Below, one piece after another: positions 1 through 64,000 of a stretch of 64,000 nucleotides of DNA. Under the pieces are notes generated by a model. It was not told the DNA's origin. It worked only from the letters and a program-made list of their open reading frames with translations, and searched no databases. Position 1 is the stretch's first letter; each line of letters begins with the position of its first letter. The DNA comes from Brachionus manjavacas (taxonomy: Eukaryota > Rotifera > Eurotatoria > Ploima > Brachionidae). The stretch lies in contig JAHQIY010000021.1 in assembly GCA_019054805.1 (NCBI GenBank), forward strand, positions 1,128,501 to 1,192,500, in the 5' to 3' direction. The position numbers were made by a program, and so were the translations under genes.

Positions 1-21
1 ACAGTAGAAGGAGAGCTATAA
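1..21 (+). CDS. 3' end of an upstream gene, possibly rpoZ
   Basis: The first seven codons form an open frame ending TVEGEL and a TAA stop, 20 bases before the rsh start. In many alphaproteobacteria rpoZ (RNA polymerase omega) lies directly upstream of rsh, so this could be its tail, but six residues cannot identify it. Confidence 0.25.
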   Translation, partial: TVEGEL

Positions 22-41
22 GTAACCCTATAGCGGTAAAC

Positions 42-2162
42 GTGGAAGTATATGTAGAAAGTTTTATTAAATACATACAAGGCTTTAACGATAAACTAGA
101 CACTAGTTTAATAATTAAAGCCGTGCATTTAGCCAACCAAGCCCATGCAGGGCAATTTAGAAAATCTGGCTTGCCTTATATAGTGCACCCAATTAGCGTT
201 GCCACCGCCTTGCTTAACAATAATTTTGATGCCAACACAATTTGTGCAGGCCTATTGCACGATGTTATAGAAGACACCGAAGTTACCGAAGAACAACTTA
301 TTACCAACTTTAACCAAGATATTGCTAAATTAGTGGTTGGGGTAACTAAGTTATCTAAAATTACGTTGCAAAATAAAGAAGAAGCCAAGCTAGAAAACTT
401 TAGAAAGTTTGTATTGGCGGTTTCTAAAGATATTAGAGTTTTAATTATTAAATTGTTTGATAGACTAGACAACATTAGAACCATAGAATATTTTACCGAA
501 GCCTACAAAAGAAAACGCATTGCCCTAGAAACACTACAAATTTATGTACCACTTGCAGAGCGAATAGGTTTTTATAGCTTAAAAGACGAACTAGAAGATA
601 AATCTTTTTTTGTGTTAGAGCCAATAGCCTATAGATCGGTAGAAAATGCAATTATAGACTTTACTAACGAAAAAGCCGTTAATTTAACCGCAATTAAGCA
701 CGAAATTTCATCGTTACTGCTTGCCCATAAAATTAATGCTAAGTTAGAGTCTAGAATAAAAAAACCGTATTCGGTATGGCAAAAAATAAAAAAACAAAAC
801 ATATCTTTTAACCAAATTTTTGATATTTTAGGCTTACGCTTTGTGGCAGAAACCAAAGAAGACTGCTATAAAATTTTGTATTTACTACACTGTAATTATA
901 ATTATATAGATGGCAGATTTAGAGACTATATTAGTTCGCCTAAATTTAACCATTATCAATCTTTACACACGGGGTTACACTACAAAAATACGGTTAAGTT
1001 AGATATTCAAATTAGAACCCAAGAAATGCATAATTTTGCAGAAAACGGTATAGCCGCACACTGGAATTATAAAAATCCACTGCAAGAAAATTTAGATATA
1101 GATAAATACGCTAGCCTAAAAAACTTTTTTACTCTAATAAAGCAAGATGATATTTCTAGTAAAGATTTGTTTGAGTATTCTAAGTTAGATTTATACCTAG
1201 ACCAAATTTTTACGTTTACCCCACAAGGCGAACTAATAGTTTTGCCTGCGGATTCTTGCGTGTTAGATTTTGCATACGCTATTCATACTAACTTAGGTAA
1301 CACCACAGTTAAGGCGGTTATTAATAATGTAGAGTACGATATTTTAACCAAATTAAAAAACGGACAAACCGTTAATATTGTTTCGCACAAGCATCAAACC
1401 CCAACAGTAGAGTGGCTAAGCTATGTTAAAACCGGTATTGCTAAGCATGCTATTAAAACTTATTTAACATCGCAACATAAAAAAAATATTAATAAAAAAG
1501 CCGTGGCGTTTTTAGAATACGTGTTTTCTAAGCATAATATTACTTTTTCTAAAGTTTATATTCCGCAAATAATGCAAAATTTAAAAATAAAGCTAGAGGG
1601 CACTTTGTACGAACAAATTTTGCTAGGCTCTATAAAAGAAGAAGATATTATAAAAAGCGTTAATATTAACACCATACCAGAAGAAGAACTGGTTAACCCT
1701 TTGGTTTATCAACAACTTATTAGTATAGACTACATTAGCAACGCCTACACCAACATACGCCTAGCCACCTGTTGCTATAAAGTAGCAGACGACCCCATAA
1801 TTGCCGTAAGCCTACCAGGTAACCGCATAGAAATTCACCATAGCGATTGCCAACTAATGTATAATAATTTTACTACCAACTTAAATATTGTTAACGCCAA
1901 ATGGCAAAGCAACGCCAACCACTTGCTAAACGCCAAATTGCTAATTGTTATTAATAGTAGCTATATTATAAAGTCTAACATTTTAACCGCTTTTGCTAAA
2001 CAGGGTATTATAATTTCTAGCATAGATATTAAACAGTTAACCAAAGATACCTTAGAGCTAGTAGTTGTACTAAAAATAGGTAATTTATATAAGTTAAACA
2101 ACTTAATAAAGTCTTTTTTATTAAACAAAAATGTATTTAAAGTAACCAGATTAATAAACTAA
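42..2162 (+). CDS. rsh: Bifunctional (p)ppGpp synthetase/hydrolase, RSH family
   Basis: This enzyme makes and degrades (p)ppGpp, the stringent-response alarmone, in the cytoplasm. The 706-residue protein has the usual long-RSH order. An HD hydrolase domain comes first, with HPISVA and LLHDVIEDT at about residues 47-80. The synthetase domain follows, with RFRDYISSPKFNHYQSLHT near 300 and LDIQIRTQEMH near 325. A TGS domain (FTFTPQGELIVLPADS) lies near 395-415 and an ACT-like tail follows. The HD metal ligands are present, so hydrolase activity is expected. The start is a GTG; the frame is open to the window edge with no in-frame ATG, and the only strong Shine-Dalgarno (AAGGAG) is too distant, so the start is uncertain. 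acpS follows by one base, indicating one transcript. Confidence 0.95.
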   Translation: MEVYVESFIKYIQGFNDKLDTSLIIKAVHLANQAHAGQFRKSGLPYIVHPISVATALLNNNFDANTICAGLLHDVIEDTEVTEEQLITNFNQDIAKLVVGVTKLSKITLQNKEEAKLENFRKFVLAVSKDIRVLIIKLFDRLDNIRTIEYFTEAYKRKRIALETLQIYVPLAERIGFYSLKDELEDKSFFVLEPIAYRSVENAIIDFTNEKAVNLTAIKHEISSLLLAHKINAKLESRIKKPYSVWQKIKKQNISFNQIFDILGLRFVAETKEDCYKILYLLHCNYNYIDGRFRDYISSPKFNHYQSLHTGLHYKNTVKLDIQIRTQEMHNFAENGIAAHWNYKNPLQENLDIDKYASLKNFFTLIKQDDISSKDLFEYSKLDLYLDQIFTFTPQGELIVLPADSCVLDFAYAIHTNLGNTTVKAVINNVEYDILTKLKNGQTVNIVSHKHQTPTVEWLSYVKTGIAKHAIKTYLTSQHKKNINKKAVAFLEYVFSKHNITFSKVYIPQIMQNLKIKLEGTLYEQILLGSIKEEDIIKSVNINTIPEEELVNPLVYQQLISIDYISNAYTNIRLATCCYKVADDPIIAVSLPGNRIEIHHSDCQLMYNNFTTNLNIVNAKWQSNANHLLNAKLLIVINSSYIIKSNILTAFAKQGIIISSIDIKQLTKDTLELVVVLKIGNLYKLNNLIKSFLLNKNVFKVTRLIN

Positions 2163-2163
2163 T

Positions 2164-2550
2164 ATGATAATTAAACACGGCGTAGATATTGTTAATATTA
2201 AACGTATTAAACTATTATACGCAAAATATAACGCAAAATTTTTGCATAAAATTTTTACCATAAACGAAATTACCTACGCAACCAACAACAACATTGTTAA
2301 TATAAGCACGTTAGCTAAACGCTTTGCCGCAAAAGAAGCCTTTGCAAAAGCACTAGGCCAAGGTATTGGCAATTTAGCATTTAAAGATATAGAAGTAATT
2401 AATAATAAATTTGGTGCCCCTTATGTGGTTATTAGTAAAAAAATTTGCACACTGCTTGGGGTTAAAAGTGCTTGTAAAGTGCAGTGTAGCCTATCTTTAA
2501 GCGATGATAACAACATGGCAATAGCAAGCGTTGTTATAATTACAACATAA
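2164..2550 (+). CDS. acpS: Holo-[acyl-carrier-protein] synthase
   Basis: AcpS transfers 4'-phosphopantetheine from coenzyme A to the serine of apo-ACP and so activates fatty acid and lipid A synthesis. The 128-residue length is typical. Two family motifs are clear: GVDIVNIKRI at residues 6-15 with the metal-binding Asp, and KRFAAKEAFAKALGQGI at about 52-68 with the second metal-binding Glu. The ATG sits one base after the rsh stop, so translation is probably coupled. In related genomes pdxJ often lies between rsh and acpS; it is absent here. Confidence 0.93.
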   Translation: MIIKHGVDIVNIKRIKLLYAKYNAKFLHKIFTINEITYATNNNIVNISTLAKRFAAKEAFAKALGQGIGNLAFKDIEVINNKFGAPYVVISKKICTLLGVKSACKVQCSLSLSDDNNMAIASVVIITT

Positions 2551-2556
2551 TTATGC

Positions 2557-2585
2557 TTGACAATTACAAGCTTTTTAGCAATAAT
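2557..2585 (+). promoter_or_regulatory. Sigma-70-type promoter upstream of rpmB
   Basis: A perfect -35 TTGACA at 2557-2562 is followed after 17 bases by AATAAT at 2580-2585, five of six matching TATAAT. It lies in the 159-base gap between acpS and rpmB and would give a leader of about 120 bases. Prediction from sequence only. Confidence 0.55.
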
Positions 2586-2709
2586 ATAAGTATAGAAAAA
2601 AGAAGTATTTTTAAAAATAATTTAAATAATATTAGTATTTTTAAAAGTATTGTGGTATTATAAATATATAAATATATAAAATACGTTTAAGTTTAAGGAA
2701 TTTAATTTT

Positions 2710-3072
2710 ATGTCTAGAAAGTGTGTGGTTTTAAAAAAAGGTCATTTAACTGGAAACAACGTTAGCCATGCTAACAACAAAACTAAAAGAATGTTTTTGC
2801 CTAACATGCAAACAGCAACTTTTTTTAGCAACATTTTGCAACAAAATTTTAAGTTAAAAATTTCTGCAAAAGCTGTTAAAACTATAGACTTTTACGGCGG
2901 TTTAGATAATTTTGTACTAAGTAGAAAAGTTAATGCTTTAGCGGGTGATATTTTAACTATTTACAAAAAGTTAAAAGCAGTAGCAACACCAGAGCAAATA
3001 GCTAGCATTAAACTAGAAGCTAAAAGGGGCGTAGTAGCGTTTAACAGTAAAAATAAGAGCACTGCTTCTTAG
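2710..3072 (+). CDS. rpmB: Large ribosomal subunit protein bL28
   Basis: bL28 is a small structural protein of the 50S subunit. The N-terminus shows the family pattern: [26 protein letters not shown] at about residues 16-33, and a basic C-terminal half. At 120 residues it is longer than the 78-residue E. coli protein but near the roughly 100-residue alphaproteobacterial form, which carries a C-terminal extension. A GGAA-containing purine stretch precedes the ATG. It has its own predicted promoter and is followed closely by tRNA-Pro. Confidence 0.92.
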
Positions 3073-3081
3073 TTTTTTTTT

Positions 3082-3112
<31 letters not shown>

Positions 3113-3121
3113 ATTTGGGAT

Positions 3122-3158
<37 letters not shown>
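3082..3158 (+). tRNA. tRNA-Pro (anticodon TGG)
   Basis: A 77-base cloverleaf: acceptor stem CGGGGAG paired with CTCCCCG, encoded CCA at 3156-3158, a D-arm with AGCGCAGCCTGGTAGCGC, anticodon stem TCTGA/TCAGA enclosing TTTGGGA (anticodon TGG), and a T-arm with GGTTCGAATCC. It is preceded by a T run after rpmB and probably shares the rpmB transcript. Confidence 0.97.
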
Positions 3159-3160
<2 letters not shown>

Positions 3161-3217
3161 AGCTTTTTGCTATGTAGATTATAAGTAATTTTTTTATTAA
3201 TTAATTAGGGTATTACT

Positions 3218-4213
3218 ATGATTAAAGTAGCTTTTTTTAGTTCTAAACCATATGTTGAAGATAGCTTTAACGCTTTAAACACCAATAACAAATTTTCATT
3301 TACTTTTTTTGATTTTGCTGTTACTGAAGAAAATGCAGAGCTATGCAAAAACTTTGATGTTGTATGCTTTTTTGTTAACGATGAAGTTACAGAAGAAGTA
3401 GTAACTATAATTAAAAACAGCGGTTGCAAATTAATTGCAATGCGTTGTGCAGGCTACAACAATGTTAGCCTAGAAACCGCTAAAAAACTAAACTTACCAA
3501 TTGTTAGAGTACCAGAATATTCGCCTTATGGTGTAGCAGAGCACGCCATGGGTATGATTTTAACTTTAAATCGTAAAATTCATAAAGCCCATAATCGTGT
3601 AAAGGAACTAAATTTTAATATAGACGGCTTACTAGGTTTTGATTTACACGGCAAAACCATTGGCGTAATAGGTACAGGCAAAATAGGTAAAGTGTTTTTA
3701 AAAATTTGCACAGGGTTTGGCCTAAACATTATAGCGTACGACCCATACCCAGACCACGAAGCCGCTAAAAATATTGGCTTTAAATACGTAGATTTAGAAG
3801 AAATATACAAGCAAAGCGATATTATATCTTTGTGGTGCCCTTTAACGCCAGAAACTCATCATATTATAAATAATGCCTCTATTAATAAAATGAAAGACGG
3901 CGTGTTTTTAGTTAATACCAGCCGTGGTGGTTTAGTAGATGCTAAAGACGTTGTTAAACATTTAAAAAATGGCAAAATATCTGCCTTAGCGTTAGATGTT
4001 TACGAAGAAGAAGCCAATGTTTTTTTTGAAGATTTATCTAAAACGCCTTTACTGCAAGATGATGTGTTGTCTTTATTATTAGGGTTTAATAATGTTTTAA
4101 TTACTTCGCACCAAGCTTTTTTTACCAACGAAGCCGTTAATAAAATTGCAGAAGTTACTTTAAACAACATAGAAAACTACATATTAAACGGTAAGTTGCA
4201 AAACCAAGTTTAA
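3218..4213 (+). CDS. D-isomer-specific 2-hydroxyacid dehydrogenase, probable D-lactate dehydrogenase
   Basis: This cytoplasmic NAD-dependent enzyme probably reduces pyruvate to D-lactate and so regenerates NAD during fermentation. The 331-residue length matches LdhA-type enzymes. Visible elements are the Rossmann motif GVIGTGKIGKVF near residues 147-158, CPLTPETHHIIN near 206, NTSRGGLVD near 233 with the substrate Arg, the Glu of the catalytic pair in LDVYEEE near 259, and the catalytic His in TSHQAFFTNEA near 295. The architecture is closer to fermentative LdhA than to SerA, and no ACT domain is present. The substrate is inferred. It sits alone between tRNA-Pro and a sugar-binding protein gene. 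Confidence 0.85.
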   Translation: MIKVAFFSSKPYVEDSFNALNTNNKFSFTFFDFAVTEENAELCKNFDVVCFFVNDEVTEEVVTIIKNSGCKLIAMRCAGYNNVSLETAKKLNLPIVRVPEYSPYGVAEHAMGMILTLNRKIHKAHNRVKELNFNIDGLLGFDLHGKTIGVIGTGKIGKVFLKICTGFGLNIIAYDPYPDHEAAKNIGFKYVDLEEIYKQSDIISLWCPLTPETHHIINNASINKMKDGVFLVNTSRGGLVDAKDVVKHLKNGKISALALDVYEEEANVFFEDLSKTPLLQDDVLSLLLGFNNVLITSHQAFFTNEAVNKIAEVTLNNIENYILNGKLQNQV

Positions 4214-4230
4214 TATTAGCAATAAAAGTT

Positions 4231-4259
4231 GTTGATTTGTGTGCAAGTTTTTGCTAAAA
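4231..4259 (+). promoter_or_regulatory. Extended -10 promoter for the solute-binding protein gene
   Basis: TTGATT at 4231-4236 and TAAAAT at 4254-4259 are separated by exactly 17 bases, with TGC immediately before the -10 (extended -10). Transcription would start about 35 bases before the ATG at 4300. Prediction from sequence only. Confidence 0.5.
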
Positions 4260-4299
4260 TGTAGAGGAAGAGTAATTATTGAAAAAAAAGAGACGATAA

Positions 4300-5514
4300 A
4301 TGAAAAAATTTAATCTTTTAGTTGTTAGTATATTTTTGTTTTTTTCTACATTTGGCTTAGGGTTTATAAATTCTGCAGATTTAACCATATGGTATAAAGG
4401 TGATGACGCCGATAAAAAAATATTTAACCCCATTGTTAAAGATTTTGAAAACAAATACAATGTTAAAGTAAATGTTATTTATAACGATGTAAATAAAATT
4501 ACTGCAGATGTTGTAGATAGTTTTAAAAATAATCCTAAAAACTTGCCACACATTGTTTACACTGCAAACGACTTAGCAGGCTTTTTTGCCGCCAACAATT
4601 ATATATTACCTATAGACGATTTTATGTCTAGTTTTTTAAAGCGTAAATTTGGTAACGAAGAACTACATTATGGTTATTATCAAGGTAAAGATTATTTAAT
4701 TTCTGACCTTATAGGTAACAACGTTGTGTTGTTTTATAACAAAAATTTAGTAACTAAACCAACTGGCTATAACGATTTATTAAAACAAGCTACTAACTTT
4801 ATGCAAAAAAATAAAGGACAATTTGGCTTGGTTTATCCTAATTATGCAGCATACTATTTAATGGGCTTTTTTAACGCATCTTCTAATGTATTTTTACGTG
4901 AAAGAATAAGAATAGACGGCGATGCAATGGTAGAAGCTTTAACTATTGCTAAAGAACTATCTGCATTAGGCAGAGTAGGTATTACTAAGCAACAATCTGT
5001 AGATTTATTTGCACAAGGCAGAGTTCCTTTTTTAATGGCAACTACCGATGTGGTTTCTGTTTTAAACGAAAAAGGTTTGTTTTACGAAATTATGCCGGTA
5101 CCAATGCCTAAAAACAGACAATCTAGATTTTATACCAGTAGCATTGGTTTTATGATGACAAACACACAAGAAACCAAAGACAAAGAAAAACTAATAAAAA
5201 CTTTTTTTAGCTTTTACTTTGATAACAAACGCTACAAAGAAACTACACTAGCCAGAGAATCTATACCTGTTACTACTGCAGTTTATAAAGATAAAGATGT
5301 AAACCTAGATAAAACTATAAGCATGGTTAAAACTAGCTTGTACGAAAGCACCGCACCTATGCCTATAGTACCTAAAATGCGTGCAGTGTGGGATGGTATT
5401 ATACCTGTGCTTAAAGATTATTTAGATGGTAAAATTCAAAGTGCAAGTGCCGCAAGCCGTATAATGCAAGAAAACGCAATTAGGCTAAGCAAAGAATATG
5501 GCTTTGAAGACTAA
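4300..5514 (+). CDS. Periplasmic sugar ABC transporter substrate-binding protein, MalE-like
   Basis: This is a periplasmic solute-binding protein of family 1, the family that captures maltose and related oligosaccharides. The 404-residue product starts with a signal peptide (MKK, hydrophobic stretch to about residue 24, cleavage likely after INSA). The mature start LTIWYKGDDADKKIFNPIV resembles MalE. Later MalE-like segments are VVLFYNKNLV near 146, GRVPFLMATTDVV near 240, and a C-terminal RAVWDGIIPVLKDYLDG. No permease or ATPase gene lies next to it, so it must rely on components elsewhere; the sugar cannot be deduced. Its own promoter and terminator suggest a monocistronic unit. Confidence 0.85.
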   Translation: MKKFNLLVVSIFLFFSTFGLGFINSADLTIWYKGDDADKKIFNPIVKDFENKYNVKVNVIYNDVNKITADVVDSFKNNPKNLPHIVYTANDLAGFFAANNYILPIDDFMSSFLKRKFGNEELHYGYYQGKDYLISDLIGNNVVLFYNKNLVTKPTGYNDLLKQATNFMQKNKGQFGLVYPNYAAYYLMGFFNASSNVFLRERIRIDGDAMVEALTIAKELSALGRVGITKQQSVDLFAQGRVPFLMATTDVVSVLNEKGLFYEIMPVPMPKNRQSRFYTSSIGFMMTNTQETKDKEKLIKTFFSFYFDNKRYKETTLARESIPVTTAVYKDKDVNLDKTISMVKTSLYESTAPMPIVPKMRAVWDGIIPVLKDYLDGKIQSASAASRIMQENAIRLSKEYGFED

Positions 5515-5541
5515 TATTTTAATTATAGTACTAATTAATTA

Positions 5542-5570
5542 AGCTCTTTGTTATAACAAAGGGCTTTTTT
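5542..5570 (+). terminator. Rho-independent terminator after the solute-binding protein gene
   Basis: AGCTCTTTG and CAAAGGGCT form a stem around TTATAA, followed by TTTTTT. It lies 28 bases after the stop codon. Confidence 0.8.
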
Positions 5571-5729
5571 ATTATGCTAAATATTTTTTTGTACGCATAT
5601 ATGTGTTAATTTGTAGCTTTGCAGTGTGTTAAAGCTGTTGGCTTTGTTAGGTTGGCAGGGTTAATTGTTTTTTTGTGTTGCTTTTTGTTGTACTAAACGC
5701 TATTATTAATTATTATTTTAAATTAATAA

Positions 5730-5751
5730 TTTACCTTATTAAAAAGGTAAA
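5730..5751 (+). promoter_or_regulatory. Perfect inverted repeat before the PTS operon
   Basis: TTTACCTT and AAGGTAAA are perfect 8-base inverted repeats around a 6-base centre, ending 25 bases before the IIB start codon. It could be an operator for a sugar-responsive regulator or a hairpin in the leader RNA. No regulator gene lies nearby. The remaining sequence between 5571 and 5776 is T-rich with no confident promoter. Confidence 0.4.
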
Positions 5752-5776
5752 GCGTAATACAAGGGTTAATATAAAA

Positions 5777-6076
5777 ATGACTAAAAAACTATACATCTTT
5801 TGCTCTGCTGCTATGTCTTCATCTGCAATTGCGGCTAAAATGCAACAAAGTGCAGATAATCAAAATTTACAAATTCAAGTGCAAGCCTTTGCAGAAAGCA
5901 ACCTTAACGCCAAAGCACCAGAGGCCGATGTAATTATATTAAGTCCGCAAATTCGTTATTTAGAAAAAACCGTAAAGCAAACGTATCCTAACAAAATTGT
6001 TTATATTATAGAAATGACGGACTATATTCCTACCAAAGCAGAAAACATTTTAACTAAAACGTTAAACTTATTATAA
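5777..6076 (+). CDS. PTS lactose/cellobiose-family IIB component
   Basis: This cytoplasmic phosphocarrier takes the phosphoryl group from IIA on a cysteine and passes it to the sugar moving through IIC. The chosen ATG gives a 99-residue protein, normal for the family. A longer frame exists upstream to 5675 but adds an untypical hydrophobic leader. The motif LYIFCSAAMSSSAIAAKM at residues 4-21 places the phosphorylated Cys at residue 8. ADVIILSPQIRYLEKTVK near 52 matches the family's second conserved segment. It heads the operon IIB-IIC-MupG-IIA, with a possible operator upstream. Confidence 0.88.
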   Translation: MTKKLYIFCSAAMSSSAIAAKMQQSADNQNLQIQVQAFAESNLNAKAPEADVIILSPQIRYLEKTVKQTYPNKIVYIIEMTDYIPTKAENILTKTLNLL

Positions 6077-6107
6077 TAATTACATATTTTTTTACGGAGA
6101 CTATACC

Positions 6108-7421
6108 ATGCAAGCTTTTTTAAATTTTATGGAAAAATACTTTTTACCAGTGGCCGCTAAAATTGGCGGGCAAAAACACTTAGTAGCTATAAGAGACAGC
6201 TTTGCCGTAGCTATGCCTTTAATTTTAGTGGGATCGTTTGCGGTTTTGCTAAATAATATTTGGGATGCAATAGATAAACTTTTAGGTACATCGGTTAAAG
6301 CTAGCTTGCAAAGCTCTGTGCCTTGGTTTTTTGAACTTAATGGTATAATTTGGTGGGGCACGTTTGCGGTGTTTTCGGTTTTTATGGTAATTGCAGTGGC
6401 TTACAGGCTAGCAAACGCATACGGTAAAGATGGAATTTTAGCCGGCGTAATTGCATTATCTGCTTTTATTATTAATATTCCGCAAATTACCAATATTAAC
6501 GGTAAAGATACTTGGGGCTTTATTGGCGTTGGTAACTTGGGTATTACATCTTTATTTACCGCTATTGCTATTGCTATTGTTTCTACCGAAATTTATGTAA
6601 GGCTAATTAATAAAAATATTACCATTAAAATGCCAGATTCGGTTCCGCCTGCAGTTGCAAAAGCTTTTACTAGTATTATTCCGGGGGCAATAGTATTGTA
6701 TTTATTTGGTGCTATAGCTTTAGTGTTATCTAAAAGTGGGCTAACCATAGGCAATACAGAAACCAGCAATTTATTTAGCCTAATAGGGGCTTTAGTACAA
6801 GCACCTTTTATGAACCTTGGGCAAAATTTATTTACTATTGTAATTATATCGTTATTTATTCCTTTATTTTGGTTTACAGGTTTGCATGGTGCTAATATTA
6901 TGGCACCAGTTATTAATACGGTTTATTTACCTGCCGTGTTACAAAATGCCAATGCTTTACAACAAGGGGAGGTTATGCCTAATATTTGGACGTCGGTTTC
7001 TTGGGATATTTTTGTAAATTTTGGCGGAGTAGGAGCAACATTAGCTTTAATTGTGGCTATTTATTTGGTTTCTAAACGAGAAGACTACAGAGCAGTAGCT
7101 AAAGTTGGGGCAGCTCCCGGAGTTTTTATGATTAACGAACCCGTAATTTTTGGCTTGCCTATTGTGTTAAATCCTATTTTATTTATTCCGTTTTTTATTA
7201 TTCCAGTTTTATTAACGTTAATATCGTATTTTGCCACCGCAACCGGTATTGTACCTGCGGCTAGTGTTATTGTACCATGGACAACCCCACCAGTAATAGG
7301 GGCTTTTATTGCTACCGGTGGTAGTATTGCAGCGGCTTTGTTGGCTATTTTTAACTTTGTATTGTCGGTAATTATATATATTCCATTTATATTATTAGCT
7401 AACAAACAAAAAATTAACTAG
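6108..7421 (+). CDS. PTS lactose/cellobiose-family IIC permease
   Basis: This inner-membrane sugar channel couples import with phosphorylation. The 437 residues are nearly all transmembrane helices. Family features are the N-terminus MEKYFLPVAAKIGGQKHLVAIRD, DSFAVAMPLILVGSF near 30-45, LHGANIMAPV near 264-273, and INEPVIFGLPIVLNP near 346-360, which holds the conserved NEP sugar-binding segment. ACGGAGA precedes the ATG. It belongs to the IIC family of cellobiose, chitobiose and lichenan systems; the actual sugar is unknown. General PTS components EI and HPr are not in this window. Confidence 0.9.
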   Translation: MQAFLNFMEKYFLPVAAKIGGQKHLVAIRDSFAVAMPLILVGSFAVLLNNIWDAIDKLLGTSVKASLQSSVPWFFELNGIIWWGTFAVFSVFMVIAVAYRLANAYGKDGILAGVIALSAFIINIPQITNINGKDTWGFIGVGNLGITSLFTAIAIAIVSTEIYVRLINKNITIKMPDSVPPAVAKAFTSIIPGAIVLYLFGAIALVLSKSGLTIGNTETSNLFSLIGALVQAPFMNLGQNLFTIVIISLFIPLFWFTGLHGANIMAPVINTVYLPAVLQNANALQQGEVMPNIWTSVSWDIFVNFGGVGATLALIVAIYLVSKREDYRAVAKVGAAPGVFMINEPVIFGLPIVLNPILFIPFFIIPVLLTLISYFATATGIVPAASVIVPWTTPPVIGAFIATGGSIAAALLAIFNFVLSVIIYIPFILLANKQKIN

Positions 7422-7463
7422 TAACTAAAAACTAGCAACTACAATAAAACGGAGCAAGGCTTT

Positions 7464-8558
7464 ATGTATTTAAAAAAAATGGGGGTAGCGGTATATATTG
7501 GCAAAAAACCGCTACAGCAAGATTTAGACTATATTAAACAAGCCAGCCAGTTAGGTTTTTGTAGAATTTTTTCTTGCTTTTTGCACGCTAACACTGGTAG
7601 TAGCCAATTTTTGCAAGATTTTAAACAATTTATGGATTACGCCAAACAGCTTAATTTTGAAGTTTTTATAGATGTTAGCCCTGCATTGCTAAAAAGTTTA
7701 AATATAGACTTTAACAATTTAGAGCTATTTAAAAACTTAGGAGTTACAGGAATTAGGTTAGATGAAGGTTTTTCTGGCTTAGAAGAAAGCATTATTAGTT
7801 TTTCTAGCAATTTACAGGTAGAAATTAACGCCAGCAACGGCACCAAAGCTTTAGATAACATTATTAGCTACCAAGCAAACAAAAGCAATTTAGTAGCTTG
7901 CCATAACTTTTACCCCAGACGTTACACAGGGCTTTCTTTACCATATTTTTTGCAGTGTAGCCAAAATATAAAACAACACGGTTTAAGGCTAGCTAGCTTT
8001 GTGGCTTCGCAAAATAAAAATACTTTTTTTTCGCAAAATTTAATGGAAGGCCTGCCAACGTTAGAGCATCATCGTAATTTACCGTTAATTAATCAGGCTA
8101 AAGAAATGTATTACTGTGGCTTAATAGATGATGTAATTGTTTCTAATGCGTATGCATCTATTACCGAACTACAGCAACTAAGTGCATTAAATAAAGATAT
8201 AATTACACTAGATGTAGTGCTAAACAGCCAAGCCACAGATTTAGACGCCGATATAATAGCCAACAACCTACATTTTAACCGAGGAGACACTAGCGAATAC
8301 GTTATACGTTCTACACAATTGCGTATTAAGTATGCTAATTGTAACATAGCCCCTGCTAACACCAGTGCCATAGAAGTTGGCGATATTACCATAGATAATA
8401 ACTTATACGGTAAATATAAAGGCGAACTGCACATTGCACGCAAACCTATGCAAAATAGTGGTAATGTAAATGTAGTGGCAAAAATTGTAGATTTAGATAT
8501 TGCACTATTAAATTATATTAAACCATGGACAAAATTTAAGTTAAACATTGTAAAGTAA
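7464..8558 (+). CDS. DUF871/MupG-family TIM-barrel glycosidase
   Basis: The family includes MupG, a 6-phospho-N-acetylmuramidase that splits MurNAc-6-phosphate-GlcNAc after PTS uptake. The 364-residue length fits. Visible hallmarks are the N-terminal barrel strand MGVAVYIGKK, GFCRIFSCFLH near 30-40, GVTGIRLDEGFSG near 93-105, CHNFYPRRYTGLS near 146-158, and a C-terminal beta domain with GELHIARKPM. Its place inside a PTS operon is typical of Bacillota and Mollicutes and fits a role in cleaving the imported phosphorylated disaccharide. Peptidoglycan fragments are one possible substrate, but the neighbouring PTS is not of the MurP type, so this is inference. Confidence 0.82.
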   Translation: MYLKKMGVAVYIGKKPLQQDLDYIKQASQLGFCRIFSCFLHANTGSSQFLQDFKQFMDYAKQLNFEVFIDVSPALLKSLNIDFNNLELFKNLGVTGIRLDEGFSGLEESIISFSSNLQVEINASNGTKALDNIISYQANKSNLVACHNFYPRRYTGLSLPYFLQCSQNIKQHGLRLASFVASQNKNTFFSQNLMEGLPTLEHHRNLPLINQAKEMYYCGLIDDVIVSNAYASITELQQLSALNKDIITLDVVLNSQATDLDADIIANNLHFNRGDTSEYVIRSTQLRIKYANCNIAPANTSAIEVGDITIDNNLYGKYKGELHIARKPMQNSGNVNVVAKIVDLDIALLNYIKPWTKFKLNIVK

Positions 8559-8579
8559 ATTAATAATAACGGATAAAAC

Positions 8580-8918
8580 ATGACAAACGAAGAATTAGAG
8601 CTAGCAATTTTTGGGATTATTTCTTATGCGGGGCAGGCAAAATCTAGCTGTATACAAGCAATGCAAATGGCAAAAGCCGGAGATTTTACCCAAGCTAACG
8701 CTAATATACAACAAAGTTTGCAGGCTAGGCAAATAGCGCAAGAGCATCATTTAAAATTAGTACAAACCGAAGCCGAAAATATGCAAGAAAATGACAGTAA
8801 TACTGCTTTTAAGCTATCTTTGTTGCTAGTACACGCCGAAGACCAACTAATAAGTGCCGAAACCATAGAACTTATGGCTAAAGAAATTATAGATTTGCAC
8901 CAAATAAAGCATAAATAA
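8580..8918 (+). CDS. PTS lactose/cellobiose-family IIA component
   Basis: IIA accepts phosphate from HPr on a histidine and hands it to IIB. The 112-residue all-helical protein matches LacF/ChbA length. Conserved parts are FGIISYAGQAKSSCIQAMQMAK at about residues 11-32, with the family's Gly/Ala-rich turn, and LLLVHAEDQLISAE near 81-94, with the phosphorylated His. It is the last gene of the four-gene operon, 21 bases after mupG. Confidence 0.9.
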   Translation: MTNEELELAIFGIISYAGQAKSSCIQAMQMAKAGDFTQANANIQQSLQARQIAQEHHLKLVQTEAENMQENDSNTAFKLSLLLVHAEDQLISAETIELMAKEIIDLHQIKHK

Positions 8919-8979
8919 AACTAAAATAGTTTAATTGTAAAGTTAAAGTATGCTTCTTTTTAAAATATAAAGGTAAACA

Positions 8980-9288
8980 GTGTTAGTAAGTTTTTTTAGG
9001 TATAAATACATTAAGTATTTACAAGTATTTTTAGTTTGTTTAATATTTTTTGCTTTGTGTTCTTGTGGATTACTTAAAGATAGTAAGGGGCAACAAATGG
9101 ATTATTCGCTTTGCTCTGTAGCTACTTATACTTTAATAATTGCTCCTTTGCAAATAGCTTCTACATATTTAGTATTAAATATTTTGTTTAACGCCTCATC
9201 TATTTTATTATTTTATTCGGCACTAGGGGTTGCTGTTTTAAGTGCTCCTTTTTTTGCAAATACGCAAAATATAAATTGCAATACATAA
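8980..9288 (+). CDS. Small predicted lipoprotein of unknown function
   Basis: I do not recognise a family. The 102-residue product starts at GTG after AAAGGTAA. It has a basic N-terminus, a hydrophobic stretch LQVFLVCLIFFALCSCG at residues 16-32 containing a lipobox-like LCSC, then a second hydrophobic segment near 50-95. This general layout resembles the gene at 9570-10316 and, loosely, the YceK/YidQ type of small lipoproteins. It lies between the PTS operon and the toxin-module array. Confidence 0.5.
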   Translation: MLVSFFRYKYIKYLQVFLVCLIFFALCSCGLLKDSKGQQMDYSLCSVATYTLIIAPLQIASTYLVLNILFNASSILLFYSALGVAVLSAPFFANTQNINCNT

Positions 9289-9295
9289 AAACACA

Positions 9296-9427
9296 GCAGT
9301 ATACGGTGCAATAGTACTAGACAAAAATGCGGCAAAAGAAGAAGATAAAAAAAACTCTAAAAACATACAAACACAGTGTATAATAAAAGAAGATACATTA
9401 AATAAAGGAGAGCAAAAATGTTTGTAG
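9296..9427 (+). pseudogene. Coding-like fragment without a start
   Basis: A 43-codon open frame, rich in Lys, Glu and Asp and ending with a stop, begins without a plausible start codon and is followed by another short frame. It reads like the C-terminal tail of a lost protein. The family cannot be told. Confidence 0.25.
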
Positions 9428-9498
9428 TATTAAATAAAACAGCGGTAATTAAAAACATAGATAGTTTTTATACTAAGCTTGTTGTTAAGGTTGTATAA
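9418..9498 (+). CDS. Possible 26-residue peptide
   Basis: A short frame (MFVVLNKTAVIKNIDS at its start, then a Val/Lys-rich end) is preceded by a strong Shine-Dalgarno, AAAGGAGAG, five bases before the ATG. It overlaps the end of the preceding fragment. It may be a real small peptide or the degraded head of a longer gene; there is no homology evidence. Confidence 0.25.
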   Translation: MFVVLNKTAVIKNIDSFYTKLVVKVV

Positions 9499-9569
9499 TA
9501 TAACTATACTAGCTAAGTAGCCATCTTAAGTGGTTGTTTAATAATTTTAATTAATATACAAAAGGTTTT

Positions 9570-10316
9570 TATGTTAAAAAATTAGTAACGTTAGTTTTAG
9601 TAGCTACATTATCTATTAATGCATCTTGCGGTACACTTACTGGATGGACAAGAGACGACCCATTTACAGGTGCGGTAATTATTGGAAATACAGCATTATT
9701 ATTTGTTGGACTTATTCCAGGTATAATAGGTTTTATTGTAGATGGCTACAATTGTAAACTTAATAGGCAAAATACACAACAACCTACAAGGCAAACTGTA
9801 GAAAAAGCTGTATCTACTAAATTAAACCATGAAGACCCTAATAAAAAATGGTTTTTTGATGTTGGTTCAAATACTTGTGACTGGTGTATAGCCTTCTTCG
9901 TTTTACCATTGGCTATGTTTCCAGATATTGGGGTTGGGTATTATTTAAATAATAAAATTGCAACTTCTGTAAATATAGGGCATAACTTGCATGGTTTTAG
10001 AAGTGAGCATAATTATAATTCATCCGTATATATAGAAAATAGGTGGTTATATAATTTTATTAATCGATATAAGCAACCTACAGCAACAAAATCTTATTAT
10101 TTTAAAGTATACTCTGGTATTGGTTTTGGTTTGCAACACGTAGAATATTCTTACGGATATGAATCTAAAGAATACAACACGCCATCAATAGCGTTTATAG
10201 TGGGCACCAAGCTAAGTAAAAGGTTTACTTTAGAATATATTTATAGATATAGCATTATAAAAAATACTTATAACAAAAAAAACTCGCAAAGTTATATACT
10301 AAAGTTTCGTTTTTAA
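9570..10316 (+). pseudogene. Lipoprotein with C-terminal barrel-like domain, frameshifted at codon 4
   Basis: The ATG at 9570 is followed after three codons by an in-frame TAG. One base to the side, a frame of about 245 codons stays open to 10316. The shift falls in a run of six A (about 9575-9580). In the long frame the start is a typical lipoprotein signal (Lys, hydrophobic stretch, INASC lipobox). It continues with a hydrophobic segment near 30-55, a second near 105-120, and from about residue 130 an aromatic, alternating pattern ending in Phe (LKFRF), as in outer-membrane beta-barrels. It may be an on/off contingency gene, a broken gene, or a homopolymer read error. The family is not recognised. 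Confidence 0.5.
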
Positions 10317-10350
10317 ATTAAGTTTTTTGTGTTGTAGTATACCAAGGTGA

Positions 10351-11829
10351 GCTAAAGTATTTAGCAACGTTAACGCCTTAAACCGCAATATACACAATAG
10401 TGTGGTGCAGGGCAGTGCGGTAACTACTGGTGCGTTAGATGTTAAATTAGATGCAGACACACAATCGTTAAACGTAATAGGCAATGCTAAAGTTACAGCA
10501 GAGTTTGTTAAAACGTTAGGTGTTACAGCAATAAATACGGGTTTTTTAACAGGAAACAAAGAAGGTGTGTTAAATAATATTATAAAAGGTGCCGCTATGG
10601 ATATGCTAACGGCCGAAGCCGCTAAAAAAGGAATAAACCCATCGCAAAACCCAAAAGAGTATCAAGAATTATTTGCAAAATATAATCTTTCAAAAGCGGA
10701 TATAATAATGTATAATAATAGTAAGCACACTAATAGTGAAGGTGAAGTGGCAGGATTTGCAACAAAGGATAAAAGCAAAGTGGCAATAAATTTAGGAAGT
10801 AAAGAGAGCGAAACCAGCAAAGGTTTTACAGATTTGTTATGGCACGAGCAAGGGCACATAGCAGACAACGTTAACGATGTTAACGACACAGAAGCTAGAG
10901 AAAACTATGCGGATAAGTTTGCATCAGCGGGTGGTTTTTCTACTACATTTAACGACTTTTTGTTTAGAGACAGCGAACATGCCTTTACCAACCAAACCAT
11001 AAGTACGTATAAGGCAGAAAACAAAGCACAGTTAAACACCAATAACGCCTTTGTTAACACCCTGCAACCCAACAATTTGGATTATAAAACCATATTATTT
11101 AAAGTGCCTACTCAAAACTCTATAATAAAAACCTTTGATTTTTTTAGTGATGTTGCACCTACTGGAGTAAGTATACCTGCTAAAGTTGGCTTGGGTATAT
11201 ATAATGCGAACCCAGAGTTAGCCTATACTTCTTTTGTTGCTGTTGAAAGTAATAGTTTAGAGGAAGCAAGGCAAAAGTTAATAGATGCAGGTATAAATGA
11301 CAGAGAGGCTGTAATTAATAAATATGTTGATAAAGCTACAGGTAAAGATGTATTTGTTACTCCTTCTTACGGATATTTTGCAGATAAAGGCTCTTCTATT
11401 CCATATAAGTTAGGTACTTTGGGGGGTAAATTGAACGTAAGTTTTGGAGTTAAAGATGATGATAAATTTTTATCTACTAAGCAATATAGAAAAAATATTT
11501 TAGAGAGCTACTACGCTGGTGATAAAACTTTACAAAACTACAAAGAAAAATACAATATAATTGATGATCTGGAGGTTTCTTCACAAGAAATTAGCGATAA
11601 TTATAAAAAAGATGTTGAAGTAATTAAGCAATTAAATAGTGTTAATAGTGCAACTATTCCGTATAGTAATTTAACAGTATTACCTAAAGCAAGCTACAAA
11701 GCTACTGTAAATTCTGTTACAGGATCTGCTTGCAGATTTGCGGGAGGTAGCAATTGTAGTAATTTAGGGTTAGGTAGTGAAATAAAAATTAAAGAAATTG
11801 AAGAAGAAGATGATGATAATAGTAAATAA
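10351..11829 (+). CDS. Orphan toxin module 1 (CdiA-like C-terminal fragment)
   Basis: The frame opens right after a TGA at 10348 with no ATG; the first possible start is GTG at 10402 without a clear ribosome site, and no secretion signal or adhesin region precedes it. Residues up to 11091 are the shared pre-toxin. It holds WHEQGHIADN (HExxH) followed by EARENYADKF, a zincin-like arrangement, and ends in LQPNNLDYKT. The unique 245-residue C-terminal domain (11092-11829) carries NSLEEARQKL, related to SDTLEEA in modules 3-5, and near the end the cysteine pair CRFAGGSNC. It probably becomes active only when recombined behind a full-length parent. Two membrane proteins follow as likely immunity proteins. 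Confidence 0.7.
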   Translation, partial: AKVFSNVNALNRNIHNSVVQGSAVTTGALDVKLDADTQSLNVIGNAKVTAEFVKTLGVTAINTGFLTGNKEGVLNNIIKGAAMDMLTAEAAKKGINPSQNPKEYQELFAKYNLSKADIIMYNNSKHTNSEGEVAGFATKDKSKVAINLGSKESETSKGFTDLLWHEQGHIADNVNDVNDTEARENYADKFASAGGFSTTFNDFLFRDSEHAFTNQTISTYKAENKAQLNTNNAFVNTLQPNNLDYKTILFKVPTQNSIIKTFDFFSDVAPTGVSIPAKVGLGIYNANPELAYTSFVAVESNSLEEARQKLIDAGINDREAVINKYVDKATGKDVFVTPSYGYFADKGSSIPYKLGTLGGKLNVSFGVKDDDKFLSTKQYRKNILESYYAGDKTLQNYKEKYNIIDDLEVSSQEISDNYKKDVEVIKQLNSVNSATIPYSNLTVLPKASYKATVNSVTGSACRFAGGSNCSNLGLGSEIKIKEIEEEDDDNSK

Positions 11830-11854
11830 AGCTGATATATAGGTATAAAAAACG

Positions 11855-12094
11855 ATGCGACATATTGTAATTATTGTAATTATTTCTATATTTATTGATT
11901 TTGTTTTATTTACTTCTTTTATTATTGGTAATTTATTAACTTTGTTTTTTAATGCAGTGATTTGTTTTTTATTATATAAGTTGATTTACATAAAAATATT
12001 TCCAGCGCAATCTAAGCAAGTTTTATATACTATGTTTTTTTTAATTCTTACTGCTCAAACTGTAGTTAATATAATGTATAATCTTTCTTTTTAA
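11855..12094 (+). CDS. Small membrane protein, probable immunity partner of module 1
   Basis: A 79-residue, almost entirely hydrophobic protein with about two membrane segments. It starts 25 bases after the module-1 stop with its own AGG ribosome site. Its stop overlaps the next start (TAATG), so the two are translationally coupled. Small proteins of the same design precede the large membrane protein in modules 3, 4 and 5. Immunity is inferred from position only. Confidence 0.6.
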   Translation: MRHIVIIVIISIFIDFVLFTSFIIGNLLTLFFNAVICFLLYKLIYIKIFPAQSKQVLYTMFFLILTAQTVVNIMYNLSF

Positions 12095-12936
12095 TGTGTA
12101 TGAAATATAATATTTATATATATACCTCTTTTTTGTTAACCCTTTTACTATTAATATTAGTAGCTTGGTTTTTCACTTTTTTTGCTAGTAGTTTTAAGTA
12201 TACATCTGGCTTTAATGTTTTTAGTTTTTCTTTTGGTTCACATTGTTTTATGTTTATATCTTTATTATCTCTTATATTAAAATTGCTTTTTATTAAAAAA
12301 TCTACTTATAATAACTTACATTACTTTAAACATTCACTATATTTTTTAATAATAATCGTTGCAACGTTGTTAAGTGTATTATATTTTTTAAATTATAAAC
12401 ACCACATATTATCGTTTATTTATTATTCTATGTTTTATTATGTACATTATGCAGATCACATTTTTTTTCAAAATAACAAATATTTAGTTTTATTAAATGT
12501 TTTATTATCTAGACTTGATTTAATTTTTATAGCGCAGTTAGGGTATGCTCAAGTTTTAGTAAGCTCATTAACTTTTAATGAATTACTAGAGATAATAATA
12601 AGTGCTTCAAAAGATACGTCTATTGTTATAGAAAAACTTGTTAGCGTTAAATCAATAGTCTTGCTTGTATTGTTTACAGGAGCATTCTATTGTATTTTAT
12701 TTTCTATATATTATGTGTTAATAAATAAATTACGTTATAATAAATTTTTGATTTTGTTTTTAAGTCTATTGATTTATTTTGGTATTTTTGATAAACTGCT
12801 TTACAGGGGGTTTGCTATTGCACCTAGTATATTGTTTCTAATTGTTGTTGTTTTTATATTTTTATTTGTTTTTTTCGTTCGCAGATTAACGGTTTTTATA
12901 TATTTCTTAATAAAAAATAAAAAATTAAAACAATAA
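12094..12936 (+). CDS. Polytopic membrane protein, probable immunity protein of module 1
   Basis: 280 residues with about seven hydrophobic segments and the basic tail KNKKLKQ. It overlaps the preceding gene by one base. It belongs to the same large-partner type as 17032-18003, 19881-20861 and 22968-23822, although it is the most divergent and lacks their VKLWLIFKFN motif. A membrane location for the immunity protein suggests the toxin acts at or enters through the cytoplasmic membrane (inference). Its end shares its DNA with the end of the module-3 counterpart. Confidence 0.6.
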   Translation: MCMKYNIYIYTSFLLTLLLLILVAWFFTFFASSFKYTSGFNVFSFSFGSHCFMFISLLSLILKLLFIKKSTYNNLHYFKHSLYFLIIIVATLLSVLYFLNYKHHILSFIYYSMFYYVHYADHIFFQNNKYLVLLNVLLSRLDLIFIAQLGYAQVLVSSLTFNELLEIIISASKDTSIVIEKLVSVKSIVLLVLFTGAFYCILFSIYYVLINKLRYNKFLILFLSLLIYFGIFDKLLYRGFAIAPSILFLIVVVFIFLFVFFVRRLTVFIYFLIKNKKLKQ

Positions 12937-12947
12937 GCACAGTAAAA

Positions 12948-14396
12948 GTGCAGGGCAGTGCGGTAACTACTGGTGCGTTAGATGTTAAATTAGATGCAGA
13001 CACACAATCGTTAAACGTAATAGGCAATGCTAAAGTTACAGCAGAGTTTGTTAAAACGTTAGGTGTTACAGCAATAAATACGGGTTTTTTAACAGGAAAC
13101 AAAGAAGGTGTGTTAAATAATATTATAAAAGGTGCCGCTATGGATATGCTAACGGCCGAAGCCGCTAAAAAAGGAATAAACCCATTGCAAAACCCAAAAG
13201 AGTATCAAGAATTATTTGCAAAATATAATCTTTCAAAAGCGGATATAATAGCGTATAATAATAGTAAGCACACTAACGATAAAGGGGACGTGGCAGGATT
13301 TGCAACAAAGGATAAAAGCAAAGTGGCAATAAATTTAGGAAGTAAAGAGAGCGAAACCAGCAAAGGTTTTACAGATGTGTTTTGGCACGAGCAAGGGCAC
13401 ATAGCAGACAACGTTAACGATGTTAACGACACAGAAGCTAGAGAAAACTATGCGGATAAGTTTGAGGCAGCGGGTGGTTTTTCTACTACATTTAACGACT
13501 TTTTGTTTAGAAGCGACGAAAATGCCTTTACAAACCAAACCATAAGCACGTATAAGGCAGAAAACAAAGCACAGTTAAACAGCAACAACGCCTTTGTTAA
13601 CACCCTGCAACCCAACAATTTGGATTATAAAACTTACGATAACGGCAATGGCTTTGATATTGTAAATGATAAAGTGCAAGAATCTTACGCTTATGTTGGA
13701 GACGATAACAAGGCAAGCTATGTATTAGATACACAAAGAAGTAAAGATTTACAAAGCGGCAAAATAGATGCCACACAAGGCAAAGAGTTAAATAATAATC
13801 CGTATAATCTTAACGAGGTATTAGCTGATAATTTAAGCATACAGCATATTAAAGATGGTGGTATGGACAATGATTATAGAAAATCAGTAAACTTAACTAT
13901 AGATGTTGCCACTGCAATGGTGCCTGTTGGTGGGCAGGTTATGTTAGGGGTTAAGGCGGGTAAAACTTTATTGGGTATGTCTGGTGTGGCTTCTGCCTCT
14001 AAGCAACTATTGCAAGCAGGTAAAATTGCTGTAAATGTTGGAACAATACCTGCTGTGGCGGCTAAGGGTATTGCAGATGTTACAAATAATAACCAGTACA
14101 ATGAGCCTTTAAATAACTTAAATACAGATTTTAGTGTAATAGATAAAGGTTTAGAGTTTGCAATTAATCCATCTGCTAAAACGGCAATTAGTATAGGTTT
14201 AGATTATAGTAAAAATATGGCTATAAATACTTTTAATGTGGTAGAAACTTTAAATAATGCAGTGCATTTACCTATTAGAACAAAAGAAGAAAACCACAAA
14301 AATACTGTAAACACAATAGAGCAAGCAGTACTGTTGCCAGATTTTGCTTCGGGGTATCCTGTTTGTAAGCCAAAAGATACAGTAATATGTAAATAA
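12948..14396 (+). CDS. Orphan toxin module 2
   Basis: The module opens at GTG-CAG directly behind the module-1 immunity gene, with no ribosome site or signal. The shared pre-toxin runs to 13634 with FWHEQGHIADN and the junction motif. The 253-residue unique domain has a hydrophilic first part (SYVLDTQRSKDLQSG). A Gly/Ala/Val-rich middle follows, with MVPVGGQVMLGVKAGKTLLG and two further amphipathic or hydrophobic helices. It ends in VCKPKDTVICK. The middle part recurs in module 8. Membrane insertion is plausible from the glycine-rich helices but not shown. The following 411-residue membrane protein is the likely immunity protein. Confidence 0.7.
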   Translation: MQGSAVTTGALDVKLDADTQSLNVIGNAKVTAEFVKTLGVTAINTGFLTGNKEGVLNNIIKGAAMDMLTAEAAKKGINPLQNPKEYQELFAKYNLSKADIIAYNNSKHTNDKGDVAGFATKDKSKVAINLGSKESETSKGFTDVFWHEQGHIADNVNDVNDTEARENYADKFEAAGGFSTTFNDFLFRSDENAFTNQTISTYKAENKAQLNSNNAFVNTLQPNNLDYKTYDNGNGFDIVNDKVQESYAYVGDDNKASYVLDTQRSKDLQSGKIDATQGKELNNNPYNLNEVLADNLSIQHIKDGGMDNDYRKSVNLTIDVATAMVPVGGQVMLGVKAGKTLLGMSGVASASKQLLQAGKIAVNVGTIPAVAAKGIADVTNNNQYNEPLNNLNTDFSVIDKGLEFAINPSAKTAISIGLDYSKNMAINTFNVVETLNNAVHLPIRTKEENHKNTVNTIEQAVLLPDFASGYPVCKPKDTVICK

Positions 14397-14412
14397 TTAA
14401 ATACAGGGTAAT

Positions 14413-15648
14413 ATGAATAAAGTATTTTTGTTTTTGCACGAAGTATTGCGTATTAATATAATGAAGTTATTTGCTTTAAGATACGAAGATTTACATAACG
14501 ATATAAACAGCGATATAACAAAGAATTCTTCTGGTTCTATAACTTATAGTAGCAAAGGTAAAAAACTTAATAAAAGCAAGCTAAATAAATTGTTTGGTTT
14601 AATAATAGACTGTTTTGTTGTAGTTTTGGCTATTAACCAAGCTATAAAAGGACTGCTTGATTATTTTAATATAAATACAGAAGATACTATTTTTACTATA
14701 AATATAATTTTAGGATTACTATTTGCTATACCTTGGTTTATACTGGGAAGCTATATTATAAAAACCAAGATAGATAATAATAGATTTTTTTATGTGTTGT
14801 TTTTGTTTATTCAGATAATTATATTTGCTCCAATTATTGCACTACATGTTTTAGGATTTCCTGCATTTGTTTTTATATTTATTTTTCTTCTTGTATGGAG
14901 TTTTTTTACTAATAAAAAATTTAATAAGGATAATAATTCTTATCTTGCTTCTTTTTATAATATAAATCTTGTTACAAAAGTTTTTATGGTTTTAATAATT
15001 TATTTTATATTATTTTTACCTTATTACCAGTTACCTATTCATATAGTGTGGCAAGGTATGTTTTTTGTTTTAGGTTTTTTTAATAATATTTCTAGTGTCT
15101 CTTTATTTTTACTATTAGAAATTTTTAAACCTTTGAACCTTGCTGTAATGATTTATTTTAGTATTATATTTAATACTTTTTGGTTATCTGTGTTTTTAAA
15201 CGTAATGATTGGAGCTTTTGTTAGGTATAATAAAAAAATTGATATATTTCTTCAGATAGTAATATTATATTCAATAGCTATACCTATTATTTTTGTAGTT
15301 TATCCGTGGAGCTTTGACTTAATACCTATAGAATCATTTTCGCCTACAGACTTTTATTCTGTTATTAAACCTTTTGCTTTTGTTTTAGTAATTTATATGT
15401 GGGTTCCTAACAAAAGCTTTATAATTAGGCATTTCTCTACAATAAGTTTGTTAAAGTTTTTAAAAATAATTTTGCTGTGGTATGCTGTTAGTTTTTTTGT
15501 TATAATATTATGTTTAGTAGCAGGGTATGCGTTAGATACATTTTTTATAGATACATCTAGCGATTTTTGGCAAAACAATATATTAATAAGTAACTTTAAG
15601 CATAAAATACAAACTTACACACTGCAAGATTGGCTATATAAGTTTTAA
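14413..15648 (+). CDS. Polytopic membrane protein, probable immunity protein of module 2
   Basis: 411 residues with an amphipathic N-terminus (MKLFALRYEDLHND) and about nine hydrophobic segments. It is a clear paralogue of 28445-29779. The segment around LPYYQLPIHIVWQGMF and the last 80 residues (NKSFIIRHFSTISLL onward) are almost identical in DNA, while the intervening parts have diverged, a mosaic pattern. AGGGTA precedes the ATG. The stop codon is in frame with the next toxin module, which begins at once. Confidence 0.62.
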   Translation: MNKVFLFLHEVLRINIMKLFALRYEDLHNDINSDITKNSSGSITYSSKGKKLNKSKLNKLFGLIIDCFVVVLAINQAIKGLLDYFNINTEDTIFTINIILGLLFAIPWFILGSYIIKTKIDNNRFFYVLFLFIQIIIFAPIIALHVLGFPAFVFIFIFLLVWSFFTNKKFNKDNNSYLASFYNINLVTKVFMVLIIYFILFLPYYQLPIHIVWQGMFFVLGFFNNISSVSLFLLLEIFKPLNLAVMIYFSIIFNTFWLSVFLNVMIGAFVRYNKKIDIFLQIVILYSIAIPIIFVVYPWSFDLIPIESFSPTDFYSVIKPFAFVLVIYMWVPNKSFIIRHFSTISLLKFLKIILLWYAVSFFVIILCLVAGYALDTFFIDTSSDFWQNNILISNFKHKIQTYTLQDWLYKF

Positions 15649-16701
15649 AACAATAAGCACACTAACGATAAAGGGGACGTGGCAGGATTTGCAACAAAGG
15701 ATAAAAGCAAAGTGGCAATAAATTTAGGAAGTAAAGAGAGCGAAACCAGCAAAGGTTTTACAGATTTGTTATGGCACGAGCAAGGGCACATAGCAGACAA
15801 CGTTAACGATATTAACGACACACAAGCTAGAGAAAACTACGCCGAAAAATTTGCGGCAGCGGGTGGATTTTCTACTACATTTAACGACTTTTTGTTTAGA
15901 GACAACGAACATGCCTTTACCAACCAAAGCATAAGCACGTATAAGGCAGAAAACAAAGCACAGTTAAACAGCAACAACGCCTTTGTTAGCACCCTGCAAC
16001 CCAACAATTTGGATTATAAAACGCATTTACACTTAGTTCAACAGAAAGAGTCGAAAGCTTTTGATAAAACTTTATTAGAAAGTTTGTATAGCTTTACTAC
16101 TGAAGCCACAGGAGAAGTAGGGAGTGTAGTTGATGTTATTAATGAAGCTGTAGGTTCTTTATCTGACGACGGTAAGGATTTGAAATATGTTGTTATTAGT
16201 GATTTACTGTCTAAAAAAGATTATAACGAATACAGTTATAGCATAGATAGTGATACTTTAGAAGAAGCTAAAAGTAAGGCATTAGAAGCTGGTTTAACAA
16301 ATTATTCTATAGATAAAGAGGGTAGTAAATTTGTTATTAAGGCTGTTGTATATGATGCAGGGGCTTTTAATACAAAAATTACAAATACTAAGCTTGATAG
16401 TCATTTACAAATAAATTTTAATACACAATTAAAAACATCGTTTAAAGATGTAATAGCTAACTTAGGTTATGGTAATAAAAATAGAGATAATGAGATAAAG
16501 AATTATTATAAAAACCCTATTAATAATAAAAATACAATAACTCTTTCTACATCTTATAACGACGACGTAGAGAATTTAAAAAGATTGCAAAATCATAATT
16601 TAGCAGAGCATAGATATAAAACATATAATAGTGAATCTTTAGCTGTAGATATGTGTAGAGACAATAAGGTTGACTGCACGCCTTTAATAGAAAGTAAATA
16701 A
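15649..16701 (+). CDS. Orphan toxin module 3
   Basis: The frame continues directly from the immunity gene stop at 15646-15648, entering the shared pre-toxin at SKHTND, so only its last third is present. It keeps LWHEQGHIADN, the Glu/Asp-rich EARENYAEKF variant (QARENYAEKF) and the junction motif. The unique 225-residue domain (from 16024) has a hydrophobic stretch GEVGSVVDVINEAVG, the module SIDSDTLEEAKSKALEAG, and the terminal pair CRDNKVDC. There is no start codon with a ribosome site. Two membrane proteins follow. Confidence 0.68.
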   Translation, partial: NNKHTNDKGDVAGFATKDKSKVAINLGSKESETSKGFTDLLWHEQGHIADNVNDINDTQARENYAEKFAAAGGFSTTFNDFLFRDNEHAFTNQSISTYKAENKAQLNSNNAFVSTLQPNNLDYKTHLHLVQQKESKAFDKTLLESLYSFTTEATGEVGSVVDVINEAVGSLSDDGKDLKYVVISDLLSKKDYNEYSYSIDSDTLEEAKSKALEAGLTNYSIDKEGSKFVIKAVVYDAGAFNTKITNTKLDSHLQINFNTQLKTSFKDVIANLGYGNKNRDNEIKNYYKNPINNKNTITLSTSYNDDVENLKRLQNHNLAEHRYKTYNSESLAVDMCRDNKVDCTPLIESK

Positions 16702-16743
16702 TAGATATTAATTATGCGACAAATATTAAATTATAGGTACAAA

Positions 16744-17013
16744 ATGAATATATTTAAAAAAATAATAGTTTTAGCTATATTGTTTTTTATTATAGATTTT
16801 ATTTATGAAAAAACTTTAAACTATGGCGTACAAAATTTTTATATGCCTTATATATTAAACATTACTATAATCGCTTTGTTTTTATTAGCTATATATAGGT
16901 TTATCTTTTTAAAGTTTTTTTATATGTATAAAAATTATGCAAAATATAGTTTAATATTTATGTTTGTTTTATATTTGCAGTTTCAAAACCATATAACCAC
17001 AATATTTTTTTAA
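16744..17013 (+). CDS. Small membrane protein, probable immunity partner of module 3
   Basis: From the preferred ATG (after TAGGTAC) the product has 89 residues; an upstream ATG at 16714 would add ten. It starts MNIFKKIIVLAILFFIIDF and has two to three membrane segments and the motif RFIFLKFFYMYKNYAKYSL, which recurs as LRIFFYEYKTKIKYSL and KFFYEYKSTIKYAL in the counterparts of modules 4 and 5. This defines a family of small partners. Confidence 0.62.
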   Translation: MNIFKKIIVLAILFFIIDFIYEKTLNYGVQNFYMPYILNITIIALFLLAIYRFIFLKFFYMYKNYAKYSLIFMFVLYLQFQNHITTIFF

Positions 17014-17031
17014 TAAATAATTAGCCGAGCA

Positions 17032-18003
17032 ATGTTATCTTTAGATAAATTTAAATTTATTAGTTTTGTTTTTAGCTTATTAGTAACTCTTGTTTTAGTA
17101 TTATTAATACATTATTTATCGGACTTTATAATAGCCAAAATATGGGAGTATATATATTATATTTTACATAATAAAAAAATTAATTATGTAAACGACTACT
17201 ATCTTTTATTTAACATTAACAGTATAGCTTTAAAATATATAGAAAAATACTTTACAATACTTACTAATGTTTTTATATTGGCTTGTATTATTACAGTAAA
17301 GTTATGGTTAATTTTTAAATTTAACAATAAGTATTGGGATTTAAGCAAAAATTATATATATGCTTATTGCGTTGTGTTTTGTTTAATTATATTTGCATCT
17401 ATGTTTTCTTTTAGCGGAAGACTATACCAAGAATTTGATGACCTAGCTTTATATATACTTACTTATAAAGATAACTTAACCCCTTTGCTTTATTTGTTTA
17501 ATCTAAGCCTAGATAATTTAAACAATAGTACTGTTTTTACTATTGTTTATTGTTTTAAAATATTTACACCTATTGCTAGCACAATTGTATACTTTATTTT
17601 AAATAAGTTTGCTACTATATTTGGTATATCTATTAACATACAAATTGCAAAAAGTTTGCTAATGTTAGTGGCTTTTACAGTAAAACTAATTTTTACATCA
17701 TTAATATGGCTGTTGCTTTATTTTATGGTAAAGCCTTACTTTAAGCTACACAATATCTCTAAAATTGCTAAGTTTATTGCTATCTTTGTGTTTTGTATTA
17801 TTGTATTAAAGCAATATCCACTTACAGATTTTCCTTATATAAATAATTATTTAAGCGAACTACTATATTTAGCTATATATTATTACCCATTTACCACGTT
17901 TATAATATTAAGCTTTATAATATTAAATACAATATATATATTATTATATTTATATAGGTTTATAATTGGTGTTATAATAAAAAATAAAAAATTAAAACAA
18001 TAA
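17032..18003 (+). CDS. Polytopic membrane protein, probable immunity protein of module 3
   Basis: 323 residues, about seven membrane segments. TVKLWLIFKFNNKYW near residue 85 and PFTTFIILSFIILNTIYI near the end are shared with the large partners of modules 4 and 5. Its 3' end (KNKKLKQ and the following 30 bases) is nearly the same as that of module 1's large protein. It lies 18 bases after the small partner and directly before module 4. Confidence 0.62.
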   Translation: MLSLDKFKFISFVFSLLVTLVLVLLIHYLSDFIIAKIWEYIYYILHNKKINYVNDYYLLFNINSIALKYIEKYFTILTNVFILACIITVKLWLIFKFNNKYWDLSKNYIYAYCVVFCLIIFASMFSFSGRLYQEFDDLALYILTYKDNLTPLLYLFNLSLDNLNNSTVFTIVYCFKIFTPIASTIVYFILNKFATIFGISINIQIAKSLLMLVAFTVKLIFTSLIWLLLYFMVKPYFKLHNISKIAKFIAIFVFCIIVLKQYPLTDFPYINNYLSELLYLAIYYYPFTTFIILSFIILNTIYILLYLYRFIIGVIIKNKKLKQ

Positions 18004-18014
18004 GCACAGCAAAG

Positions 18015-19511
18015 GTGCAGGGCAGTGCGGTAACTACTGGTGGGTTAGATGTTAAATTAGATGCAGACACACAATCGTTAAACGTAATAGGCAATGCTAA
18101 AGTTACAGCAGAGTTTGTTAAAACGTTAGGTGTTACAGCAATAAATACGGGTTTTTTAACAGGAAACAAAGAAGGTGTGTTAAATAATATTATAAAAGGT
18201 GCCGCTATGGATATGCTAACGGCCGAAGCCGCTAAAAAAGGAATAAACCCATTGCAAAACCCAAAAGAGTATCAAGAATTATTTGCAAAATATAATCTTT
18301 CAAAAGCGGATATAATAGCGTATAATAATAGTAAGCACACTAACGATAAAGGGGACGTGGCAGGATTTGCAACAAAGGATAAAAGCAAAGTGGCAATAAA
18401 TTTAGGAAGTAAAGAGAGCGAAACCAGCAAAGGTTTTACAGATGTGTTTTGGCACGAGCAAGGGCACATAGCAGACAACGTTAACGATGTTAACGACACA
18501 GAAGCTAGAGAAAACTATGCGGATAAGTTTGAGGCAGCGGGTGGTTTTTCTACTACATTTAACGACTTTTTGTTTAGAAGCGACGAAAATGCCTTTACAA
18601 ACCAAACCATAAGCACGTATAAGGCAGAAAACAAAGCACAGTTAAACAGCAACAACGCCTTTGTTAACACCCTGCAACCCAACGATTTGGATTTTAAAAC
18701 TTATATTGCTGTAACAGAAAACGCTTTAGGCAAAAATGTTGATAAAGTAGCTAAAAAAGGTGGTATAGAAGCTACTAGGTATGCATTAGGACCAGTTGGT
18801 GAGATTGATGCAATACTTGAAGAAGCTACCGGAAAGGGAGCAATTGAAAGGGGAATAGATGGCGTTGTTGATTTTACTTCTAAGCATGGCGGGTTAGAGC
18901 GTAACTATGAAAAGTCGCAAGTTTGGGTGGATAGTGATACTTTAGAGGAAGCAAAAAATAAAGCCCAATCTTTAGGTGTAGATGACTCTGCTATTAAACA
19001 GTATAATGGCAAGTATATTATAGAAATAGTAGGTGATAGTGAAAATAGTGGAAGTAATGCTAACTACTTTAGAGTAAAACCTAATACTGGTGAATTAAAC
19101 CAAACCATAAAAGATTTTTATGATAATAAAAACACTAAAGCAACTAATACTGTACAAGAGATTTCTGATAACAATGATACAGATTTAAAAATAATGGGAG
19201 ATTTAAAGGTAGTAAATAGTAAAACCTTGGGTATAAATGATATTAGTAGAAAGACCAAAATTACACCAGAGCTTGCTACTCAGGTAAATATCAATTCTGT
19301 AGCTGGCACTTTGTGTAATCAATATAATGGATCTAGTTGTACTAATTATGGATCTGGTAGCGAAATTAGAGTTGACCCTATAAACCCTGCTCCAAAAGAC
19401 CCTGATAAAGTTTACTTTAATTTGAACCAGCCTTTAACAAAACATTACAAGCCAACTACTAAAACTACAAAGCCGGCTTGTAATGTAGAAGATAATTTAG
19501 AATGTAAATAG
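18015..19511 (+). CDS. Orphan toxin module 4
   Basis: It starts at the same GTG-CAG boundary as module 2, and its pre-toxin DNA is nearly identical to module 2 up to the junction, here LQPNDLDFKT. The unique 269-residue domain (from 18702) has an Ala/Gly-rich start, VWVDSDTLEEAKNKAQSLG, and two cysteine pairs, CNQYNGSSC and the terminal CNVEDNLECK. The longer tail is Pro- and Lys/Thr-rich. No start signal is visible. It is followed by a small and a large membrane protein and by a third membrane protein. Confidence 0.7.
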   Translation: MQGSAVTTGGLDVKLDADTQSLNVIGNAKVTAEFVKTLGVTAINTGFLTGNKEGVLNNIIKGAAMDMLTAEAAKKGINPLQNPKEYQELFAKYNLSKADIIAYNNSKHTNDKGDVAGFATKDKSKVAINLGSKESETSKGFTDVFWHEQGHIADNVNDVNDTEARENYADKFEAAGGFSTTFNDFLFRSDENAFTNQTISTYKAENKAQLNSNNAFVNTLQPNDLDFKTYIAVTENALGKNVDKVAKKGGIEATRYALGPVGEIDAILEEATGKGAIERGIDGVVDFTSKHGGLERNYEKSQVWVDSDTLEEAKNKAQSLGVDDSAIKQYNGKYIIEIVGDSENSGSNANYFRVKPNTGELNQTIKDFYDNKNTKATNTVQEISDNNDTDLKIMGDLKVVNSKTLGINDISRKTKITPELATQVNINSVAGTLCNQYNGSSCTNYGSGSEIRVDPINPAPKDPDKVYFNLNQPLTKHYKPTTKTTKPACNVEDNLECK

Positions 19512-19519
19512 GGCTTAAA

Positions 19520-19879
19520 ATGTTTATAATAAAAAAAATGTTTATTGTGGCTATTTTATTTATAGCAGTAGAATACGCTTATAATTTTATTACAAATCCT
19601 TATGGTGTTAACAATTATGCTAATTTTTTGTTTATAATATTTGCAGTTTATATTTTTATTTTAATATATTATATATTACGCATATTTTTTTATGAGTATA
19701 AAACAAAAATTAAATATTCTTTAATAGCAATGTTTATATTTAATGTATTGGTTTATCCGTTAGATATTATGAAAATAGAAGGTAATAAAAACCTCTCTAA
19801 CTTTTTTAATAATAAAGCCAAGGAGTATCGAAAGGCAGCATATATAAACAGAGATATACAAAATAGTATAAAAAAGTAA
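19520..19879 (+). CDS. Small membrane protein, probable immunity partner of module 4
   Basis: 119 residues. The first two thirds are hydrophobic (MFIIKKMFIVAILFIAVEY and a second segment) with the family motif FFYEYKTKIKYSL. Unlike its relatives it has a hydrophilic, Lys/Asn-rich tail of about 35 residues. It starts nine bases after the toxin stop; the next gene follows by one base. Confidence 0.6.
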   Translation: MFIIKKMFIVAILFIAVEYAYNFITNPYGVNNYANFLFIIFAVYIFILIYYILRIFFYEYKTKIKYSLIAMFIFNVLVYPLDIMKIEGNKNLSNFFNNKAKEYRKAAYINRDIQNSIKK

Positions 19880-19880
19880 G

Positions 19881-20861
19881 ATGTTTATAATTTTTAAAAA
19901 ATATATTAATAGTAACGCAAAAAAAATTTTAAAAATAAGTATATTGTTTTTATTATTAGTTGCAATGTTTGTGGTAACAAGTTCGGTTAGAGTTTTTTTT
20001 GAAAAACTTTCTTACTTTAATTCCTATTTCCGCTCTTTTCAGTATGTTTTTGATAATTTAAAAGTTCATATATACGGAGAATATGGATTTATAATACCAG
20101 TTATTGCAATATTTCTGGATTTTGCGTATAACGTAAATAGTTATTTTTCTGCAAAACCATTTTTTGCTGTAAGCCTTACAATATTGGTTAAGTTGTGGTT
20201 AATTTTTAAATTTAATAAGCAACATTATAAATATTTAAAGTTAGATATACTAATTTATGCTTGTATATTTTATTACTTTAGTACCGATAACGCAATTAGA
20301 TTTAGCCTTGTTAACTTGGGCTATTTTACATTTATATCTTGGGTAGACTTGTTTAATTTAATAGGCCCGCTTAAATTTGAAAAAATGTTACTTGTTTTGT
20401 TTGTTTTTAACATTGTTGTATATATATTTTTTAGATTGTATAGCTTATTGCCTAGGGCTAAAATAACACTATTTACTACCATTATAATTAGTTTTTGTAT
20501 GGTGGTATTTATTTGTTTATCTTCTTTGCAAAAATATGAGTTTATATATAACGAACATAGAGATAATGAAAATAGTTTTTATAATCAATATATATTAAAT
20601 TGTATGGCTAACGAACTGTATAGGTTTGATAATTTAGCAACCAAAGACAGAACATACTTGTTTACCGATGTTTTTCCGGCTATAAATAATTGTATACCAT
20701 GGTACGATAATTTAAGTTTTTCTTTAATGTATTATCCTTTTGTAACTTTTATTTTTATGGCAATATTTAATTGGTTTTTTGTATACTTAGGTTTTATGCT
20801 GTATATTATGTTAAATATATTATTTAAAAAGGCAAAAAACAAATTGAAACTAAAGCATTAA
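19881..20861 (+). CDS. Polytopic membrane protein, probable immunity protein of module 4
   Basis: 326 residues with about seven membrane segments. It shares VKLWLIFKFNKQHY and YYPFVTFIFM with the large partners of modules 3 and 5. A soluble loop near residues 215-265 is rich in Asp and Asn and is a candidate recognition region (inference). It ends in a Lys-rich tail. Confidence 0.6.
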   Translation: MFIIFKKYINSNAKKILKISILFLLLVAMFVVTSSVRVFFEKLSYFNSYFRSFQYVFDNLKVHIYGEYGFIIPVIAIFLDFAYNVNSYFSAKPFFAVSLTILVKLWLIFKFNKQHYKYLKLDILIYACIFYYFSTDNAIRFSLVNLGYFTFISWVDLFNLIGPLKFEKMLLVLFVFNIVVYIFFRLYSLLPRAKITLFTTIIISFCMVVFICLSSLQKYEFIYNEHRDNENSFYNQYILNCMANELYRFDNLATKDRTYLFTDVFPAINNCIPWYDNLSFSLMYYPFVTFIFMAIFNWFFVYLGFMLYIMLNILFKKAKNKLKLKH

Positions 20862-20918
20862 ATTTAACTAATGTGTTGGCTTACAAAACAAGCAATATCT
20901 TAACGGAGCATTTAAAGT

Positions 20919-21713
20919 ATGTTAGAAGTTTTTTTTTACAGTATTGGCTACAATTTAGCATCAATTTTGCTTTATAGCTTTATATATTTTTTATATTGTA
21001 TAGTTTTTATAATTATTGTTACTGCGTTTGTATGCAATATTAATAAAAATAAAGCAATATGGGTATCTTTTATTGGTTTTTTGTTAATAACTCTGTTTAT
21101 TAAATGGTATACAGTAAATTTTACCACTGTTGTTTTTAAATTAAATACAGTAATATACTGTATTGTATTAGCACCTGTTTTATATATAGCTTTTAGGTAT
21201 TTAAATTGTATGTGGCGTGTGTTTGTTGTGTTTAATGTAGGGTTGTTTCCAATTTTATTTAATATATTTTATCATGTTAAAAAATCTGCAAATATAACAA
21301 AATTAAAGCTATGCATTTTTTACGATTGTAGGGGATTAAGTTATACAGAGTATTTTTTTGTGGTTATTGGTTATTGCTTTGCAGTAATGTTATTTATAAT
21401 ATGCTGTTGGCTTATTGCGTTATTTGGGGTTAGATATATAGAAAAACTTAAATTAAAAAGTAGTAAATTAAATAAATTGATAATATACAGGCTAATAAAA
21501 CTTTTTGTACTGTGTTATGTTTTTATATTATCAACAATGTTTTGTGGATTAATATTAATAAACGCTGTAGCATTCGGGTTATTTATTTTTTACAATAACA
21601 AAATGTTAGTTTTATTTATTGCAGTATTAATTATTGGGTTGTTAGTATTAGTAATATGTAGGCAACTATTTTTACTATATAAGCGTTATAAACCTTGGTT
21701 GCAACAAAAATAA
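20919..21713 (+). CDS. Polytopic membrane protein, possible orphan immunity gene
   Basis: 264 residues, six to seven membrane segments, unusually many Cys residues for this region, and a Lys/Leu-rich loop YIEKLKLKSSKLNKLI near 175-190. CGGAG precedes the ATG. It resembles none of the other immunity proteins clearly and has no toxin domain directly before it, so it may be the survivor of a deleted module. The 140 bases after it hold no gene and lead into module 5. Confidence 0.45.
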   Translation: MLEVFFYSIGYNLASILLYSFIYFLYCIVFIIIVTAFVCNINKNKAIWVSFIGFLLITLFIKWYTVNFTTVVFKLNTVIYCIVLAPVLYIAFRYLNCMWRVFVVFNVGLFPILFNIFYHVKKSANITKLKLCIFYDCRGLSYTEYFFVVIGYCFAVMLFIICCWLIALFGVRYIEKLKLKSSKLNKLIIYRLIKLFVLCYVFILSTMFCGLILINAVAFGLFIFYNNKMLVLFIAVLIIGLLVLVICRQLFLLYKRYKPWLQQK

Positions 21714-21818
21714 AAGTTAGTATAGTAAAGTTTATAAAAATTAGTTATACTTAATATAGCAATTATAGTTATAATTAAAATTAAAATACATAATAAGTAA
21801 AAAAAAACAAATAAACAA

Positions 21819-22664
21819 ATGGCAAGCATTACAATTACAACTGCAGTTATAAGTACCAACCAAACCATAAGCACGTATAAGGCAGAAAACAAAGCACAGT
21901 TAAACAGCAACAACGCCTTTGTTAACACCCTGCAACCCAACAATTTGGATTATAAAACCGTTATACACAGTTTTGATAATAGCATAACAGAGGCTGTAGA
22001 TAAGGCAGTTGTTAGTTCTGCGGTTGGTGTTTTAGGATTGGTATCTAAGCCAATAGATCTTGCTGATACAGTTACTAGCATAACTACTGGTAAGGGTATA
22101 GCAGACCATATTAATGATGCTTTAAAGCCAAATAGTTTAAGTGTAATAACTATAGATAGCGATAGCTTAGAAGAAGCAAACAGTAAAATTGAGCAGGCTG
22201 GTTTAGATAAAAATAAAGTTGAAATTACAGAAATAAATAATAAATTTGTAATTACTGCTTTTGGCTACAATAACGGTTCTTTTACGGATAATAATACTGG
22301 TTTGCGTTTGAGGACTCACCTACAAGTATCTTTTCAAGATAAATCTTCGTTTCTTGATGGCTTAACTGTTACAGGGCTAAATAGAAATAATATAGTAAAA
22401 GATTATTATAACGGAGTTACTAATAATACTACTAGTAAGGTTATATCTAACACTGTGCAACAAGATGTTGAGAATTTAAAAAAATTAAATGCTGTTAATA
22501 ATCAACATTACAGATACTTTGAGAGTAAGTACAGTAAAGGCGGTTATGGAGAGTATAACGATAACTCTGTAACAGGTTCTTTATGCAGAGCCAATGAAGG
22601 GAATAATTGCAGTAGCTATGGTACAGGTAGCAGTATAGATATACCAGTTATTAAAAATAATTAG
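21819..22664 (+). CDS. Orphan toxin module 5 (short pre-toxin)
   Basis: Only the last 35 residues of the shared pre-toxin remain (from TNQTISTYKAEN at about 21854), so the HExxH part is missing. An ATG at 21819 adds twelve unrelated residues. The 234-residue unique domain (from 21960) has a hydrophobic first segment VVSSAVGVLGLVSKPIDLAD, then TIDSDSLEEANSKIEQAG, and the pair CRANEGNNC near the end. Its last 35 residues follow modules 1 and 4 closely (SVTGSLC then GTGSSIDI). Two membrane proteins follow. Confidence 0.65.
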   Translation: MASITITTAVISTNQTISTYKAENKAQLNSNNAFVNTLQPNNLDYKTVIHSFDNSITEAVDKAVVSSAVGVLGLVSKPIDLADTVTSITTGKGIADHINDALKPNSLSVITIDSDSLEEANSKIEQAGLDKNKVEITEINNKFVITAFGYNNGSFTDNNTGLRLRTHLQVSFQDKSSFLDGLTVTGLNRNNIVKDYYNGVTNNTTSKVISNTVQQDVENLKKLNAVNNQHYRYFESKYSKGGYGEYNDNSVTGSLCRANEGNNCSSYGTGSSIDIPVIKNN

Positions 22665-22675
22665 GAGAATTAAAA

Positions 22676-22948
22676 GTGGCTTTGTTTAAAAAGTTTATAA
22701 TTTTAGTATTACTATTTAAACTTATAAACCATATTTATGCAAGTGTTTTGGGTTTTGGTTTAGGTTTTGATAGTAGAGAAATATATATATTTATAATTAT
22801 ACTTATCTTTATTTTTTATTTATTTTATAAATTATTTGTTTTAAAATTTTTTTATGAATATAAAAGTACTATAAAATACGCACTAATAACTTTATTATTT
22901 TTTATTATTACTTTTGGTTATAATTTTCAGTTATTATTTTTTAATTAA
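22676..22948 (+). CDS. Small membrane protein, probable immunity partner of module 5
   Basis: 90 residues from a GTG preceded by AGGAG. It starts MALFKKFIILVLLFKLINH, has two to three membrane segments, and carries VLKFFYEYKSTIKYALI like its counterparts in modules 3 and 4. Confidence 0.6.
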   Translation: MALFKKFIILVLLFKLINHIYASVLGFGLGFDSREIYIFIIILIFIFYLFYKLFVLKFFYEYKSTIKYALITLLFFIITFGYNFQLLFFN

Positions 22949-22967
22949 AATTAGGTTGTTACATATT

Positions 22968-23822
22968 ATGTTAAATATACCATTACGTTATGTTAAGTAT
23001 TTTTTACTGTTTTTATCTTTTTTATTACTTTTCTTTTTATCTATTTATATAAAATACTTAATTAATATTTTATTTATAAAAATCTATTCTAATAATAGTT
23101 TAATGGGTATTATAGATAATGTTTATTATGAAACTCCTATATTTACATTCTATATATTCTTTAATTCTATGATTATAATTTCATTAAAACTATGGTTACT
23201 ATTTAAATTTAATAATAAGCAGTGGCTTAAATATAGATATTTTATTTATGTTTTTTTAATAATAATGTTTTTAATTTGGCTAATAAGTTATTTTAAAATA
23301 AATGATAATGTATACAAAGATTTTAATTTAGAAATAACAGAACTACTCTTTGGTTTTCGTCAAGTAGAAGCAGTACTACAGTATTTCTTTCCAGTATTCT
23401 ATGATTACTTTAATACATACATAGTTGGTAATAATTTAGGAGATAAGCTTGTAGCGTATTATTATCTCTTATTTTCTCTTTTTACTAATATAAGATTTAA
23501 AGTTATTTTACTAGCTTTACTGTTTGTTGCTTTTTATGTAACCAAAAAATTATACTATAAAGATACTAATATTAAGCATAAACTAGCGGTTACATTTGCA
23601 GTTACTACATTTATTTGTGTTACATCTTTTTTTATATCAAATAGCAATAGTTTTATAATACAGTTTATACTAAAACATATTATTGTAGAGTGGCTTCAGA
23701 TGATACCCTTTACCACGTTTATAATATTAAGCTTTGTAATATTAAATATAATATATATAGTATTGTATTTGTATAGGTTTATAATTGGTGTTACAAAAAG
23801 GATAAAAGCAAAGTGGCAATAA
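22968..23822 (+). CDS. Polytopic membrane protein, probable immunity protein of module 5
   Basis: About 284 residues from the ATG at 22968; the frame is open further upstream but without a good start. It has about seven membrane segments, with SLKLWLLFKFNNKQW and PFTTFIILSFVILNIIYI as in the module-3 protein. Its last residues (RIKAKWQ) and its TAA are read from the first bases of the next module's pre-toxin in another frame, so the two genes overlap at a recombination joint. Confidence 0.6.
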   Translation: MLNIPLRYVKYFLLFLSFLLLFFLSIYIKYLINILFIKIYSNNSLMGIIDNVYYETPIFTFYIFFNSMIIISLKLWLLFKFNNKQWLKYRYFIYVFLIIMFLIWLISYFKINDNVYKDFNLEITELLFGFRQVEAVLQYFFPVFYDYFNTYIVGNNLGDKLVAYYYLLFSLFTNIRFKVILLALLFVAFYVTKKLYYKDTNIKHKLAVTFAVTTFICVTSFFISNSNSFIIQFILKHIIVEWLQMIPFTTFIILSFVILNIIYIVLYLYRFIIGVTKRIKAKWQ

Positions 23823-24922
23823 ATTTAGGAAGTAAAGAGAGCGAAACCAGCAAAGGTTTTACAGATTTGTTATGGCACGAGCAAGGGCACATAGCAGACA
23901 ACGTTAACGATATTAACGACACACAAGCTAGAGAAAACTATGCGGATAAGTTTGCGGCAGCGGGTGGATTTTCTACTACAGTAAACGACTTTTTGTTTAG
24001 AGACAACGAACATGCCTTTACCAACCAAACCATAAGCACGTATAAGGCAGAAAACAAAGCACAGTTAAACAGCAACAACGCCTTTGTTAGCACCCTGCAA
24101 CCCAATAATTTGGATTATAAAACGCATTTAATTGCGGTTAATAAAAAATATGATTCTTATATAAAAAAACCAACAGAGGTATTAACAAGTGACGCTATGC
24201 AGTATGCAGCTATAGCTACTGAAATCATACCCCCATTAAAAATTGTTTCTACTCCAATTAAAATAGTAGCTGGCGTTGGTGAGGCGGTAGGTAATTTAGA
24301 TACCGTTAGTAGGTTGTTAAATGGTAAATCTGTGCCGGAGATTGTTAAAGACTCTGGTGTAATTAACTGGCCTGGTTCAATAGATTCTTATATTTATGTA
24401 GAAAACGATACTAAAAAAGAAGCTTTAGACGTATTATCTGCTTATGGTTTAGATGAAAATAATTCTTATATTCAAGAGAATAAATATAACAACAAAACCA
24501 CATATTCTTTTGCTATAACAGGAGTAATTGAGCCGTTAAACAATACAAGTCCTAATGTGCCAATTTTAAAGTATAACGCTAGCGAGAAAAATATGGAGGA
24601 TTTAAGTAAATATTTAAATAATGACTCTTTAATTTATAAGGAAACTGTAGCTATAGAGCACAACGAAGATAAAAATCTTGCAAATATTATAAATAAAGGT
24701 TTTAACGGAGAAGATGGTAAAACTGTAGTTTTTGCACCTATAAATAAAGATAATTTTTTGGACTATAATAAGTTTGATAAAACGGACTTGGGGGGAATAT
24801 TAAATGATAAGGGCGGATTAAACACAAATTCTGTAGCAGCTTATGCTTGCGTTCAATCTAAATCTTGCTCTAATAATTATTTTGGTAGCCCTGAATTACC
24901 TACAGGTAAAATAAGAGATTAG
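23801..24922 (+). CDS. Orphan toxin module 6
   Basis: It enters the pre-toxin at KDKSKVAIN, overlapping the preceding immunity gene, and keeps LWHEQGHIADN and the junction motif; it has no start signal. The 265-residue unique domain (from 24125) has a hydrophobic region IATEIIPPLKIVSTPIKIVA, then VENDTKKEALDVLSAYG, a diverged form of the SDTLEEA module, and the close cysteine pair CVQSKSC near the end. It is followed 39 bases later by a single 379-residue membrane protein. Confidence 0.67.
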   Translation, partial: DKSKVAINLGSKESETSKGFTDLLWHEQGHIADNVNDINDTQARENYADKFAAAGGFSTTVNDFLFRDNEHAFTNQTISTYKAENKAQLNSNNAFVSTLQPNNLDYKTHLIAVNKKYDSYIKKPTEVLTSDAMQYAAIATEIIPPLKIVSTPIKIVAGVGEAVGNLDTVSRLLNGKSVPEIVKDSGVINWPGSIDSYIYVENDTKKEALDVLSAYGLDENNSYIQENKYNNKTTYSFAITGVIEPLNNTSPNVPILKYNASEKNMEDLSKYLNNDSLIYKETVAIEHNEDKNLANIINKGFNGEDGKTVVFAPINKDNFLDYNKFDKTDLGGILNDKGGLNTNSVAAYACVQSKSCSNNYFGSPELPTGKIRD

Positions 24923-24961
24923 TTTTTAGTATTTAATTAGTTACTTAAAAGAGAATGTAAA

Positions 24962-26101
24962 ATGAACAGTCTTTCTTTAAAAAATTTTGTATTACTAGTA
25001 TTATTGTGCTTTATTATTTTTTCTAAAGAGCTAGGTATATTGCTTGTAAGTCATTATCAGTTATTTGCATATTTGGGGCTATGGGTATTTATATCTATAC
25101 TTTCTTGGTTAATTTATAAATATATATTTTCTATTTACTTTGTTTTATATAACAATCAAGCCAAACATTTATTAGCAGTAAACACTTTTAGCATTTTTTT
25201 TAAAAGTGTAAATTATATTAGCTATATTTCTTTGTTTGATTTTGCTACTATATTAATTTTTTTATTAATAATTAAAAACCGCCAACATTATAAATTTTAT
25301 TTAGCAATTATTGGTGTTGTAATATTAACATCTATTATTAGCATAATATTTATTATTGTTAATGTTCCTTATATCATTAATGTAAGCCTAGCAAGATTTA
25401 TGTTGTTTATATCTTATTATAAATTATTAAATAAAATACTTTTTGTTGTTGGAGAAGGTTTTAAAATATGTATTGTGTATTGCTTTTATGCTATAGTAAT
25501 TTTTGCACCAATTTATATAATATGGCTATCTACTAAATTTAGTAGTTTATTTAGTTTGAGCAAAAGACAAGAGAGTATTTTATTTTTTATAATTGTGGGT
25601 GTTTTTATATGTAAAGCGATAGGGGATCCAGTGTTCTTTTTTTACTCTAAGTTGGCAAGAAATAACTTTGTTCTTGATAATGTTGTTTTGTACGTAGTAG
25701 GCATTTATTTATTTGTATTGTTTATGGGTTTTTGTATTAATTTGTTTTTACGAGGTTTTTTTGTTTTAAATGTTTTTTCTTGGTTACAAAAAAATACAAA
25801 CATTAAAACTTATAAAAAATATAAATTATTATTGTTGTCATTATTATCTATAATTGTTGTTGTATATGTATTTTATAATTTTTTTCCTCACAAACCTCTT
25901 CTGAATTATGATGTAGTAGCTTCTTTTGTTTCTGATAGTTATTTATTAGCAGTGATGGTAATGTATTTTCAATCTTTAGTGTTTGCGGATTTATGTATAA
26001 GCATAGCTATTGTAATGTTTGTAGTAATTATGCTAATTTGGTTTTCTTTATTGTCTGTAATAAAATATTTGCAACAAAGGATAAAAGCAAAGTGGCAATA
26101 A
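24962..26101 (+). CDS. Polytopic membrane protein, probable immunity protein of module 6
   Basis: 379 residues with about nine membrane segments, not clearly related to the other immunity types. AAAGAGAA precedes the ATG. As with module 5, its last residues (QQRIKAKWQ) and its stop are supplied by the next module's pre-toxin in another frame, which means the original 3' end has been replaced or trimmed by recombination. Confidence 0.58.
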   Translation: MNSLSLKNFVLLVLLCFIIFSKELGILLVSHYQLFAYLGLWVFISILSWLIYKYIFSIYFVLYNNQAKHLLAVNTFSIFFKSVNYISYISLFDFATILIFLLIIKNRQHYKFYLAIIGVVILTSIISIIFIIVNVPYIINVSLARFMLFISYYKLLNKILFVVGEGFKICIVYCFYAIVIFAPIYIIWLSTKFSSLFSLSKRQESILFFIIVGVFICKAIGDPVFFFYSKLARNNFVLDNVVLYVVGIYLFVLFMGFCINLFLRGFFVLNVFSWLQKNTNIKTYKKYKLLLLSLLSIIVVVYVFYNFFPHKPLLNYDVVASFVSDSYLLAVMVMYFQSLVFADLCISIAIVMFVVIMLIWFSLLSVIKYLQQRIKAKWQ

Positions 26102-27069
26102 ATTTAGGAAGTAAAGAGAGCGAAACCAGCAAAGGTTTTACAGATTTGTTATGGCACGAGCAAGGGCACATAGCAGACAACGTTAACGATATTAACGATA
26201 CACAAGCTAGAGAAAACTATGCGGATAAGTTTGCGGCAGCGGGTGGTTTTTCTACTACATTTAACGACTTTTTGTTTAGAGACAACGAACATGCCTTTAC
26301 CAACCAAAGCATAAGCACGTATAAGGCAGAAAACAAAGCACAGTTAAACAGCAACAACGCCTTTGTTAACACCCTGCAACCCAACAATTTGGATTATAAA
26401 ACTTATTTAAAAGATGGTAAGGTTATAATAAAAAATGATGATTTAAACATTAATTCTGTTTTTGATGCTAAAAAGCAAGGGTTAACTATTCAATTTTTTG
26501 AAAATAAAGTGCTATCTGATAGTTTAAAAACTACAAACAAAGATATGGCAAATGCTGTTGAAATAAAACCTATAGAAGGGGTAAGTATTAATGATAGCGA
26601 TGAAGCTAGATTGTATGATATAAAAAATAGAGTGTTTAGCACTTTGTCGGGCAAAGAAGAGACTGTATTGCTGCCTAAAGCTTTAGTAGATACAGTAAAT
26701 TCGTTAGATGATATAAACACAACTTTAAAGCCTTTATTAACAAAAAACATTAACTTGCCTAGTTTAGCATTTAGCTATATAAACGAAGGAATACAAGTTT
26801 TTTCAACAAATAATAATTTAAAAGCTGGCTTAACAAAAATAGATAATACTATGTCCGCACTTAACCCTTTAGGGGCGTTAATACTATCATCGCAAAGTAT
26901 AGTTAATGATTTACATAACAAGCAACAGCATTCTACTATTAGTGCTACTAGTGCACTGTTACAAGAGTGGAGCTCAACGTATACTCCTGCACCTTGGAAA
27001 AATAATAAAGAAACAAACAGTATGACTAATTTTTATAAAGAATTAGCAGCTAAACATAGTAAAGAATAA
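26068..27069 (+). CDS. Orphan toxin module 7
   Basis: It enters the pre-toxin at FATKDKSK inside the end of the preceding immunity gene and retains LWHEQGHIADN and the junction motif. The 221-residue unique domain (from 26404) differs from the rest: it has no cysteine pair, no SDTLEEA module, and ends in a hydrophilic NFYKELAAKHSKE. Hydrophobic stretches occur near MSALNPLGALILSSQ. There is no start signal. It is followed by a 256-residue membrane protein. Confidence 0.65.
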   Translation, partial: FATKDKSKVAINLGSKESETSKGFTDLLWHEQGHIADNVNDINDTQARENYADKFAAAGGFSTTFNDFLFRDNEHAFTNQSISTYKAENKAQLNSNNAFVNTLQPNNLDYKTYLKDGKVIIKNDDLNINSVFDAKKQGLTIQFFENKVLSDSLKTTNKDMANAVEIKPIEGVSINDSDEARLYDIKNRVFSTLSGKEETVLLPKALVDTVNSLDDINTTLKPLLTKNINLPSLAFSYINEGIQVFSTNNNLKAGLTKIDNTMSALNPLGALILSSQSIVNDLHNKQQHSTISATSALLQEWSSTYTPAPWKNNKETNSMTNFYKELAAKHSKE

Positions 27070-27122
27070 TAAAGTTGATTTGTTATAATTGCATTACAAT
27101 TAAAGTAGGTTGCTTAAGAAGT

Positions 27123-27893
27123 ATGTTACAAAAATTTATATTACTAATATTAAAACGCTATAACATTAATAATTATACATTTAGTGCGTTTTTAAATATA
27201 ATTATGTATGCAGGTATTAATTTTTTGTATGTTGTTTTTATACACTCTAGCTATATTAACTATATTTTTATTATTAACAATAAATTATTTGCATTTACAA
27301 TATCTATAATCTACAGTTGCTTTTTTGTTTTTAATACAATTATTTTGTTTAAATTTACTTTTATAAATTTATTTACTAGGTGCTATAATGTTGAGAGCAA
27401 GTATTCTTTTAAAAGTGATAGAATTTCTGTTTTTAATAATATTCTGTTGCGAATATATTGTATAAAACCAACACTAGATTTAAGTTTTTTAAAAGAAAAA
27501 AATACTGGAATAACAAGTTGGTTGTGGAAAAACGGTGTTTTATATTTTTTTTATATAAACTTAGTGGTTAATTATACAAAAGCAAAAGGATATATGTATG
27601 GCAATTTTTTTATTAGATCTCAAGCTGTTGGGCTTGGTATAGCTTGTTTGTATTTATATAATCTAAGCTTAATAGCTTTGTTAACAGGTTATAATATACA
27701 AGAATATATTATGATTATTGTTTTTATAAACTTTATGTTTATATGTTTTGTTATTTTGTTTTTATTAATTTTTTATAAACTTAATGTATTTATTGTAAAA
27801 GTAAAAACAACAATTGTATTAGTATTTGTGCAGTTAATTATCTCTGCATTATTATATATTGCTTTATTATTAATAAAAGTATATTATATTTAA
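27123..27893 (+). CDS. Polytopic membrane protein, probable immunity protein of module 7
   Basis: About 256 residues from the ATG at 27123 (MLQKFILLILKRYNINN); a TTG at 27075 would add 16 residues but is less likely. It has about six membrane segments. It is unlike the other immunity proteins, in keeping with the distinct module-7 toxin domain. It ends where the truncated module 8 begins. Confidence 0.55.
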   Translation: MLQKFILLILKRYNINNYTFSAFLNIIMYAGINFLYVVFIHSSYINYIFIINNKLFAFTISIIYSCFFVFNTIILFKFTFINLFTRCYNVESKYSFKSDRISVFNNILLRIYCIKPTLDLSFLKEKNTGITSWLWKNGVLYFFYINLVVNYTKAKGYMYGNFFIRSQAVGLGIACLYLYNLSLIALLTGYNIQEYIMIIVFINFMFICFVILFLLIFYKLNVFIVKVKTTIVLVFVQLIISALLYIALLLIKVYYI

Positions 27894-27898
27894 TAATT

Positions 27899-28429
27899 GC
27901 CACTGCAATGGTGCCTGTTGGTGGGCAGGTTATGTTAGGGGTTAAGGCGGGTAAAACTTTATTGGGTATGTCTGGTGTGGCTTCTGCATCTAAGCAACTA
28001 TTGCAAGCAGGTAAAATTGCTGTAAATGTTGGAACAATACCTGCTGTGGCGGCTAAGGGTATTGCAGATGTTACAAATAATAACCAGTACAATGAGCCTT
28101 TAAATAACTTAAATACAGATTTTAGTGTAATAGATAAAGGTTTAGAGTTTGCAATTAATCCATCTGCTAAAACGGCAATTAGTATAGGTTTAGATTATAG
28201 TAAAAATATGGCTATAAATGCTTTTAATGTGTTAGAAACTTTAAATAATGCAGTGCATTTACCTATTAGAACAAAAGAAGAAAACCACAAAAATACTGTA
28301 AACACAATAGAGCAGAATTCTATGGGTAGCAATACATACGACTGGTATGTTAATAATTTATACGAAAAATCTAAAAAACAAGATACAAAAACGATTTGCA
28401 AACCAAGAGATAAAGCAATTTGTAATTAA
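27899..28429 (+). pseudogene. Truncated toxin module 8, partial copy of module 2
   Basis: No pre-toxin or junction motif is present. The sequence begins inside the unique domain of module 2 and is almost identical to it from about 27897 to 28313 (matching about 13907-14322), including MVPVGGQVMLGVKAGKTLLG. It then changes to a different end, NSMGSNTYDWYVNN and the terminal pair ICKPRDKAICN. The unit therefore is a toxin tail plus immunity gene that has lost its front half. Confidence 0.65.
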
Positions 28430-28444
28430 TAAACAGGTAAGAAT

Positions 28445-29779
28445 ATGAAAAGAGTATTGTTTTTTATAAAAGAAATATTATATTTTAATGCAATGAAGCT
28501 ATTTGCTTTAAAAATAGAGAGTGCAACTGCAACTAAAGAATATTCTGTAGAAATTATAAATGTTAATGCTAGTACTACACAAGCCGAATATACAAATACA
28601 CAAAGTACAACTAATACTTACAATAGTAGCAAATTAAATAAAATATTTGGCTTATCTATAGATATATCTATAGTACTATTAATTTTAAGCCAAGTTTTAC
28701 TTTTTATTGTAAATTATTTTATAGCAAATACTAAAACTATAGATTTTACTATAAGGTTTGTTTTTATTTTAGCGTTTACACTACCTTTAGCTATGGCAAC
28801 TATTATTTTTTTGATTAAGAACACTCAAATTGGTATAAAAACACTTACTAGTGTAGTTTTTATGATTAATCTTATTTTTATTTTTTTGTATGCAATTAAC
28901 ATTCCTGTTGTTGGTGTTATACTTTTTTATTACGTAGTTATAATTATTTACGTTGTATTTGTAAAAATATTTTCAAATTCTGATACAAATTTAACCAAAA
29001 CAGATGGTATCGTATCGGATACAAACAGAATAAATCAAATATTATCTGGTAAAATTATTCCTTTTTATAATATAGATGTATTACTTAAGTGGGCGGTATT
29101 TTTTGTAGCTTATTTTATATTCTTTTTACCTTATTATCAGTTGCCTATTCATATAGTGTGGCAAGGTATGTTTTTTGTTTTAGGTTTTTTTAATAATATT
29201 TCTAGTGTATCTTTGTTGTTACTATTAGAAAGTTTTAAGTATTTAAACGTTTTCATAATTTTATATTTTACTTTGTTTTTTATGGTTTTTCTTATTTACG
29301 GCTTGTTAAACGGTGCTTGGGCTTTTTGGCTTAATTTATACAAAGAAAAAGTAAAAATTGGGTTGTCTATTTTTGTAACATATGTAGTAATGGCTTTAAT
29401 TGTATTGTTTATTTATTTGTTGCTAGAGCCGTTTAGCTTAAATTTATCATCTGCACGTTTAAACATGTGGGATATGAGAAATATAATAAAGTTAATACTC
29501 CCTGTTGCTTTATTATCTGTAGCTTGCTTCTTTATTCCTAACAAAAGCTTTATAATTAGGCATTTCTCTACAATAAGTTTGTTAAAGTTTTTAAAAATAA
29601 TTTTGCTGTGGTATGCTGTTAGTTTTTTTGTTATAATATTATGTTTAGTAGCAGGGTATGCGTTAGATACATTTTTTATAGATACATCTAGTGATTTTTG
29701 GCAAAACAATGTATTAATAAGTACTTTTAAGCATAAAATACAAACCTATACATTACAAGATTGGTTACATAAGTTTTAA
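28445..29779 (+). CDS. Polytopic membrane protein, probable immunity protein of module 8
   Basis: 444 residues, about nine membrane segments, AGGTAAG before the ATG. It is a paralogue of the module-2 immunity protein: the N-terminus MKLFALKIES, the central LPYYQLPIHIVWQGMF and the last 80 residues match, while a Ser/Thr-rich stretch near residues 35-60 and several loops differ. The different loops fit specificity for the different module-8 toxin end. Confidence 0.62.
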   Translation: MKRVLFFIKEILYFNAMKLFALKIESATATKEYSVEIINVNASTTQAEYTNTQSTTNTYNSSKLNKIFGLSIDISIVLLILSQVLLFIVNYFIANTKTIDFTIRFVFILAFTLPLAMATIIFLIKNTQIGIKTLTSVVFMINLIFIFLYAINIPVVGVILFYYVVIIIYVVFVKIFSNSDTNLTKTDGIVSDTNRINQILSGKIIPFYNIDVLLKWAVFFVAYFIFFLPYYQLPIHIVWQGMFFVLGFFNNISSVSLLLLLESFKYLNVFIILYFTLFFMVFLIYGLLNGAWAFWLNLYKEKVKIGLSIFVTYVVMALIVLFIYLLLEPFSLNLSSARLNMWDMRNIIKLILPVALLSVACFFIPNKSFIIRHFSTISLLKFLKIILLWYAVSFFVIILCLVAGYALDTFFIDTSSDFWQNNVLISTFKHKIQTYTLQDWLHKF

Positions 29780-29790
29780 AAAATAATCAA

Positions 29791-30813
29791 AGTAACGATA
29801 AAGGGGATGTGGCAGGATTTGCAACAAAGGATAAAAGCAAAGTGGCAATAAATTTAGGAAGTAAAGAGAGCGAAACCAGCAAAGGTTTTACAGATTTGTT
29901 ATGGCACGAGCAAGGGCACATAGCAGACAACGTTAACGATATTAACGACACACAAGCTAGAGAAAACTACGCCGAAAAATTTGCGGCAGCGGGTGGATTT
30001 TCTACTACATTTAACGACTTTTTGTTTAGAGACAACGAACATGCCTTTACCAACCAAAGCATAAGCACGTATAAGGCAGAAAACAAAGCACAGTTAAACA
30101 GCAACAACGCCTTTGTTAGCACCCTGCAACCCAACAATTTGGATTATAAAACCTTAGCAGGCAAAGTACAGTATAATGGTGAAAGTTACAATGCCTTTAT
30201 TACAGATAATGCTAAAGAAAAAAGCGTTAGTGTGGTAAAAGATATGGGAAGATTTGTGCACGGAATTGTAAAAGACGAAGACTTAACTAATGCTTACAAA
30301 AAAGGTGAAGTTGATATTAGCGATGCAAATTTATTAGATTATGCTATAGATAATACAGAAGAAGGGGAGATACTGCAAGATGATAAGTTTAAAGAAATTT
30401 ATTCTTCAAAAAAAGAGTTAAAAGTAGGGGAAATGTTAGATGTCTCTGTAAGTGTAATGGGGCATGTTGCAGGTATGTCCGAAGGTATAGCTAGAATGAA
30501 GCAAGGTAACGTAAAGTATGGGTATGCTTTATATTACAGTAATTTTTACGGAGCATTAAGCGATATTAATATTTTACCAGATAATGAGTATATTGAAGCT
30601 ATAAATAATCAGACTGCATTAATAAATAAAGCATCTGTTTCTGGTGCAATAACTTCTGTTGTTCAAAATGTATTGGTAAACCATATTAAAAATACAGTAG
30701 ATGATCCCAAATTTTTAATTAACTACGTTGTCGCCACAATTAATAATTATAACAAACCAACACAGTGCATAAAGGGTGTTAGTGGTTATTTAAGTTGTAA
30801 TAAAAGTAATTAA
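29791..30813 (+). CDS. Orphan toxin module 9
   Basis: It enters the pre-toxin at SNDKGDVAG, twelve bases after the preceding immunity gene, and retains LWHEQGHIADN and the junction motif. The 219-residue unique domain (from 30154) is rich in Asp and Glu in its first half, has GHVAGMSEGIARMKQG near its middle, and ends with a cysteine pair spaced by nine residues (CIKGVSGYLSC). No start signal. A 193-residue membrane protein follows. Confidence 0.66.
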   Translation, partial: SNDKGDVAGFATKDKSKVAINLGSKESETSKGFTDLLWHEQGHIADNVNDINDTQARENYAEKFAAAGGFSTTFNDFLFRDNEHAFTNQSISTYKAENKAQLNSNNAFVSTLQPNNLDYKTLAGKVQYNGESYNAFITDNAKEKSVSVVKDMGRFVHGIVKDEDLTNAYKKGEVDISDANLLDYAIDNTEEGEILQDDKFKEIYSSKKELKVGEMLDVSVSVMGHVAGMSEGIARMKQGNVKYGYALYYSNFYGALSDINILPDNEYIEAINNQTALINKASVSGAITSVVQNVLVNHIKNTVDDPKFLINYVVATINNYNKPTQCIKGVSGYLSCNKSN

Positions 30814-30825
30814 AGGGGTATAACT

Positions 30826-31407
30826 GTGTTAAATAAAAATAATATTGGCTTTGTTGCGTTACTGGTAGAGTTTTTGTTGTTAGCGGGTTTTATAACTATA
30901 TATAATGAAAATATATTAAGTTTAGCTATTTATGTGGTTTTAACTATATATATTTATAAGTTTGATGTAAATGTAGATATAAGTAATGCTAAAAATACAA
31001 TACAAAGAGTAATAATAATGTTATTGATATTAAACCAGATAACAACGGTGGTTTGGAATAAGCTGTTTTTAGCCTTATTTGTATTATCTTTTAACGTTTG
31101 GAGTTGCGAAGAGAATTCAATTTATAAAATAAATAAAAATATTTATAAATATTTTTATTTATTTGTATCAATAAGTGCGTGCGTTATAGGTTATGGTGTA
31201 ATTTTTGCTGGTATATACTTAAATAAATATATGTTGTTAATATTTTTACTATACATTCTTGTTTATATCTTATTTTTTGGTAAAATAGCACATTTAAACA
31301 TTTATAAAAATATAACAGACAACAAACACAAAGGCTTAAAGATTTTTATATGGAATAGCTGGGTTTTAGCTTATATTTTTATTTATTTGCTAACGCTAAA
31401 AATATAG
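30826..31407 (+). CDS. Membrane protein, probable immunity protein of module 9
   Basis: 193 residues from GTG after AAAGGGG, with about six membrane segments. Its last codons and TAG are read from the next (remnant) module's DNA in another frame, the third case of this kind in the array. The sequence is not clearly related to the other immunity proteins. Confidence 0.57.
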   Translation: MLNKNNIGFVALLVEFLLLAGFITIYNENILSLAIYVVLTIYIYKFDVNVDISNAKNTIQRVIIMLLILNQITTVVWNKLFLALFVLSFNVWSCEENSIYKINKNIYKYFYLFVSISACVIGYGVIFAGIYLNKYMLLIFLLYILVYILFFGKIAHLNIYKNITDNKHKGLKIFIWNSWVLAYIFIYLLTLKI

Positions 31408-31835
31408 GAGAAGAAATAGAGATTTCTGGTAAAAGAACTAATGTTGATGCACTAAGCACTAAAACAACTGAAGAAAGCAATAACAAAGAGCAAGAAGAAG
31501 TTAATGAAATAGCATTTAATAAAACAAAAGATAAGCAAGAAGAAGTAAACGTTAACGCCTTAAACCGCAATATACACAATAGCGTGGTGCAGGGCAGTGC
31601 GGTAACTACTGGTGGGTTAGATGTTAATTTAGATGCAGACACACAATCGTTAAACGTAATAGGCAATGCTAAAGTTACAGCAGAGTTTTTTAAAACGTTA
31701 GGTGTTACAGCAATAAATACGGGTTTTTTAACAGGCAACAAAGAAGGTGTGTTAAATAATATTATAAAAGGTGCCGCTATAGATATGCTAACCGCCGAAG
31801 CGGCTAAGAAAGGAATAAACCCATTGCAGAAATAA
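31389..31835 (+). pseudogene. Terminal remnant of the toxin parent sequence
   Basis: This fragment carries sequence further upstream than any other copy (EIEISGKRTNVDALSTK, then a Glu/Lys-rich stretch and VNALNRNIHNSVVQGSAV). It stops at NPLQK before the HExxH region, where an unrelated sequence begins. It has no toxin domain or immunity gene. The short beta-repeat-like ISGKRTNVDAL resembles FhaB/CdiA-type repeat regions and gives a glimpse of the missing parent. Confidence 0.62.
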
Positions 31836-32149
31836 TAAGACAAAATCAAAATCAATAAGAATATCAAAATCTTATAATCGTAGAAATATAGCCACAAATC
31901 ACTTAAATGTTGCTTTTGTTGTCTTTTGTTGTATTTTTATACATACAAACGTATAGTGTGTATAAATTAAAATCAGCAAGTAAGGTTCTTGCAAACATAT
32001 AATATATTAACAAAATCTATAGCAAAACAAAAAAACATCTATAAAAATAAAACCTGCAATGCAAATTTCTAAAATTAAGCAAAAAACAGTAGCAAAGCAA
32101 AAAGCACACAAGCTTAAATGTCGCATAATTTATATTATGAGAAACCGCT

Positions 32150-32440
32150 AAGGTGTACGCTTTACAAGGCTTACACGTGCTTTACGGTTTCTACATAATA
32201 TAATATTAAGTACGCAACCCGTCCAAGATGCACGTTTTACAAGGTTTGTACGTGTTTTGTGGTTTATAGATAATTTTTAACTACGTAACTGCTCTAAGAT
32301 GTATGTTTTACAAGGCTTACACGTGCTTTATGGTTTCTATATAATATAATGTTAAGTACGTAAACCCAACTAAGGTTCACTACGTAACTGCCCCAAGGTG
32401 CACGTTTTACAAGGCTTGCACGTGTTTTGTGGTCTCTGCA
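32150..32440. repeat. Four imperfect repeats with short inverted arms
   Basis: The core TTTACAAGG occurs at 32161, 32236, 32307 and 32406, each inside a similar 35-base stretch that starts near GCACGTT and ends near CACGTGYTTT with short CACGT/ACGTG inverted arms, followed in three copies by AACTACGTAACTG- or AAGTACGTAA-like sequence. Function unknown. The rest of 31836-32752 holds no gene that I can support. Confidence 0.55.
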
Positions 32441-32752
32441 TAGAAAATATCATAAAGCATAAGGGATTAATTCTTTAGCAAAAACAAGCTTTTATCAAAA
32501 ACAAGCTGTGGCACAACGTCTGTATACGGTGTTTTATACAATAGCTCTAGAATATTGTTTTTTATGCAGATATTTTTATGCAAAAAATACGTAAATTTCT
32601 AAAAACGCCCTAGTTTGGTTTTAATTGGCTTCTGATTGGTTTTTACTGTTTTGGTTTATAATTGTATTAAGCTTTAACTAAAAGCTGTTTAAAACGCTTT
32701 AAATTGAAACGATTTTTTGCAACTTTTGCAATCTGTTTGTAATAATTAAAAT

Positions 32753-33580
32753 TTACACTATTTTAAAATTAATTTTATTATTTTTTGCTGTGCCTATAAT
32801 TTGCATGTTATCAAAACCTGCAATAGTATTTTTTGCTACTTGCTTGTTAACTTCTTCGTAATCTAAAGTTACGCCCATGTGTACTAGCACGGCTTGTTGT
32901 GGATTAATGCGTTTAATAATTTCTAACACTTGGCTAAAACTAGCGTGCAAAAAAGTTTGGCTAGTTGTGGTGCAGGCTATAATTAAAATAGGAATATTTT
33001 TGTATTTAATAAGTTCTTCTTGCGTTATGCTACTAAAATCTGGAATATAACCAATAGTTTTGTTAAAAATAAAGCCTATGGTTTCCATATTACCGTGTTG
33101 TTGTCTGGTAATTTGGGTGGATATATTGTTAATTTTAATGGTTTTTTGCTTAGGTTTAATAAGCTTAAACGTTAAACTAGGAACCACAAACTGGCTGTTG
33201 TTTTTAATGCTAAAAATATAATAAAAGGCTTTTTTTAAAGCTTTTAAAGTAATACTTGTGCAAATAGTGGGTATAGATTGGTTGTTTAATTTGTTTATAC
33301 TGCGTAGTTCGTTAATGCCGTAAATGTGGTCGGCGTGTTCGTGGGTTAGTAGTAGGTAGTCTATTTTATTTATATGGTTTTTTAGGGCTTGCTGTTTAAA
33401 ATCGGGCGAACAATCTATTAAAATTTTGGTAGAAACATTGTTAACGTTAAAGTTTAAGTACAAACTAGTGCGTAAGCGTGTATTTTTTGGATTGCTTGGA
33501 TTGCAGTTTTTGTAGCCTAGGGCTAGGTCTGGCACGCCAGTGGAGTTTCCACTACCTAAGATTGTTAAATTGAATTCCAT
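32753..33580 (-). CDS. MBL-fold metal-dependent hydrolase, PhnP-like
   Basis: 275 residues of the metallo-beta-lactamase fold. The zinc motif LLTHEHADHIYGINELR (HxHxDH) lies near residues 78-94, the start LGSGNSTGVPDLALGYKNC is typical of the PhnP-type phosphodiesterase group, and later ligand positions are seen at RQQHGNMETIGF near 160 and LVHMGVTLDYEE near 236. Enzymes of this group hydrolyse cyclic phosphodiesters, and in alphaproteobacteria a member commonly lies near metG-tatD; those neighbours are absent here. The exact substrate is unknown. Confidence 0.8.
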   Translation of the reverse strand: MEFNLTILGSGNSTGVPDLALGYKNCNPSNPKNTRLRTSLYLNFNVNNVSTKILIDCSPDFKQQALKNHINKIDYLLLTHEHADHIYGINELRSINKLNNQSIPTICTSITLKALKKAFYYIFSIKNNSQFVVPSLTFKLIKPKQKTIKINNISTQITRQQHGNMETIGFIFNKTIGYIPDFSSITQEELIKYKNIPILIIACTTTSQTFLHASFSQVLEIIKRINPQQAVLVHMGVTLDYEEVNKQVAKNTIAGFDNMQIIGTAKNNKINFKIV

Positions 33581-33678
33581 TTTTTTAGCTTTTTTTTGTT
33601 GATTGTGCAGATTTTTTAGCTATAATTAATAATATACTATTTATAATTAAAAAAGTAAAGATATTAAACGAGCAATAC

Positions 33679-34239
33679 ATGAAAAATTTTGTAACAACCG
33701 CCCTATCTATAGCCGCTATTAGTGCTGTATTAGTGGCATTTTTTGTACTAGGTAATATAATATACACTACTAATTTTGCCCAAATAATAAAAATTTTGGT
33801 ATCTGAATTAAGTTTTATAACCATATATACCATTATAGATAAAAGTAATTATAAATACGGCTTTACTTTTACATCTGTGGTAATATTGTTGTTAACGTTA
33901 CTGTATTTGCCTAGCATTAACGTGCCTTTTTTAAGCAATATAAATATAGCTAGTATTTTTTATTCTAGAAACGTGCAGTTAATATCTGTAACTATTCTTA
34001 TTTGCGGAGCAATGCTAAACGCAGTTTTAATAAAGCAGTTGCTACAAAAAAACTTTTCTATTTTGTTTAGTTCTAGGCTGTCTACATCTATAGCCACATT
34101 GGTGGAGGTTTCTGTATTTAGCTATTTGTTAGATCTTGGCATACAAGGCTTTTTTATTACCCTAAGCGTGCGTATATTGTTTATTGTAATTGTACCTAAA
34201 ATTGTTTTTTACAGTAAGTCTAAGCCTTTGTTTGGCTAA
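33679..34239 (+). CDS. Membrane protein, possible queuosine-precursor transporter (VUT/YhhQ-like)
   Basis: 186 residues with six hydrophobic segments. The part SSRLSTSIATLVEVSVFSY near 135-153 resembles the conserved R-x4-S-x6-D/E-x3-F pattern of YhhQ-type vitamin uptake proteins, in which the residue before the Phe segment is usually Asp. The rest is not diagnostic. It is transcribed divergently from the MBL hydrolase and ends ten bases before the CRISPR array, so the array could receive read-through transcription. Confidence 0.4.
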   Translation: MKNFVTTALSIAAISAVLVAFFVLGNIIYTTNFAQIIKILVSELSFITIYTIIDKSNYKYGFTFTSVVILLLTLLYLPSINVPFLSNINIASIFYSRNVQLISVTILICGAMLNAVLIKQLLQKNFSILFSSRLSTSIATLVEVSVFSYLLDLGIQGFFITLSVRILFIVIVPKIVFYSKSKPLFG

Positions 34240-34248
34240 GGGGCGGGG

Positions 34249-37200
34249 GGTAAGGTTGAAACTTTTTCTTTAATATGCTATAATATTGCTTTTTGTAGTT
34301 TGGTTGCTTTCTACGTTGGGGTTGAAACTTTTTCTTTAATATGCTATAATGTTAAGCCTAGCCAACAATTGTTTAATGTTGTTGGGGTTGAAACTTTTTC
34401 TTTAATATGCTATAATAGTAGACACGCAAGCTGTTACTTATTTAGTGTTGGGGTTGAAACTTTTTCTTTAATATGCTATAATAACAGTAGTGTAAATAAA
34501 ACCACCGTCGTTGTTGGGGTTGAAACTTTTTCTTTAATATGCTATAATCTGGTTCGTGTTGTAATCCAATGTTCTTTTGTTGGGGTTGAAACTTTTTCTT
34601 TAATATGCTATAATGCCAGTAGTATTTACTGTACCTTTACCAGAGTTGGGGTTGAAACTTTTTCTTTAATATGCTATAATAAACGAACTTCTTGTTGCGT
34701 GTCAGTTCTAAGTTGGGGTTGAAACTTTTTCTTTAATATGCTATAATAAAGTCCTCTATTCCATAGCGTTCAATGTAGTTGGGGTTGAAACTTTTTCTTT
34801 AATATGCTATAATCACTTGTCCCCACAACTTAGAAAACAATTTGTTGGGGTTGAAACTTTTTCTTTAATATGCTATAATAGTGACGCCATCGATTATTTT
34901 AGCGACAGAGTTGGGGTTGAAACTTTTTCTTTAATATGCTATAATTCTATTTTGCATTTTTACACCCTATTGTTTGTTGGGGTTGAAACTTTTTCTTTAA
35001 TATGCTATAATGTGGGTAGTTACCACAACCACAAGGTTTTTGTTGGGGTTGAAACTTTTTCTTTAATATGCTATAATAAAGTCCTCTATTCCATAGCGTT
35101 CAATGTAGTTGGGGTTGAAACTTTTTCTTTAATATGCTATAATAAAGTCCTCTATTCCATAGCGTTCAATGTAGTTGGGGTTGAAACTTTTTCTTTAATA
35201 TGCTATAATAAACGAACTTCTTGTTGCGTGTCAGTTCTAAGTTGGGGTTGAAACTTTTTCTTTAATATGCTATAATAAAACGTTTAAAAGTTTGTCTATT
35301 ACTTATGTTGGGGTTGAAACTTTTTCTTTAATATGCTATAATCAAAACTTATAGATGTACTAGATCTATGTTGTTGGGGTTGAAACTTTTTCTTTAATAT
35401 GCTATAATTATTTAATAATATATAATGTAATGTTACGCGTTGGGGTTGAAACTTTTTCTTTAATATGCTATAATAAACGAACTTCTTGTTGCGTGTCAGT
35501 TCTAAGTTGGGGTTGAAACTTTTTCTTTAATATGCTATAATAATTTTACGCCAACAACAGGCTTAGGTAACGTTGGGGTTGAAACTTTTTCTTTAATATG
35601 CTATAATGTTAATATATACAATAACCTCGACTTGCTTGTTGGGGTTGAAACTTTTTCTTTAATATGCTATAATTTTGCCTAACTGTGATGCTTGCAACGG
35701 CGTGTTGGGGTTGAAACTTTTTCTTTAATATGCTATAATTTGCTGGGTAAAGTAGGTAACGCCATCAATGTTGGGGTTGAAACTTTTTCTTTAATATGCT
35801 ATAATTATTTAATAATATATAATGTAATGTTACGCGTTGGGGTTGAAACTTTTTCTTTAATATGCTATAATTAATATATTGTAATATTGTTAATAATGTT
35901 TGTTGGGGTTGAAACTTTTTCTTTAATATGCTATAATTTGCTGGGTAAAGTAGGTAACGCCATCAATGTTGGGGTTGAAACTTTTTCTTTAATATGCTAT
36001 AATAACTCAAAGGTAAGGACACACGTGTTTCTCGTTGGGGTTGAAACTTTTTCTTTAATATGCTATAATTAATCTCTATAAGTATTGCCAAATAACATGG
36101 TTGGGGTTGAAACTTTTTCTTTAATATGCTATAATTAGCAGTATTATATTTATGTTCTCTTTTAGGTTGGGGTTGAAACTTTTTCTTTAATATGCTATAA
36201 TTTGCCCTAATGCTAACATTGGGTTAAGTCCGTTGGGGTTGAAACTTTTTCTTTAATATGCTATAATTATTTTTACCACCATAACCAGTACTAAACAGTT
36301 GGGGTTGAAACTTTTTCTTTAATATGCTATAATTTACACTAGATAAACCCTGTATCATCATCTGTTGGGGTTGAAACTTTTTCTTTAATATGCTATAATC
36401 AATATTCTTTTGCATATTTATTATCTGTTGTTGGGGTTGAAACTTTTTCTTTAATATGCTATAATAACTCAAAGGTAAGGACACACGTGTTTCTCGTTGG
36501 GGTTGAAACTTTTTCTTTAATATGCTATAATAAAGTCCTCTATTCCATAGCGTTCAATGTAGTTGGGGTTGAAACTTTTTCTTTAATATGCTATAATAAA
36601 CGAACTTCTTGTTGCGTGTCAGTTCTAAGTTGGGGTTGAAACTTTTTCTTTAATATGCTATAATAAAACGTTTAAAAGTTTGTCTATTACTTATGTTGGG
36701 GTTGAAACTTTTTCTTTAATATGCTATAATCAAAACTTATAGATGTACTAGATCTATGTTGTTGGGGTTGAAACTTTTTCTTTAATATGCTATAATTTTG
36801 CCTAACTGTGATGCTTGCAACGGCGTGTTGGGGTTGAAACTTTTTCTTTAATATGCTATAATCAATATTCTTTTGCATATTTATTATCTGTTGTTGGGGT
36901 TGAAACTTTTTCTTTAATATGCTATAATAACTCAAAGGTAAGGACACACGTGTTTCTCGTTGGGGTTGAAACTTTTTCTTTAATATGCTATAATAAAGTC
37001 CTCTATTCCATAGCGTTCAATGTAGTTGGGGTTGAAACTTTTTCTTTAATATGCTATAATAAACGAACTTCTTGTTGCGTGTCAGTTCTAAGTTGGGGTT
37101 GAAACTTTTTCTTTAATATGCTATAATAAAACGTTTAAAAGTTTGTCTATTACTTATGTTGGGGTTGAAACTTTTTCTTTAATATGCTATAATCAAAACT

Positions 37201-37788
37201 TATAGATGTACTAGATCTATGTTGTTGGGGTTGAAACTTTTTCTTTAATATGCTATAATTTTGCCTAACTGTGATGCTTGCAACGGCGTGTTGGGGTTGA
37301 AACTTTTTCTTTAATATGCTATAATCAATATTCTTTTGCATATTTATTATCTGTTGTTGGGGTTGAAACTTTTTCTTTAATATGCTATAATAACTCAAAG
37401 GTAAGGACACACGTGTTTCTCGTTGGGGTTGAAACTTTTTCTTTAATATGCTATAATAAAGTCCTCTATTCCATAGCGTTCAATGTAGTTGGGGTTGAAA
37501 CTTTTTCTTTAATATGCTATAATAAACGAACTTCTTGTTGCGTGTCAGTTCTAAGTTGGGGTTGAAACTTTTTCTTTAATATGCTATAATAAAACGTTTA
37601 AAAGTTTGTCTATTACTTATGTTGGGGTTGAAACTTTTTCTTTAATATGCTATAATCAAAACTTATAGATGTACTAGATCTATGTTGTTGGGGTTGAAAC
37701 TTTTTCTTTAATATGCTATAATTTTGCCTAACTGTGATGCTTGCAACGGCGTGTTGGGGTTGAAACTTTTTCTTTAATATGCTATAAT
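34249..37788 (+). CRISPR. Type II-C CRISPR array, 54 repeats and 53 spacers
   Basis: The 36-base repeat begins GTTGGGGTTGAAAC and ends AATATGCTATAAT. There are 53 spacers, 47 of 30 bases and six copies of one 31-base spacer; the lengths add exactly to 3,540 bases. Only 27 spacers are different. The first repeat (34249-34284) differs at three positions in its first five bases; the last is intact. Each repeat contains TTGAAA, 17 bases, TATAAT with TGC before the -10, so each can promote transcription into the next spacer, as described for Neisseria and Campylobacter II-C arrays. A seven-spacer block of 463 bases occurs three times in a row at the end (36400-37788). Confidence 0.98.
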
Positions 37789-37912
37789 AGGTAAGCTTAA
37801 AGCCTAGGTAAATAAAGGCTTGTAGCGGAAAAAGTTAGTAAAAAAATGGCAAAATTAAGATAAAATTTATATTAAAATTTGCATTTTTTTTTAAAATTGC
37901 TTATAATATATT

Positions 37913-38088
37913 TAAGCATATTAAAGAAAAAGTTTCCTATATGGGCAAAAGTAATAACAAGTAGCCTGTATTTAGTTTGTAGTGTATATTTACTCTACAG
38001 AAACCCTTAATAAGATACATTTTGTATCATAAAATAATATTCCCCTTTACAGCATACTTTTAAGTATCCTTAAAGGGGTTTTGCTTTT
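37913..38088 (+). ncRNA. Candidate tracrRNA
   Basis: Bases 37915-37936 are a perfect 22-base complement of repeat positions 11-32. Flanking pairs to the first ten repeat bases are only wobble-rich. A -10 TATAAT at 37902-37907 (with a weak TTGCAT 17 bases upstream) would start the RNA right at the anti-repeat. Downstream are a TGTAG/CTACA hairpin near 37978-37999, GATACA/TGTATC at 38014-38029, and a strong terminator at 38042-38078. Position between array and cas genes fits type II. Confidence 0.75.
38042..38085 (+). terminator. Rho-independent terminator of the tracrRNA unit
   Basis: CCCCTTTA (38042-38049) pairs with TAAAGGGG (38071-38078), and inside it ATACTT pairs with AAGTAT; TTTTGCTTTT follows. 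From 38089 to 38604 the sequence is very A/T-rich with many A and T runs and no gene that I can support. Confidence 0.8.
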
Positions 38089-38604
38089 ATTTACATATCT
38101 ATATTTGCTTATACTATTATTTAAGTTATTACCCTATTACCCTATTTGTTTTTTTTACTTAGTTTGTATGTTTTTATATAAACCAACATTGATTTATTTT
38201 TTTTTATAGCAATTATTTTACTGCAATGCTTTTTGTAACATATATAGCTCTTTATAACGTTTTTACACGTTTCTATTAAAAATAAATTTATTTTTAACAA
38301 AAATAACAAATTATATTAACTTTTTACACAAACTTTTTTGTATTTTTTGCCAATAACAATATTAAGGTTTAATTTTTTTATACAAAAAGTAACAAATTTT
38401 TATATATTTTTTAACAAAATAAATCAAATTAAAACTAAAATAACATTACAGATTTTGTAAGAAAATTTTAAAAAAAGATGAATTTTATACCATTTTTTTT
38501 GCAAAAAAAAAATTAATAAATATTAATTTTTTTAAAAAGTTGTAAAACGATTCGTTTTTTTATTAGATTTTTTTGTAAAAAAAATTGCTAGTTTTTAATT
38601 ACTA

Positions 38605-38952
38605 TTAAAACAGTAGTAGTTGGTTTTCATCTTTACTTTTATTTTTGGGTTGTTTTTGTTTGCCAAAGTATAAACGCATTTGGGTGTATTGTTTGTCTGT
38701 TATGCTAAAAATATAGATTTTACCGTGTTTAGGTAGGCAGTTTTGCACTTGCTGTTCTATTTTTTTTGTTATTTCTTTGCTACCGCATTCTTTTATATAT
38801 ACAGAGTATTGTAGTTGCAAAAAGCCTAGGTCTAGCAAGCTATTTCTAAACTCTCTGTATTGTTTGCGTTCTGTTTTGGTTTCGGTTGGTAAATCAAAAA
38901 GTACAAAGCTCCACATTTGGGTATATCCACTTATTTTTGTTATTGTAACCAT
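38605..38952 (-). CDS. cas2: CRISPR-associated endoribonuclease Cas2
   Basis: Cas2 bridges two Cas1 dimers in the spacer-integration complex. The 115-residue product shows the type II Cas2 pattern MWSFVLFDLPTETKTERKQYREFRNSLLDLGF at about residues 13-44 (with the conserved Asp of FDLP), LQYSVYIKECGS near 47, and GKIYIFSITDKQY near 77. The Lys-rich C-terminal tail is longer than usual. It is the last gene of the cas9-cas1-cas2 operon, 21 bases after cas1, and no csn2 or cas4 follows, which supports subtype II-C. Confidence 0.93.
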   Translation of the reverse strand: MVTITKISGYTQMWSFVLFDLPTETKTERKQYREFRNSLLDLGFLQLQYSVYIKECGSKEITKKIEQQVQNCLPKHGKIYIFSITDKQYTQMRLYFGKQKQPKNKSKDENQLLLF

Positions 38953-38973
38953 TGTTGTTTTTATGTTGTTGTT

Positions 38974-39903
38974 TTAAATTTTTAAATTGCTAAAATTTAG
39001 TTCTACATTTTTACTTTGTAAGCTATTACTATAGCTTTGCGCTAAAAACGTACACACATTAACTAACGGAGTATTTTTATTATTGTGTAGTAAATCTATA
39101 TATAACACCCCTACTAACTGCTGTTTTAATTGTGGCGTTAGTTGGGTAATATTTTTACTGTGGGTAATTATATTTTTTACGGTTAAATCTACCAGGCAAC
39201 GGTAAGGCTCCATTAAATCATCTACTAAGCAGTATGGATTGTATAAATTTTTGTGGTAAAGCCCAAATGCAGTGTTAAGCCCTGCCCCTATTAAAGCCCT
39301 TGCCATTGCACTGCGTACTACACTATAACCGTAGTTTAGCATTATGTTTATAGCATTGTTAGTGGTTGTATGCGCAGGAGTGCTTTGCCGTAAAAAAGAA
39401 TCGCCAAATAATGCGTTAAAATATATTTTAGCTGCTTGGCTTTCTATAAAGGTAGAGTCGGCAGATAGCACGTTATTACTTAAGTTAAGCAAGGTAGTGT
39501 GTTGCGGTATATTAAAGTGCTTAAGTATTAATGCACTATTGTATACTTTTTGTTTTACAATTGCTTGCCAACATTGTTTTATAAATGGTAGTGTTACATT
39601 AAGTTGATTGTGCAATACTTGTTTGTGCTTATAATGGTAGTAAAGCGGGCTAATTATTGCATAGGGCAAATAAAAATTATTACACAAAAATACAGGAATA
39701 TTATTACTGGCTAATTGTGTTGCTATTTGCCCTGTTATAACAAATGCAGGGTTGCTAACCATTATTGCGGTTATGTTGGGTAGCGGTATGGTGGCAAGTT
39801 TACTGTTAGCATTGCTTAATATTAAAAAATTTTTAAATAAACTTAATTTTATATCTGCACTGCTAATTTCTACTACTTGCCCTACCGTATATGTTTTAAC
39901 CAT
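38974..39903 (-). CDS. cas1: CRISPR-associated endonuclease Cas1
   Basis: Cas1 is the integrase that inserts new spacers. The 309-residue protein is of type II form. Conserved metal ligands are visible: Glu in FIESQAAKIYFNALFG near residue 154, His in FGLYHKNLYNPYCLVDDLMEP near 218, and Asp in the same segment near 230, followed by EPYRCLVD. The GALINYGYSVVRSAMARALIGAGL-type helix is present as LNYGYSVVRSAMARALIGAG near 190. It is 20 bases downstream of cas9. It appears intact. Confidence 0.95.
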   Translation of the reverse strand: MVKTYTVGQVVEISSADIKLSLFKNFLILSNANSKLATIPLPNITAIMVSNPAFVITGQIATQLASNNIPVFLCNNFYLPYAIISPLYYHYKHKQVLHNQLNVTLPFIKQCWQAIVKQKVYNSALILKHFNIPQHTTLLNLSNNVLSADSTFIESQAAKIYFNALFGDSFLRQSTPAHTTTNNAINIMLNYGYSVVRSAMARALIGAGLNTAFGLYHKNLYNPYCLVDDLMEPYRCLVDLTVKNIITHSKNITQLTPQLKQQLVGVLYIDLLHNNKNTPLVNVCTFLAQSYSNSLQSKNVELNFSNLKI

Positions 39904-39923
39904 TTTGTTGCCTTTTTTTATTA

Positions 39924-42900
39924 TTAATTAGTTATTTGGTTTTCTTCATCTTTTTCTGCTTTTTTTTCTTTTTTTTCTTTTAGTATATCGTTTTGGCTAT
40001 AGTTTAGGTTATTATGCTGTGCCACTAACTGCTTAATAGAATTGCTACAAAACTTTAATGGTTGGTTGTTGTAGCTTACTATATTGCCTAAAATATCTAA
40101 TTTTATAGGGGCTAGGCTATAGGTTTTAAATAATGTTGGAAATTTTAAGCCTAGGTTGTTATTTGTAGATGATTTAAGGTGATATCTTAATTGCACTCTT
40201 TCGTTAGAATATTCTAATGCGGTTACATACATAACTTTTAGTACAGAATTACTAACGTTAGTGTTGTTATTAGGTACTGTGGCAATACCGGTTTTTTCTA
40301 TTATTGCTACACAATCGTTTTTAAATAGGCGTAGCTTTAATTTAGCGTTGCGGTTTGGCTTTGGGTATTGGTTGTTGATTTTTAAGCTTGTAATGCCAAT
40401 ATTTTGCTTAGAATTGCTAAACATGTTTGCATTTAACTTTTTACTTGGGTTGTTTTTTAAACAAAACCAATTAATTATATTGTAGTAACTAACAAACACT
40501 GGCTTTATTTCTGTTTGTTGTTTGTTTTTGTTGGTTGTGGTGTATTCCCAAATATCTACAAAAGCGTAACCATCGTTTCCGTACCCTTTGTATATTTGGT
40601 TGTTTTTGTTTTTTATTGGTATGAAATCATCTGTTGTATTAACAATTTTTACTTTTTTTACATTATGTTGTTGGCTAAACTGTTGTAGTTTTTCTTCTTT
40701 TTCTGTTGTAGTTGCATTTTTTAGATCTTTAAATACTTTTTCTAATTTAGATTTTAAATGGTTATCTTTTATTTTATCAACATCTGTTAATTTTTTTATA
40801 TTTTGAATGGTTTTTCTTTCTGTTGTTGTATATTGTGATTTAGATGTAGATGTATTGTATTTAGCATAACCGTAGGCGGTTTCTTTAAAAAAAGCACCGG
40901 TTAAGCTATGGTTAAGTTTTTTATACACAATTATTTGGTTTAAATGCTCTTTTAGTTGGGTTCTATTTTCTGGTGTAAAATTTAAATATTTTTTAGCTTG
41001 GTTTGCAAACTCTTGTTTACTTTGCTTGTGGTCTAGATGATAGCTAGTTTTTAAATGTGTATTAATCTCTTGTATTAAACCCCTAGAAGTTAAACTAATT
41101 ATAAAAGCATCTATTGCATGATGGCGATTATCTGCACGATTTTTAACTTGATTGGTTGGAGCACCGTCTTTATATTCTAAAATATTATTTAAGCCTAGGT
41201 AATATCTAATATCGGATGTAATTTTGCCTTTTGTTGCTATTACATTTTTACCCGTTTGGCTAGTAGTAGATTTTACACATTTTAAACATTTTAAATATTC
41301 TAAAGCAACTTTACTTATGTATCTGGTATCGTTTAATTGGCCAGAGGCAAAGTCTTCTGGGTTAACCTCTTGGTTGCTAATTGTAAATAATTTTTGCTTG
41401 CTTTTTGGTAACACTTTTATGCGGTTTAATAAATCGTTGTACTGTGTTGGATATGTTGGATTCTTTTGCAACCATGATTTTGGCGTGTTGTTGTCTTTGC
41501 TTTTATTGCAACTACTACAAGCCAAGGTTAAATTACCTAAGCTATTATTGTAGTATCTACTTTTAGGAATTATATGCTCTATTTCAAATGTATTTAATGT
41601 GTTTAAACTGGCAGTTTGCCCACAATACACGCACATTGCGGGTTGTGTGAAATTAATTGTACTTTTACCTTTAGCTATTTTAAGCTGGTTGGTTACTTCT
41701 AAATATAATTTATACTTAGTTTTATCTATACCGTGCTGGGTAGCTTGTGCGTTAATGTTTTCGTTTTCTTTGTTTTTTTTATCTATATCGTCTTTTACTT
41801 TTTTGCTATTTAAAATATCTCGAGCTAATTCTATTTTAATTTCGTCTATATTGCCGTATTTTGCCAATAAACCATTAACCAATTTTTTTAAATTATTTAA
41901 TACAACATGCACAGTTGGGTTAGGAATTTTATTATTACTTAAATGATTTATTAAAACTTCTTGATAATCAGGAAGCTCGTTGTATTCTTTTGTAGTTTGT
42001 AAATTAGAATGACTAGTGTTAACTAAGCCTATACTTGCTTTATATTGCTCTACTGCTGTGCTATAAACTGTGTTTTCTGGTTGTTGTAGATGTGGTAAAA
42101 TACCTTTTAAGGTAGAAAATCCTAGGTTTGCATGCCCTTTGTTTTTATCGCTTAATGCATTAAGTTTATGTTGCAAATCGTTAATAAAATCTGCACAATT
42201 TACTGTATAAGGTAATAAATTGTTACTTTTTAGTAGTGTTTTTAATTGCTCTTTAAATTGATTAATAATTTCTGTGGTGGTTTTGTTGGTTTCTGTTGGT
42301 TTCTGTTGGTTGTGTTTGTATTTGCGGTAATGGTTTAAGGGGTTGTTCGTATAACGATAGCGCAATTATATTGTACTGCAACCATAAATCAGAATTAAGT
42401 TTGTTAGTACATAAATTGTGGTCTGTAAAAAATTGGTTTAGTACTTTAATAGTTTTAGGGAAAATAAGTTTAGGCTCTTCTGCCATAAACTCTATATCTT
42501 TAACTTTACAATTATTGGCTTTTGCTATTTTAGTTTTTACTTCTTTTATACTGCTATTACTATTTATAATGCTTTCTTTAAGTTCTAAGTTTAAAGTATA
42601 TATTTCTTTAACCTCACTATTGTTTAAAGAATATTGCAGATTATTTAAAGTTTGCCATATTCTAACATCTTCTGCTAAGGGTTGTATTTTGTTTGCTTTG
42701 TATTCGTTACTGTTGTGTATACATTTGCCTATTAAATGAGTTTGCATTTTTAATGGACGTTGGTAAAAAATAATTTTTTTTATAATCTGCCATTGCTCTG
42801 GGGTTAGTAAATTATTATTTGCTTGTTTTATAACTTCAAATTCTTGCAAGTACATTTCTCTAGATGCATACAATTTATTTTCATTTGTAAATTTTTTTGC

Positions 42901-43515
42901 TTTGTTTGTATATAAATACTGGCCTAGTGTTTTATAATTTTTAAGTTCGTTTTGTAAAGTATTTATTTTTTTTATTAAACCTTCTTTTTCTTTTTCTTCT
43001 GCACTAAGTAAATTGTCTTTTTCTTGATTGTTTGAATACGAATTTGTAATGCTTATATTTCCATTAATGCTATTTGTATTGTTTTCTTCTAAAATAGTTT
43101 TATTGTATTTTTCTATATAACCAATATCTAAATAGCCGCGCTTGTTAGATATAAACAATAAAGAGCGTAAAACATTATGTAAATGAGTATTAGCAACGCT
43201 TTTATTACGAGCTAAATAAGGATTAATTTTAAAAATATTATTTAAAGTATTAAGATTATTATTTAAAATGTTTTTGGTAATATACTTTATTAAATTATCT
43301 TTACGTGTTTTTTTTCTATCGTATTGCCTAGCTATTAAGCGCGACTCTCTTCTTACTGAATTATTAGGTTTTTTAGATTGAGCATCTCGGCTGTCGCTAA
43401 ATGTAACTACACCTATTTTTATAATATTTTGCAGTTTATCTTCTTTGGTGTTTATTAGGCTGTAACCAATACTTGCTGTACCTATATCTAGCCCTAAAAT
43501 TTTTTTGTTTTCCAT
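39924..43515 (-). pseudogene. cas9: CRISPR nuclease Cas9 (type II-C), frameshifted by a 10-bp tandem duplication
   Basis: The N-terminal frame (43515 to 42262, 417 codons) has RuvC-I LGLDIGTASIGYSL at about residues 6-19 and the bridge helix RRESRLIARQYDRKKTRKDN near 54-73. The other frame (to 39924) has RuvC-II IDEIKIELARDI, the HNH domain with CVYCG, EIEHIIPKS and CSSCNKSK, and RuvC-III NRHHAIDAFII. All catalytic residues are present. The frames meet at 42291-42310, where TTCTGTTGGT stands twice in tandem; one copy fewer would join them in a gene of 1,194 codons including the stop. I chose the ATG at 43515 because AAGGTAG precedes it; a start at 43557 is also open. As read, the product lacks HNH and most of RuvC. 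Confidence 0.9.
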
Positions 43516-43959
43516 TTTTACTACCTTAGTTGTGTTAATTATATAAAAAATAAACATTGTATTATAGATTACTTAATTGTAAGTTGCAATTAAGTATGTA
43601 TAGCGTTGTATATAGTGTGTTTGTAAGGCTTAGTTTTTTATTTTTGATGTTTTTTTGTATGCATAATGTTTTTAATAAAAAGCTTAAATATTTATAGTTA
43701 TGTTTGTTAATTTTGTTTTTAAGTAGTTTTGTTTAAGTGCTTTCTGTATAAAAGCATAAGTACCTACTAATTGCTTAGTTGTGTTAGTATATGTGTTTTA
43801 TGTTTTTTGTTGTTTTGGCGGTAACGCATTGTTGCTTTGTGGCTTTTTTTATGTTTTATGTGGTTTAATCTTTCTGTATTAAACTTGGTTTTAACTTTAT
43901 AATAAAACGTTGTTGGTTTGCGTATAGTTTTGTAGATTTTGTGGTTTTATTTTTTTTTA

Positions 43960-44215
43960 TTAAGCTTAATGTTAAGTTATGTTTTTCAGTTTAATTATAG
44001 TTTAAAGTGTTGTATTAAGTTGTTGTTTGTAGTGTATGTTAGTTTAATTTTTTATATCAAATTTAATGTTAAATTATGTTGCTTTGTTTAATTGTAATTT
44101 AAAGCGTTGTATTAAGTTGTTATTTGCAATGTATGTTAATTTAATTTTTTTGTATTAAATTTAGTGTTAAATTGTGTTACTTTAGTTGATTGTAATTTAA
44201 AGTGGTTAATTAGGT
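43960..44215. repeat. Degenerate tandem repeats, about 110 bases each
   Basis: Two to three copies of a T-rich unit are recognised by TAATGTTAARTTATGTT, then GTAATTTAAAGYGTTGTATTAAG and a TGTATGTTARTTTAATTTTTT-like end, in positions near 43965, 44060 and 44160. The longer interval 43558-44704 shows G/T-rich sequence (on this strand) and no gene that I can support. Confidence 0.5.
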
Positions 44216-44467
44216 TTTTATTTATTAATTGTGTGGTTTTGCATTTTTTGGCATTAATTTAAAGTTTGCAATGTTGCATATTGGCTTGTGTTTATTGTTG
44301 TGTATTAATTAAAATGTTTTAATGTTGTGTATTGTTGTGCATTAAGTAAAAAGCTTGTGGATTGCATTGTATATGTAGTTTTTTTTGCAGTATTACTTGT
44401 TGTGTGTGCTTTGTTGGTTACTAATTATTTTTACTTTATATGTATTGTATGCTGTAGCACTACCATT

Positions 44468-44657
44468 TATTAAAAACAATGTAAATATTAAATTTGCAAT
44501 AATTGTAATTACTGTTTAGGTTTATTTTATATTGTTGTTTAGGTTGTTTGTATAATGTGTTATTAGCCACTAGAGTTTTTTTGTAATTTTTTTAGGCAAA
44601 AACATTACTATGTTATATAAAAAGCTATACAACATAAAAATACCAAACCCTATGGTA
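44468..44657. repeat. Direct repeat, left copy, flanking the acyltransferase gene
   Basis: This 190-base segment matches 45902-46093 with scattered differences, from TTTATTAAAAACAATGTAAA to ACCAAACCCTATGGTA. In this copy the last 22 bases are followed by a second tandem copy of themselves. It includes a start-less remnant of the small membrane peptide encoded in the right copy. Confidence 0.75.
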
Positions 44658-44704
44658 TAAAAAATACCAAACCCTATGGTATAAAAAACACCACCATTAA
44701 TAAA

Positions 44705-45886
44705 TTATTTAGCACTTGCTAGAGATTGGTTTTTAAACCATTTTACTAATTTTATTTCTACTAAATGGTATATAAGCACACCTAATATAATTGCACTAAG
44801 CACAACAGCTAAGGTTTGCATATTAGGGCTTATTGCGTTAAACCATTTAAATTGATTGTAAGATCTAATAAATAAAATATGGCTAATAAATACGCTATAG
44901 CAATACTTAGAAGCAAAACTTATTACACTAATTTTATTTAACCACACCGCTAAATACCCTAACCTTTTAACAGATATTACTAAAAATAATCCTAAAGCAA
45001 GCAATAAGGTTGTGTAGTTTATGTTTAATCTGTAAGTTACTGTGGTTATTATTAATAGTAGCAAAATTACTTCTAATGCTGTATAAAAATATGTTAAAAT
45101 TTTATTTGTTTTAAAATTAACATAAAAGCATAAAGCCCCAAATAATATGCCTATACCTACACAGGCTAACCCACGTACAACATTTGTACCTATTGTTTTA
45201 AAATAAAATCCGTTAAACTTCATTCCAACAAGTGTGGCAAGATTGTTATTTGCAAATAATATACATAAAGCTATATATGTAATTACCAAAATAAATATTA
45301 AATTTTTTTTAGGGTTATAATGTAGTATTGCAAAATATAAAATGCTTACATAAAAATACACCCCAACATACCAGTCTCCCCACCCAGTAACATCCGTAGG
45401 TAAAGATAAACCTGCATTTAAAGCCAATATATTAAAAATATATTTAATGTTAGTTGTACCTAAAGCATAGTTTAACAAAAATACAATAATTAACGGTGGA
45501 GCAAGTCGTATATACAAATTTTTAATAAAATAACTATTAGATTGTTTATAATTAAGCACGCTTTTATATAAAAAAAAGCCACCTATAACAAAAAAACACT
45601 CTACAGCTAAATACCCAAGGCTAAAAAAATAATTTGGTGCTTGTGTGTTAAAAATACTATTAAATAAACTACCAAAATCTTCTCTGCGGTGCTTATTAAT
45701 AATCAAATGAAACATAATTACAGTAAAAGTAAAAATTATACGTAATAATTCTATAGAATTTTCTCGGTTAGTATTTTTGTAAGTTTTTAATGTATTAGTG
45801 TTTGCAACGGTTGTATTTATATTTGCGGTATTATTAATAATGTTGTTTTGCATAATAATGTTTTTTGTTATTTTATTGAATTCCAT
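44705..45886 (-). CDS. Acyltransferase-3 family membrane protein (OafA/YrhL type)
   Basis: These integral membrane enzymes acylate, often O-acetylate, surface sugars such as lipopolysaccharide or peptidoglycan. The 393-residue product (or 382 from the second Met at 45853) has a hydrophilic, Asn/Thr-rich leader and then the family start ENSIELLRIIFTFTVIMFHL near residues 42-61, with the conserved Arg and His. About ten membrane segments follow. FFVIGGFFLYKS near 95 and WYVGVYFYVSILYFAI near 170 are family-like. It stands alone between 190-base direct repeats, suggesting a mobile or recently duplicated segment. The acceptor is unknown. Confidence 0.82.
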   Translation of the reverse strand: MEFNKITKNIIMQNNIINNTANINTTVANTNTLKTYKNTNRENSIELLRIIFTFTVIMFHLIINKHRREDFGSLFNSIFNTQAPNYFFSLGYLAVECFFVIGGFFLYKSVLNYKQSNSYFIKNLYIRLAPPLIIVFLLNYALGTTNIKYIFNILALNAGLSLPTDVTGWGDWYVGVYFYVSILYFAILHYNPKKNLIFILVITYIALCILFANNNLATLVGMKFNGFYFKTIGTNVVRGLACVGIGILFGALCFYVNFKTNKILTYFYTALEVILLLLIITTVTYRLNINYTTLLLALGLFLVISVKRLGYLAVWLNKISVISFASKYCYSVFISHILFIRSYNQFKWFNAISPNMQTLAVVLSAIILGVLIYHLVEIKLVKWFKNQSLASAK

Positions 45887-45901
45887 TATATAATAATAGC
45901 T

Positions 45902-46093
45902 TTTATTAAAAACAATGTAAACAATAAAGTTGCAATAATTGTAATTACTTGTTGAATTTATTTTATATTGTTGCTTAGGTTATTTGTATTATTTGTTGTT
46001 AGCCACTAGCGTTTTTTTGTGATTTTTTTAGGCAAAAACATTATTATGTTATAAAAAAAGCTATACAACATAAAAATACCAAACCCTATGGTA
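45902..46093. repeat. Direct repeat, right copy, flanking the acyltransferase gene
   Basis: Partner of 44468-44657. This copy contains most of a small open frame on the minus strand and lies just upstream of the acyltransferase start. Confidence 0.75.
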
Positions 46094-46155
46094 GATGCAA
46101 CCACTACCCCTAGATATAAAATTTTAGTTAAAATATTTACAAACAAATTTATCAT
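46006..46155 (-). CDS. Possible 49-residue single-pass membrane peptide
   Basis: The frame starts MINLFVNILTKILYLGVV, has one long hydrophobic stretch, and ends in the basic tail PKKITKKR. Its C-terminal half recurs, without a start, in the left direct repeat. The layout (short hydrophobic helix, basic tail) is like many small membrane peptides; no family is recognised. It may be a real gene whose duplication created the repeat. Nothing else is evident between 46156 and the eno terminator. Confidence 0.35.
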   Translation of the reverse strand: MINLFVNILTKILYLGVVVASTIGFGIFMLYSFFYNIIMFLPKKITKKR

Positions 46156-46448
46156 GGTTAAGTTTATGGTTAATTTTAATTAATGTATGATTTTAATAAA
46201 TTATTTAAGTAATAGTAAAACTACTAAACCAACGGTGCATGTTAGCGTTGCATATTGTATTAAACAATTAAAAAACTGGTTAATGCGTTTGTTGTGTTAG
46301 GTTTTATTTGCATTAGAGATTTTTTACAGTAATTATACAAACCCAATATAAAAATATTACGTTGTAGTTGTTATAGCGCAACAAACTTATAAACTAACAA
46401 TGCAAATTAATGCAGTTAATCCAAGCTAAACTACTATTAAAGCACGCC

Positions 46449-46483
46449 AAAAAATAAGGATGCTAGTTAAATTACTAGCACCC
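46449..46483 (-). terminator. Rho-independent terminator after eno
   Basis: Read on the minus strand, GGTGCTAGT and AACTAGCATCC form a stem around AATTT, followed by TTATTTTTT. It lies 16 bases past the eno stop. Confidence 0.8.
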
Positions 46484-46498
46484 TATTTATAATTTTAT

Positions 46499-47809
<1,311 letters not shown>

Positions 47810-47876
47810 TTATATAAAAATTTTAGCATATTTTGTAATTAAAAGCTATTTAATTACATTGTTATTATTACTATTT

Positions 47877-48698
47877 TTACCAACTTTTTACTAAATTATC
47901 TAATGCTAGCCATTGTTGTAGGTGCGTTTCAAAATCTGCTAGTTTAAGTATATTAGCGGCATCGCTAGGCGAAGAATCTGGGTTGTTATGAACCTCGGCA
48001 AATACGCCTGCTATTTTTGTAGTAAGTGCGGCTTTAGCTACAACCGGAGCCATTTCTCGGTTACCACCAGTTTTATCGCCCAAGCCACCGGGTTTTTGTA
48101 CCGAATGGGTTGCATCTATTATTACCGGATAATTAGTTTGTTTCATAACTGGTAGGCCGGTTATATCTACCACTAGGTTGTTATAACCAAACGAAGTCCC
48201 TCTTTCGCACAGCATAATATTTTTGTTGCCTGTGCTTTCTATTTTTTTTACCACGTTAATCATATCCCAAGGGGCTAAAAACTGCCCTTTTTTAACATTT
48301 ATGGCTTTTTGTGTATTGCCGGCGGCTAATAGCAAGTCGGTTTGTCTGCATAAAAAGGCAGGAATTTGCAATACATCTACCACTTCTGCCACAGGGGCAC
48401 ATTGGTGGGGTTCGTGCACATCGGTAATTATTGGTATATTGTATTTAGTTTTAATATCGGCAAATACGTTTAATGCTTGTTTAAAGCTTAAGCCACGTAT
48501 GGCGTTAACACTGCTACGATTGGCTTTATCAAACGATGATTTATAAATTAACTGCACATTTAATTTATTGGTAATTTGTAATAAATTTTGTACCATAAAT
48601 TCGGCGTGCTCTTGGCTTTCTAACACGCAAGGCCCTGCTATTAATACAAAAGGTAAGTTATTGGCTATATTTATATTATTAACTTTTACGGTTTGCAT
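47877..48698 (-). CDS. kdsA: 3-deoxy-8-phosphooctulonate (KDO8P) synthase
   Basis: KdsA condenses arabinose-5-phosphate and phosphoenolpyruvate into KDO-8-phosphate for the lipopolysaccharide core. At 273 residues it is of normal length. Family segments are LIAGPCVLESQEHA near 18-31, YKSSFDKANRSS near 52-63, TDVHEPHQCAPVAEVVDVLQIPAFLCRQTDLL near 90-121, GTSFGYNNLVVD near 167, DATHSVQKPGG near 193 and EVHNNPDSSPSDA near 235. Its presence with lpxB shows that the organism keeps at least part of LPS synthesis. It is placed between pyrG and eno, the usual alphaproteobacterial order. Confidence 0.96.
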   Translation of the reverse strand: MQTVKVNNINIANNLPFVLIAGPCVLESQEHAEFMVQNLLQITNKLNVQLIYKSSFDKANRSSVNAIRGLSFKQALNVFADIKTKYNIPIITDVHEPHQCAPVAEVVDVLQIPAFLCRQTDLLLAAGNTQKAINVKKGQFLAPWDMINVVKKIESTGNKNIMLCERGTSFGYNNLVVDITGLPVMKQTNYPVIIDATHSVQKPGGLGDKTGGNREMAPVVAKAALTTKIAGVFAEVHNNPDSSPSDAANILKLADFETHLQQWLALDNLVKSW

Positions 48699-48712
48699 GT
48701 GTTATCCTTATA

Positions 48713-50359
48713 TTATTTTTTATTGCTGTGGTTAAAACTAGCTTGCACAAAACTTATAAACAAAGGCCTTGGTGCAAAAATTTGTGATTTTAGTTCTGGG
48801 TGAAATTGCACGCCAACAAAAAAATCATTTTTAGGAAACTCTATAATTTCGGTTAGTTGATTGTCTGGCGACATTCCAGAAAATACTAAACCGCTGTTTT
48901 CTAATTGTTGTTTGTAGCTAATATCTACTTCGTAGCGGTGGCGGTGGCGTTCTTGCACTATTGCTTGATTATTGTAAATTTTACTAGCTAGGGTGTTGGG
49001 TTTTATTACGCAATCGTAAGCCCCTAAACGCATGGTTCCGCCTTTATTAGAGGATTCTGTTCTGGTAACTGTTGTATTGTTTTGTTGCCATTCGGTAATT
49101 AAACTTACCACAGGGTGTTTAGTGTTTGGGTTAAACTCTGTAGAATTAGCGTTGGTTAAATTAGCTTTATTGCGGGCAAATTCTATTATTGCCATTTGCA
49201 TACCTAAGCAAATTCCAAAAAAAGGAATGTTGTTGGTGCGGGCGTAATTTATAGCGTTTATTTTGCCTTCTATACCACGGTTGCCAAATCCTGGCCCTAC
49301 TAAAATACCGCCAATGTTGGCAAAAATTTTAGATAAATCTGCAGATTCATCTTCTAATTCTTCGGCATTTACCCATTTTAGGTTAACTTTTATATTATTG
49401 TGTAAACCTGCGTGGGAAAGGGCTTCTATTATAGATTTATAAGAATCTTTTAACACTAAGTATTTACCTACAAAAGCTATGGTAACGGTGTTGGTAATGG
49501 TTTTTAGTTTTTCTTCTAAATTTAGCCAAGGGGTTAGGTTGCTTGGTTTTGTTGTAATACCAAAGGCCTTTTCTACACGGGTGTCTATTTTTTCGGCATT
49601 ATATTGCAACGGAATTTTATACAGGCTATCGGTATCGTAGGCCATTATTACGTCTTGGGGGTCTACATTGCAAAACAAGGCAATTTTATTTTTATCGTGG
49701 TCGTCTACTGGGTGGCTGGCACGGCACACTAAAATATCTGGCTTTATACCTAAAGATTGTAGCTCTTTAACCGAATGTTGCGTTGGTTTAGTTTTGCTTT
49801 CGCCTACTACATCTAAATACGGAATTAGCGTTAAATGTATAGAAATAGCATTTTTAGATTTATTAGGTTTGTTTTGTTGTTGAATAAACTGCCTAATTGC
49901 TTCTATAAACGGCGTAGCTTCTATATCGCCAACGGTTCCGCCGGTTTCGCAAATAACAAAGTCTTCGTTGGTTAAATCTGCAGTTATAAAGTTTTTAATT
50001 TCGTTGGTAACGTGGGGTATAACCTGAATGGTTGCCCCTAAGTAATCTCCTTTACGTTCTTTTTCTATAACATTAAAGTAAATTTTACCTGCACTTATGC
50101 TATCGTGCTTATTGGTAAAGTTACCGGTAAAGCGTTCGTAATGGCCAAGGTCTAGGTCGGTTTCGGCTCCGTCTTCGGTTACAAAAACTTCGCCGTGTTC
50201 TTTAGGGTTCATGGTTCCTGGATCTACATTAAGGTAAGGATCCATTTTTTTTATTCTAACTTTATAGCCTTTGGCTTGTAATAAAGCCCCTAAAGTAGCA
50301 GATAAAACCCCTTTACCTAAAGATGATGTAACGCCACCAGTTATAAATATAAACTTCAT
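48713..50359 (-). CDS. pyrG: CTP synthase
   Basis: PyrG aminates UTP to CTP with glutamine and ATP. The 548-residue protein has the N-terminal synthetase domain with FITGGVTSSLGKGVLSATLG at residues 3-22 and MDPYLNVDPGTMNPKEHGEVFVTEDG near 38-63. The C-terminal glutamine amidotransferase domain has the nucleophile Cys in FFGICLGMQMAIIEFARN near 385 and the His/Glu of VQFHPELKSQ near 525. It is 14 bases upstream of kdsA. Confidence 0.97.
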   Translation of the reverse strand: MKFIFITGGVTSSLGKGVLSATLGALLQAKGYKVRIKKMDPYLNVDPGTMNPKEHGEVFVTEDGAETDLDLGHYERFTGNFTNKHDSISAGKIYFNVIEKERKGDYLGATIQVIPHVTNEIKNFITADLTNEDFVICETGGTVGDIEATPFIEAIRQFIQQQNKPNKSKNAISIHLTLIPYLDVVGESKTKPTQHSVKELQSLGIKPDILVCRASHPVDDHDKNKIALFCNVDPQDVIMAYDTDSLYKIPLQYNAEKIDTRVEKAFGITTKPSNLTPWLNLEEKLKTITNTVTIAFVGKYLVLKDSYKSIIEALSHAGLHNNIKVNLKWVNAEELEDESADLSKIFANIGGILVGPGFGNRGIEGKINAINYARTNNIPFFGICLGMQMAIIEFARNKANLTNANSTEFNPNTKHPVVSLITEWQQNNTTVTRTESSNKGGTMRLGAYDCVIKPNTLASKIYNNQAIVQERHRHRYEVDISYKQQLENSGLVFSGMSPDNQLTEIIEFPKNDFFVGVQFHPELKSQIFAPRPLFISFVQASFNHSNKK

Positions 50360-50411
50360 TTAAATTCTCTGTATTAACAAAACAATATTAAACATTAACA
50401 ACCTTTTTGTA

Positions 50412-50738
50412 TTATTTACCTAAAGGTACATCGGTGGTAGATTTAGGTTGTGTTTTTGCTGGTTCTACTTGTTTAATTTTTTCTATAACACTAGGTTTTG
50501 TACTAGCAATTTTAGTAATGTTTAATGCCCCTATTATAACAGCGTTGGCAAAAAACAATGCACCTAGTATAACGGTTATTTTAGTTAGCGGATTACGGTT
50601 AAAACCTTTTGCACTAAAAAACGAATTATAAGTATTAGAACTTAGTAGGCCTGTTCCGCCTTCGTTTTTTTGAAACAATATAATTAAAACCACAGATACA
50701 GCTATTATTATTTGTAGTATGTAAAAAAAAGTTAGCAT
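50412..50738 (-). CDS. secG: Protein-export membrane protein SecG
   Basis: SecG is the small third subunit of the SecYEG translocon. The 108-residue product has two membrane helices, at about residues 3-22 and 55-73, joined by the family loop VLIILFQKNEGGTGLLSSNTYNSFFSAKG. The C-terminal tail is Lys/Pro-rich and variable, as usual. It lies between tpiA and pyrG, the classical alphaproteobacterial position, 20 bases after tpiA. Confidence 0.93.
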   Translation of the reverse strand: MLTFFYILQIIIAVSVVLIILFQKNEGGTGLLSSNTYNSFFSAKGFNRNPLTKITVILGALFFANAVIIGALNITKIASTKPSVIEKIKQVEPAKTQPKSTTDVPLGK

Positions 50739-50758
50739 GTTTTTTCCTTTTTATATAA

Positions 50759-51514
50759 TTAAACTTTAGTGGCGTTGTTTATTATGGTAACAAAATCTGC
50801 ATTTATTAAACTTGCACCACCTATTAAACCGCCATTTACGTTGTTTAAAGGTAAAATTTCGTTACAATTTTTAGCATTTAAAGATCCCCCATACAATACT
50901 TGCATACTATTAGCAACGCTTTGCCCTAATATTTCTGCAATAATTTGTTTAATTTGTGTGTGGTTTTCTTCAATTTCTGCGTTGGTTGGTACTAAGCCTG
51001 TACCTATTGCCCATACAGGTTCGTAAGCAATAATTAAATTTTGTGCCGTAGCATTGATTGGCAAGCCGTTTTTAAGTTGATTTTGTAACACTTTAATAGT
51101 GTTGCCGGCTTCTTTTTCTTCTTTAGTTTCGCCAATACATAATACTGCAATTAAACCTGCATTAATTGCGGCGTGTGCTTTTTGTTGTATTTCTGCGTTG
51201 CTTTCGTTTTGGTAGGTTCTGCGTTCAGAATGCCCCACTAAAACATATTGGCAACCTGCATCTTTTAACATAACTGCAGATATATTACCTGTAAAAGCTC
51301 CTTTTTCTTGAGTGTGGCAGTCTTGTGCTCCAAGTAAAATGTTGGTGTTTTTAACCAGTTGTGCTATAGGGCTAATTAAACAAAACGGCGGACAAATAAG
51401 TATATTAGCATGATTTAGTGTTTTAGTTTGTTCTATTAAATCTGTAACACGGCTTAAAGATTCTTGTAAAGTGCCGTTCATTTTCCAGTTGCCTGCTATT
51501 AATTGTTTTGCCAT
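50759..51514 (-). CDS. tpiA: Triosephosphate isomerase
   Basis: TpiA interconverts dihydroxyacetone phosphate and glyceraldehyde-3-phosphate. The 251-residue TIM barrel has AGNWKMNGTL at residues 7-16 (catalytic Lys and Asn), LVGHSERRTYQNE near 91-103 (catalytic His), AYEPVWAIGTGLVPTN near 164-179 (catalytic Glu and the flexible loop) and LYGGSLNAKNC and GGLIGGASL near the end. It heads the minus-strand operon and is divergent from ppiD across a 187-base AT-rich spacer that must hold both promoters. Confidence 0.97.
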   Translation of the reverse strand: MAKQLIAGNWKMNGTLQESLSRVTDLIEQTKTLNHANILICPPFCLISPIAQLVKNTNILLGAQDCHTQEKGAFTGNISAVMLKDAGCQYVLVGHSERRTYQNESNAEIQQKAHAAINAGLIAVLCIGETKEEKEAGNTIKVLQNQLKNGLPINATAQNLIIAYEPVWAIGTGLVPTNAEIEENHTQIKQIIAEILGQSVANSMQVLYGGSLNAKNCNEILPLNNVNGGLIGGASLINADFVTIINNATKV

Positions 51515-51701
51515 AATACTATATTACCCTTATAAAAATTTTTAAAATAATTACATATATAAATAAAATATTAACACATACAGTTTGTTTTTGCAATACA
51601 ACTTTAATTTAATTGTTGATATTTAATATTAAAAAAGGTATTATTTATTTTGATTGTGTAATTTAACAAATAAAATATTAACAAAATTTATAATTTTTAA
51701 A

Positions 51702-53615
51702 ATGACAAAAAACAGTTTCTTTTCTAATTTATCTGCAGAAAAAGTAAAAAAAGCGGCAGTAGTATTTATAGTATTTTTAGTGGTTGTGGCTTTTATTCCT
51801 GGTGTGGTTTATAGCTTTTTTAACACGCAATCTGCTGGCGGGCTTAAAGATACCCACTGGGTGCAAGTAAACGATAAATTTGTTACAGATACAATGGTTT
51901 TAAGCGATTACAGGCAACAGGTTCAGCAAAATTCGCAATATATTGCACAAAATCCAGAATTACTAAATAATATATTTAACGATGTACTGCAAAGATACGC
52001 CACAAGCATGCTTTACGCCACGGCAGCCGAAGATTTAAACATTAAAATTTCTGATGAAACTATATATAAAATTATAAGCGGTTTGCCACAGTTGCAAAAC
52101 GAAGAAGGCTATTTTGATGCTAACGCTTTTAGCGAAGCTGTAACTTCTTACTTTGGTAGCGAAGAAGCCTTTATTCAAACCATAAAAAATTCTATTTTAC
52201 AAGATTCGTTGTTGTCTTCTTTTGTTACTTTGTTAAAAGGTAATAATTATGTTTCTTATCTAGATTTTTTAGCTATTGCACAAAAACGCAATGTTTCTTA
52301 CATTACTTTAAGCAACAAAGACATTAAAATTGCTAAAAACGAAAAACCTACAGATGAAGAATTAACCAAAATTAGAGACGACAATAAAGACTTTTTTACC
52401 ACTCCAGAAAACAGAACAGGTGAAGTTTTAGTTATTAAAAAAGAAACTGTAGATAAAGCCATTAACCCCACTAATAACGAGCTTTCGGTTTATTATAACG
52501 CCAATTTAAATAACTTTATGCAACCAGAACAAAGAGAAGTTTGGCAAAAAATATTTGAAAATAAAGCAGACGCCGAAGAGTTTTATAATTCTGTAGTAAA
52601 GTTAGATTTTAACCAAGCCCTAAAAACTAAAGACCTAGTTAATATGGGAGAAATTGACCCTAAAGCAACATTTACCGAAAAATCTGTTGTGCAAGCAATT
52701 AGCAATACTAAAGCTAAAAATATTGCTAAGCCTGTGCAATCTAGCGTTGGCTGGCACGTATTTTTAGTTAATAAAGTTATTGCAGCCACACCTTTAAGTT
52801 TTGCTAATGCTAAAAATAAAGTTTATAACGAATTATATAATAATAAACTACAACAATATCAACAAAAAATTGAAAACGAGCTAAGTAAAACCACCAACGC
52901 TAAACAAGCTTTTGCCAATATAGTTAAAAACTACAACGCATCTAGTTTTGCTTTTAATAACATTGCAGAAACCGATAAACCAGAAAACGGCTTAAACCAA
53001 GATATTGTGCAAACCGTTTTTAACCTAAATACTACTAAAGCTAGTAGTTTGCTAGAAGACCAAAATGGTAATTTATACGTGGTTAATTTAACTAAAATAG
53101 ACCCAACAAAATTACAAACCATTAAAGAAGCTAAAAAATACTTAGTTGCTTTATGGCAAGAAGATTTAATTGCCAAAAAATTACAGCAGTTAAACGATAA
53201 AACAATGGCAGATATTTTATCTGGTAAAGATATTAAATCTTTAGGCTTTAAAACTAATACAATTACTATTTCTAGAATGGATAATAATTCGGTTTTTGAT
53301 GCTAAAACCACCGAAATGATATTTAGCCAAAACCCCAACTTAAAATTAAAACGCCCTATTAATGGCAATACTGCAGAAAACTTACTAACTATTGCCGTGG
53401 TTAACAATGTTACCAATAATACTACAGAGTTTTTAAACCCTAAAACAAAACAACTTAATACTAGCGTTAAACAGTTTTTAGATGCTACAGAAAACTTTAA
53501 TTTATCTGCTAATTTAAGTGCATTAGAGCAAGAACTTTCTAGGCGTAATAAAATTGTAGTTAACGAAAAAGCAATTAACAGTAGGTTTCAATCTATTAAT
53601 GCAGGAGCACAATAA
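51702..53615 (+). CDS. ppiD: Membrane-anchored peptidyl-prolyl isomerase/chaperone, PpiD-like
   Basis: PpiD sits at the periplasmic face of the SecYEG channel and assists folding of exported proteins. I place the start at the ATG at 51702 (MTKNSFFSNLS); the frame is open from a TTG 48 bases earlier. The 637-residue product has a single membrane helix near residues 17-39 (AAVVFIVFLVVVAFIPGVVY). A SurA-N-like domain (FVTDTMVLSDYRQQVQQN onward) follows near 55-200. A degenerate parvulin domain comes next near 235-375, including EIDPKATFTEKSVVQAI and VQSSVGWHVFLVNKV. A coiled C-terminal region completes the protein. The location beside tpiA is typical for alphaproteobacteria. Confidence 0.88.
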   Translation: MTKNSFFSNLSAEKVKKAAVVFIVFLVVVAFIPGVVYSFFNTQSAGGLKDTHWVQVNDKFVTDTMVLSDYRQQVQQNSQYIAQNPELLNNIFNDVLQRYATSMLYATAAEDLNIKISDETIYKIISGLPQLQNEEGYFDANAFSEAVTSYFGSEEAFIQTIKNSILQDSLLSSFVTLLKGNNYVSYLDFLAIAQKRNVSYITLSNKDIKIAKNEKPTDEELTKIRDDNKDFFTTPENRTGEVLVIKKETVDKAINPTNNELSVYYNANLNNFMQPEQREVWQKIFENKADAEEFYNSVVKLDFNQALKTKDLVNMGEIDPKATFTEKSVVQAISNTKAKNIAKPVQSSVGWHVFLVNKVIAATPLSFANAKNKVYNELYNNKLQQYQQKIENELSKTTNAKQAFANIVKNYNASSFAFNNIAETDKPENGLNQDIVQTVFNLNTTKASSLLEDQNGNLYVVNLTKIDPTKLQTIKEAKKYLVALWQEDLIAKKLQQLNDKTMADILSGKDIKSLGFKTNTITISRMDNNSVFDAKTTEMIFSQNPNLKLKRPINGNTAENLLTIAVVNNVTNNTTEFLNPKTKQLNTSVKQFLDATENFNLSANLSALEQELSRRNKIVVNEKAINSRFQSINAGAQ

Positions 53616-53618
53616 TCC

Positions 53619-53837
53619 ATGGCGTTATTAAAAGCATTGGCCAGTATTTTAGCCGCCTGTTTTTTTAATTTTTGCTTGTTTTATATTTTTTATTATTACC
53701 ATGCAATTTGGTTAGGCTTGTTATTTGTTGTGCCTATTTTTACCATAATGCTATTTGCTATTTTGTATTTGTTTTCTAATAATTTTAAAAAGCTAAATAA
53801 TAACCCAGAAAATAAGCACGATACCTACTATAGCTAA
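53619..53837 (+). CDS. Small membrane protein of unknown function
   Basis: 72 residues with two membrane helices (about residues 5-28 and 31-54) and a hydrophilic, Asn/Lys-rich tail. The ATG lies three bases after the ppiD stop, so it belongs to the ppiD transcript. No family is recognised. A two-way terminator follows. Confidence 0.6.
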   Translation: MALLKALASILAACFFNFCLFYIFYYYHAIWLGLLFVVPIFTIMLFAILYLFSNNFKKLNNNPENKHDTYYS

Positions 53838-53865
53838 CCAAACAACAAAACATAGTATATAAAAA

Positions 53866-53890
53866 AATAAGCTATTTTTATAGCTTATTT
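53866..53890. terminator. Bidirectional terminator between converging genes
   Basis: AAATAAGCTA and TAGCTTATTT form a 10-base stem around TTTTA, with A runs before and T runs after. It serves the ppiD transcript on the plus strand and fabH on the minus strand. Confidence 0.8.
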
Positions 53891-53928
53891 TTTATTGTAA
53901 GGCAATTTTACTATTATTTATTAATGCA

Positions 53929-54899
53929 TTATAATCTTATTAACGCACCGCCCCATGCAAAGCCTGCGCCCATGGCTTCGGTTAAAATTAAGCTATTAGG
54001 TTTAATAAGGTTATTGCTAAGCCCATAGTGTAAAGCAAGCGGTATAGAAGCCGCAGAAGTATTACCATGCATAGCAATAGTTTTTATTACTTTGCTATCA
54101 TCTAAATTAATTTTTTTACCCATACTGTCTATAATTCTAACGTTTGCTTGGTGTGGCACTAAATAATCTATTTCATCTTTACTTACGCTGTACTTTAAAA
54201 GCAATGCATCTACAGTAGAAGCTAGGTTAACTACTGCGTGCTTGTAAACTTCGGCTCCGTTCATAGTTATAAAGGCAGATGTATTGCCACTAGAGGGTCC
54301 TGTGGTAGTTTTTAGGGCTTGGGTATGGCTACCGTTAGAAAATAATTCTACCCCTATAATACCTTGGTTAGGTTTTTGTGCTGGGTTTTGCGTGGTGTTT
54401 GTAATAACCACGGCTCCGGCTCCATCGCCAAATAATACGCAGGTGTTGCGGTCTTGCCAATTTAAAATACGGCTAAATACTTCGGCACCTATAAGTAATA
54501 CATTGTTAGCTTTTTTGGTTATAATTAAAGCATCTGCTACAGATAACCCATAAATAAAACCAGAACAAACGGCTTGTACATCAAAAGCAAAGCCTGTGGT
54601 TATACCTAATTTGTTTTGCACTATAGTTGCAGTAGAAGGAAATACGTAATCTGGTGTGCTGGTTGCTACAATAATGCAGTCTATATCTGTTGGTTTTAGG
54701 TTAGCATTTTGTATGGCTTGCTGTGCGGCTTGCGTTGCAAGGTCTGATGTTAGTTCGTCTTGGTGCGCTATGTGGCGTTGTTTTATACCAGTTCTAGAGC
54801 TTATCCATTCATCGGATGTATCTACAATTTTAGCAATATCGTGGTTGGTTAAAATTTTTTAGGTAAATAGCTACCAACGCCTATTATTTTAGAGTACAT
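53929..54899 (-). pseudogene. fabH: 3-oxoacyl-ACP synthase III, frameshifted near codon 15
   Basis: FabH starts fatty acid synthesis by condensing acetyl-CoA with malonyl-ACP. The ATG at 54899 gives MYSKIIGVGSYLPKK and then a stop; the frame one base away continues through DTSDEWISSRTGIKQRHIA to the end. The shift is in a run of six A (minus strand, about 54853-54858), where one more base would keep the frame. The catalytic triad is intact: Cys in VQAVCSGFIYG, His in VPHQANVRIID, Asn in MHGNTSAASIP. The gene follows plsX. As fabH is normally essential without a substitute, a read error or transcriptional slippage is likely. Confidence 0.88.
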
Positions 54900-54994
54900 T
54901 TTTTTCTTTTATAAATTACACTTATATTTAATATTATAGTTAAATAAATTGCAATATACAAATAAAGAATTTTATTAGCTACAAAACCTGTTGT

Positions 54995-56023
54995 TTAATG
55001 CGGTTTTATATTTTGCAAAATATTTTGTATTTTATGGTTAACGTTATTTTTGCATAAAGAATAAGCAACGTTTATAGCGTTGGCGTAAGATTTTTTATCT
55101 GCACTGCCGTGGCTTTTAACCGATATACCATTTAACCCTATTAACATTGCACCGTTGTAATTTCTAGGATCATTAACTTTAATAAACTTTTTTAAAGCAA
55201 AAGCACGTAAAATTAACACTAAAACTGCGGTTATTTTACCAAAAAATGAGCTTGTAAACAAGTTTTTAACTTCCGACATAATGTACTTAGCACTACCTTC
55301 TAGCACTTTTAAAGCAACATTGCCGGTAAATCCGTCTGTTACAATTACATCAAATTCGCCTGTAAAAATATCGTTACCTTCGGCAAAACCAATGTAGTTA
55401 ATTTGCGGGTGTGTAGAGATTAACTCGGCTGTTTGTTGTACTAGTTCGTTACCTTTAAGGGCTTCGGAGCCAATATTTAGCAAGCCAACTTTTGGGCTTT
55501 CTATATTTAATATTGCAGATGAAAACGCACTACCCATAACGGCAAAGTCTAGTAATTGATTAGGAGTACACTGTGCGTTTGCCCCTAAATCTAGCAATAC
55601 GCACATATTTTTTTTAGTAGGCACCATTGTGCAAATAGCCGGACGGTCTATATCTTGTATAGTTTTTAAAACAAACTTAGATATTGCCATTAAAGCCCCA
55701 GTATTACCGGCAGAAACTATAGCGTGGCTTGTGCCTTCTTTAACCGAATTTATGGCTAAACGCATACTGCTTTCTCTACCGTTTCTAAGAGCATCGGCTG
55801 GTTTATCGTTATTAGAAATTGCTTGCGTGGTATGAAAAAAACTGTAATTATTTTGTAAATTTTTATATTTAACTATAAAAGGCATTACAAGTTGCTTGTT
55901 GCCGTATATGTTAAAATAGATATTACTGTTTTTTTGTAACGCAAGGCTTGCCCCAGCTATTACGGTTTCGGGTGAGTTATCCCCACCCATTGCGTCTAAG
56001 GCAATACAAATTTTTGTAGACAT
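54995..56023 (-). CDS. plsX: Phosphate acyltransferase PlsX
   Basis: PlsX makes acyl-phosphate from acyl-ACP, the first step of the PlsX/PlsY route to phosphatidic acid. The 342-residue protein starts with MSTKICIALDAMGGDNSPETVI, the family signature, and has DKPADALRNGRESSMRLAI near 74, VSAGNTGALMAIS near 103, LDLGANAQCTPNQLLDFAVMG near 144, FAEGNDIFTGEFDVIVTDGFTGNVALK near 217 and LGINGISVKSHG-like (LNGISVKSHGSAD) near 300. It lies between rpmF and fabH, the conserved yceD-rpmF-plsX-fabH order. Confidence 0.95.
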   Translation of the reverse strand: MSTKICIALDAMGGDNSPETVIAGASLALQKNSNIYFNIYGNKQLVMPFIVKYKNLQNNYSFFHTTQAISNNDKPADALRNGRESSMRLAINSVKEGTSHAIVSAGNTGALMAISKFVLKTIQDIDRPAICTMVPTKKNMCVLLDLGANAQCTPNQLLDFAVMGSAFSSAILNIESPKVGLLNIGSEALKGNELVQQTAELISTHPQINYIGFAEGNDIFTGEFDVIVTDGFTGNVALKVLEGSAKYIMSEVKNLFTSSFFGKITAVLVLILRAFALKKFIKVNDPRNYNGAMLIGLNGISVKSHGSADKKSYANAINVAYSLCKNNVNHKIQNILQNIKPH

Positions 56024-56060
56024 ATAATTTTTACAACGTATTAAGTAAAATGGTTATTGG

Positions 56061-56225
56061 CTATATAATTTTTTTACCGTTATACATTCCGTTTTCATCT
56101 ATATGATGAGGTCTGTGCACTGCACCAGTTTTTTTGTTTTGGCTATAAGCGTTTTTTCCTAAAGCCTCGTGGCTTCTTTTCATACCAGTTCTAGAGTACG
56201 ATTTCTTTTTTTTAGGTACTGCCAT
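56061..56225 (-). CDS. rpmF: Large ribosomal subunit protein bL32
   Basis: bL32 is a small 50S protein. The 54-residue frame begins MAVPKKKKSYSRTGMKRSHE, the family N-terminus, continues with CPKCG-free sequence NKKTGAVHRPHHIDENGMYNG, and ends KKII. It lacks zinc-binding Cys residues, like other alphaproteobacterial bL32. AAGGAG lies ten bases before the ATG. It sits between yceD and plsX. Confidence 0.93.
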   Translation of the reverse strand: MAVPKKKKSYSRTGMKRSHEALGKNAYSQNKKTGAVHRPHHIDENGMYNGKKII

Positions 56226-56309
56226 TTTAAAATACTCCTTAAATTTTAAAAAATAAATAGTTATCTTTGTAAATATACACTATGTTTAGCAAAAAATAAA
56301 GCAATAATT

Positions 56310-56753
56310 TTAAATATCGTCTTTTTTTTCTGCTAAATGAATAATTTTTGCATACGGATCTATATTTAAAACCAGTTCTTCGGTTATAATATCGTACAAA
56401 TTAATTATGTTGTTGGTTAGTTTTTCGCTATCTTCATCGTTTAAATTAATAACCAATTGCTTGTTTTTAGTTTTTACTTGTAAGTAATATTTTTTTATTA
56501 CAGGTATATTTAATTTGCTGTGTATTGGTTGTAACGAAACCGCACATTCTTGGGTAATATCGGCTAAAATGTTGCCTTTTAATGTAAAGCCGGCAACTTC
56601 TTTAACTATGCTTAAATTAACCGCTAAGCTGTTTACACTTTGTATTTGTAAAAAGTCTTTTAATTCTTTAAGCTGGGGTAAAGTTGCTTGCAAACTAATA
56701 ATTTTTGGCTTGTTAGTAATATGTGTAGTGTTTATTGTTTCTTTTATAGACAT
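56310..56753 (-). CDS. YceD/DUF177 family protein
   Basis: YceD-family proteins are encoded beside rpmF and are implicated in 23S rRNA accumulation. The 147-residue length fits the alphaproteobacterial form. Conserved traits are the middle segment LTQECAVSLQPIHSKLN-like DITQECAVSLQPIHSK near 67-82, where the family usually has a Cys-x-R/C pattern, and an acidic DEDSEKLTNNIINLYDIITEELVLNIDPY near 107-135. The latter, with the conserved DPY/DP motif, is the strongest family mark. The position upstream of rpmF-plsX-fabH supports the call. Confidence 0.82.
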   Translation of the reverse strand: MSIKETINTTHITNKPKIISLQATLPQLKELKDFLQIQSVNSLAVNLSIVKEVAGFTLKGNILADITQECAVSLQPIHSKLNIPVIKKYYLQVKTKNKQLVINLNDEDSEKLTNNIINLYDIITEELVLNIDPYAKIIHLAEKKDDI

Positions 56754-56834
56754 TTTATTTAGACTTTTTAATTTACTTGTATTATAATTTATAATATATA
56801 AGGTTAGTATAATTAAAATATTGTATATTGTAAA

Positions 56835-57238
56835 ATGAAAATTAAAAATTTATTTTTTGTGGCTATGTTTATTTTTTAGCCAGTTGTTACGAAGTAAACA
56901 CCATAGAAGGCAACTATATTTTGCCAGATCAACTTAAGCAAATTAATGTTGGTGCAACAAAACAGCAAGTGTTTAACTTAATAGGTGCCCCTACTTATAA
57001 ATCTGCATTTAACCAAGAAATTTGGTACTATACTTACGAAATTTACAACAGAAAACTTAGCTTTACTGCTAAAAAAATTACAGACTATAAAACTATAATT
57101 ATTACTTTTGCTAACAATAAAGTTACACAAATACAAACTAAAACCATAAATGACAGACAAAAAGTAAATTTTGTTAAAGATACCACTGTAGACACTTTAA
57201 AAAAGTCTGCAGGAGATTCTAAAACCAACCACTATTAA
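56835..57238 (+). pseudogene. bamE: Outer-membrane assembly lipoprotein BamE, frameshifted in the signal peptide
   Basis: BamE is a lipoprotein of the BAM complex that inserts barrel proteins into the outer membrane. The ATG at 56835 reads MKIKNLFFVAMFIF and then a stop; one frame over, the sequence continues with LASC, a lipobox, and the mature protein. The shift falls in a run of six T (about 56872-56877). The mature part has DQLKQINVGATKQQVFNLIGAPTYKS (the BamE/SmpA motif of Gly-x-Pro after a helix) and EIWYYTYEIYNR. About 133 residues overall. It may be real decay, slippage or a read error. Confidence 0.82.
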
Positions 57239-57273
57239 CCTTTAGCAAACTACATTGTAGCTATTAAAAAAAT

Positions 57274-58445
57274 ATGCAAAAATTTTTAAAAATTTATATT
57301 ATAGCGGGCGAACCTTCTGGCGATTATTTAGGTAGCACCACTATTAAAGCAATACTTAAACAAAACCCTAACGTTAAGTTTTACGGCGTAGGCGGAGCAT
57401 TAATGCAAAATATTACAAGCAACAATGCACCTGTTTTTAAAAGTTTATTTAACATTAAGCAAATAGCCATTATGGGCTTTGTAGAGGTTATAAGTAAAAT
57501 TTTTAAAATTAATAAACTTATTAACGCCACAGTAAAAGATATTTTGCAAGTTAAACCAGACGTTATACTAACCATAGACTCGTTAGGTTTTAATAAAAGA
57601 GTAATAGCAAAAGTAAAACCCTTTACTAACGCTAAATTAATACATTTAGTTGCCCCCACCGTATGGGCTTGGAAACCTAAGCGAGTGTTTGAAATTGCAC
57701 ATTTGTATCATCAATTATTATGCTTATTTAAATTTGAAGTTCCGTATTTTAAAAATTACGTACAAACCAGTTTTGTTGGCCACCAATTGTAGAAAGCATA
57801 GAGCACAAAACCCAAGCTAATAATAGTTTGTATTCTACTTTTAATTTGCCCGCTAACAATGTAAATATACTGCTTATGCCTGGTAGCAGAAAAACCGAAA
57901 CCACCAAGCTATTGCCTATTTTTATACAAGTGGCAAAGCGTTTAAACGCACAATACAGTAATATAAACTTTATTTTACCCACAGTAGACCACTTATACAA
58001 CCACGTTAGCAATTATATAAAGCAAAGTAATGTTAAAAATATTACAGTTATAACGCAACAACATAAATATAATGCTTTTAATGTGGCTAAATTTGCCCTT
58101 GTGGCTTCTGGCACTGCAACGCTAGAGCTTGCCTTATACAATGTTAATTGCGTGGTAGCTTATAAAGTTAACTGGCTTTCTGGCTTTATTGCTAAGTTTT
58201 TAATTAAAGTTAAATATGCTAGTATTATAAATATTATGGCTAATAAGCAGATTATTCCAGAGTTTATTCAGCAAAACTGCACTGTAGATAACTTATTTAA
58301 TGTTTGCAATAACTTTATGCAAAACAATAACACTTTACACAGCAACCCAGAAGTTATAAGCATTTTAAACGAAATTGGTTTTAATACCTTTACCCCTAGC
58401 TTTAAAGTAGCTAATAAGATTTTAAACATTAACAATAAAGGATAA
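57274..58445 (+). pseudogene. lpxB: Lipid-A-disaccharide synthase, frameshifted in the middle
   Basis: LpxB joins UDP-2,3-diacylglucosamine and lipid X into the lipid A disaccharide. The first frame (to 57792) has IIAGEPSGDYLGSTTIKAI, YGVGGALMQN, FVEVISKIFKI and LVAPTVWAWKPKRV. The second frame (57793 onward) has LLMPGSRKTETTKLLPIF and ALVASGTATLELALYNVNCVVAYK. They meet at FVGH, where the family has Gly-His-Pro; the base run is CC in CACCAATT where one more C would keep the frame. Both halves are well conserved, so the loss is recent or a read error. It follows bamE by 35 bases. Confidence 0.9.
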
Positions 58446-58449
58446 ACTT

Positions 58450-58839
58450 ATGTTTTTACACACAATGTTAAGAGTTACAAATTTAGAAGAGTCTATAAAG
58501 TTTTATACAGAAAATTTTAAACTAAAAATAAACAAAAAAACCGATTACCCAGAGGGTAAATTTACATTGGCTTTTTTAGGTTACGGCGATATTGCTACTC
58601 ATTCGCAAATAGAATTAACCTATAATTGGGATGTAAATAGCTACCAAATAGGCACTGCGTTTGGGCATTTAGCTTTTGCAGTAAAAGATATTTACGCCTT
58701 TTGCAATAATTTAAAAGCCAACGGCGTTAAAATTACCAGAGAGCCAGGGGCAATGAAGCACGGCACCACTGTTATTGCTTTTGTAGAAGACCCTAATGGT
58801 TATAAAATAGAGTTAATTCAACGTGAAGATGGAATTTAA
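58450..58839 (+). CDS. gloA: Lactoylglutathione lyase (glyoxalase I)
   Basis: GloA converts the methylglyoxal-glutathione adduct to S-lactoylglutathione and so detoxifies a by-product of sugar metabolism. The 129-residue protein begins MFLHTMLRVTNLEESIKFYTENF with the first metal His at residue 4, has a Glu ligand in IELTYNWD near 56, the second His in FGHLAFAVKDIY near 76, and the final Glu in DPNGYKIELIQRED near 122. AAAGGA precedes the ATG. It overlaps no gene and follows lpxB by four bases. Confidence 0.95.
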   Translation: MFLHTMLRVTNLEESIKFYTENFKLKINKKTDYPEGKFTLAFLGYGDIATHSQIELTYNWDVNSYQIGTAFGHLAFAVKDIYAFCNNLKANGVKITREPGAMKHGTTVIAFVEDPNGYKIELIQREDGI

Positions 58840-58847
58840 TATTTAAT

Positions 58848-59648
58848 ATGGATAACAATAGTAACAACGTAAATAATAGTAATACTAACCCTAACACAGA
58901 TAACGCAACCAACACTGTTAATGTAAACAATATAGGCAATAACGCCGTAAAATTTGCAATAGTAACTGTGGTAATTGCATTAGTGGTTTGGTTGCTTTAT
59001 GGTTTGTCTACCAGTAATTCTTATGTGGCTACCAATAAAACCATATCTTTTACAGCGGTAGATGTATCAGACGAAGCCTTTTTAAAAGCCGCGGCCAGTG
59101 CTAAAGCACAAGAAATACAAAAACTAATTAACTTAGGGGCTAACCTTAAAGCAGTAGATGAAATTGGCAGAAACGCCCTATCTATTGCCATAACGCTTAA
59201 CTTTAACCCCAACGTAGTTAAAGCTTTAGTTAACCCCAATACCGTTAACACGGCAGATAACAACGGTTACACCCCATTAATGTTAGCGTTAAGCTCTTCT
59301 GCTAGTTTTAGCACTGTACAGTATTTGTTACAAAATAATGCTAATGCTAATGCGGTAACTAAGTCTGGTATATCTGTATTAATGCTTGCGTCTTCTAGCG
59401 TTACCAACCCTAAAATTGTAGATTTACTAATTAAGTATGGTGCCAAAGTTAATTATACTAATGCTAGTGGAGTTTCTGCTTTAATGTTGGCAGTTAAAAT
59501 TAATTCTAACCCGCAAGTTATACAAACGCTTTTAAAGTACAACGCTAACACTAAGCAAAAAGATAACCTAGGTATTAGTGTTTACGAAAACGCTTTAAGT
59601 AATCCGTATTTAAAAGATAACAAACAATTATTAAATAAATTAAAGTAG
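58848..59648 (+). CDS. Membrane-anchored ankyrin-repeat protein
   Basis: 266 residues. The first 32 are extremely Asn/Thr-rich, then a single membrane helix (about residues 34-52, VKFAIVTVVIALVVWLLYGL), then four to five ankyrin repeats from about residue 85. The repeat signatures are DEIGRNALSIAITLNFNPNVVKALV, DNNGYTPLMLALSSS, TKSGISVLMLASSS and NASGVSALMLAVKINSNPQVIQTLL. Ankyrin proteins mediate protein contacts and are frequent in host-associated bacteria, but this one is anchored in the membrane with the repeats probably in the periplasm, so a role as a secreted effector is doubtful. It lies in a tight run of plus-strand genes. Confidence 0.82.
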   Translation: MDNNSNNVNNSNTNPNTDNATNTVNVNNIGNNAVKFAIVTVVIALVVWLLYGLSTSNSYVATNKTISFTAVDVSDEAFLKAAASAKAQEIQKLINLGANLKAVDEIGRNALSIAITLNFNPNVVKALVNPNTVNTADNNGYTPLMLALSSSASFSTVQYLLQNNANANAVTKSGISVLMLASSSVTNPKIVDLLIKYGAKVNYTNASGVSALMLAVKINSNPQVIQTLLKYNANTKQKDNLGISVYENALSNPYLKDNKQLLNKLK

Positions 59649-59655
59649 AATATTT

Positions 59656-60219
59656 ATGACCAAACCTTTACCAATTATTGTTGCAATTACCGGTGCCACA
59701 GGAATAATTTACGCTATACGAATTTTACAAGAATTAAAACGCTTAAATATAGAAACTATTTTAGTTATGTCTACCATGGCAATGGTAACTTTAAAGTACG
59801 AAACCACAATGTCGGTTAAAGAAGTTATAGCATTAGCTACAAAATACTATACTAACGATAACCTAGCGGCTTCTATTTCTTCTGGTAGTTTTTTAACACA
59901 AGGTATGATAGTAGCTCCGTGTTCGGTTAAAACCCTTTCTAGCATTGCTAATAGCTTAAACGATAACTTAATTACCCGTAGTGCAGATGTAGTGTTAAAA
60001 GAACGCAGAAAGTTAGTGTTGTTGTTTAGAGAAGCCCCGCTACACTTAGGGCATATTAACTTAATGGCTAGTGCTACCCAAAGCGGTGCAATTATAATGC
60101 CTCCGTTACCGGCGTTTTATAATAACCCGCAAACGCTAGACGATATTGTTAACCATACGGTTTCTAGAACTTTAGATTTATTTAATATTAAAAATAATAT
60201 TACCACCAGATGGGAGTAA
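59656..60219 (+). CDS. ubiX: Flavin prenyltransferase UbiX
   Basis: UbiX makes prenylated FMN, the cofactor of the UbiD decarboxylase in ubiquinone synthesis. The 187-residue length is normal. Conserved parts are IIVAITGATGIIYAIRIL at 6-23, the SSGSFLTQGMIVAPCSVKTLSSIANSLNDNLITRSADVVLKERRKLVLLFREAPLHLGHINLM stretch near 75-137 (given here only as landmarks SSGSF, VAPCS, DVVLKERR, REAPL), and MPPLPAFYNNP near 148. It overlaps no gene; trmFO follows by six bases. ubiD is not in the window. Confidence 0.95.
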   Translation: MTKPLPIIVAITGATGIIYAIRILQELKRLNIETILVMSTMAMVTLKYETTMSVKEVIALATKYYTNDNLAASISSGSFLTQGMIVAPCSVKTLSSIANSLNDNLITRSADVVLKERRKLVLLFREAPLHLGHINLMASATQSGAIIMPPLPAFYNNPQTLDDIVNHTVSRTLDLFNIKNNITTRWE

Positions 60220-60225
60220 ATAAGC

Positions 60226-61593
60226 ATGACAACAATAAATGTAATAGGAGCAGGCCTAGCTGGTAGCGAATGTGCTTGGCAATTAGCCAATGCTGGTTTT
60301 AAAGTAAATTTGTACGAGATGCGTCCGCATACAAATACCAACGCACACATAACGGCTAATTTTGCCGAATTAGTTTGCTCTAATTCGTTACGTAGTAGTA
60401 ACTCTTTAAGTTCTGCTGTAGGAGTGTTGCATCAAGAGTTGCGTAATTTTAAATCTATTATTTTACAACAAGCAGATGCACACAAAGTGCCAGCAGGCGA
60501 CGCTTTAGCGGTAGACAGAGACGGTTTTTCTGGCAGTATTACCCAATTAGTTAGCCAACACCCTAACATTACAGTGCATAATACCGAATTTACTAATTTA
60601 TTGCAAACCGCACAAAATAGCATAGTAGTTGTTGCTACAGGTCCTTTAACTAGCCCTAATTTGTATAATCAAATAGATGAACTTATAAAGCAAAATAATA
60701 GTAGTAATAAGTTAAATTTTTTTGATGCAATTGCCCCTGTGGTGTATACCGATAGTATAGATTTTAACCATGCGTGGTATCAATCTAGGTACGATAAAGG
60801 CGATGGAGCGGATTACATTAATTGTGGGTTATCTAAAGAAGAATATTTAGAGTTTTACAATGCTTTAACCACTGCTAATTATGTAGAATTTGCCCAATGG
60901 GAAAAGGATATTCCGTATTTTGAAGGATGCTTACCAATTGAAGAAATGGCAAGGCGTGGGCAAAAAACCCTACTGTTTGGCCCAATGAAACCAGTAGGTT
61001 TAACCAACCCTAATAGTAATGTTAAGCCTTATGCTGTGGTGCAGTTACGCCAAGATAACGCACAAAAAACTTTGTATAATATGGTAGGTTTTCAAACAAA
61101 ACTAAAATATGCCGAGCAAAAACGAGTATTTAGTTATATTCCTGCGTTAAAAAATGCAGAATTTGCTAAGTTAGGCGGTATTCATAAAAATACTTATATT
61201 AACGCCCCGCAATTATTAAATGCCGATTTATCTTTAAAAACTAACCCTAACATTTATTTTGCAGGGCAAATTACTGGATGCGAAGGCTACGTAGAAAGTT
61301 GCAGTGTTGGTTTAATGTGTGCTATTAGCATTATTAATAAATTAAAAAATCTTAATTTTAGTTTACCTACTAACACGGCTATGTATGCTATGCTTAACCA
61401 TGTAACTGGCAATACTATAGGTAATTACAAACCTAGTAATATTAATTTTGGCTTGTTTACCAATTTTAACAATGTTAATTTAGATTATAAAAACAAAAAG
61501 GCCAGCAAAAAAGAAGCTAGAGAACAAATAGCTAAGCAAGCCCTACATAGTAGTAAGCTTGCTAGCGATACTTGGTTTGGGTTGAATATTTAA
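60226..61593 (+). CDS. trmFO: tRNA (uracil-5-)-methyltransferase TrmFO, folate/FAD-dependent
   Basis: TrmFO methylates U54 in the T-loop of tRNAs using methylene-tetrahydrofolate and FADH2. The 455-residue protein has the FAD-binding start INVIGAGLAGSECAWQLANAG at about 4-24, with the family motif YEMRPH near 35. The segment AELVCSNSLRSSNSLSSAVGVLHQELR follows near 49, then GDGADYINCGLSKEEY near 200, YFEGCLPIEEMARRG near 230 and FAGQITGCEGYVESCSVGLM near 345. TrmFO replaces TrmA in Bacillota and many alphaproteobacteria. It ends one base before the converging DUF502 gene. Confidence 0.97.
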   Translation: MTTINVIGAGLAGSECAWQLANAGFKVNLYEMRPHTNTNAHITANFAELVCSNSLRSSNSLSSAVGVLHQELRNFKSIILQQADAHKVPAGDALAVDRDGFSGSITQLVSQHPNITVHNTEFTNLLQTAQNSIVVVATGPLTSPNLYNQIDELIKQNNSSNKLNFFDAIAPVVYTDSIDFNHAWYQSRYDKGDGADYINCGLSKEEYLEFYNALTTANYVEFAQWEKDIPYFEGCLPIEEMARRGQKTLLFGPMKPVGLTNPNSNVKPYAVVQLRQDNAQKTLYNMVGFQTKLKYAEQKRVFSYIPALKNAEFAKLGGIHKNTYINAPQLLNADLSLKTNPNIYFAGQITGCEGYVESCSVGLMCAISIINKLKNLNFSLPTNTAMYAMLNHVTGNTIGNYKPSNINFGLFTNFNNVNLDYKNKKASKKEAREQIAKQALHSSKLASDTWFGLNI

Positions 61594-61594
61594 T

Positions 61595-62215
61595 TTAATT
61601 ACCATTCTCTGCTTCGTTGGCAGATTTATTAATTACACCTCCACTAATAATTAGCTTCATGGCTTCGTCTGGTTTAATATCTAGCGGTTTAATATCTGCT
61701 TTTGCCACAAAAATTAAAAAACCAGATGTTGGATTAGGTGTTGTTGGTATAAAAATAGATACTACATCTTCGGTTATACCAATTTTTTGCTTAACTTCGT
61801 GCTTGGGGTCTACTGTAGAGGTAACAAAGCCAATCATCCAACAATCTTTACGTGGGTATTCTACCAGTACGGCGTCTTTAAAAGCACGTGAATTGTTAGA
61901 AAACACCGTGTCTAGTATTTGCTTTACTGTAGAATAAATGGTTTTAACCAACGGAATACGGTTTAAAATAGCTTGTAGTAATTTTATAAAGTATTTTCCT
62001 AAAAAGTTTTTAGCCACTACCCCTATTGCAAACATTACTAAAACCGAAAAAACTACCCCAACAGCAGGAATACTAGCAATGTTTTTTGGTAGTAATTGCA
62101 CTATAATTAAATTATCAAAAAAAGAAACTACCCAAGTTACTATATAAATTGTAATTATTATTGGTAACGAAACCAATAAACCAGTAAGAAACAGGTTACG
62201 TATTTTTGCTATCAT
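61595..62215 (-). CDS. DUF502 family membrane protein
   Basis: A 206-residue inner-membrane protein of unknown function found widely in alphaproteobacteria and plants. It has two membrane helices (about residues 9-31 and 48-70) around the conserved loop FDNLIVQLLP, then NRIPLVKTIYSTVKQILDTVF near 92-112, which is the family signature, and VSIFIPTTPNPTSGFLIFV near 155-173. rpe lies 19 bases upstream on the same strand, and its tail abuts trmFO. Confidence 0.85.
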   Translation of the reverse strand: MIAKIRNLFLTGLLVSLPIIITIYIVTWVVSFFDNLIIVQLLPKNIASIPAVGVVFSVLVMFAIGVVAKNFLGKYFIKLLQAILNRIPLVKTIYSTVKQILDTVFSNNSRAFKDAVLVEYPRKDCWMIGFVTSTVDPKHEVKQKIGITEDVVSIFIPTTPNPTSGFLIFVAKADIKPLDIKPDEAMKLIISGGVINKSANEAENGN

Positions 62216-62233
62216 TTTTATTATACCTATAAA

Positions 62234-62881
62234 TTATATTTGTTTTAAAGCATTTATGTTTTGTGCATAGTTGCCGTTATTAAATACACTACTGCCGGCT
62301 ACTAATACATTTGCACCAGCTTTTATTAAGCTAGCACTGTTTTGTGGATTTACACCACCATCTACAGATATTAGCACATTATTGTTATGGTTTAAATATA
62401 TATTTTTAACATCGGCTACTTTGTTAATAGTGCTTGGTATAAAGGCTTGCCCGCCAAAACCCGGATTAACGCCCATTATTAAAATTAAATCTAAGTATGG
62501 GGTTAAATATTGCAAGCTATTAAGCGGAGTTGCCGGATTAAAGGCTATACCTGCTTTTATGTTATAACTTTTAATTTCTTGCAACAAACGTATAGGATGA
62601 CTGTGGGCTTCTGTATGAAAAGTAATAATATCTGCCCCTGCATTAACAAAATCTTTAATATAATTTTGTGGATTGTTTACCATTAAATGTACATCAAAAA
62701 CCAAATTGGTAGTTGGTTTTAATTGCTTTACAATATCTGCACCAAAGGTTAGGTTAGGCACAAAATTGCCGTCCATTACATCTATGTGTAAATAGTTAGC
62801 ACCTGCTTGTTCAACTTTTTGTATATCTTGTGCTAGTGCGTTAAAATTGGCAGATAGCATAGAAGGAGCAATTAAAACCAT
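62234..62881 (-). CDS. rpe: Ribulose-phosphate 3-epimerase
   Basis: Rpe interconverts ribulose-5-phosphate and xylulose-5-phosphate in the non-oxidative pentose phosphate pathway. The 215-residue TIM barrel has IAPSMLSANFNALAQDIQ at 4-21, YLHIDVMDGNFVPNLTFGADIV near 30-51 (metal-binding His and Asp), FDVHLMVNNP near 63, LILIMGVNPGFGGQAFIPST near 131-150 and ISVDGGVNPQNS near 171-182. It lies 15 bases after the transketolase gene, the next step of the pathway, so the two are probably cotranscribed. Confidence 0.97.
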   Translation of the reverse strand: MVLIAPSMLSANFNALAQDIQKVEQAGANYLHIDVMDGNFVPNLTFGADIVKQLKPTTNLVFDVHLMVNNPQNYIKDFVNAGADIITFHTEAHSHPIRLLQEIKSYNIKAGIAFNPATPLNSLQYLTPYLDLILIMGVNPGFGGQAFIPSTINKVADVKNIYLNHNNNVLISVDGGVNPQNSASLIKAGANVLVAGSSVFNNGNYAQNINALKQI

Positions 62882-62896
62882 ATTATTACCTTATTA

Positions 62897-64000
62897 TTAC
62901 TTAGTTTCTAAATTACTAACAATGTATTTAGTTATAGCTTGTGCGGTAAAACCAAAATGTTCCATTACATCTTCTGGATTACCAGACTTACCAAACGTAT
63001 TAATACCGTATAACAATGTGTTGCTACCTAGTACATCTTTATAGCCAGTTAAATTGCCGGCCTCTACCACTATATTAGGATTATTTTTTAACACTTGTTT
63101 TTTATATTCTGCAGATTGCTGTGCAAATAAGTTTAAACTAGGCATAGATATAATTTGTGCCTGAATATTGTGCTGTTGTAGTAGCATATCTTTAACTGCA
63201 AACATTAAACTTACTTCGGAACCACTAGATACTAAGTTAACCGCAATATTGGTATTATTAAAAATTACATAACCGCCCTTTTGTACTAAGTTATTTTGTG
63301 GGTTAAACTCTGTACGCACTGTTGCTACTGGGTTTCTGCCTAATATTATTGCGGTAGGTTTATTTTTATTGGCTAGTGCAATATTATAGGCTTCTATAGT
63401 TTCTATGGTATCTGCTGGGCGTAGCACTTCTAGGTTAGGAATTAACCTTAACGAAGCCAAATGCTCTATTGGTTGATGCGTTGGGCCGTCTCCACCTACT
63501 GATATATTATCGTGCGTAAACACAAATATTACTTGGCGTTGCATTAACGCTGCTAAGCGAATAGTTGGCCTTAAAAAATCTGAAAACACTAAAAAAGTTC
63601 CACCGTATGGCACTATACCGGCACCGTAGCTGGCTAAACCTAGCATAATAGCACCCATTGCGTGTTCTCTAACCCCATAGTGTATGTAGTTGCCACTAAA
63701 GTTGTTAATGCTTATAGCTTTAGACGCAGGCGTTATAGTATTGTTAGAGCCACTTAAATCTGCCGAACCACCAATAACAAAATTAACATTGTTTTTTATA
63801 ATATTTAATACTTTGCTAGATGCAACCCTAGTAGCAACTGCCCTATTATCTTGTATGGTAGTGTTTGCTAAGTTTTGTAAATCTGCAGTTAAATTGTTAG
63901 TAGTTAAATGGTTAATATGGTTGTTAACTAGTGTTTGGTTAGCACTATTGTTAAATGCGTTTTGCCATGTGGTTGCAATTTGTATTTTATGGTTGGCTAC
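62897..64000 (-). CDS. tkt: Transketolase, C-terminal part (runs past the window edge)
   Basis: Transketolase moves two-carbon units between sugar phosphates using thiamine diphosphate. The frame is open to 64000, so about 367 C-terminal residues are seen and the N-terminal pyrophosphate-binding domain lies outside. Visible segments are ADLSGSNNT, IHYGVREHAMGAIMLG, TFLVFSDFLRPTIRLAALM, FVFTHDNISVGGDGPTHQPIEHLASLR with the catalytic Glu/His neighbourhood, and GRNPVAT. The C-terminal domain follows. The first in-frame ATG at 63658 is internal. Confidence 0.95.
   Translation of the reverse strand, partial: VANHKIQIATTWQNAFNNSANQTLVNNHINHLTTNNLTADLQNLANTTIQDNRAVATRVASSKVLNIIKNNVNFVIGGSADLSGSNNTITPASKAISINNFSGNYIHYGVREHAMGAIMLGLASYGAGIVPYGGTFLVFSDFLRPTIRLAALMQRQVIFVFTHDNISVGGDGPTHQPIEHLASLRLIPNLEVLRPADTIETIEAYNIALANKNKPTAIILGRNPVATVRTEFNPQNNLVQKGGYVIFNNTNIAVNLVSSGSEVSLMFAVKDMLLQQHNIQAQIISMPSLNLFAQQSAEYKKQVLKNNPNIVVEAGNLTGYKDVLGSNTLLYGINTFGKSGNPEDVMEHFGFTAQAITKYIVSNLETK

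Follow-up and report, generated by a model that had tools for sequence, protein, structure and literature searches.

Positions 10351 to 31832 of the window analysed here, a 64,000-nucleotide stretch of a contig (C21) in a Brachionus manjavacas assembly, hold a tandem array of nine modules (M1-M9), each joining a C-terminal domain to membrane-immunity genes, and a toxin-less remnant (M10), all on the forward strand, an arrangement that the original prediction had described correctly. Module frames are read from stop to stop, and a shortened end is invisible where no relative marks it (M7, M9). F1 and F2 below denote two families of C-terminal domain.

8980..10313, +, flank: lipoprotein-like gene and outer-membrane-protein-like gene
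10351..11826, +, M1: long pre-toxin copy and F1 domain; left end without a start codon
11855..12936, +, I1a (79 aa) and I1b (280 aa): putative immunity, membrane proteins
12921..14393, +, M2: pre-toxin and F2 domain; left flank common to M4
14413..15648, +, I2: putative immunity, 411 aa, ~10 TM-like segments
15649..16698, +, M3: shortened pre-toxin (from ~NNKHTN) and F1 domain; left flank common to M9
16714..18003, +, I3a (99 aa) and I3b (323 aa): putative immunity
17988..19508, +, M4: pre-toxin and F1 domain
19520..20861, +, I4a (119 aa) and I4b (326 aa): putative immunity
20919..21713, +, I4c: extra membrane protein, 264 aa, ~36% identical to the gene at C21:438757-439665(-)
21801..22661, +, M5: ~35 pre-toxin codons and F1 domain
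22676..23822, +, I5a (90 aa) and I5b (start uncertain): putative immunity; the end of I5b is pre-toxin DNA in another reading frame
23777..24919, +, M6: shortened pre-toxin and a domain weakly related to F1
24962..26101, +, I6: putative immunity, 379 aa, ~12 TM-like segments; its final codons are pre-toxin DNA in another reading frame
25939..27066, +, M7: shortened pre-toxin and a domain without relatives in the array; frame overlaps I6
27075..27893, +, I7 (start uncertain): putative immunity, membrane protein
27785..28426, +, M8: partial F2 domain without pre-toxin; M2 homology from 27897
28445..29779, +, I8: putative immunity, 444 aa, mosaic with I2 (94.6% and 95.9% patches)
29773..30810, +, M9: shortened pre-toxin and a domain without relatives in the array
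30826..31407, +, I9: putative immunity, 193 aa
31359..31832, +, M10, remnant: most upstream pre-toxin stretch (to GINPLQK), without a C-terminal domain

A second copy of the flank block, with a pre-toxin start, lies at C21:437584-439989(-). The ends of C21 join into a circle of ~1.18 Mb, its start being a second copy (98.4% identical) of sequence near its end, and the contig is that of a reduced alphaproteobacterium within a 114-Mb eukaryotic assembly of 61 contigs, which bears out the earlier description of a reduced genome. Its CTP synthase is 64% identical to that of an alphaproteobacterial MAG, the nearest found (G001), and 55-56% identical to those of the other 79 loci kept, which carry Pelagibacter, Pelagibacteraceae or Pelagibacterales names. 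Of 348 16S candidates 5 were scored, and none of these came from C21. A Hepatincola-like kinship is our guess from the size of the genome, its GC and its PTS genes, set against those described in PMC9992710. Among four genomes of the order of G001, one relative (G004) was found whose enolase is 78% identical to that of the window.

A Conserved Pre-toxin with a Putative Zincin-like Signature

The pre-toxin copies are 93.6-99.3% identical in DNA (self-BLAST of the cut modules), far beyond chance, and the shared stretch stops at, or at most ~10 nt from, the motif LQPNNLDYKT, except in M10, where it ends earlier. The claim of a near-identical pre-toxin in every module thus holds for most of them but fails for M8, which has none and sets in part-way through a copy of the M2 domain (position 27897 corresponding to 13906), and for M5, with its ~35 codons. 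All nine pre-toxin matches in the assembly fall within the window, and one further 29-aa fragment lies at C21:437584.

A signature of the form HExxH...RENxA is invariant in the pre-toxin, and WHExxH..D together with RENxA is invariant in all seven rows of an alignment that includes G004 (25% identity). From this motif and from weak profile matches we infer a zincin-like metallopeptidase, with a third zinc-ligand residue whose choice is likewise a prediction. The matches in question are to the Pfam DUF4344 metallopeptidase (E 0.012, in one of nine proteins), PHROG 2439 (E 0.004, in one of nine) and an HtpX chain (E 0.45), and two structure models of the pre-toxin are of low confidence (pLDDT 35 and 41). 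For PT-VENN and DUF637 the ten module frames showed no Pfam match up to E 1, nor did nine aligned pre-toxin members up to E 5. In polymorphic toxins the pre-toxin sits between the delivery part and the toxin (Zhang et al., 2012, PMC3482391), a position that the segment described here shares, and an HExxH releasing peptidase is described there for PVC-secreted toxins; the T5SS listing of that study, by contrast, gives DUF637 and PT-VENN pre-toxins and a HINT protease, with no zincin-like pre-toxin in it.

Toxin and Immunity Families

By BLASTP, the domains of M1, M3, M4 and M5 form one family (F1), which that of M6 joins weakly, and those of M2 and M8 a second (F2, 82%), while M7 and M9 each stand alone within the array; counting M6 and the G004 domain, F1 has perhaps six members. 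The C-terminal domains had been called unrelated, which is accurate for M7 and M9 but not for members of the two families. Toxin and immunity types co-vary: M3, M4 and M5 are accompanied by pairs of small and large membrane proteins, and M2 and M8 by I2 and I8. M1 was assigned such a small-large pair by position and size, and BLASTP linked neither I1a nor I1b to the other pairs.

No Pfam family was matched above cut-off in the ten module frames or 14 immunity-type frames, and no NCBIfam family in the nine proteins scanned; PHROGs, NCBIfam and PADLOC gave weak matches only, most of them taken as chance. Searches of a protein collection returned no relatives of M2 (7999 candidates scored) or of the pre-toxin profile (7996 scored), the pre-toxin had 33 pattern matches and no relatives in a collection of genome contigs, viral contigs gave 57 pattern matches and no relatives, and plasmids yielded none either. 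The suggestion that the families are undescribed is therefore upheld as far as the searches extend (Pfam for modules and immunity, NCBIfam for nine proteins, the protein collection for modules), and the toxin, immunity and pre-toxin families are apparently new, in an architecture that is known.

Traces of Recombination

Two pairs of modules preserve the record of exchange. M2 and M4 agree in the pre-toxin as well as in the final part of the immunity gene before it (99.3% over 727 nt), while M3 and M9 share a pre-toxin (98.9% over 371 nt) and the preceding 245 nt (95.9%); in the next 150 nt after the shared region identity falls to 37% and 35%, respectively. The same left flank and pre-toxin followed by different toxins, in two pairs, points to re-pairing across the pre-toxin. 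M6 and M7, with pre-toxins 97.5% identical, were rejected as a third such pair, since they share nothing outside the pre-toxin. The pre-toxin of M8 is lost, as is the first part of its domain, yet I8 is a frame of 444 aa.

A Parental Exoprotein in a Relative

The 61 contigs of the assembly yielded no parent carrying this pre-toxin; one with a homologous pre-toxin does exist in the relative G004. Of the refutation proposed beforehand, a parent lacking from both the genome and its relatives, the half on the genome holds and the half on relatives does not. There, a single open frame of 2509 residues carries, by Pfam, a TPS domain (8e-33) and Fil_haemagg_2 haemagglutinin repeats (1e-30) and ends in a homologous pre-toxin (E 3e-11, 27% identity), and its C-terminal domain shares an NSxxxxxC...C end with the modules. 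Because a TPS exoprotein ends in this homologous pre-toxin, the modules can be traced to a CDI/TpsA-type source, and their identification as orphans of a two-partner-secretion polymorphic toxin, comparable to cdiA-CT/cdiI modules as first proposed, is supported. The tail of the G004 exoprotein had one match among 4341 candidates in the protein collection, its own database copy (P0001).

TPS, ShlB/TpsB and Fil_haemagg_2 profiles gave no match in the window's assembly and were positive for G004 in the same searches, G004 being their only positive control and 14 standard control genomes having no matches: PF05860 was found in one of five genomes, PF03865 in one of two and PF13332 in one of two, each time in G004 and never in the window's assembly. 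A search of that assembly with the 2509-aa exoprotein also found none (8 candidates) and carries no weight, as it missed even the pre-toxin. The main text of PMC11724238 makes no mention of haemagglutinin, two-partner or contact-dependent. With parent and delivery genes not found, a reservoir for toxin switching cannot work in the genome as assembled, and the notion of silent donor cassettes for switching is not sustained. Nor is the comparison with Neisseria maf loci: membership was rejected, since by Pfam the G004 exoprotein has TPS and Fil_haemagg_2 and not a MafB-type N-terminal domain, and the modules are without any N-terminal part.

Expression Signals and Selection

The stop-to-stop frames open inside or just after the preceding gene, and where in the pre-toxin they begin varies. 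By eye they show neither a signal peptide nor an adhesin region, in line with the original prediction. Their left ends likewise lack a convincing start, but the accompanying claim that ribosome sites are missing does not extend to M1, M2, M3, M4 and M9, where an SD-like sequence (-6.2 to -6.9) precedes an internal GTG; M5, M6, M7 and M8 have no such site. Mean anti-SD energy, computed with an E. coli-type anti-SD that may differ from this genome's own, comes to -3.2 over 13 control genes, -2.3 over 17 candidate starts of immunity genes (including alternative starts of one gene, and a coordinate, 27132, that is not a start codon) and -1.4 over 1000 background starts. The immunity genes do surpass the background but fall short of the controls, and the contrast once drawn between them and the modules is weaker than claimed. 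Promoter-like sites in 9000-20500 number 62 against 68.6 in shuffles, with no excess over chance.

The frames of M1-M7 and M9 are open, with 0 stops in 3203 codons; simulated neutral drift, nominally 5% per site, leads one to expect ~20. Variable pre-toxin sites number 9, 7 and 14 by codon position, a skew that is not significant (p 0.27). Of 29 pairs, which are not independent of one another, 27 have a dN/dS below 1, and M2 and M4 differ by 0 synonymous and 3 non-synonymous changes.

Relationship to Known Systems

The closest likeness is to the orphan cdiA-CT/cdiI pairs described by Poole et al. (2011, PMC3150448): tandem same-strand fragments, a conserved junction (here the pre-toxin), a variable C-terminal domain and a putative immunity gene, with toxin fragments that there generally have no translation starts and immunity genes that look expressible. 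They differ in that the described pairs lie downstream of cdiBAI, whereas here neither parent nor transporter was found, which leaves the array without a tpsB/tpsA (cdiBA) pair upstream of it in its own genome, and in that no VENN (PT-VENN) match was obtained for the junction. Escherichia coli EC869 has eleven orphan pairs by the same account, so that the array is neither unusually long, as had been thought, nor of record length, an idea that was rejected; its unusual feature is the missing parent.

In the TPS islands of Neisseria meningitidis, as described by Arenas et al. (2013, PMC3848433), truncated TpsA cassettes (tpsC) and immunity ORFs (IORFs) alternate in a similar way, recombination has been shown, and gathering immunity genes is proposed as the main goal. 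In those islands, however, the array begins with a tpsB/tpsA pair and many of the tpsC are broken, whereas the array described here has no such head, and eight of its nine modules have open frames in which some pre-toxin is still joined to a domain. In the account of Acinetobacter type-II CDI (PMC6336857), displaced CT/immunity remnants likewise pile up downstream as orphan cdi genes through stepwise remodelling, but with the parent present. Arrays of orphan immunity genes also occur as rAID, which is characterised by a recombinase gene and by immunity genes without toxins and is described as guarding against T6SS effectors, whereas the array here keeps toxin parts and its toxin type is T5SS. 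Whether orphan arrays are weapon reservoirs or immunity banks is discussed as unsettled in both Poole et al. (2011) and Arenas et al. (2013).

Interpretation

We give a probability of roughly two in three to a stranded orphan array derived from a CDI-like TpsA toxin, possibly serving as an immunity bank; antidotes rather than weapons may be the reason for its retention. By homology to G004, the pre-toxin is the piece that precedes the C-terminal toxin in an intact exoprotein, and the common flanks show that modules multiplied and were re-paired by homologous recombination across pre-toxin repeats. Within the sensitivity of the searches, this assembly lacks the exoprotein together with its transporter in the outer membrane and the haemagglutinin stalk. 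The toxins would no longer be delivered, the multi-spanning immunity proteins could still be made and would guard against toxin-firing kin or neighbours, and the array, if functional at all, would be an immunity bank. In the intact protein, a zincin-type pre-toxin peptidase would free the toxin, and the toxins presumably exert their action at the inner membrane or across it. Counting against this explanation are the modest ribosome sites of the immunity genes, chance-level promoter-like sites, the non-significant codon-position skew, the non-independence of the dN/dS pairs and the unmatched I1a and I1b, while the open toxin frames of eight modules would be unneeded in a pure immunity bank.

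The same modest ribosome sites would suit a dead relic, a system lost recently whose array has yet to decay, as would left ends truncated at several points, M8 without pre-toxin, M10 without toxin and the fragment at 437 kb; against this, eight frames run through 3203 codons without a stop (subject to the stop-to-stop reading), and 14 immunity-type frames and 21 kb are kept in a 1.18-Mb genome, and we regard this reading as unlikely. Less plausible still is a live donor array feeding new toxins by recombination to an intact exoprotein and transporter in other cells or on an unassembled replicon. Open toxin frames, very recent duplication (M2/M4, 99.3%) and the clear occurrence of recombination would fit it, but neither gene was found in the 61 contigs, C21 is closed, and the exoprotein and transporter genes of G004 lie on separate contigs, so that one assembly collapse would not erase both. 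Independently expressed proteins acting inside the cell, perhaps from the internal GTG (as in M3 and M9), are quite improbable and were rejected as the main explanation, because the SD-like site, present in five modules, is missing in four and no start is common. Mis-joined repeats with a collapsed parent are most improbable of all: pre-toxin repeats up to 99% identical and the duplicated start of C21 would allow such an artefact, but distinct domains and immunity genes separate the repeats, frames are open, and the transporter gene, which lies outside the repeats, was not found either.

Implications

A nine-module array without a visible delivery system separates the reservoir and bank ideas, since only immunity could pay here. 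It also provides recombination products made by nature, together with at least two families that pair a toxin with membrane immunity and a pre-toxin for which none of the libraries searched gave a match above cut-off. More tentatively, and less likely than not, the symbiont may be a host-associated alphaproteobacterium disarmed by the loss of exoprotein and transporter, whose array, built from undescribed toxin families around a zincin-type pre-toxin, has turned into a multi-specific shield of large membrane immunity proteins; that pre-toxin would then add a new type of junction to those through which type V polymorphic toxins recombine.

The array and its units

The array described in the original prediction is real: ten units, all on the + strand, are joined by a shared coding repeat, the pre-toxin, whose copies are 93.6-99.3% identical in pairwise DNA comparisons and whose homology ends at the LDYKT motif, or within about 10 nt of it, before a variable C-terminal domain. 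The left ends vary (10404-10405, 10722-10739 and 10755-10764 in M1 coordinates), and the units are built as follows:

M1, M2, M4 (+): long pre-toxin, from VQGSAV or farther upstream
M3, M9 (+): shortened pre-toxin, from about NNKHTN
M6, M7 (+): shortened pre-toxin, from about KDKSKV
M5 (+): pre-toxin of about 35 codons
M8 (+): no pre-toxin; starts inside a copy of the M2 domain
M10 (+): most upstream pre-toxin stretch; no toxin

Each C-terminal domain is followed by one to three membrane-protein genes of immunity type (I1a to I9); simple hydropathy counts 2-12 TM-like segments in the membrane proteins and none in the C-terminal domains (10 of 10 tested). I5b and I6 both take their last codons and stop from pre-toxin DNA read in a different frame, which makes end-joining look likelier at these junctions than a fixed site. 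An intergenic repeat of 73 nt occurs four times immediately behind the array, at window 32148-32465, with the other copies 64-89% identical to the one taken as reference.

W-HExxH..D and RENxA are common to all seven aligned pre-toxin rows, including that of G004, a relative with a full-length two-partner-secretion (TPS) exoprotein, and the pre-toxin is probably a zincin-like releasing peptidase. Its weak matches to DUF4344 (0.012, one of nine members), PHROG 2439, annotated as a transcriptional regulator (0.004), and HtpX (0.45) point toward metallopeptidases; transcriptional regulators of the PHROG 2439 sort carry ImmA/IrrE-type zincins. Neither PT-VENN nor DUF637 matched the pre-toxin.

Genome setting

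The assembly containing the window (61 contigs, 114 Mb) has a eukaryotic 18S gene on C10 (Rfam RF01960) and is thus a host genome with bacterial contigs. The window's own contig, C21 (1,221,242 bp, of which the window covers 1128501-1192500), repeats window 51761-61666 in its first 10 kb at 98.4% identity and is therefore one full turn of a circle of about 1.18 Mb, with the array in the unique part, outside the end repeat. Its CTP synthase is 64% identical to that of an alphaproteobacterial MAG (L027, in G001), the remaining 79 of the best 80 loci being SAR11-type (55-56%). Of 348 candidates 5 were scored, with no 16S gene of C21 among them; a full bacterial 16S gene, gamma-proteobacterial and presumably Vibrio-like, lies at G000:C45:135960-137516, a further bacterial contig that probably represents a second bacterium. 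Other features of the window, their gene names being our assumption, are:

34233-43557: region holding CRISPR-like repeats, which begin at 34233 with a 66-nt spacing, and the Cas-like genes below
38605-38952 (-): presumably Cas2-like
38974-39903 (-): presumably Cas1-like
39924-42365 and 42262-43557 (-): presumably Cas9-like, in two overlapping frames (frameshift or assembly error)
57274-58445: presumably lpxB-like, either a pseudogene or split by a sequencing error, with frames at 57274-57792 and 57828-58445

No parent or delivery system found

The parent search gave a divided answer. Within the assembly, a pre-toxin query returned nine matches among ten candidates, all inside the window; an M10 query added a 29-residue piece at C21:437584-437670(-). 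The outer-membrane-protein-like gene that precedes M1 has a second copy, which this piece directly follows, and the 50 kb around the piece contain no frame above 612 residues. C21:437584-439989 repeats the block upstream of the array, with its lipoprotein, membrane protein, outer-membrane-like protein and pre-toxin start; of the outer-membrane-like gene there is also a third, broken piece at C21:111662-111904, containing two TAA. Outside the assembly, one of four genomes of G001's order, G004, has a pre-toxin match (27% identity, E 3e-11). It lies in an open frame of 2509 aa to which Pfam assigns a TPS domain (8e-33) as well as haemagglutinin repeats (1e-30), and a small membrane protein gene follows. 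The class predicted, orphan TPS/CDI modules, was the right one. The exoprotein locus of G004 (C5:92405-99931) adjoins an enolase-like gene and lacks a neighbouring transporter gene; that of G004, of ShlB type, is on another contig, C2. The enolase of G004 is 78% identical to that of the window, which, with the G001 link, suggests that G004 is a relative of the window's bacterium.

Three profiles matched G004 alone and nothing in the window's assembly: PF05860 (TPS; one of five genomes), PF03865 (ShlB-type transporter; one of two) and PF13332 (haemagglutinin repeats; one of two), with G004 as the only positive control and 14 standard control genomes without a match to any of the three. As far as these profiles reach, the whole delivery system, beyond the parent alone, appears to be missing here. 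The proposed role as silent donor cassettes for toxin switching does not hold here, as no launcher was found in this genome.

Toxin and immunity families

BLASTP among nine C-terminal domains and the G004 domain yields family F1 (M1, M3, M4, M5; e.g., M3/M5 38%, E 2e-16) and family F2 (M2 and M8, 82% identical), leaving M7 and M9 without relatives in this set. On the fringe of F1 are M6, at E 2e-4, and the G004 domain, which matches over 21 residues at E 0.004. A four-domain F1 profile, run on 12 proteins, gave E 0.0007 for M6 and 0.015 for G004, scores exceeded by composition bias; an NSxxxxxC...C stretch closes the F1 domains and is present in the G004 domain. Behind each F1 module come two membrane proteins, one small and one large; I3a/I4a/I5a are related, as are I3b/I4b/I5b, and I1a and I1b match by position and size only. 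Behind the F2 modules come I2/I8. Such co-variation is typical of paired toxins and immunity proteins. No Pfam family scored above cut-off in the 14 immunity-type frames. M2 and M8 diverge in the last 23 and 37 domain residues, and their immunity proteins in the initial portion, much of the rest being near-identical, which hints that the domain tail is the specific part.

Recombination, selection and expression

In two pairs of units the pre-toxin and the end of the immunity gene before it are shared but the toxins differ: M2/M4 (99.3% over 727 nt, 37% over the next 150 nt) and M3/M9 (98.9% over 371 nt, then 35%; the 245 nt of I2/I8 ahead of this stretch are 95.9% identical). Such a shared flank with a different toxin is what crossing-over between pre-toxin repeats, or conversion among them, would be expected to leave. 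M6 and M7 have 97.5% identical pre-toxins, 39% identical domains and nothing in common to the left.

Of the 31 pairs with 30 codons or more, which are not independent, 29 give a dN/dS ratio; it falls below 1 in 27 and exceeds 1 in M2/M7 and M4/M7. M2/M4 and M5/M9 have 0 synonymous differences, against 3 and 2 non-synonymous ones. Variable sites per codon position number 9, 7 and 14 (p 0.27), so the selection signal is weak. Eight module frames (M8 and M10 excluded; M7 from 26020) contain no stop in 3203 codons; since they were read stop to stop, an early end can be ruled out only for those with relatives that mark it. Under simulated neutral drift (200 runs), 2.5% of runs stayed free of new stops when divergence was nominally 1%, and none did at 2%. 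The energies of start sites are -3.2 for controls, -2.3 for immunity genes and -1.4 for background, and five modules have an internal GTG at -6.2 to -6.9. Expression of the immunity genes is therefore plausible, and the modules are likely to be silent.

A probably stranded array

The architecture is already known from PMC3150448, PMC3848433 and PMC6336857; the toxin, immunity and pre-toxin families are apparently new, and the genomic situation is unusual. The most economical reading is an orphan TPS/CDI array stranded via parent loss. As to what such an array may offer its bearer, retention for immunity is the leading candidate benefit, held tentatively at somewhat under even odds, with slow decay of the stranded array as the less likely alternative.
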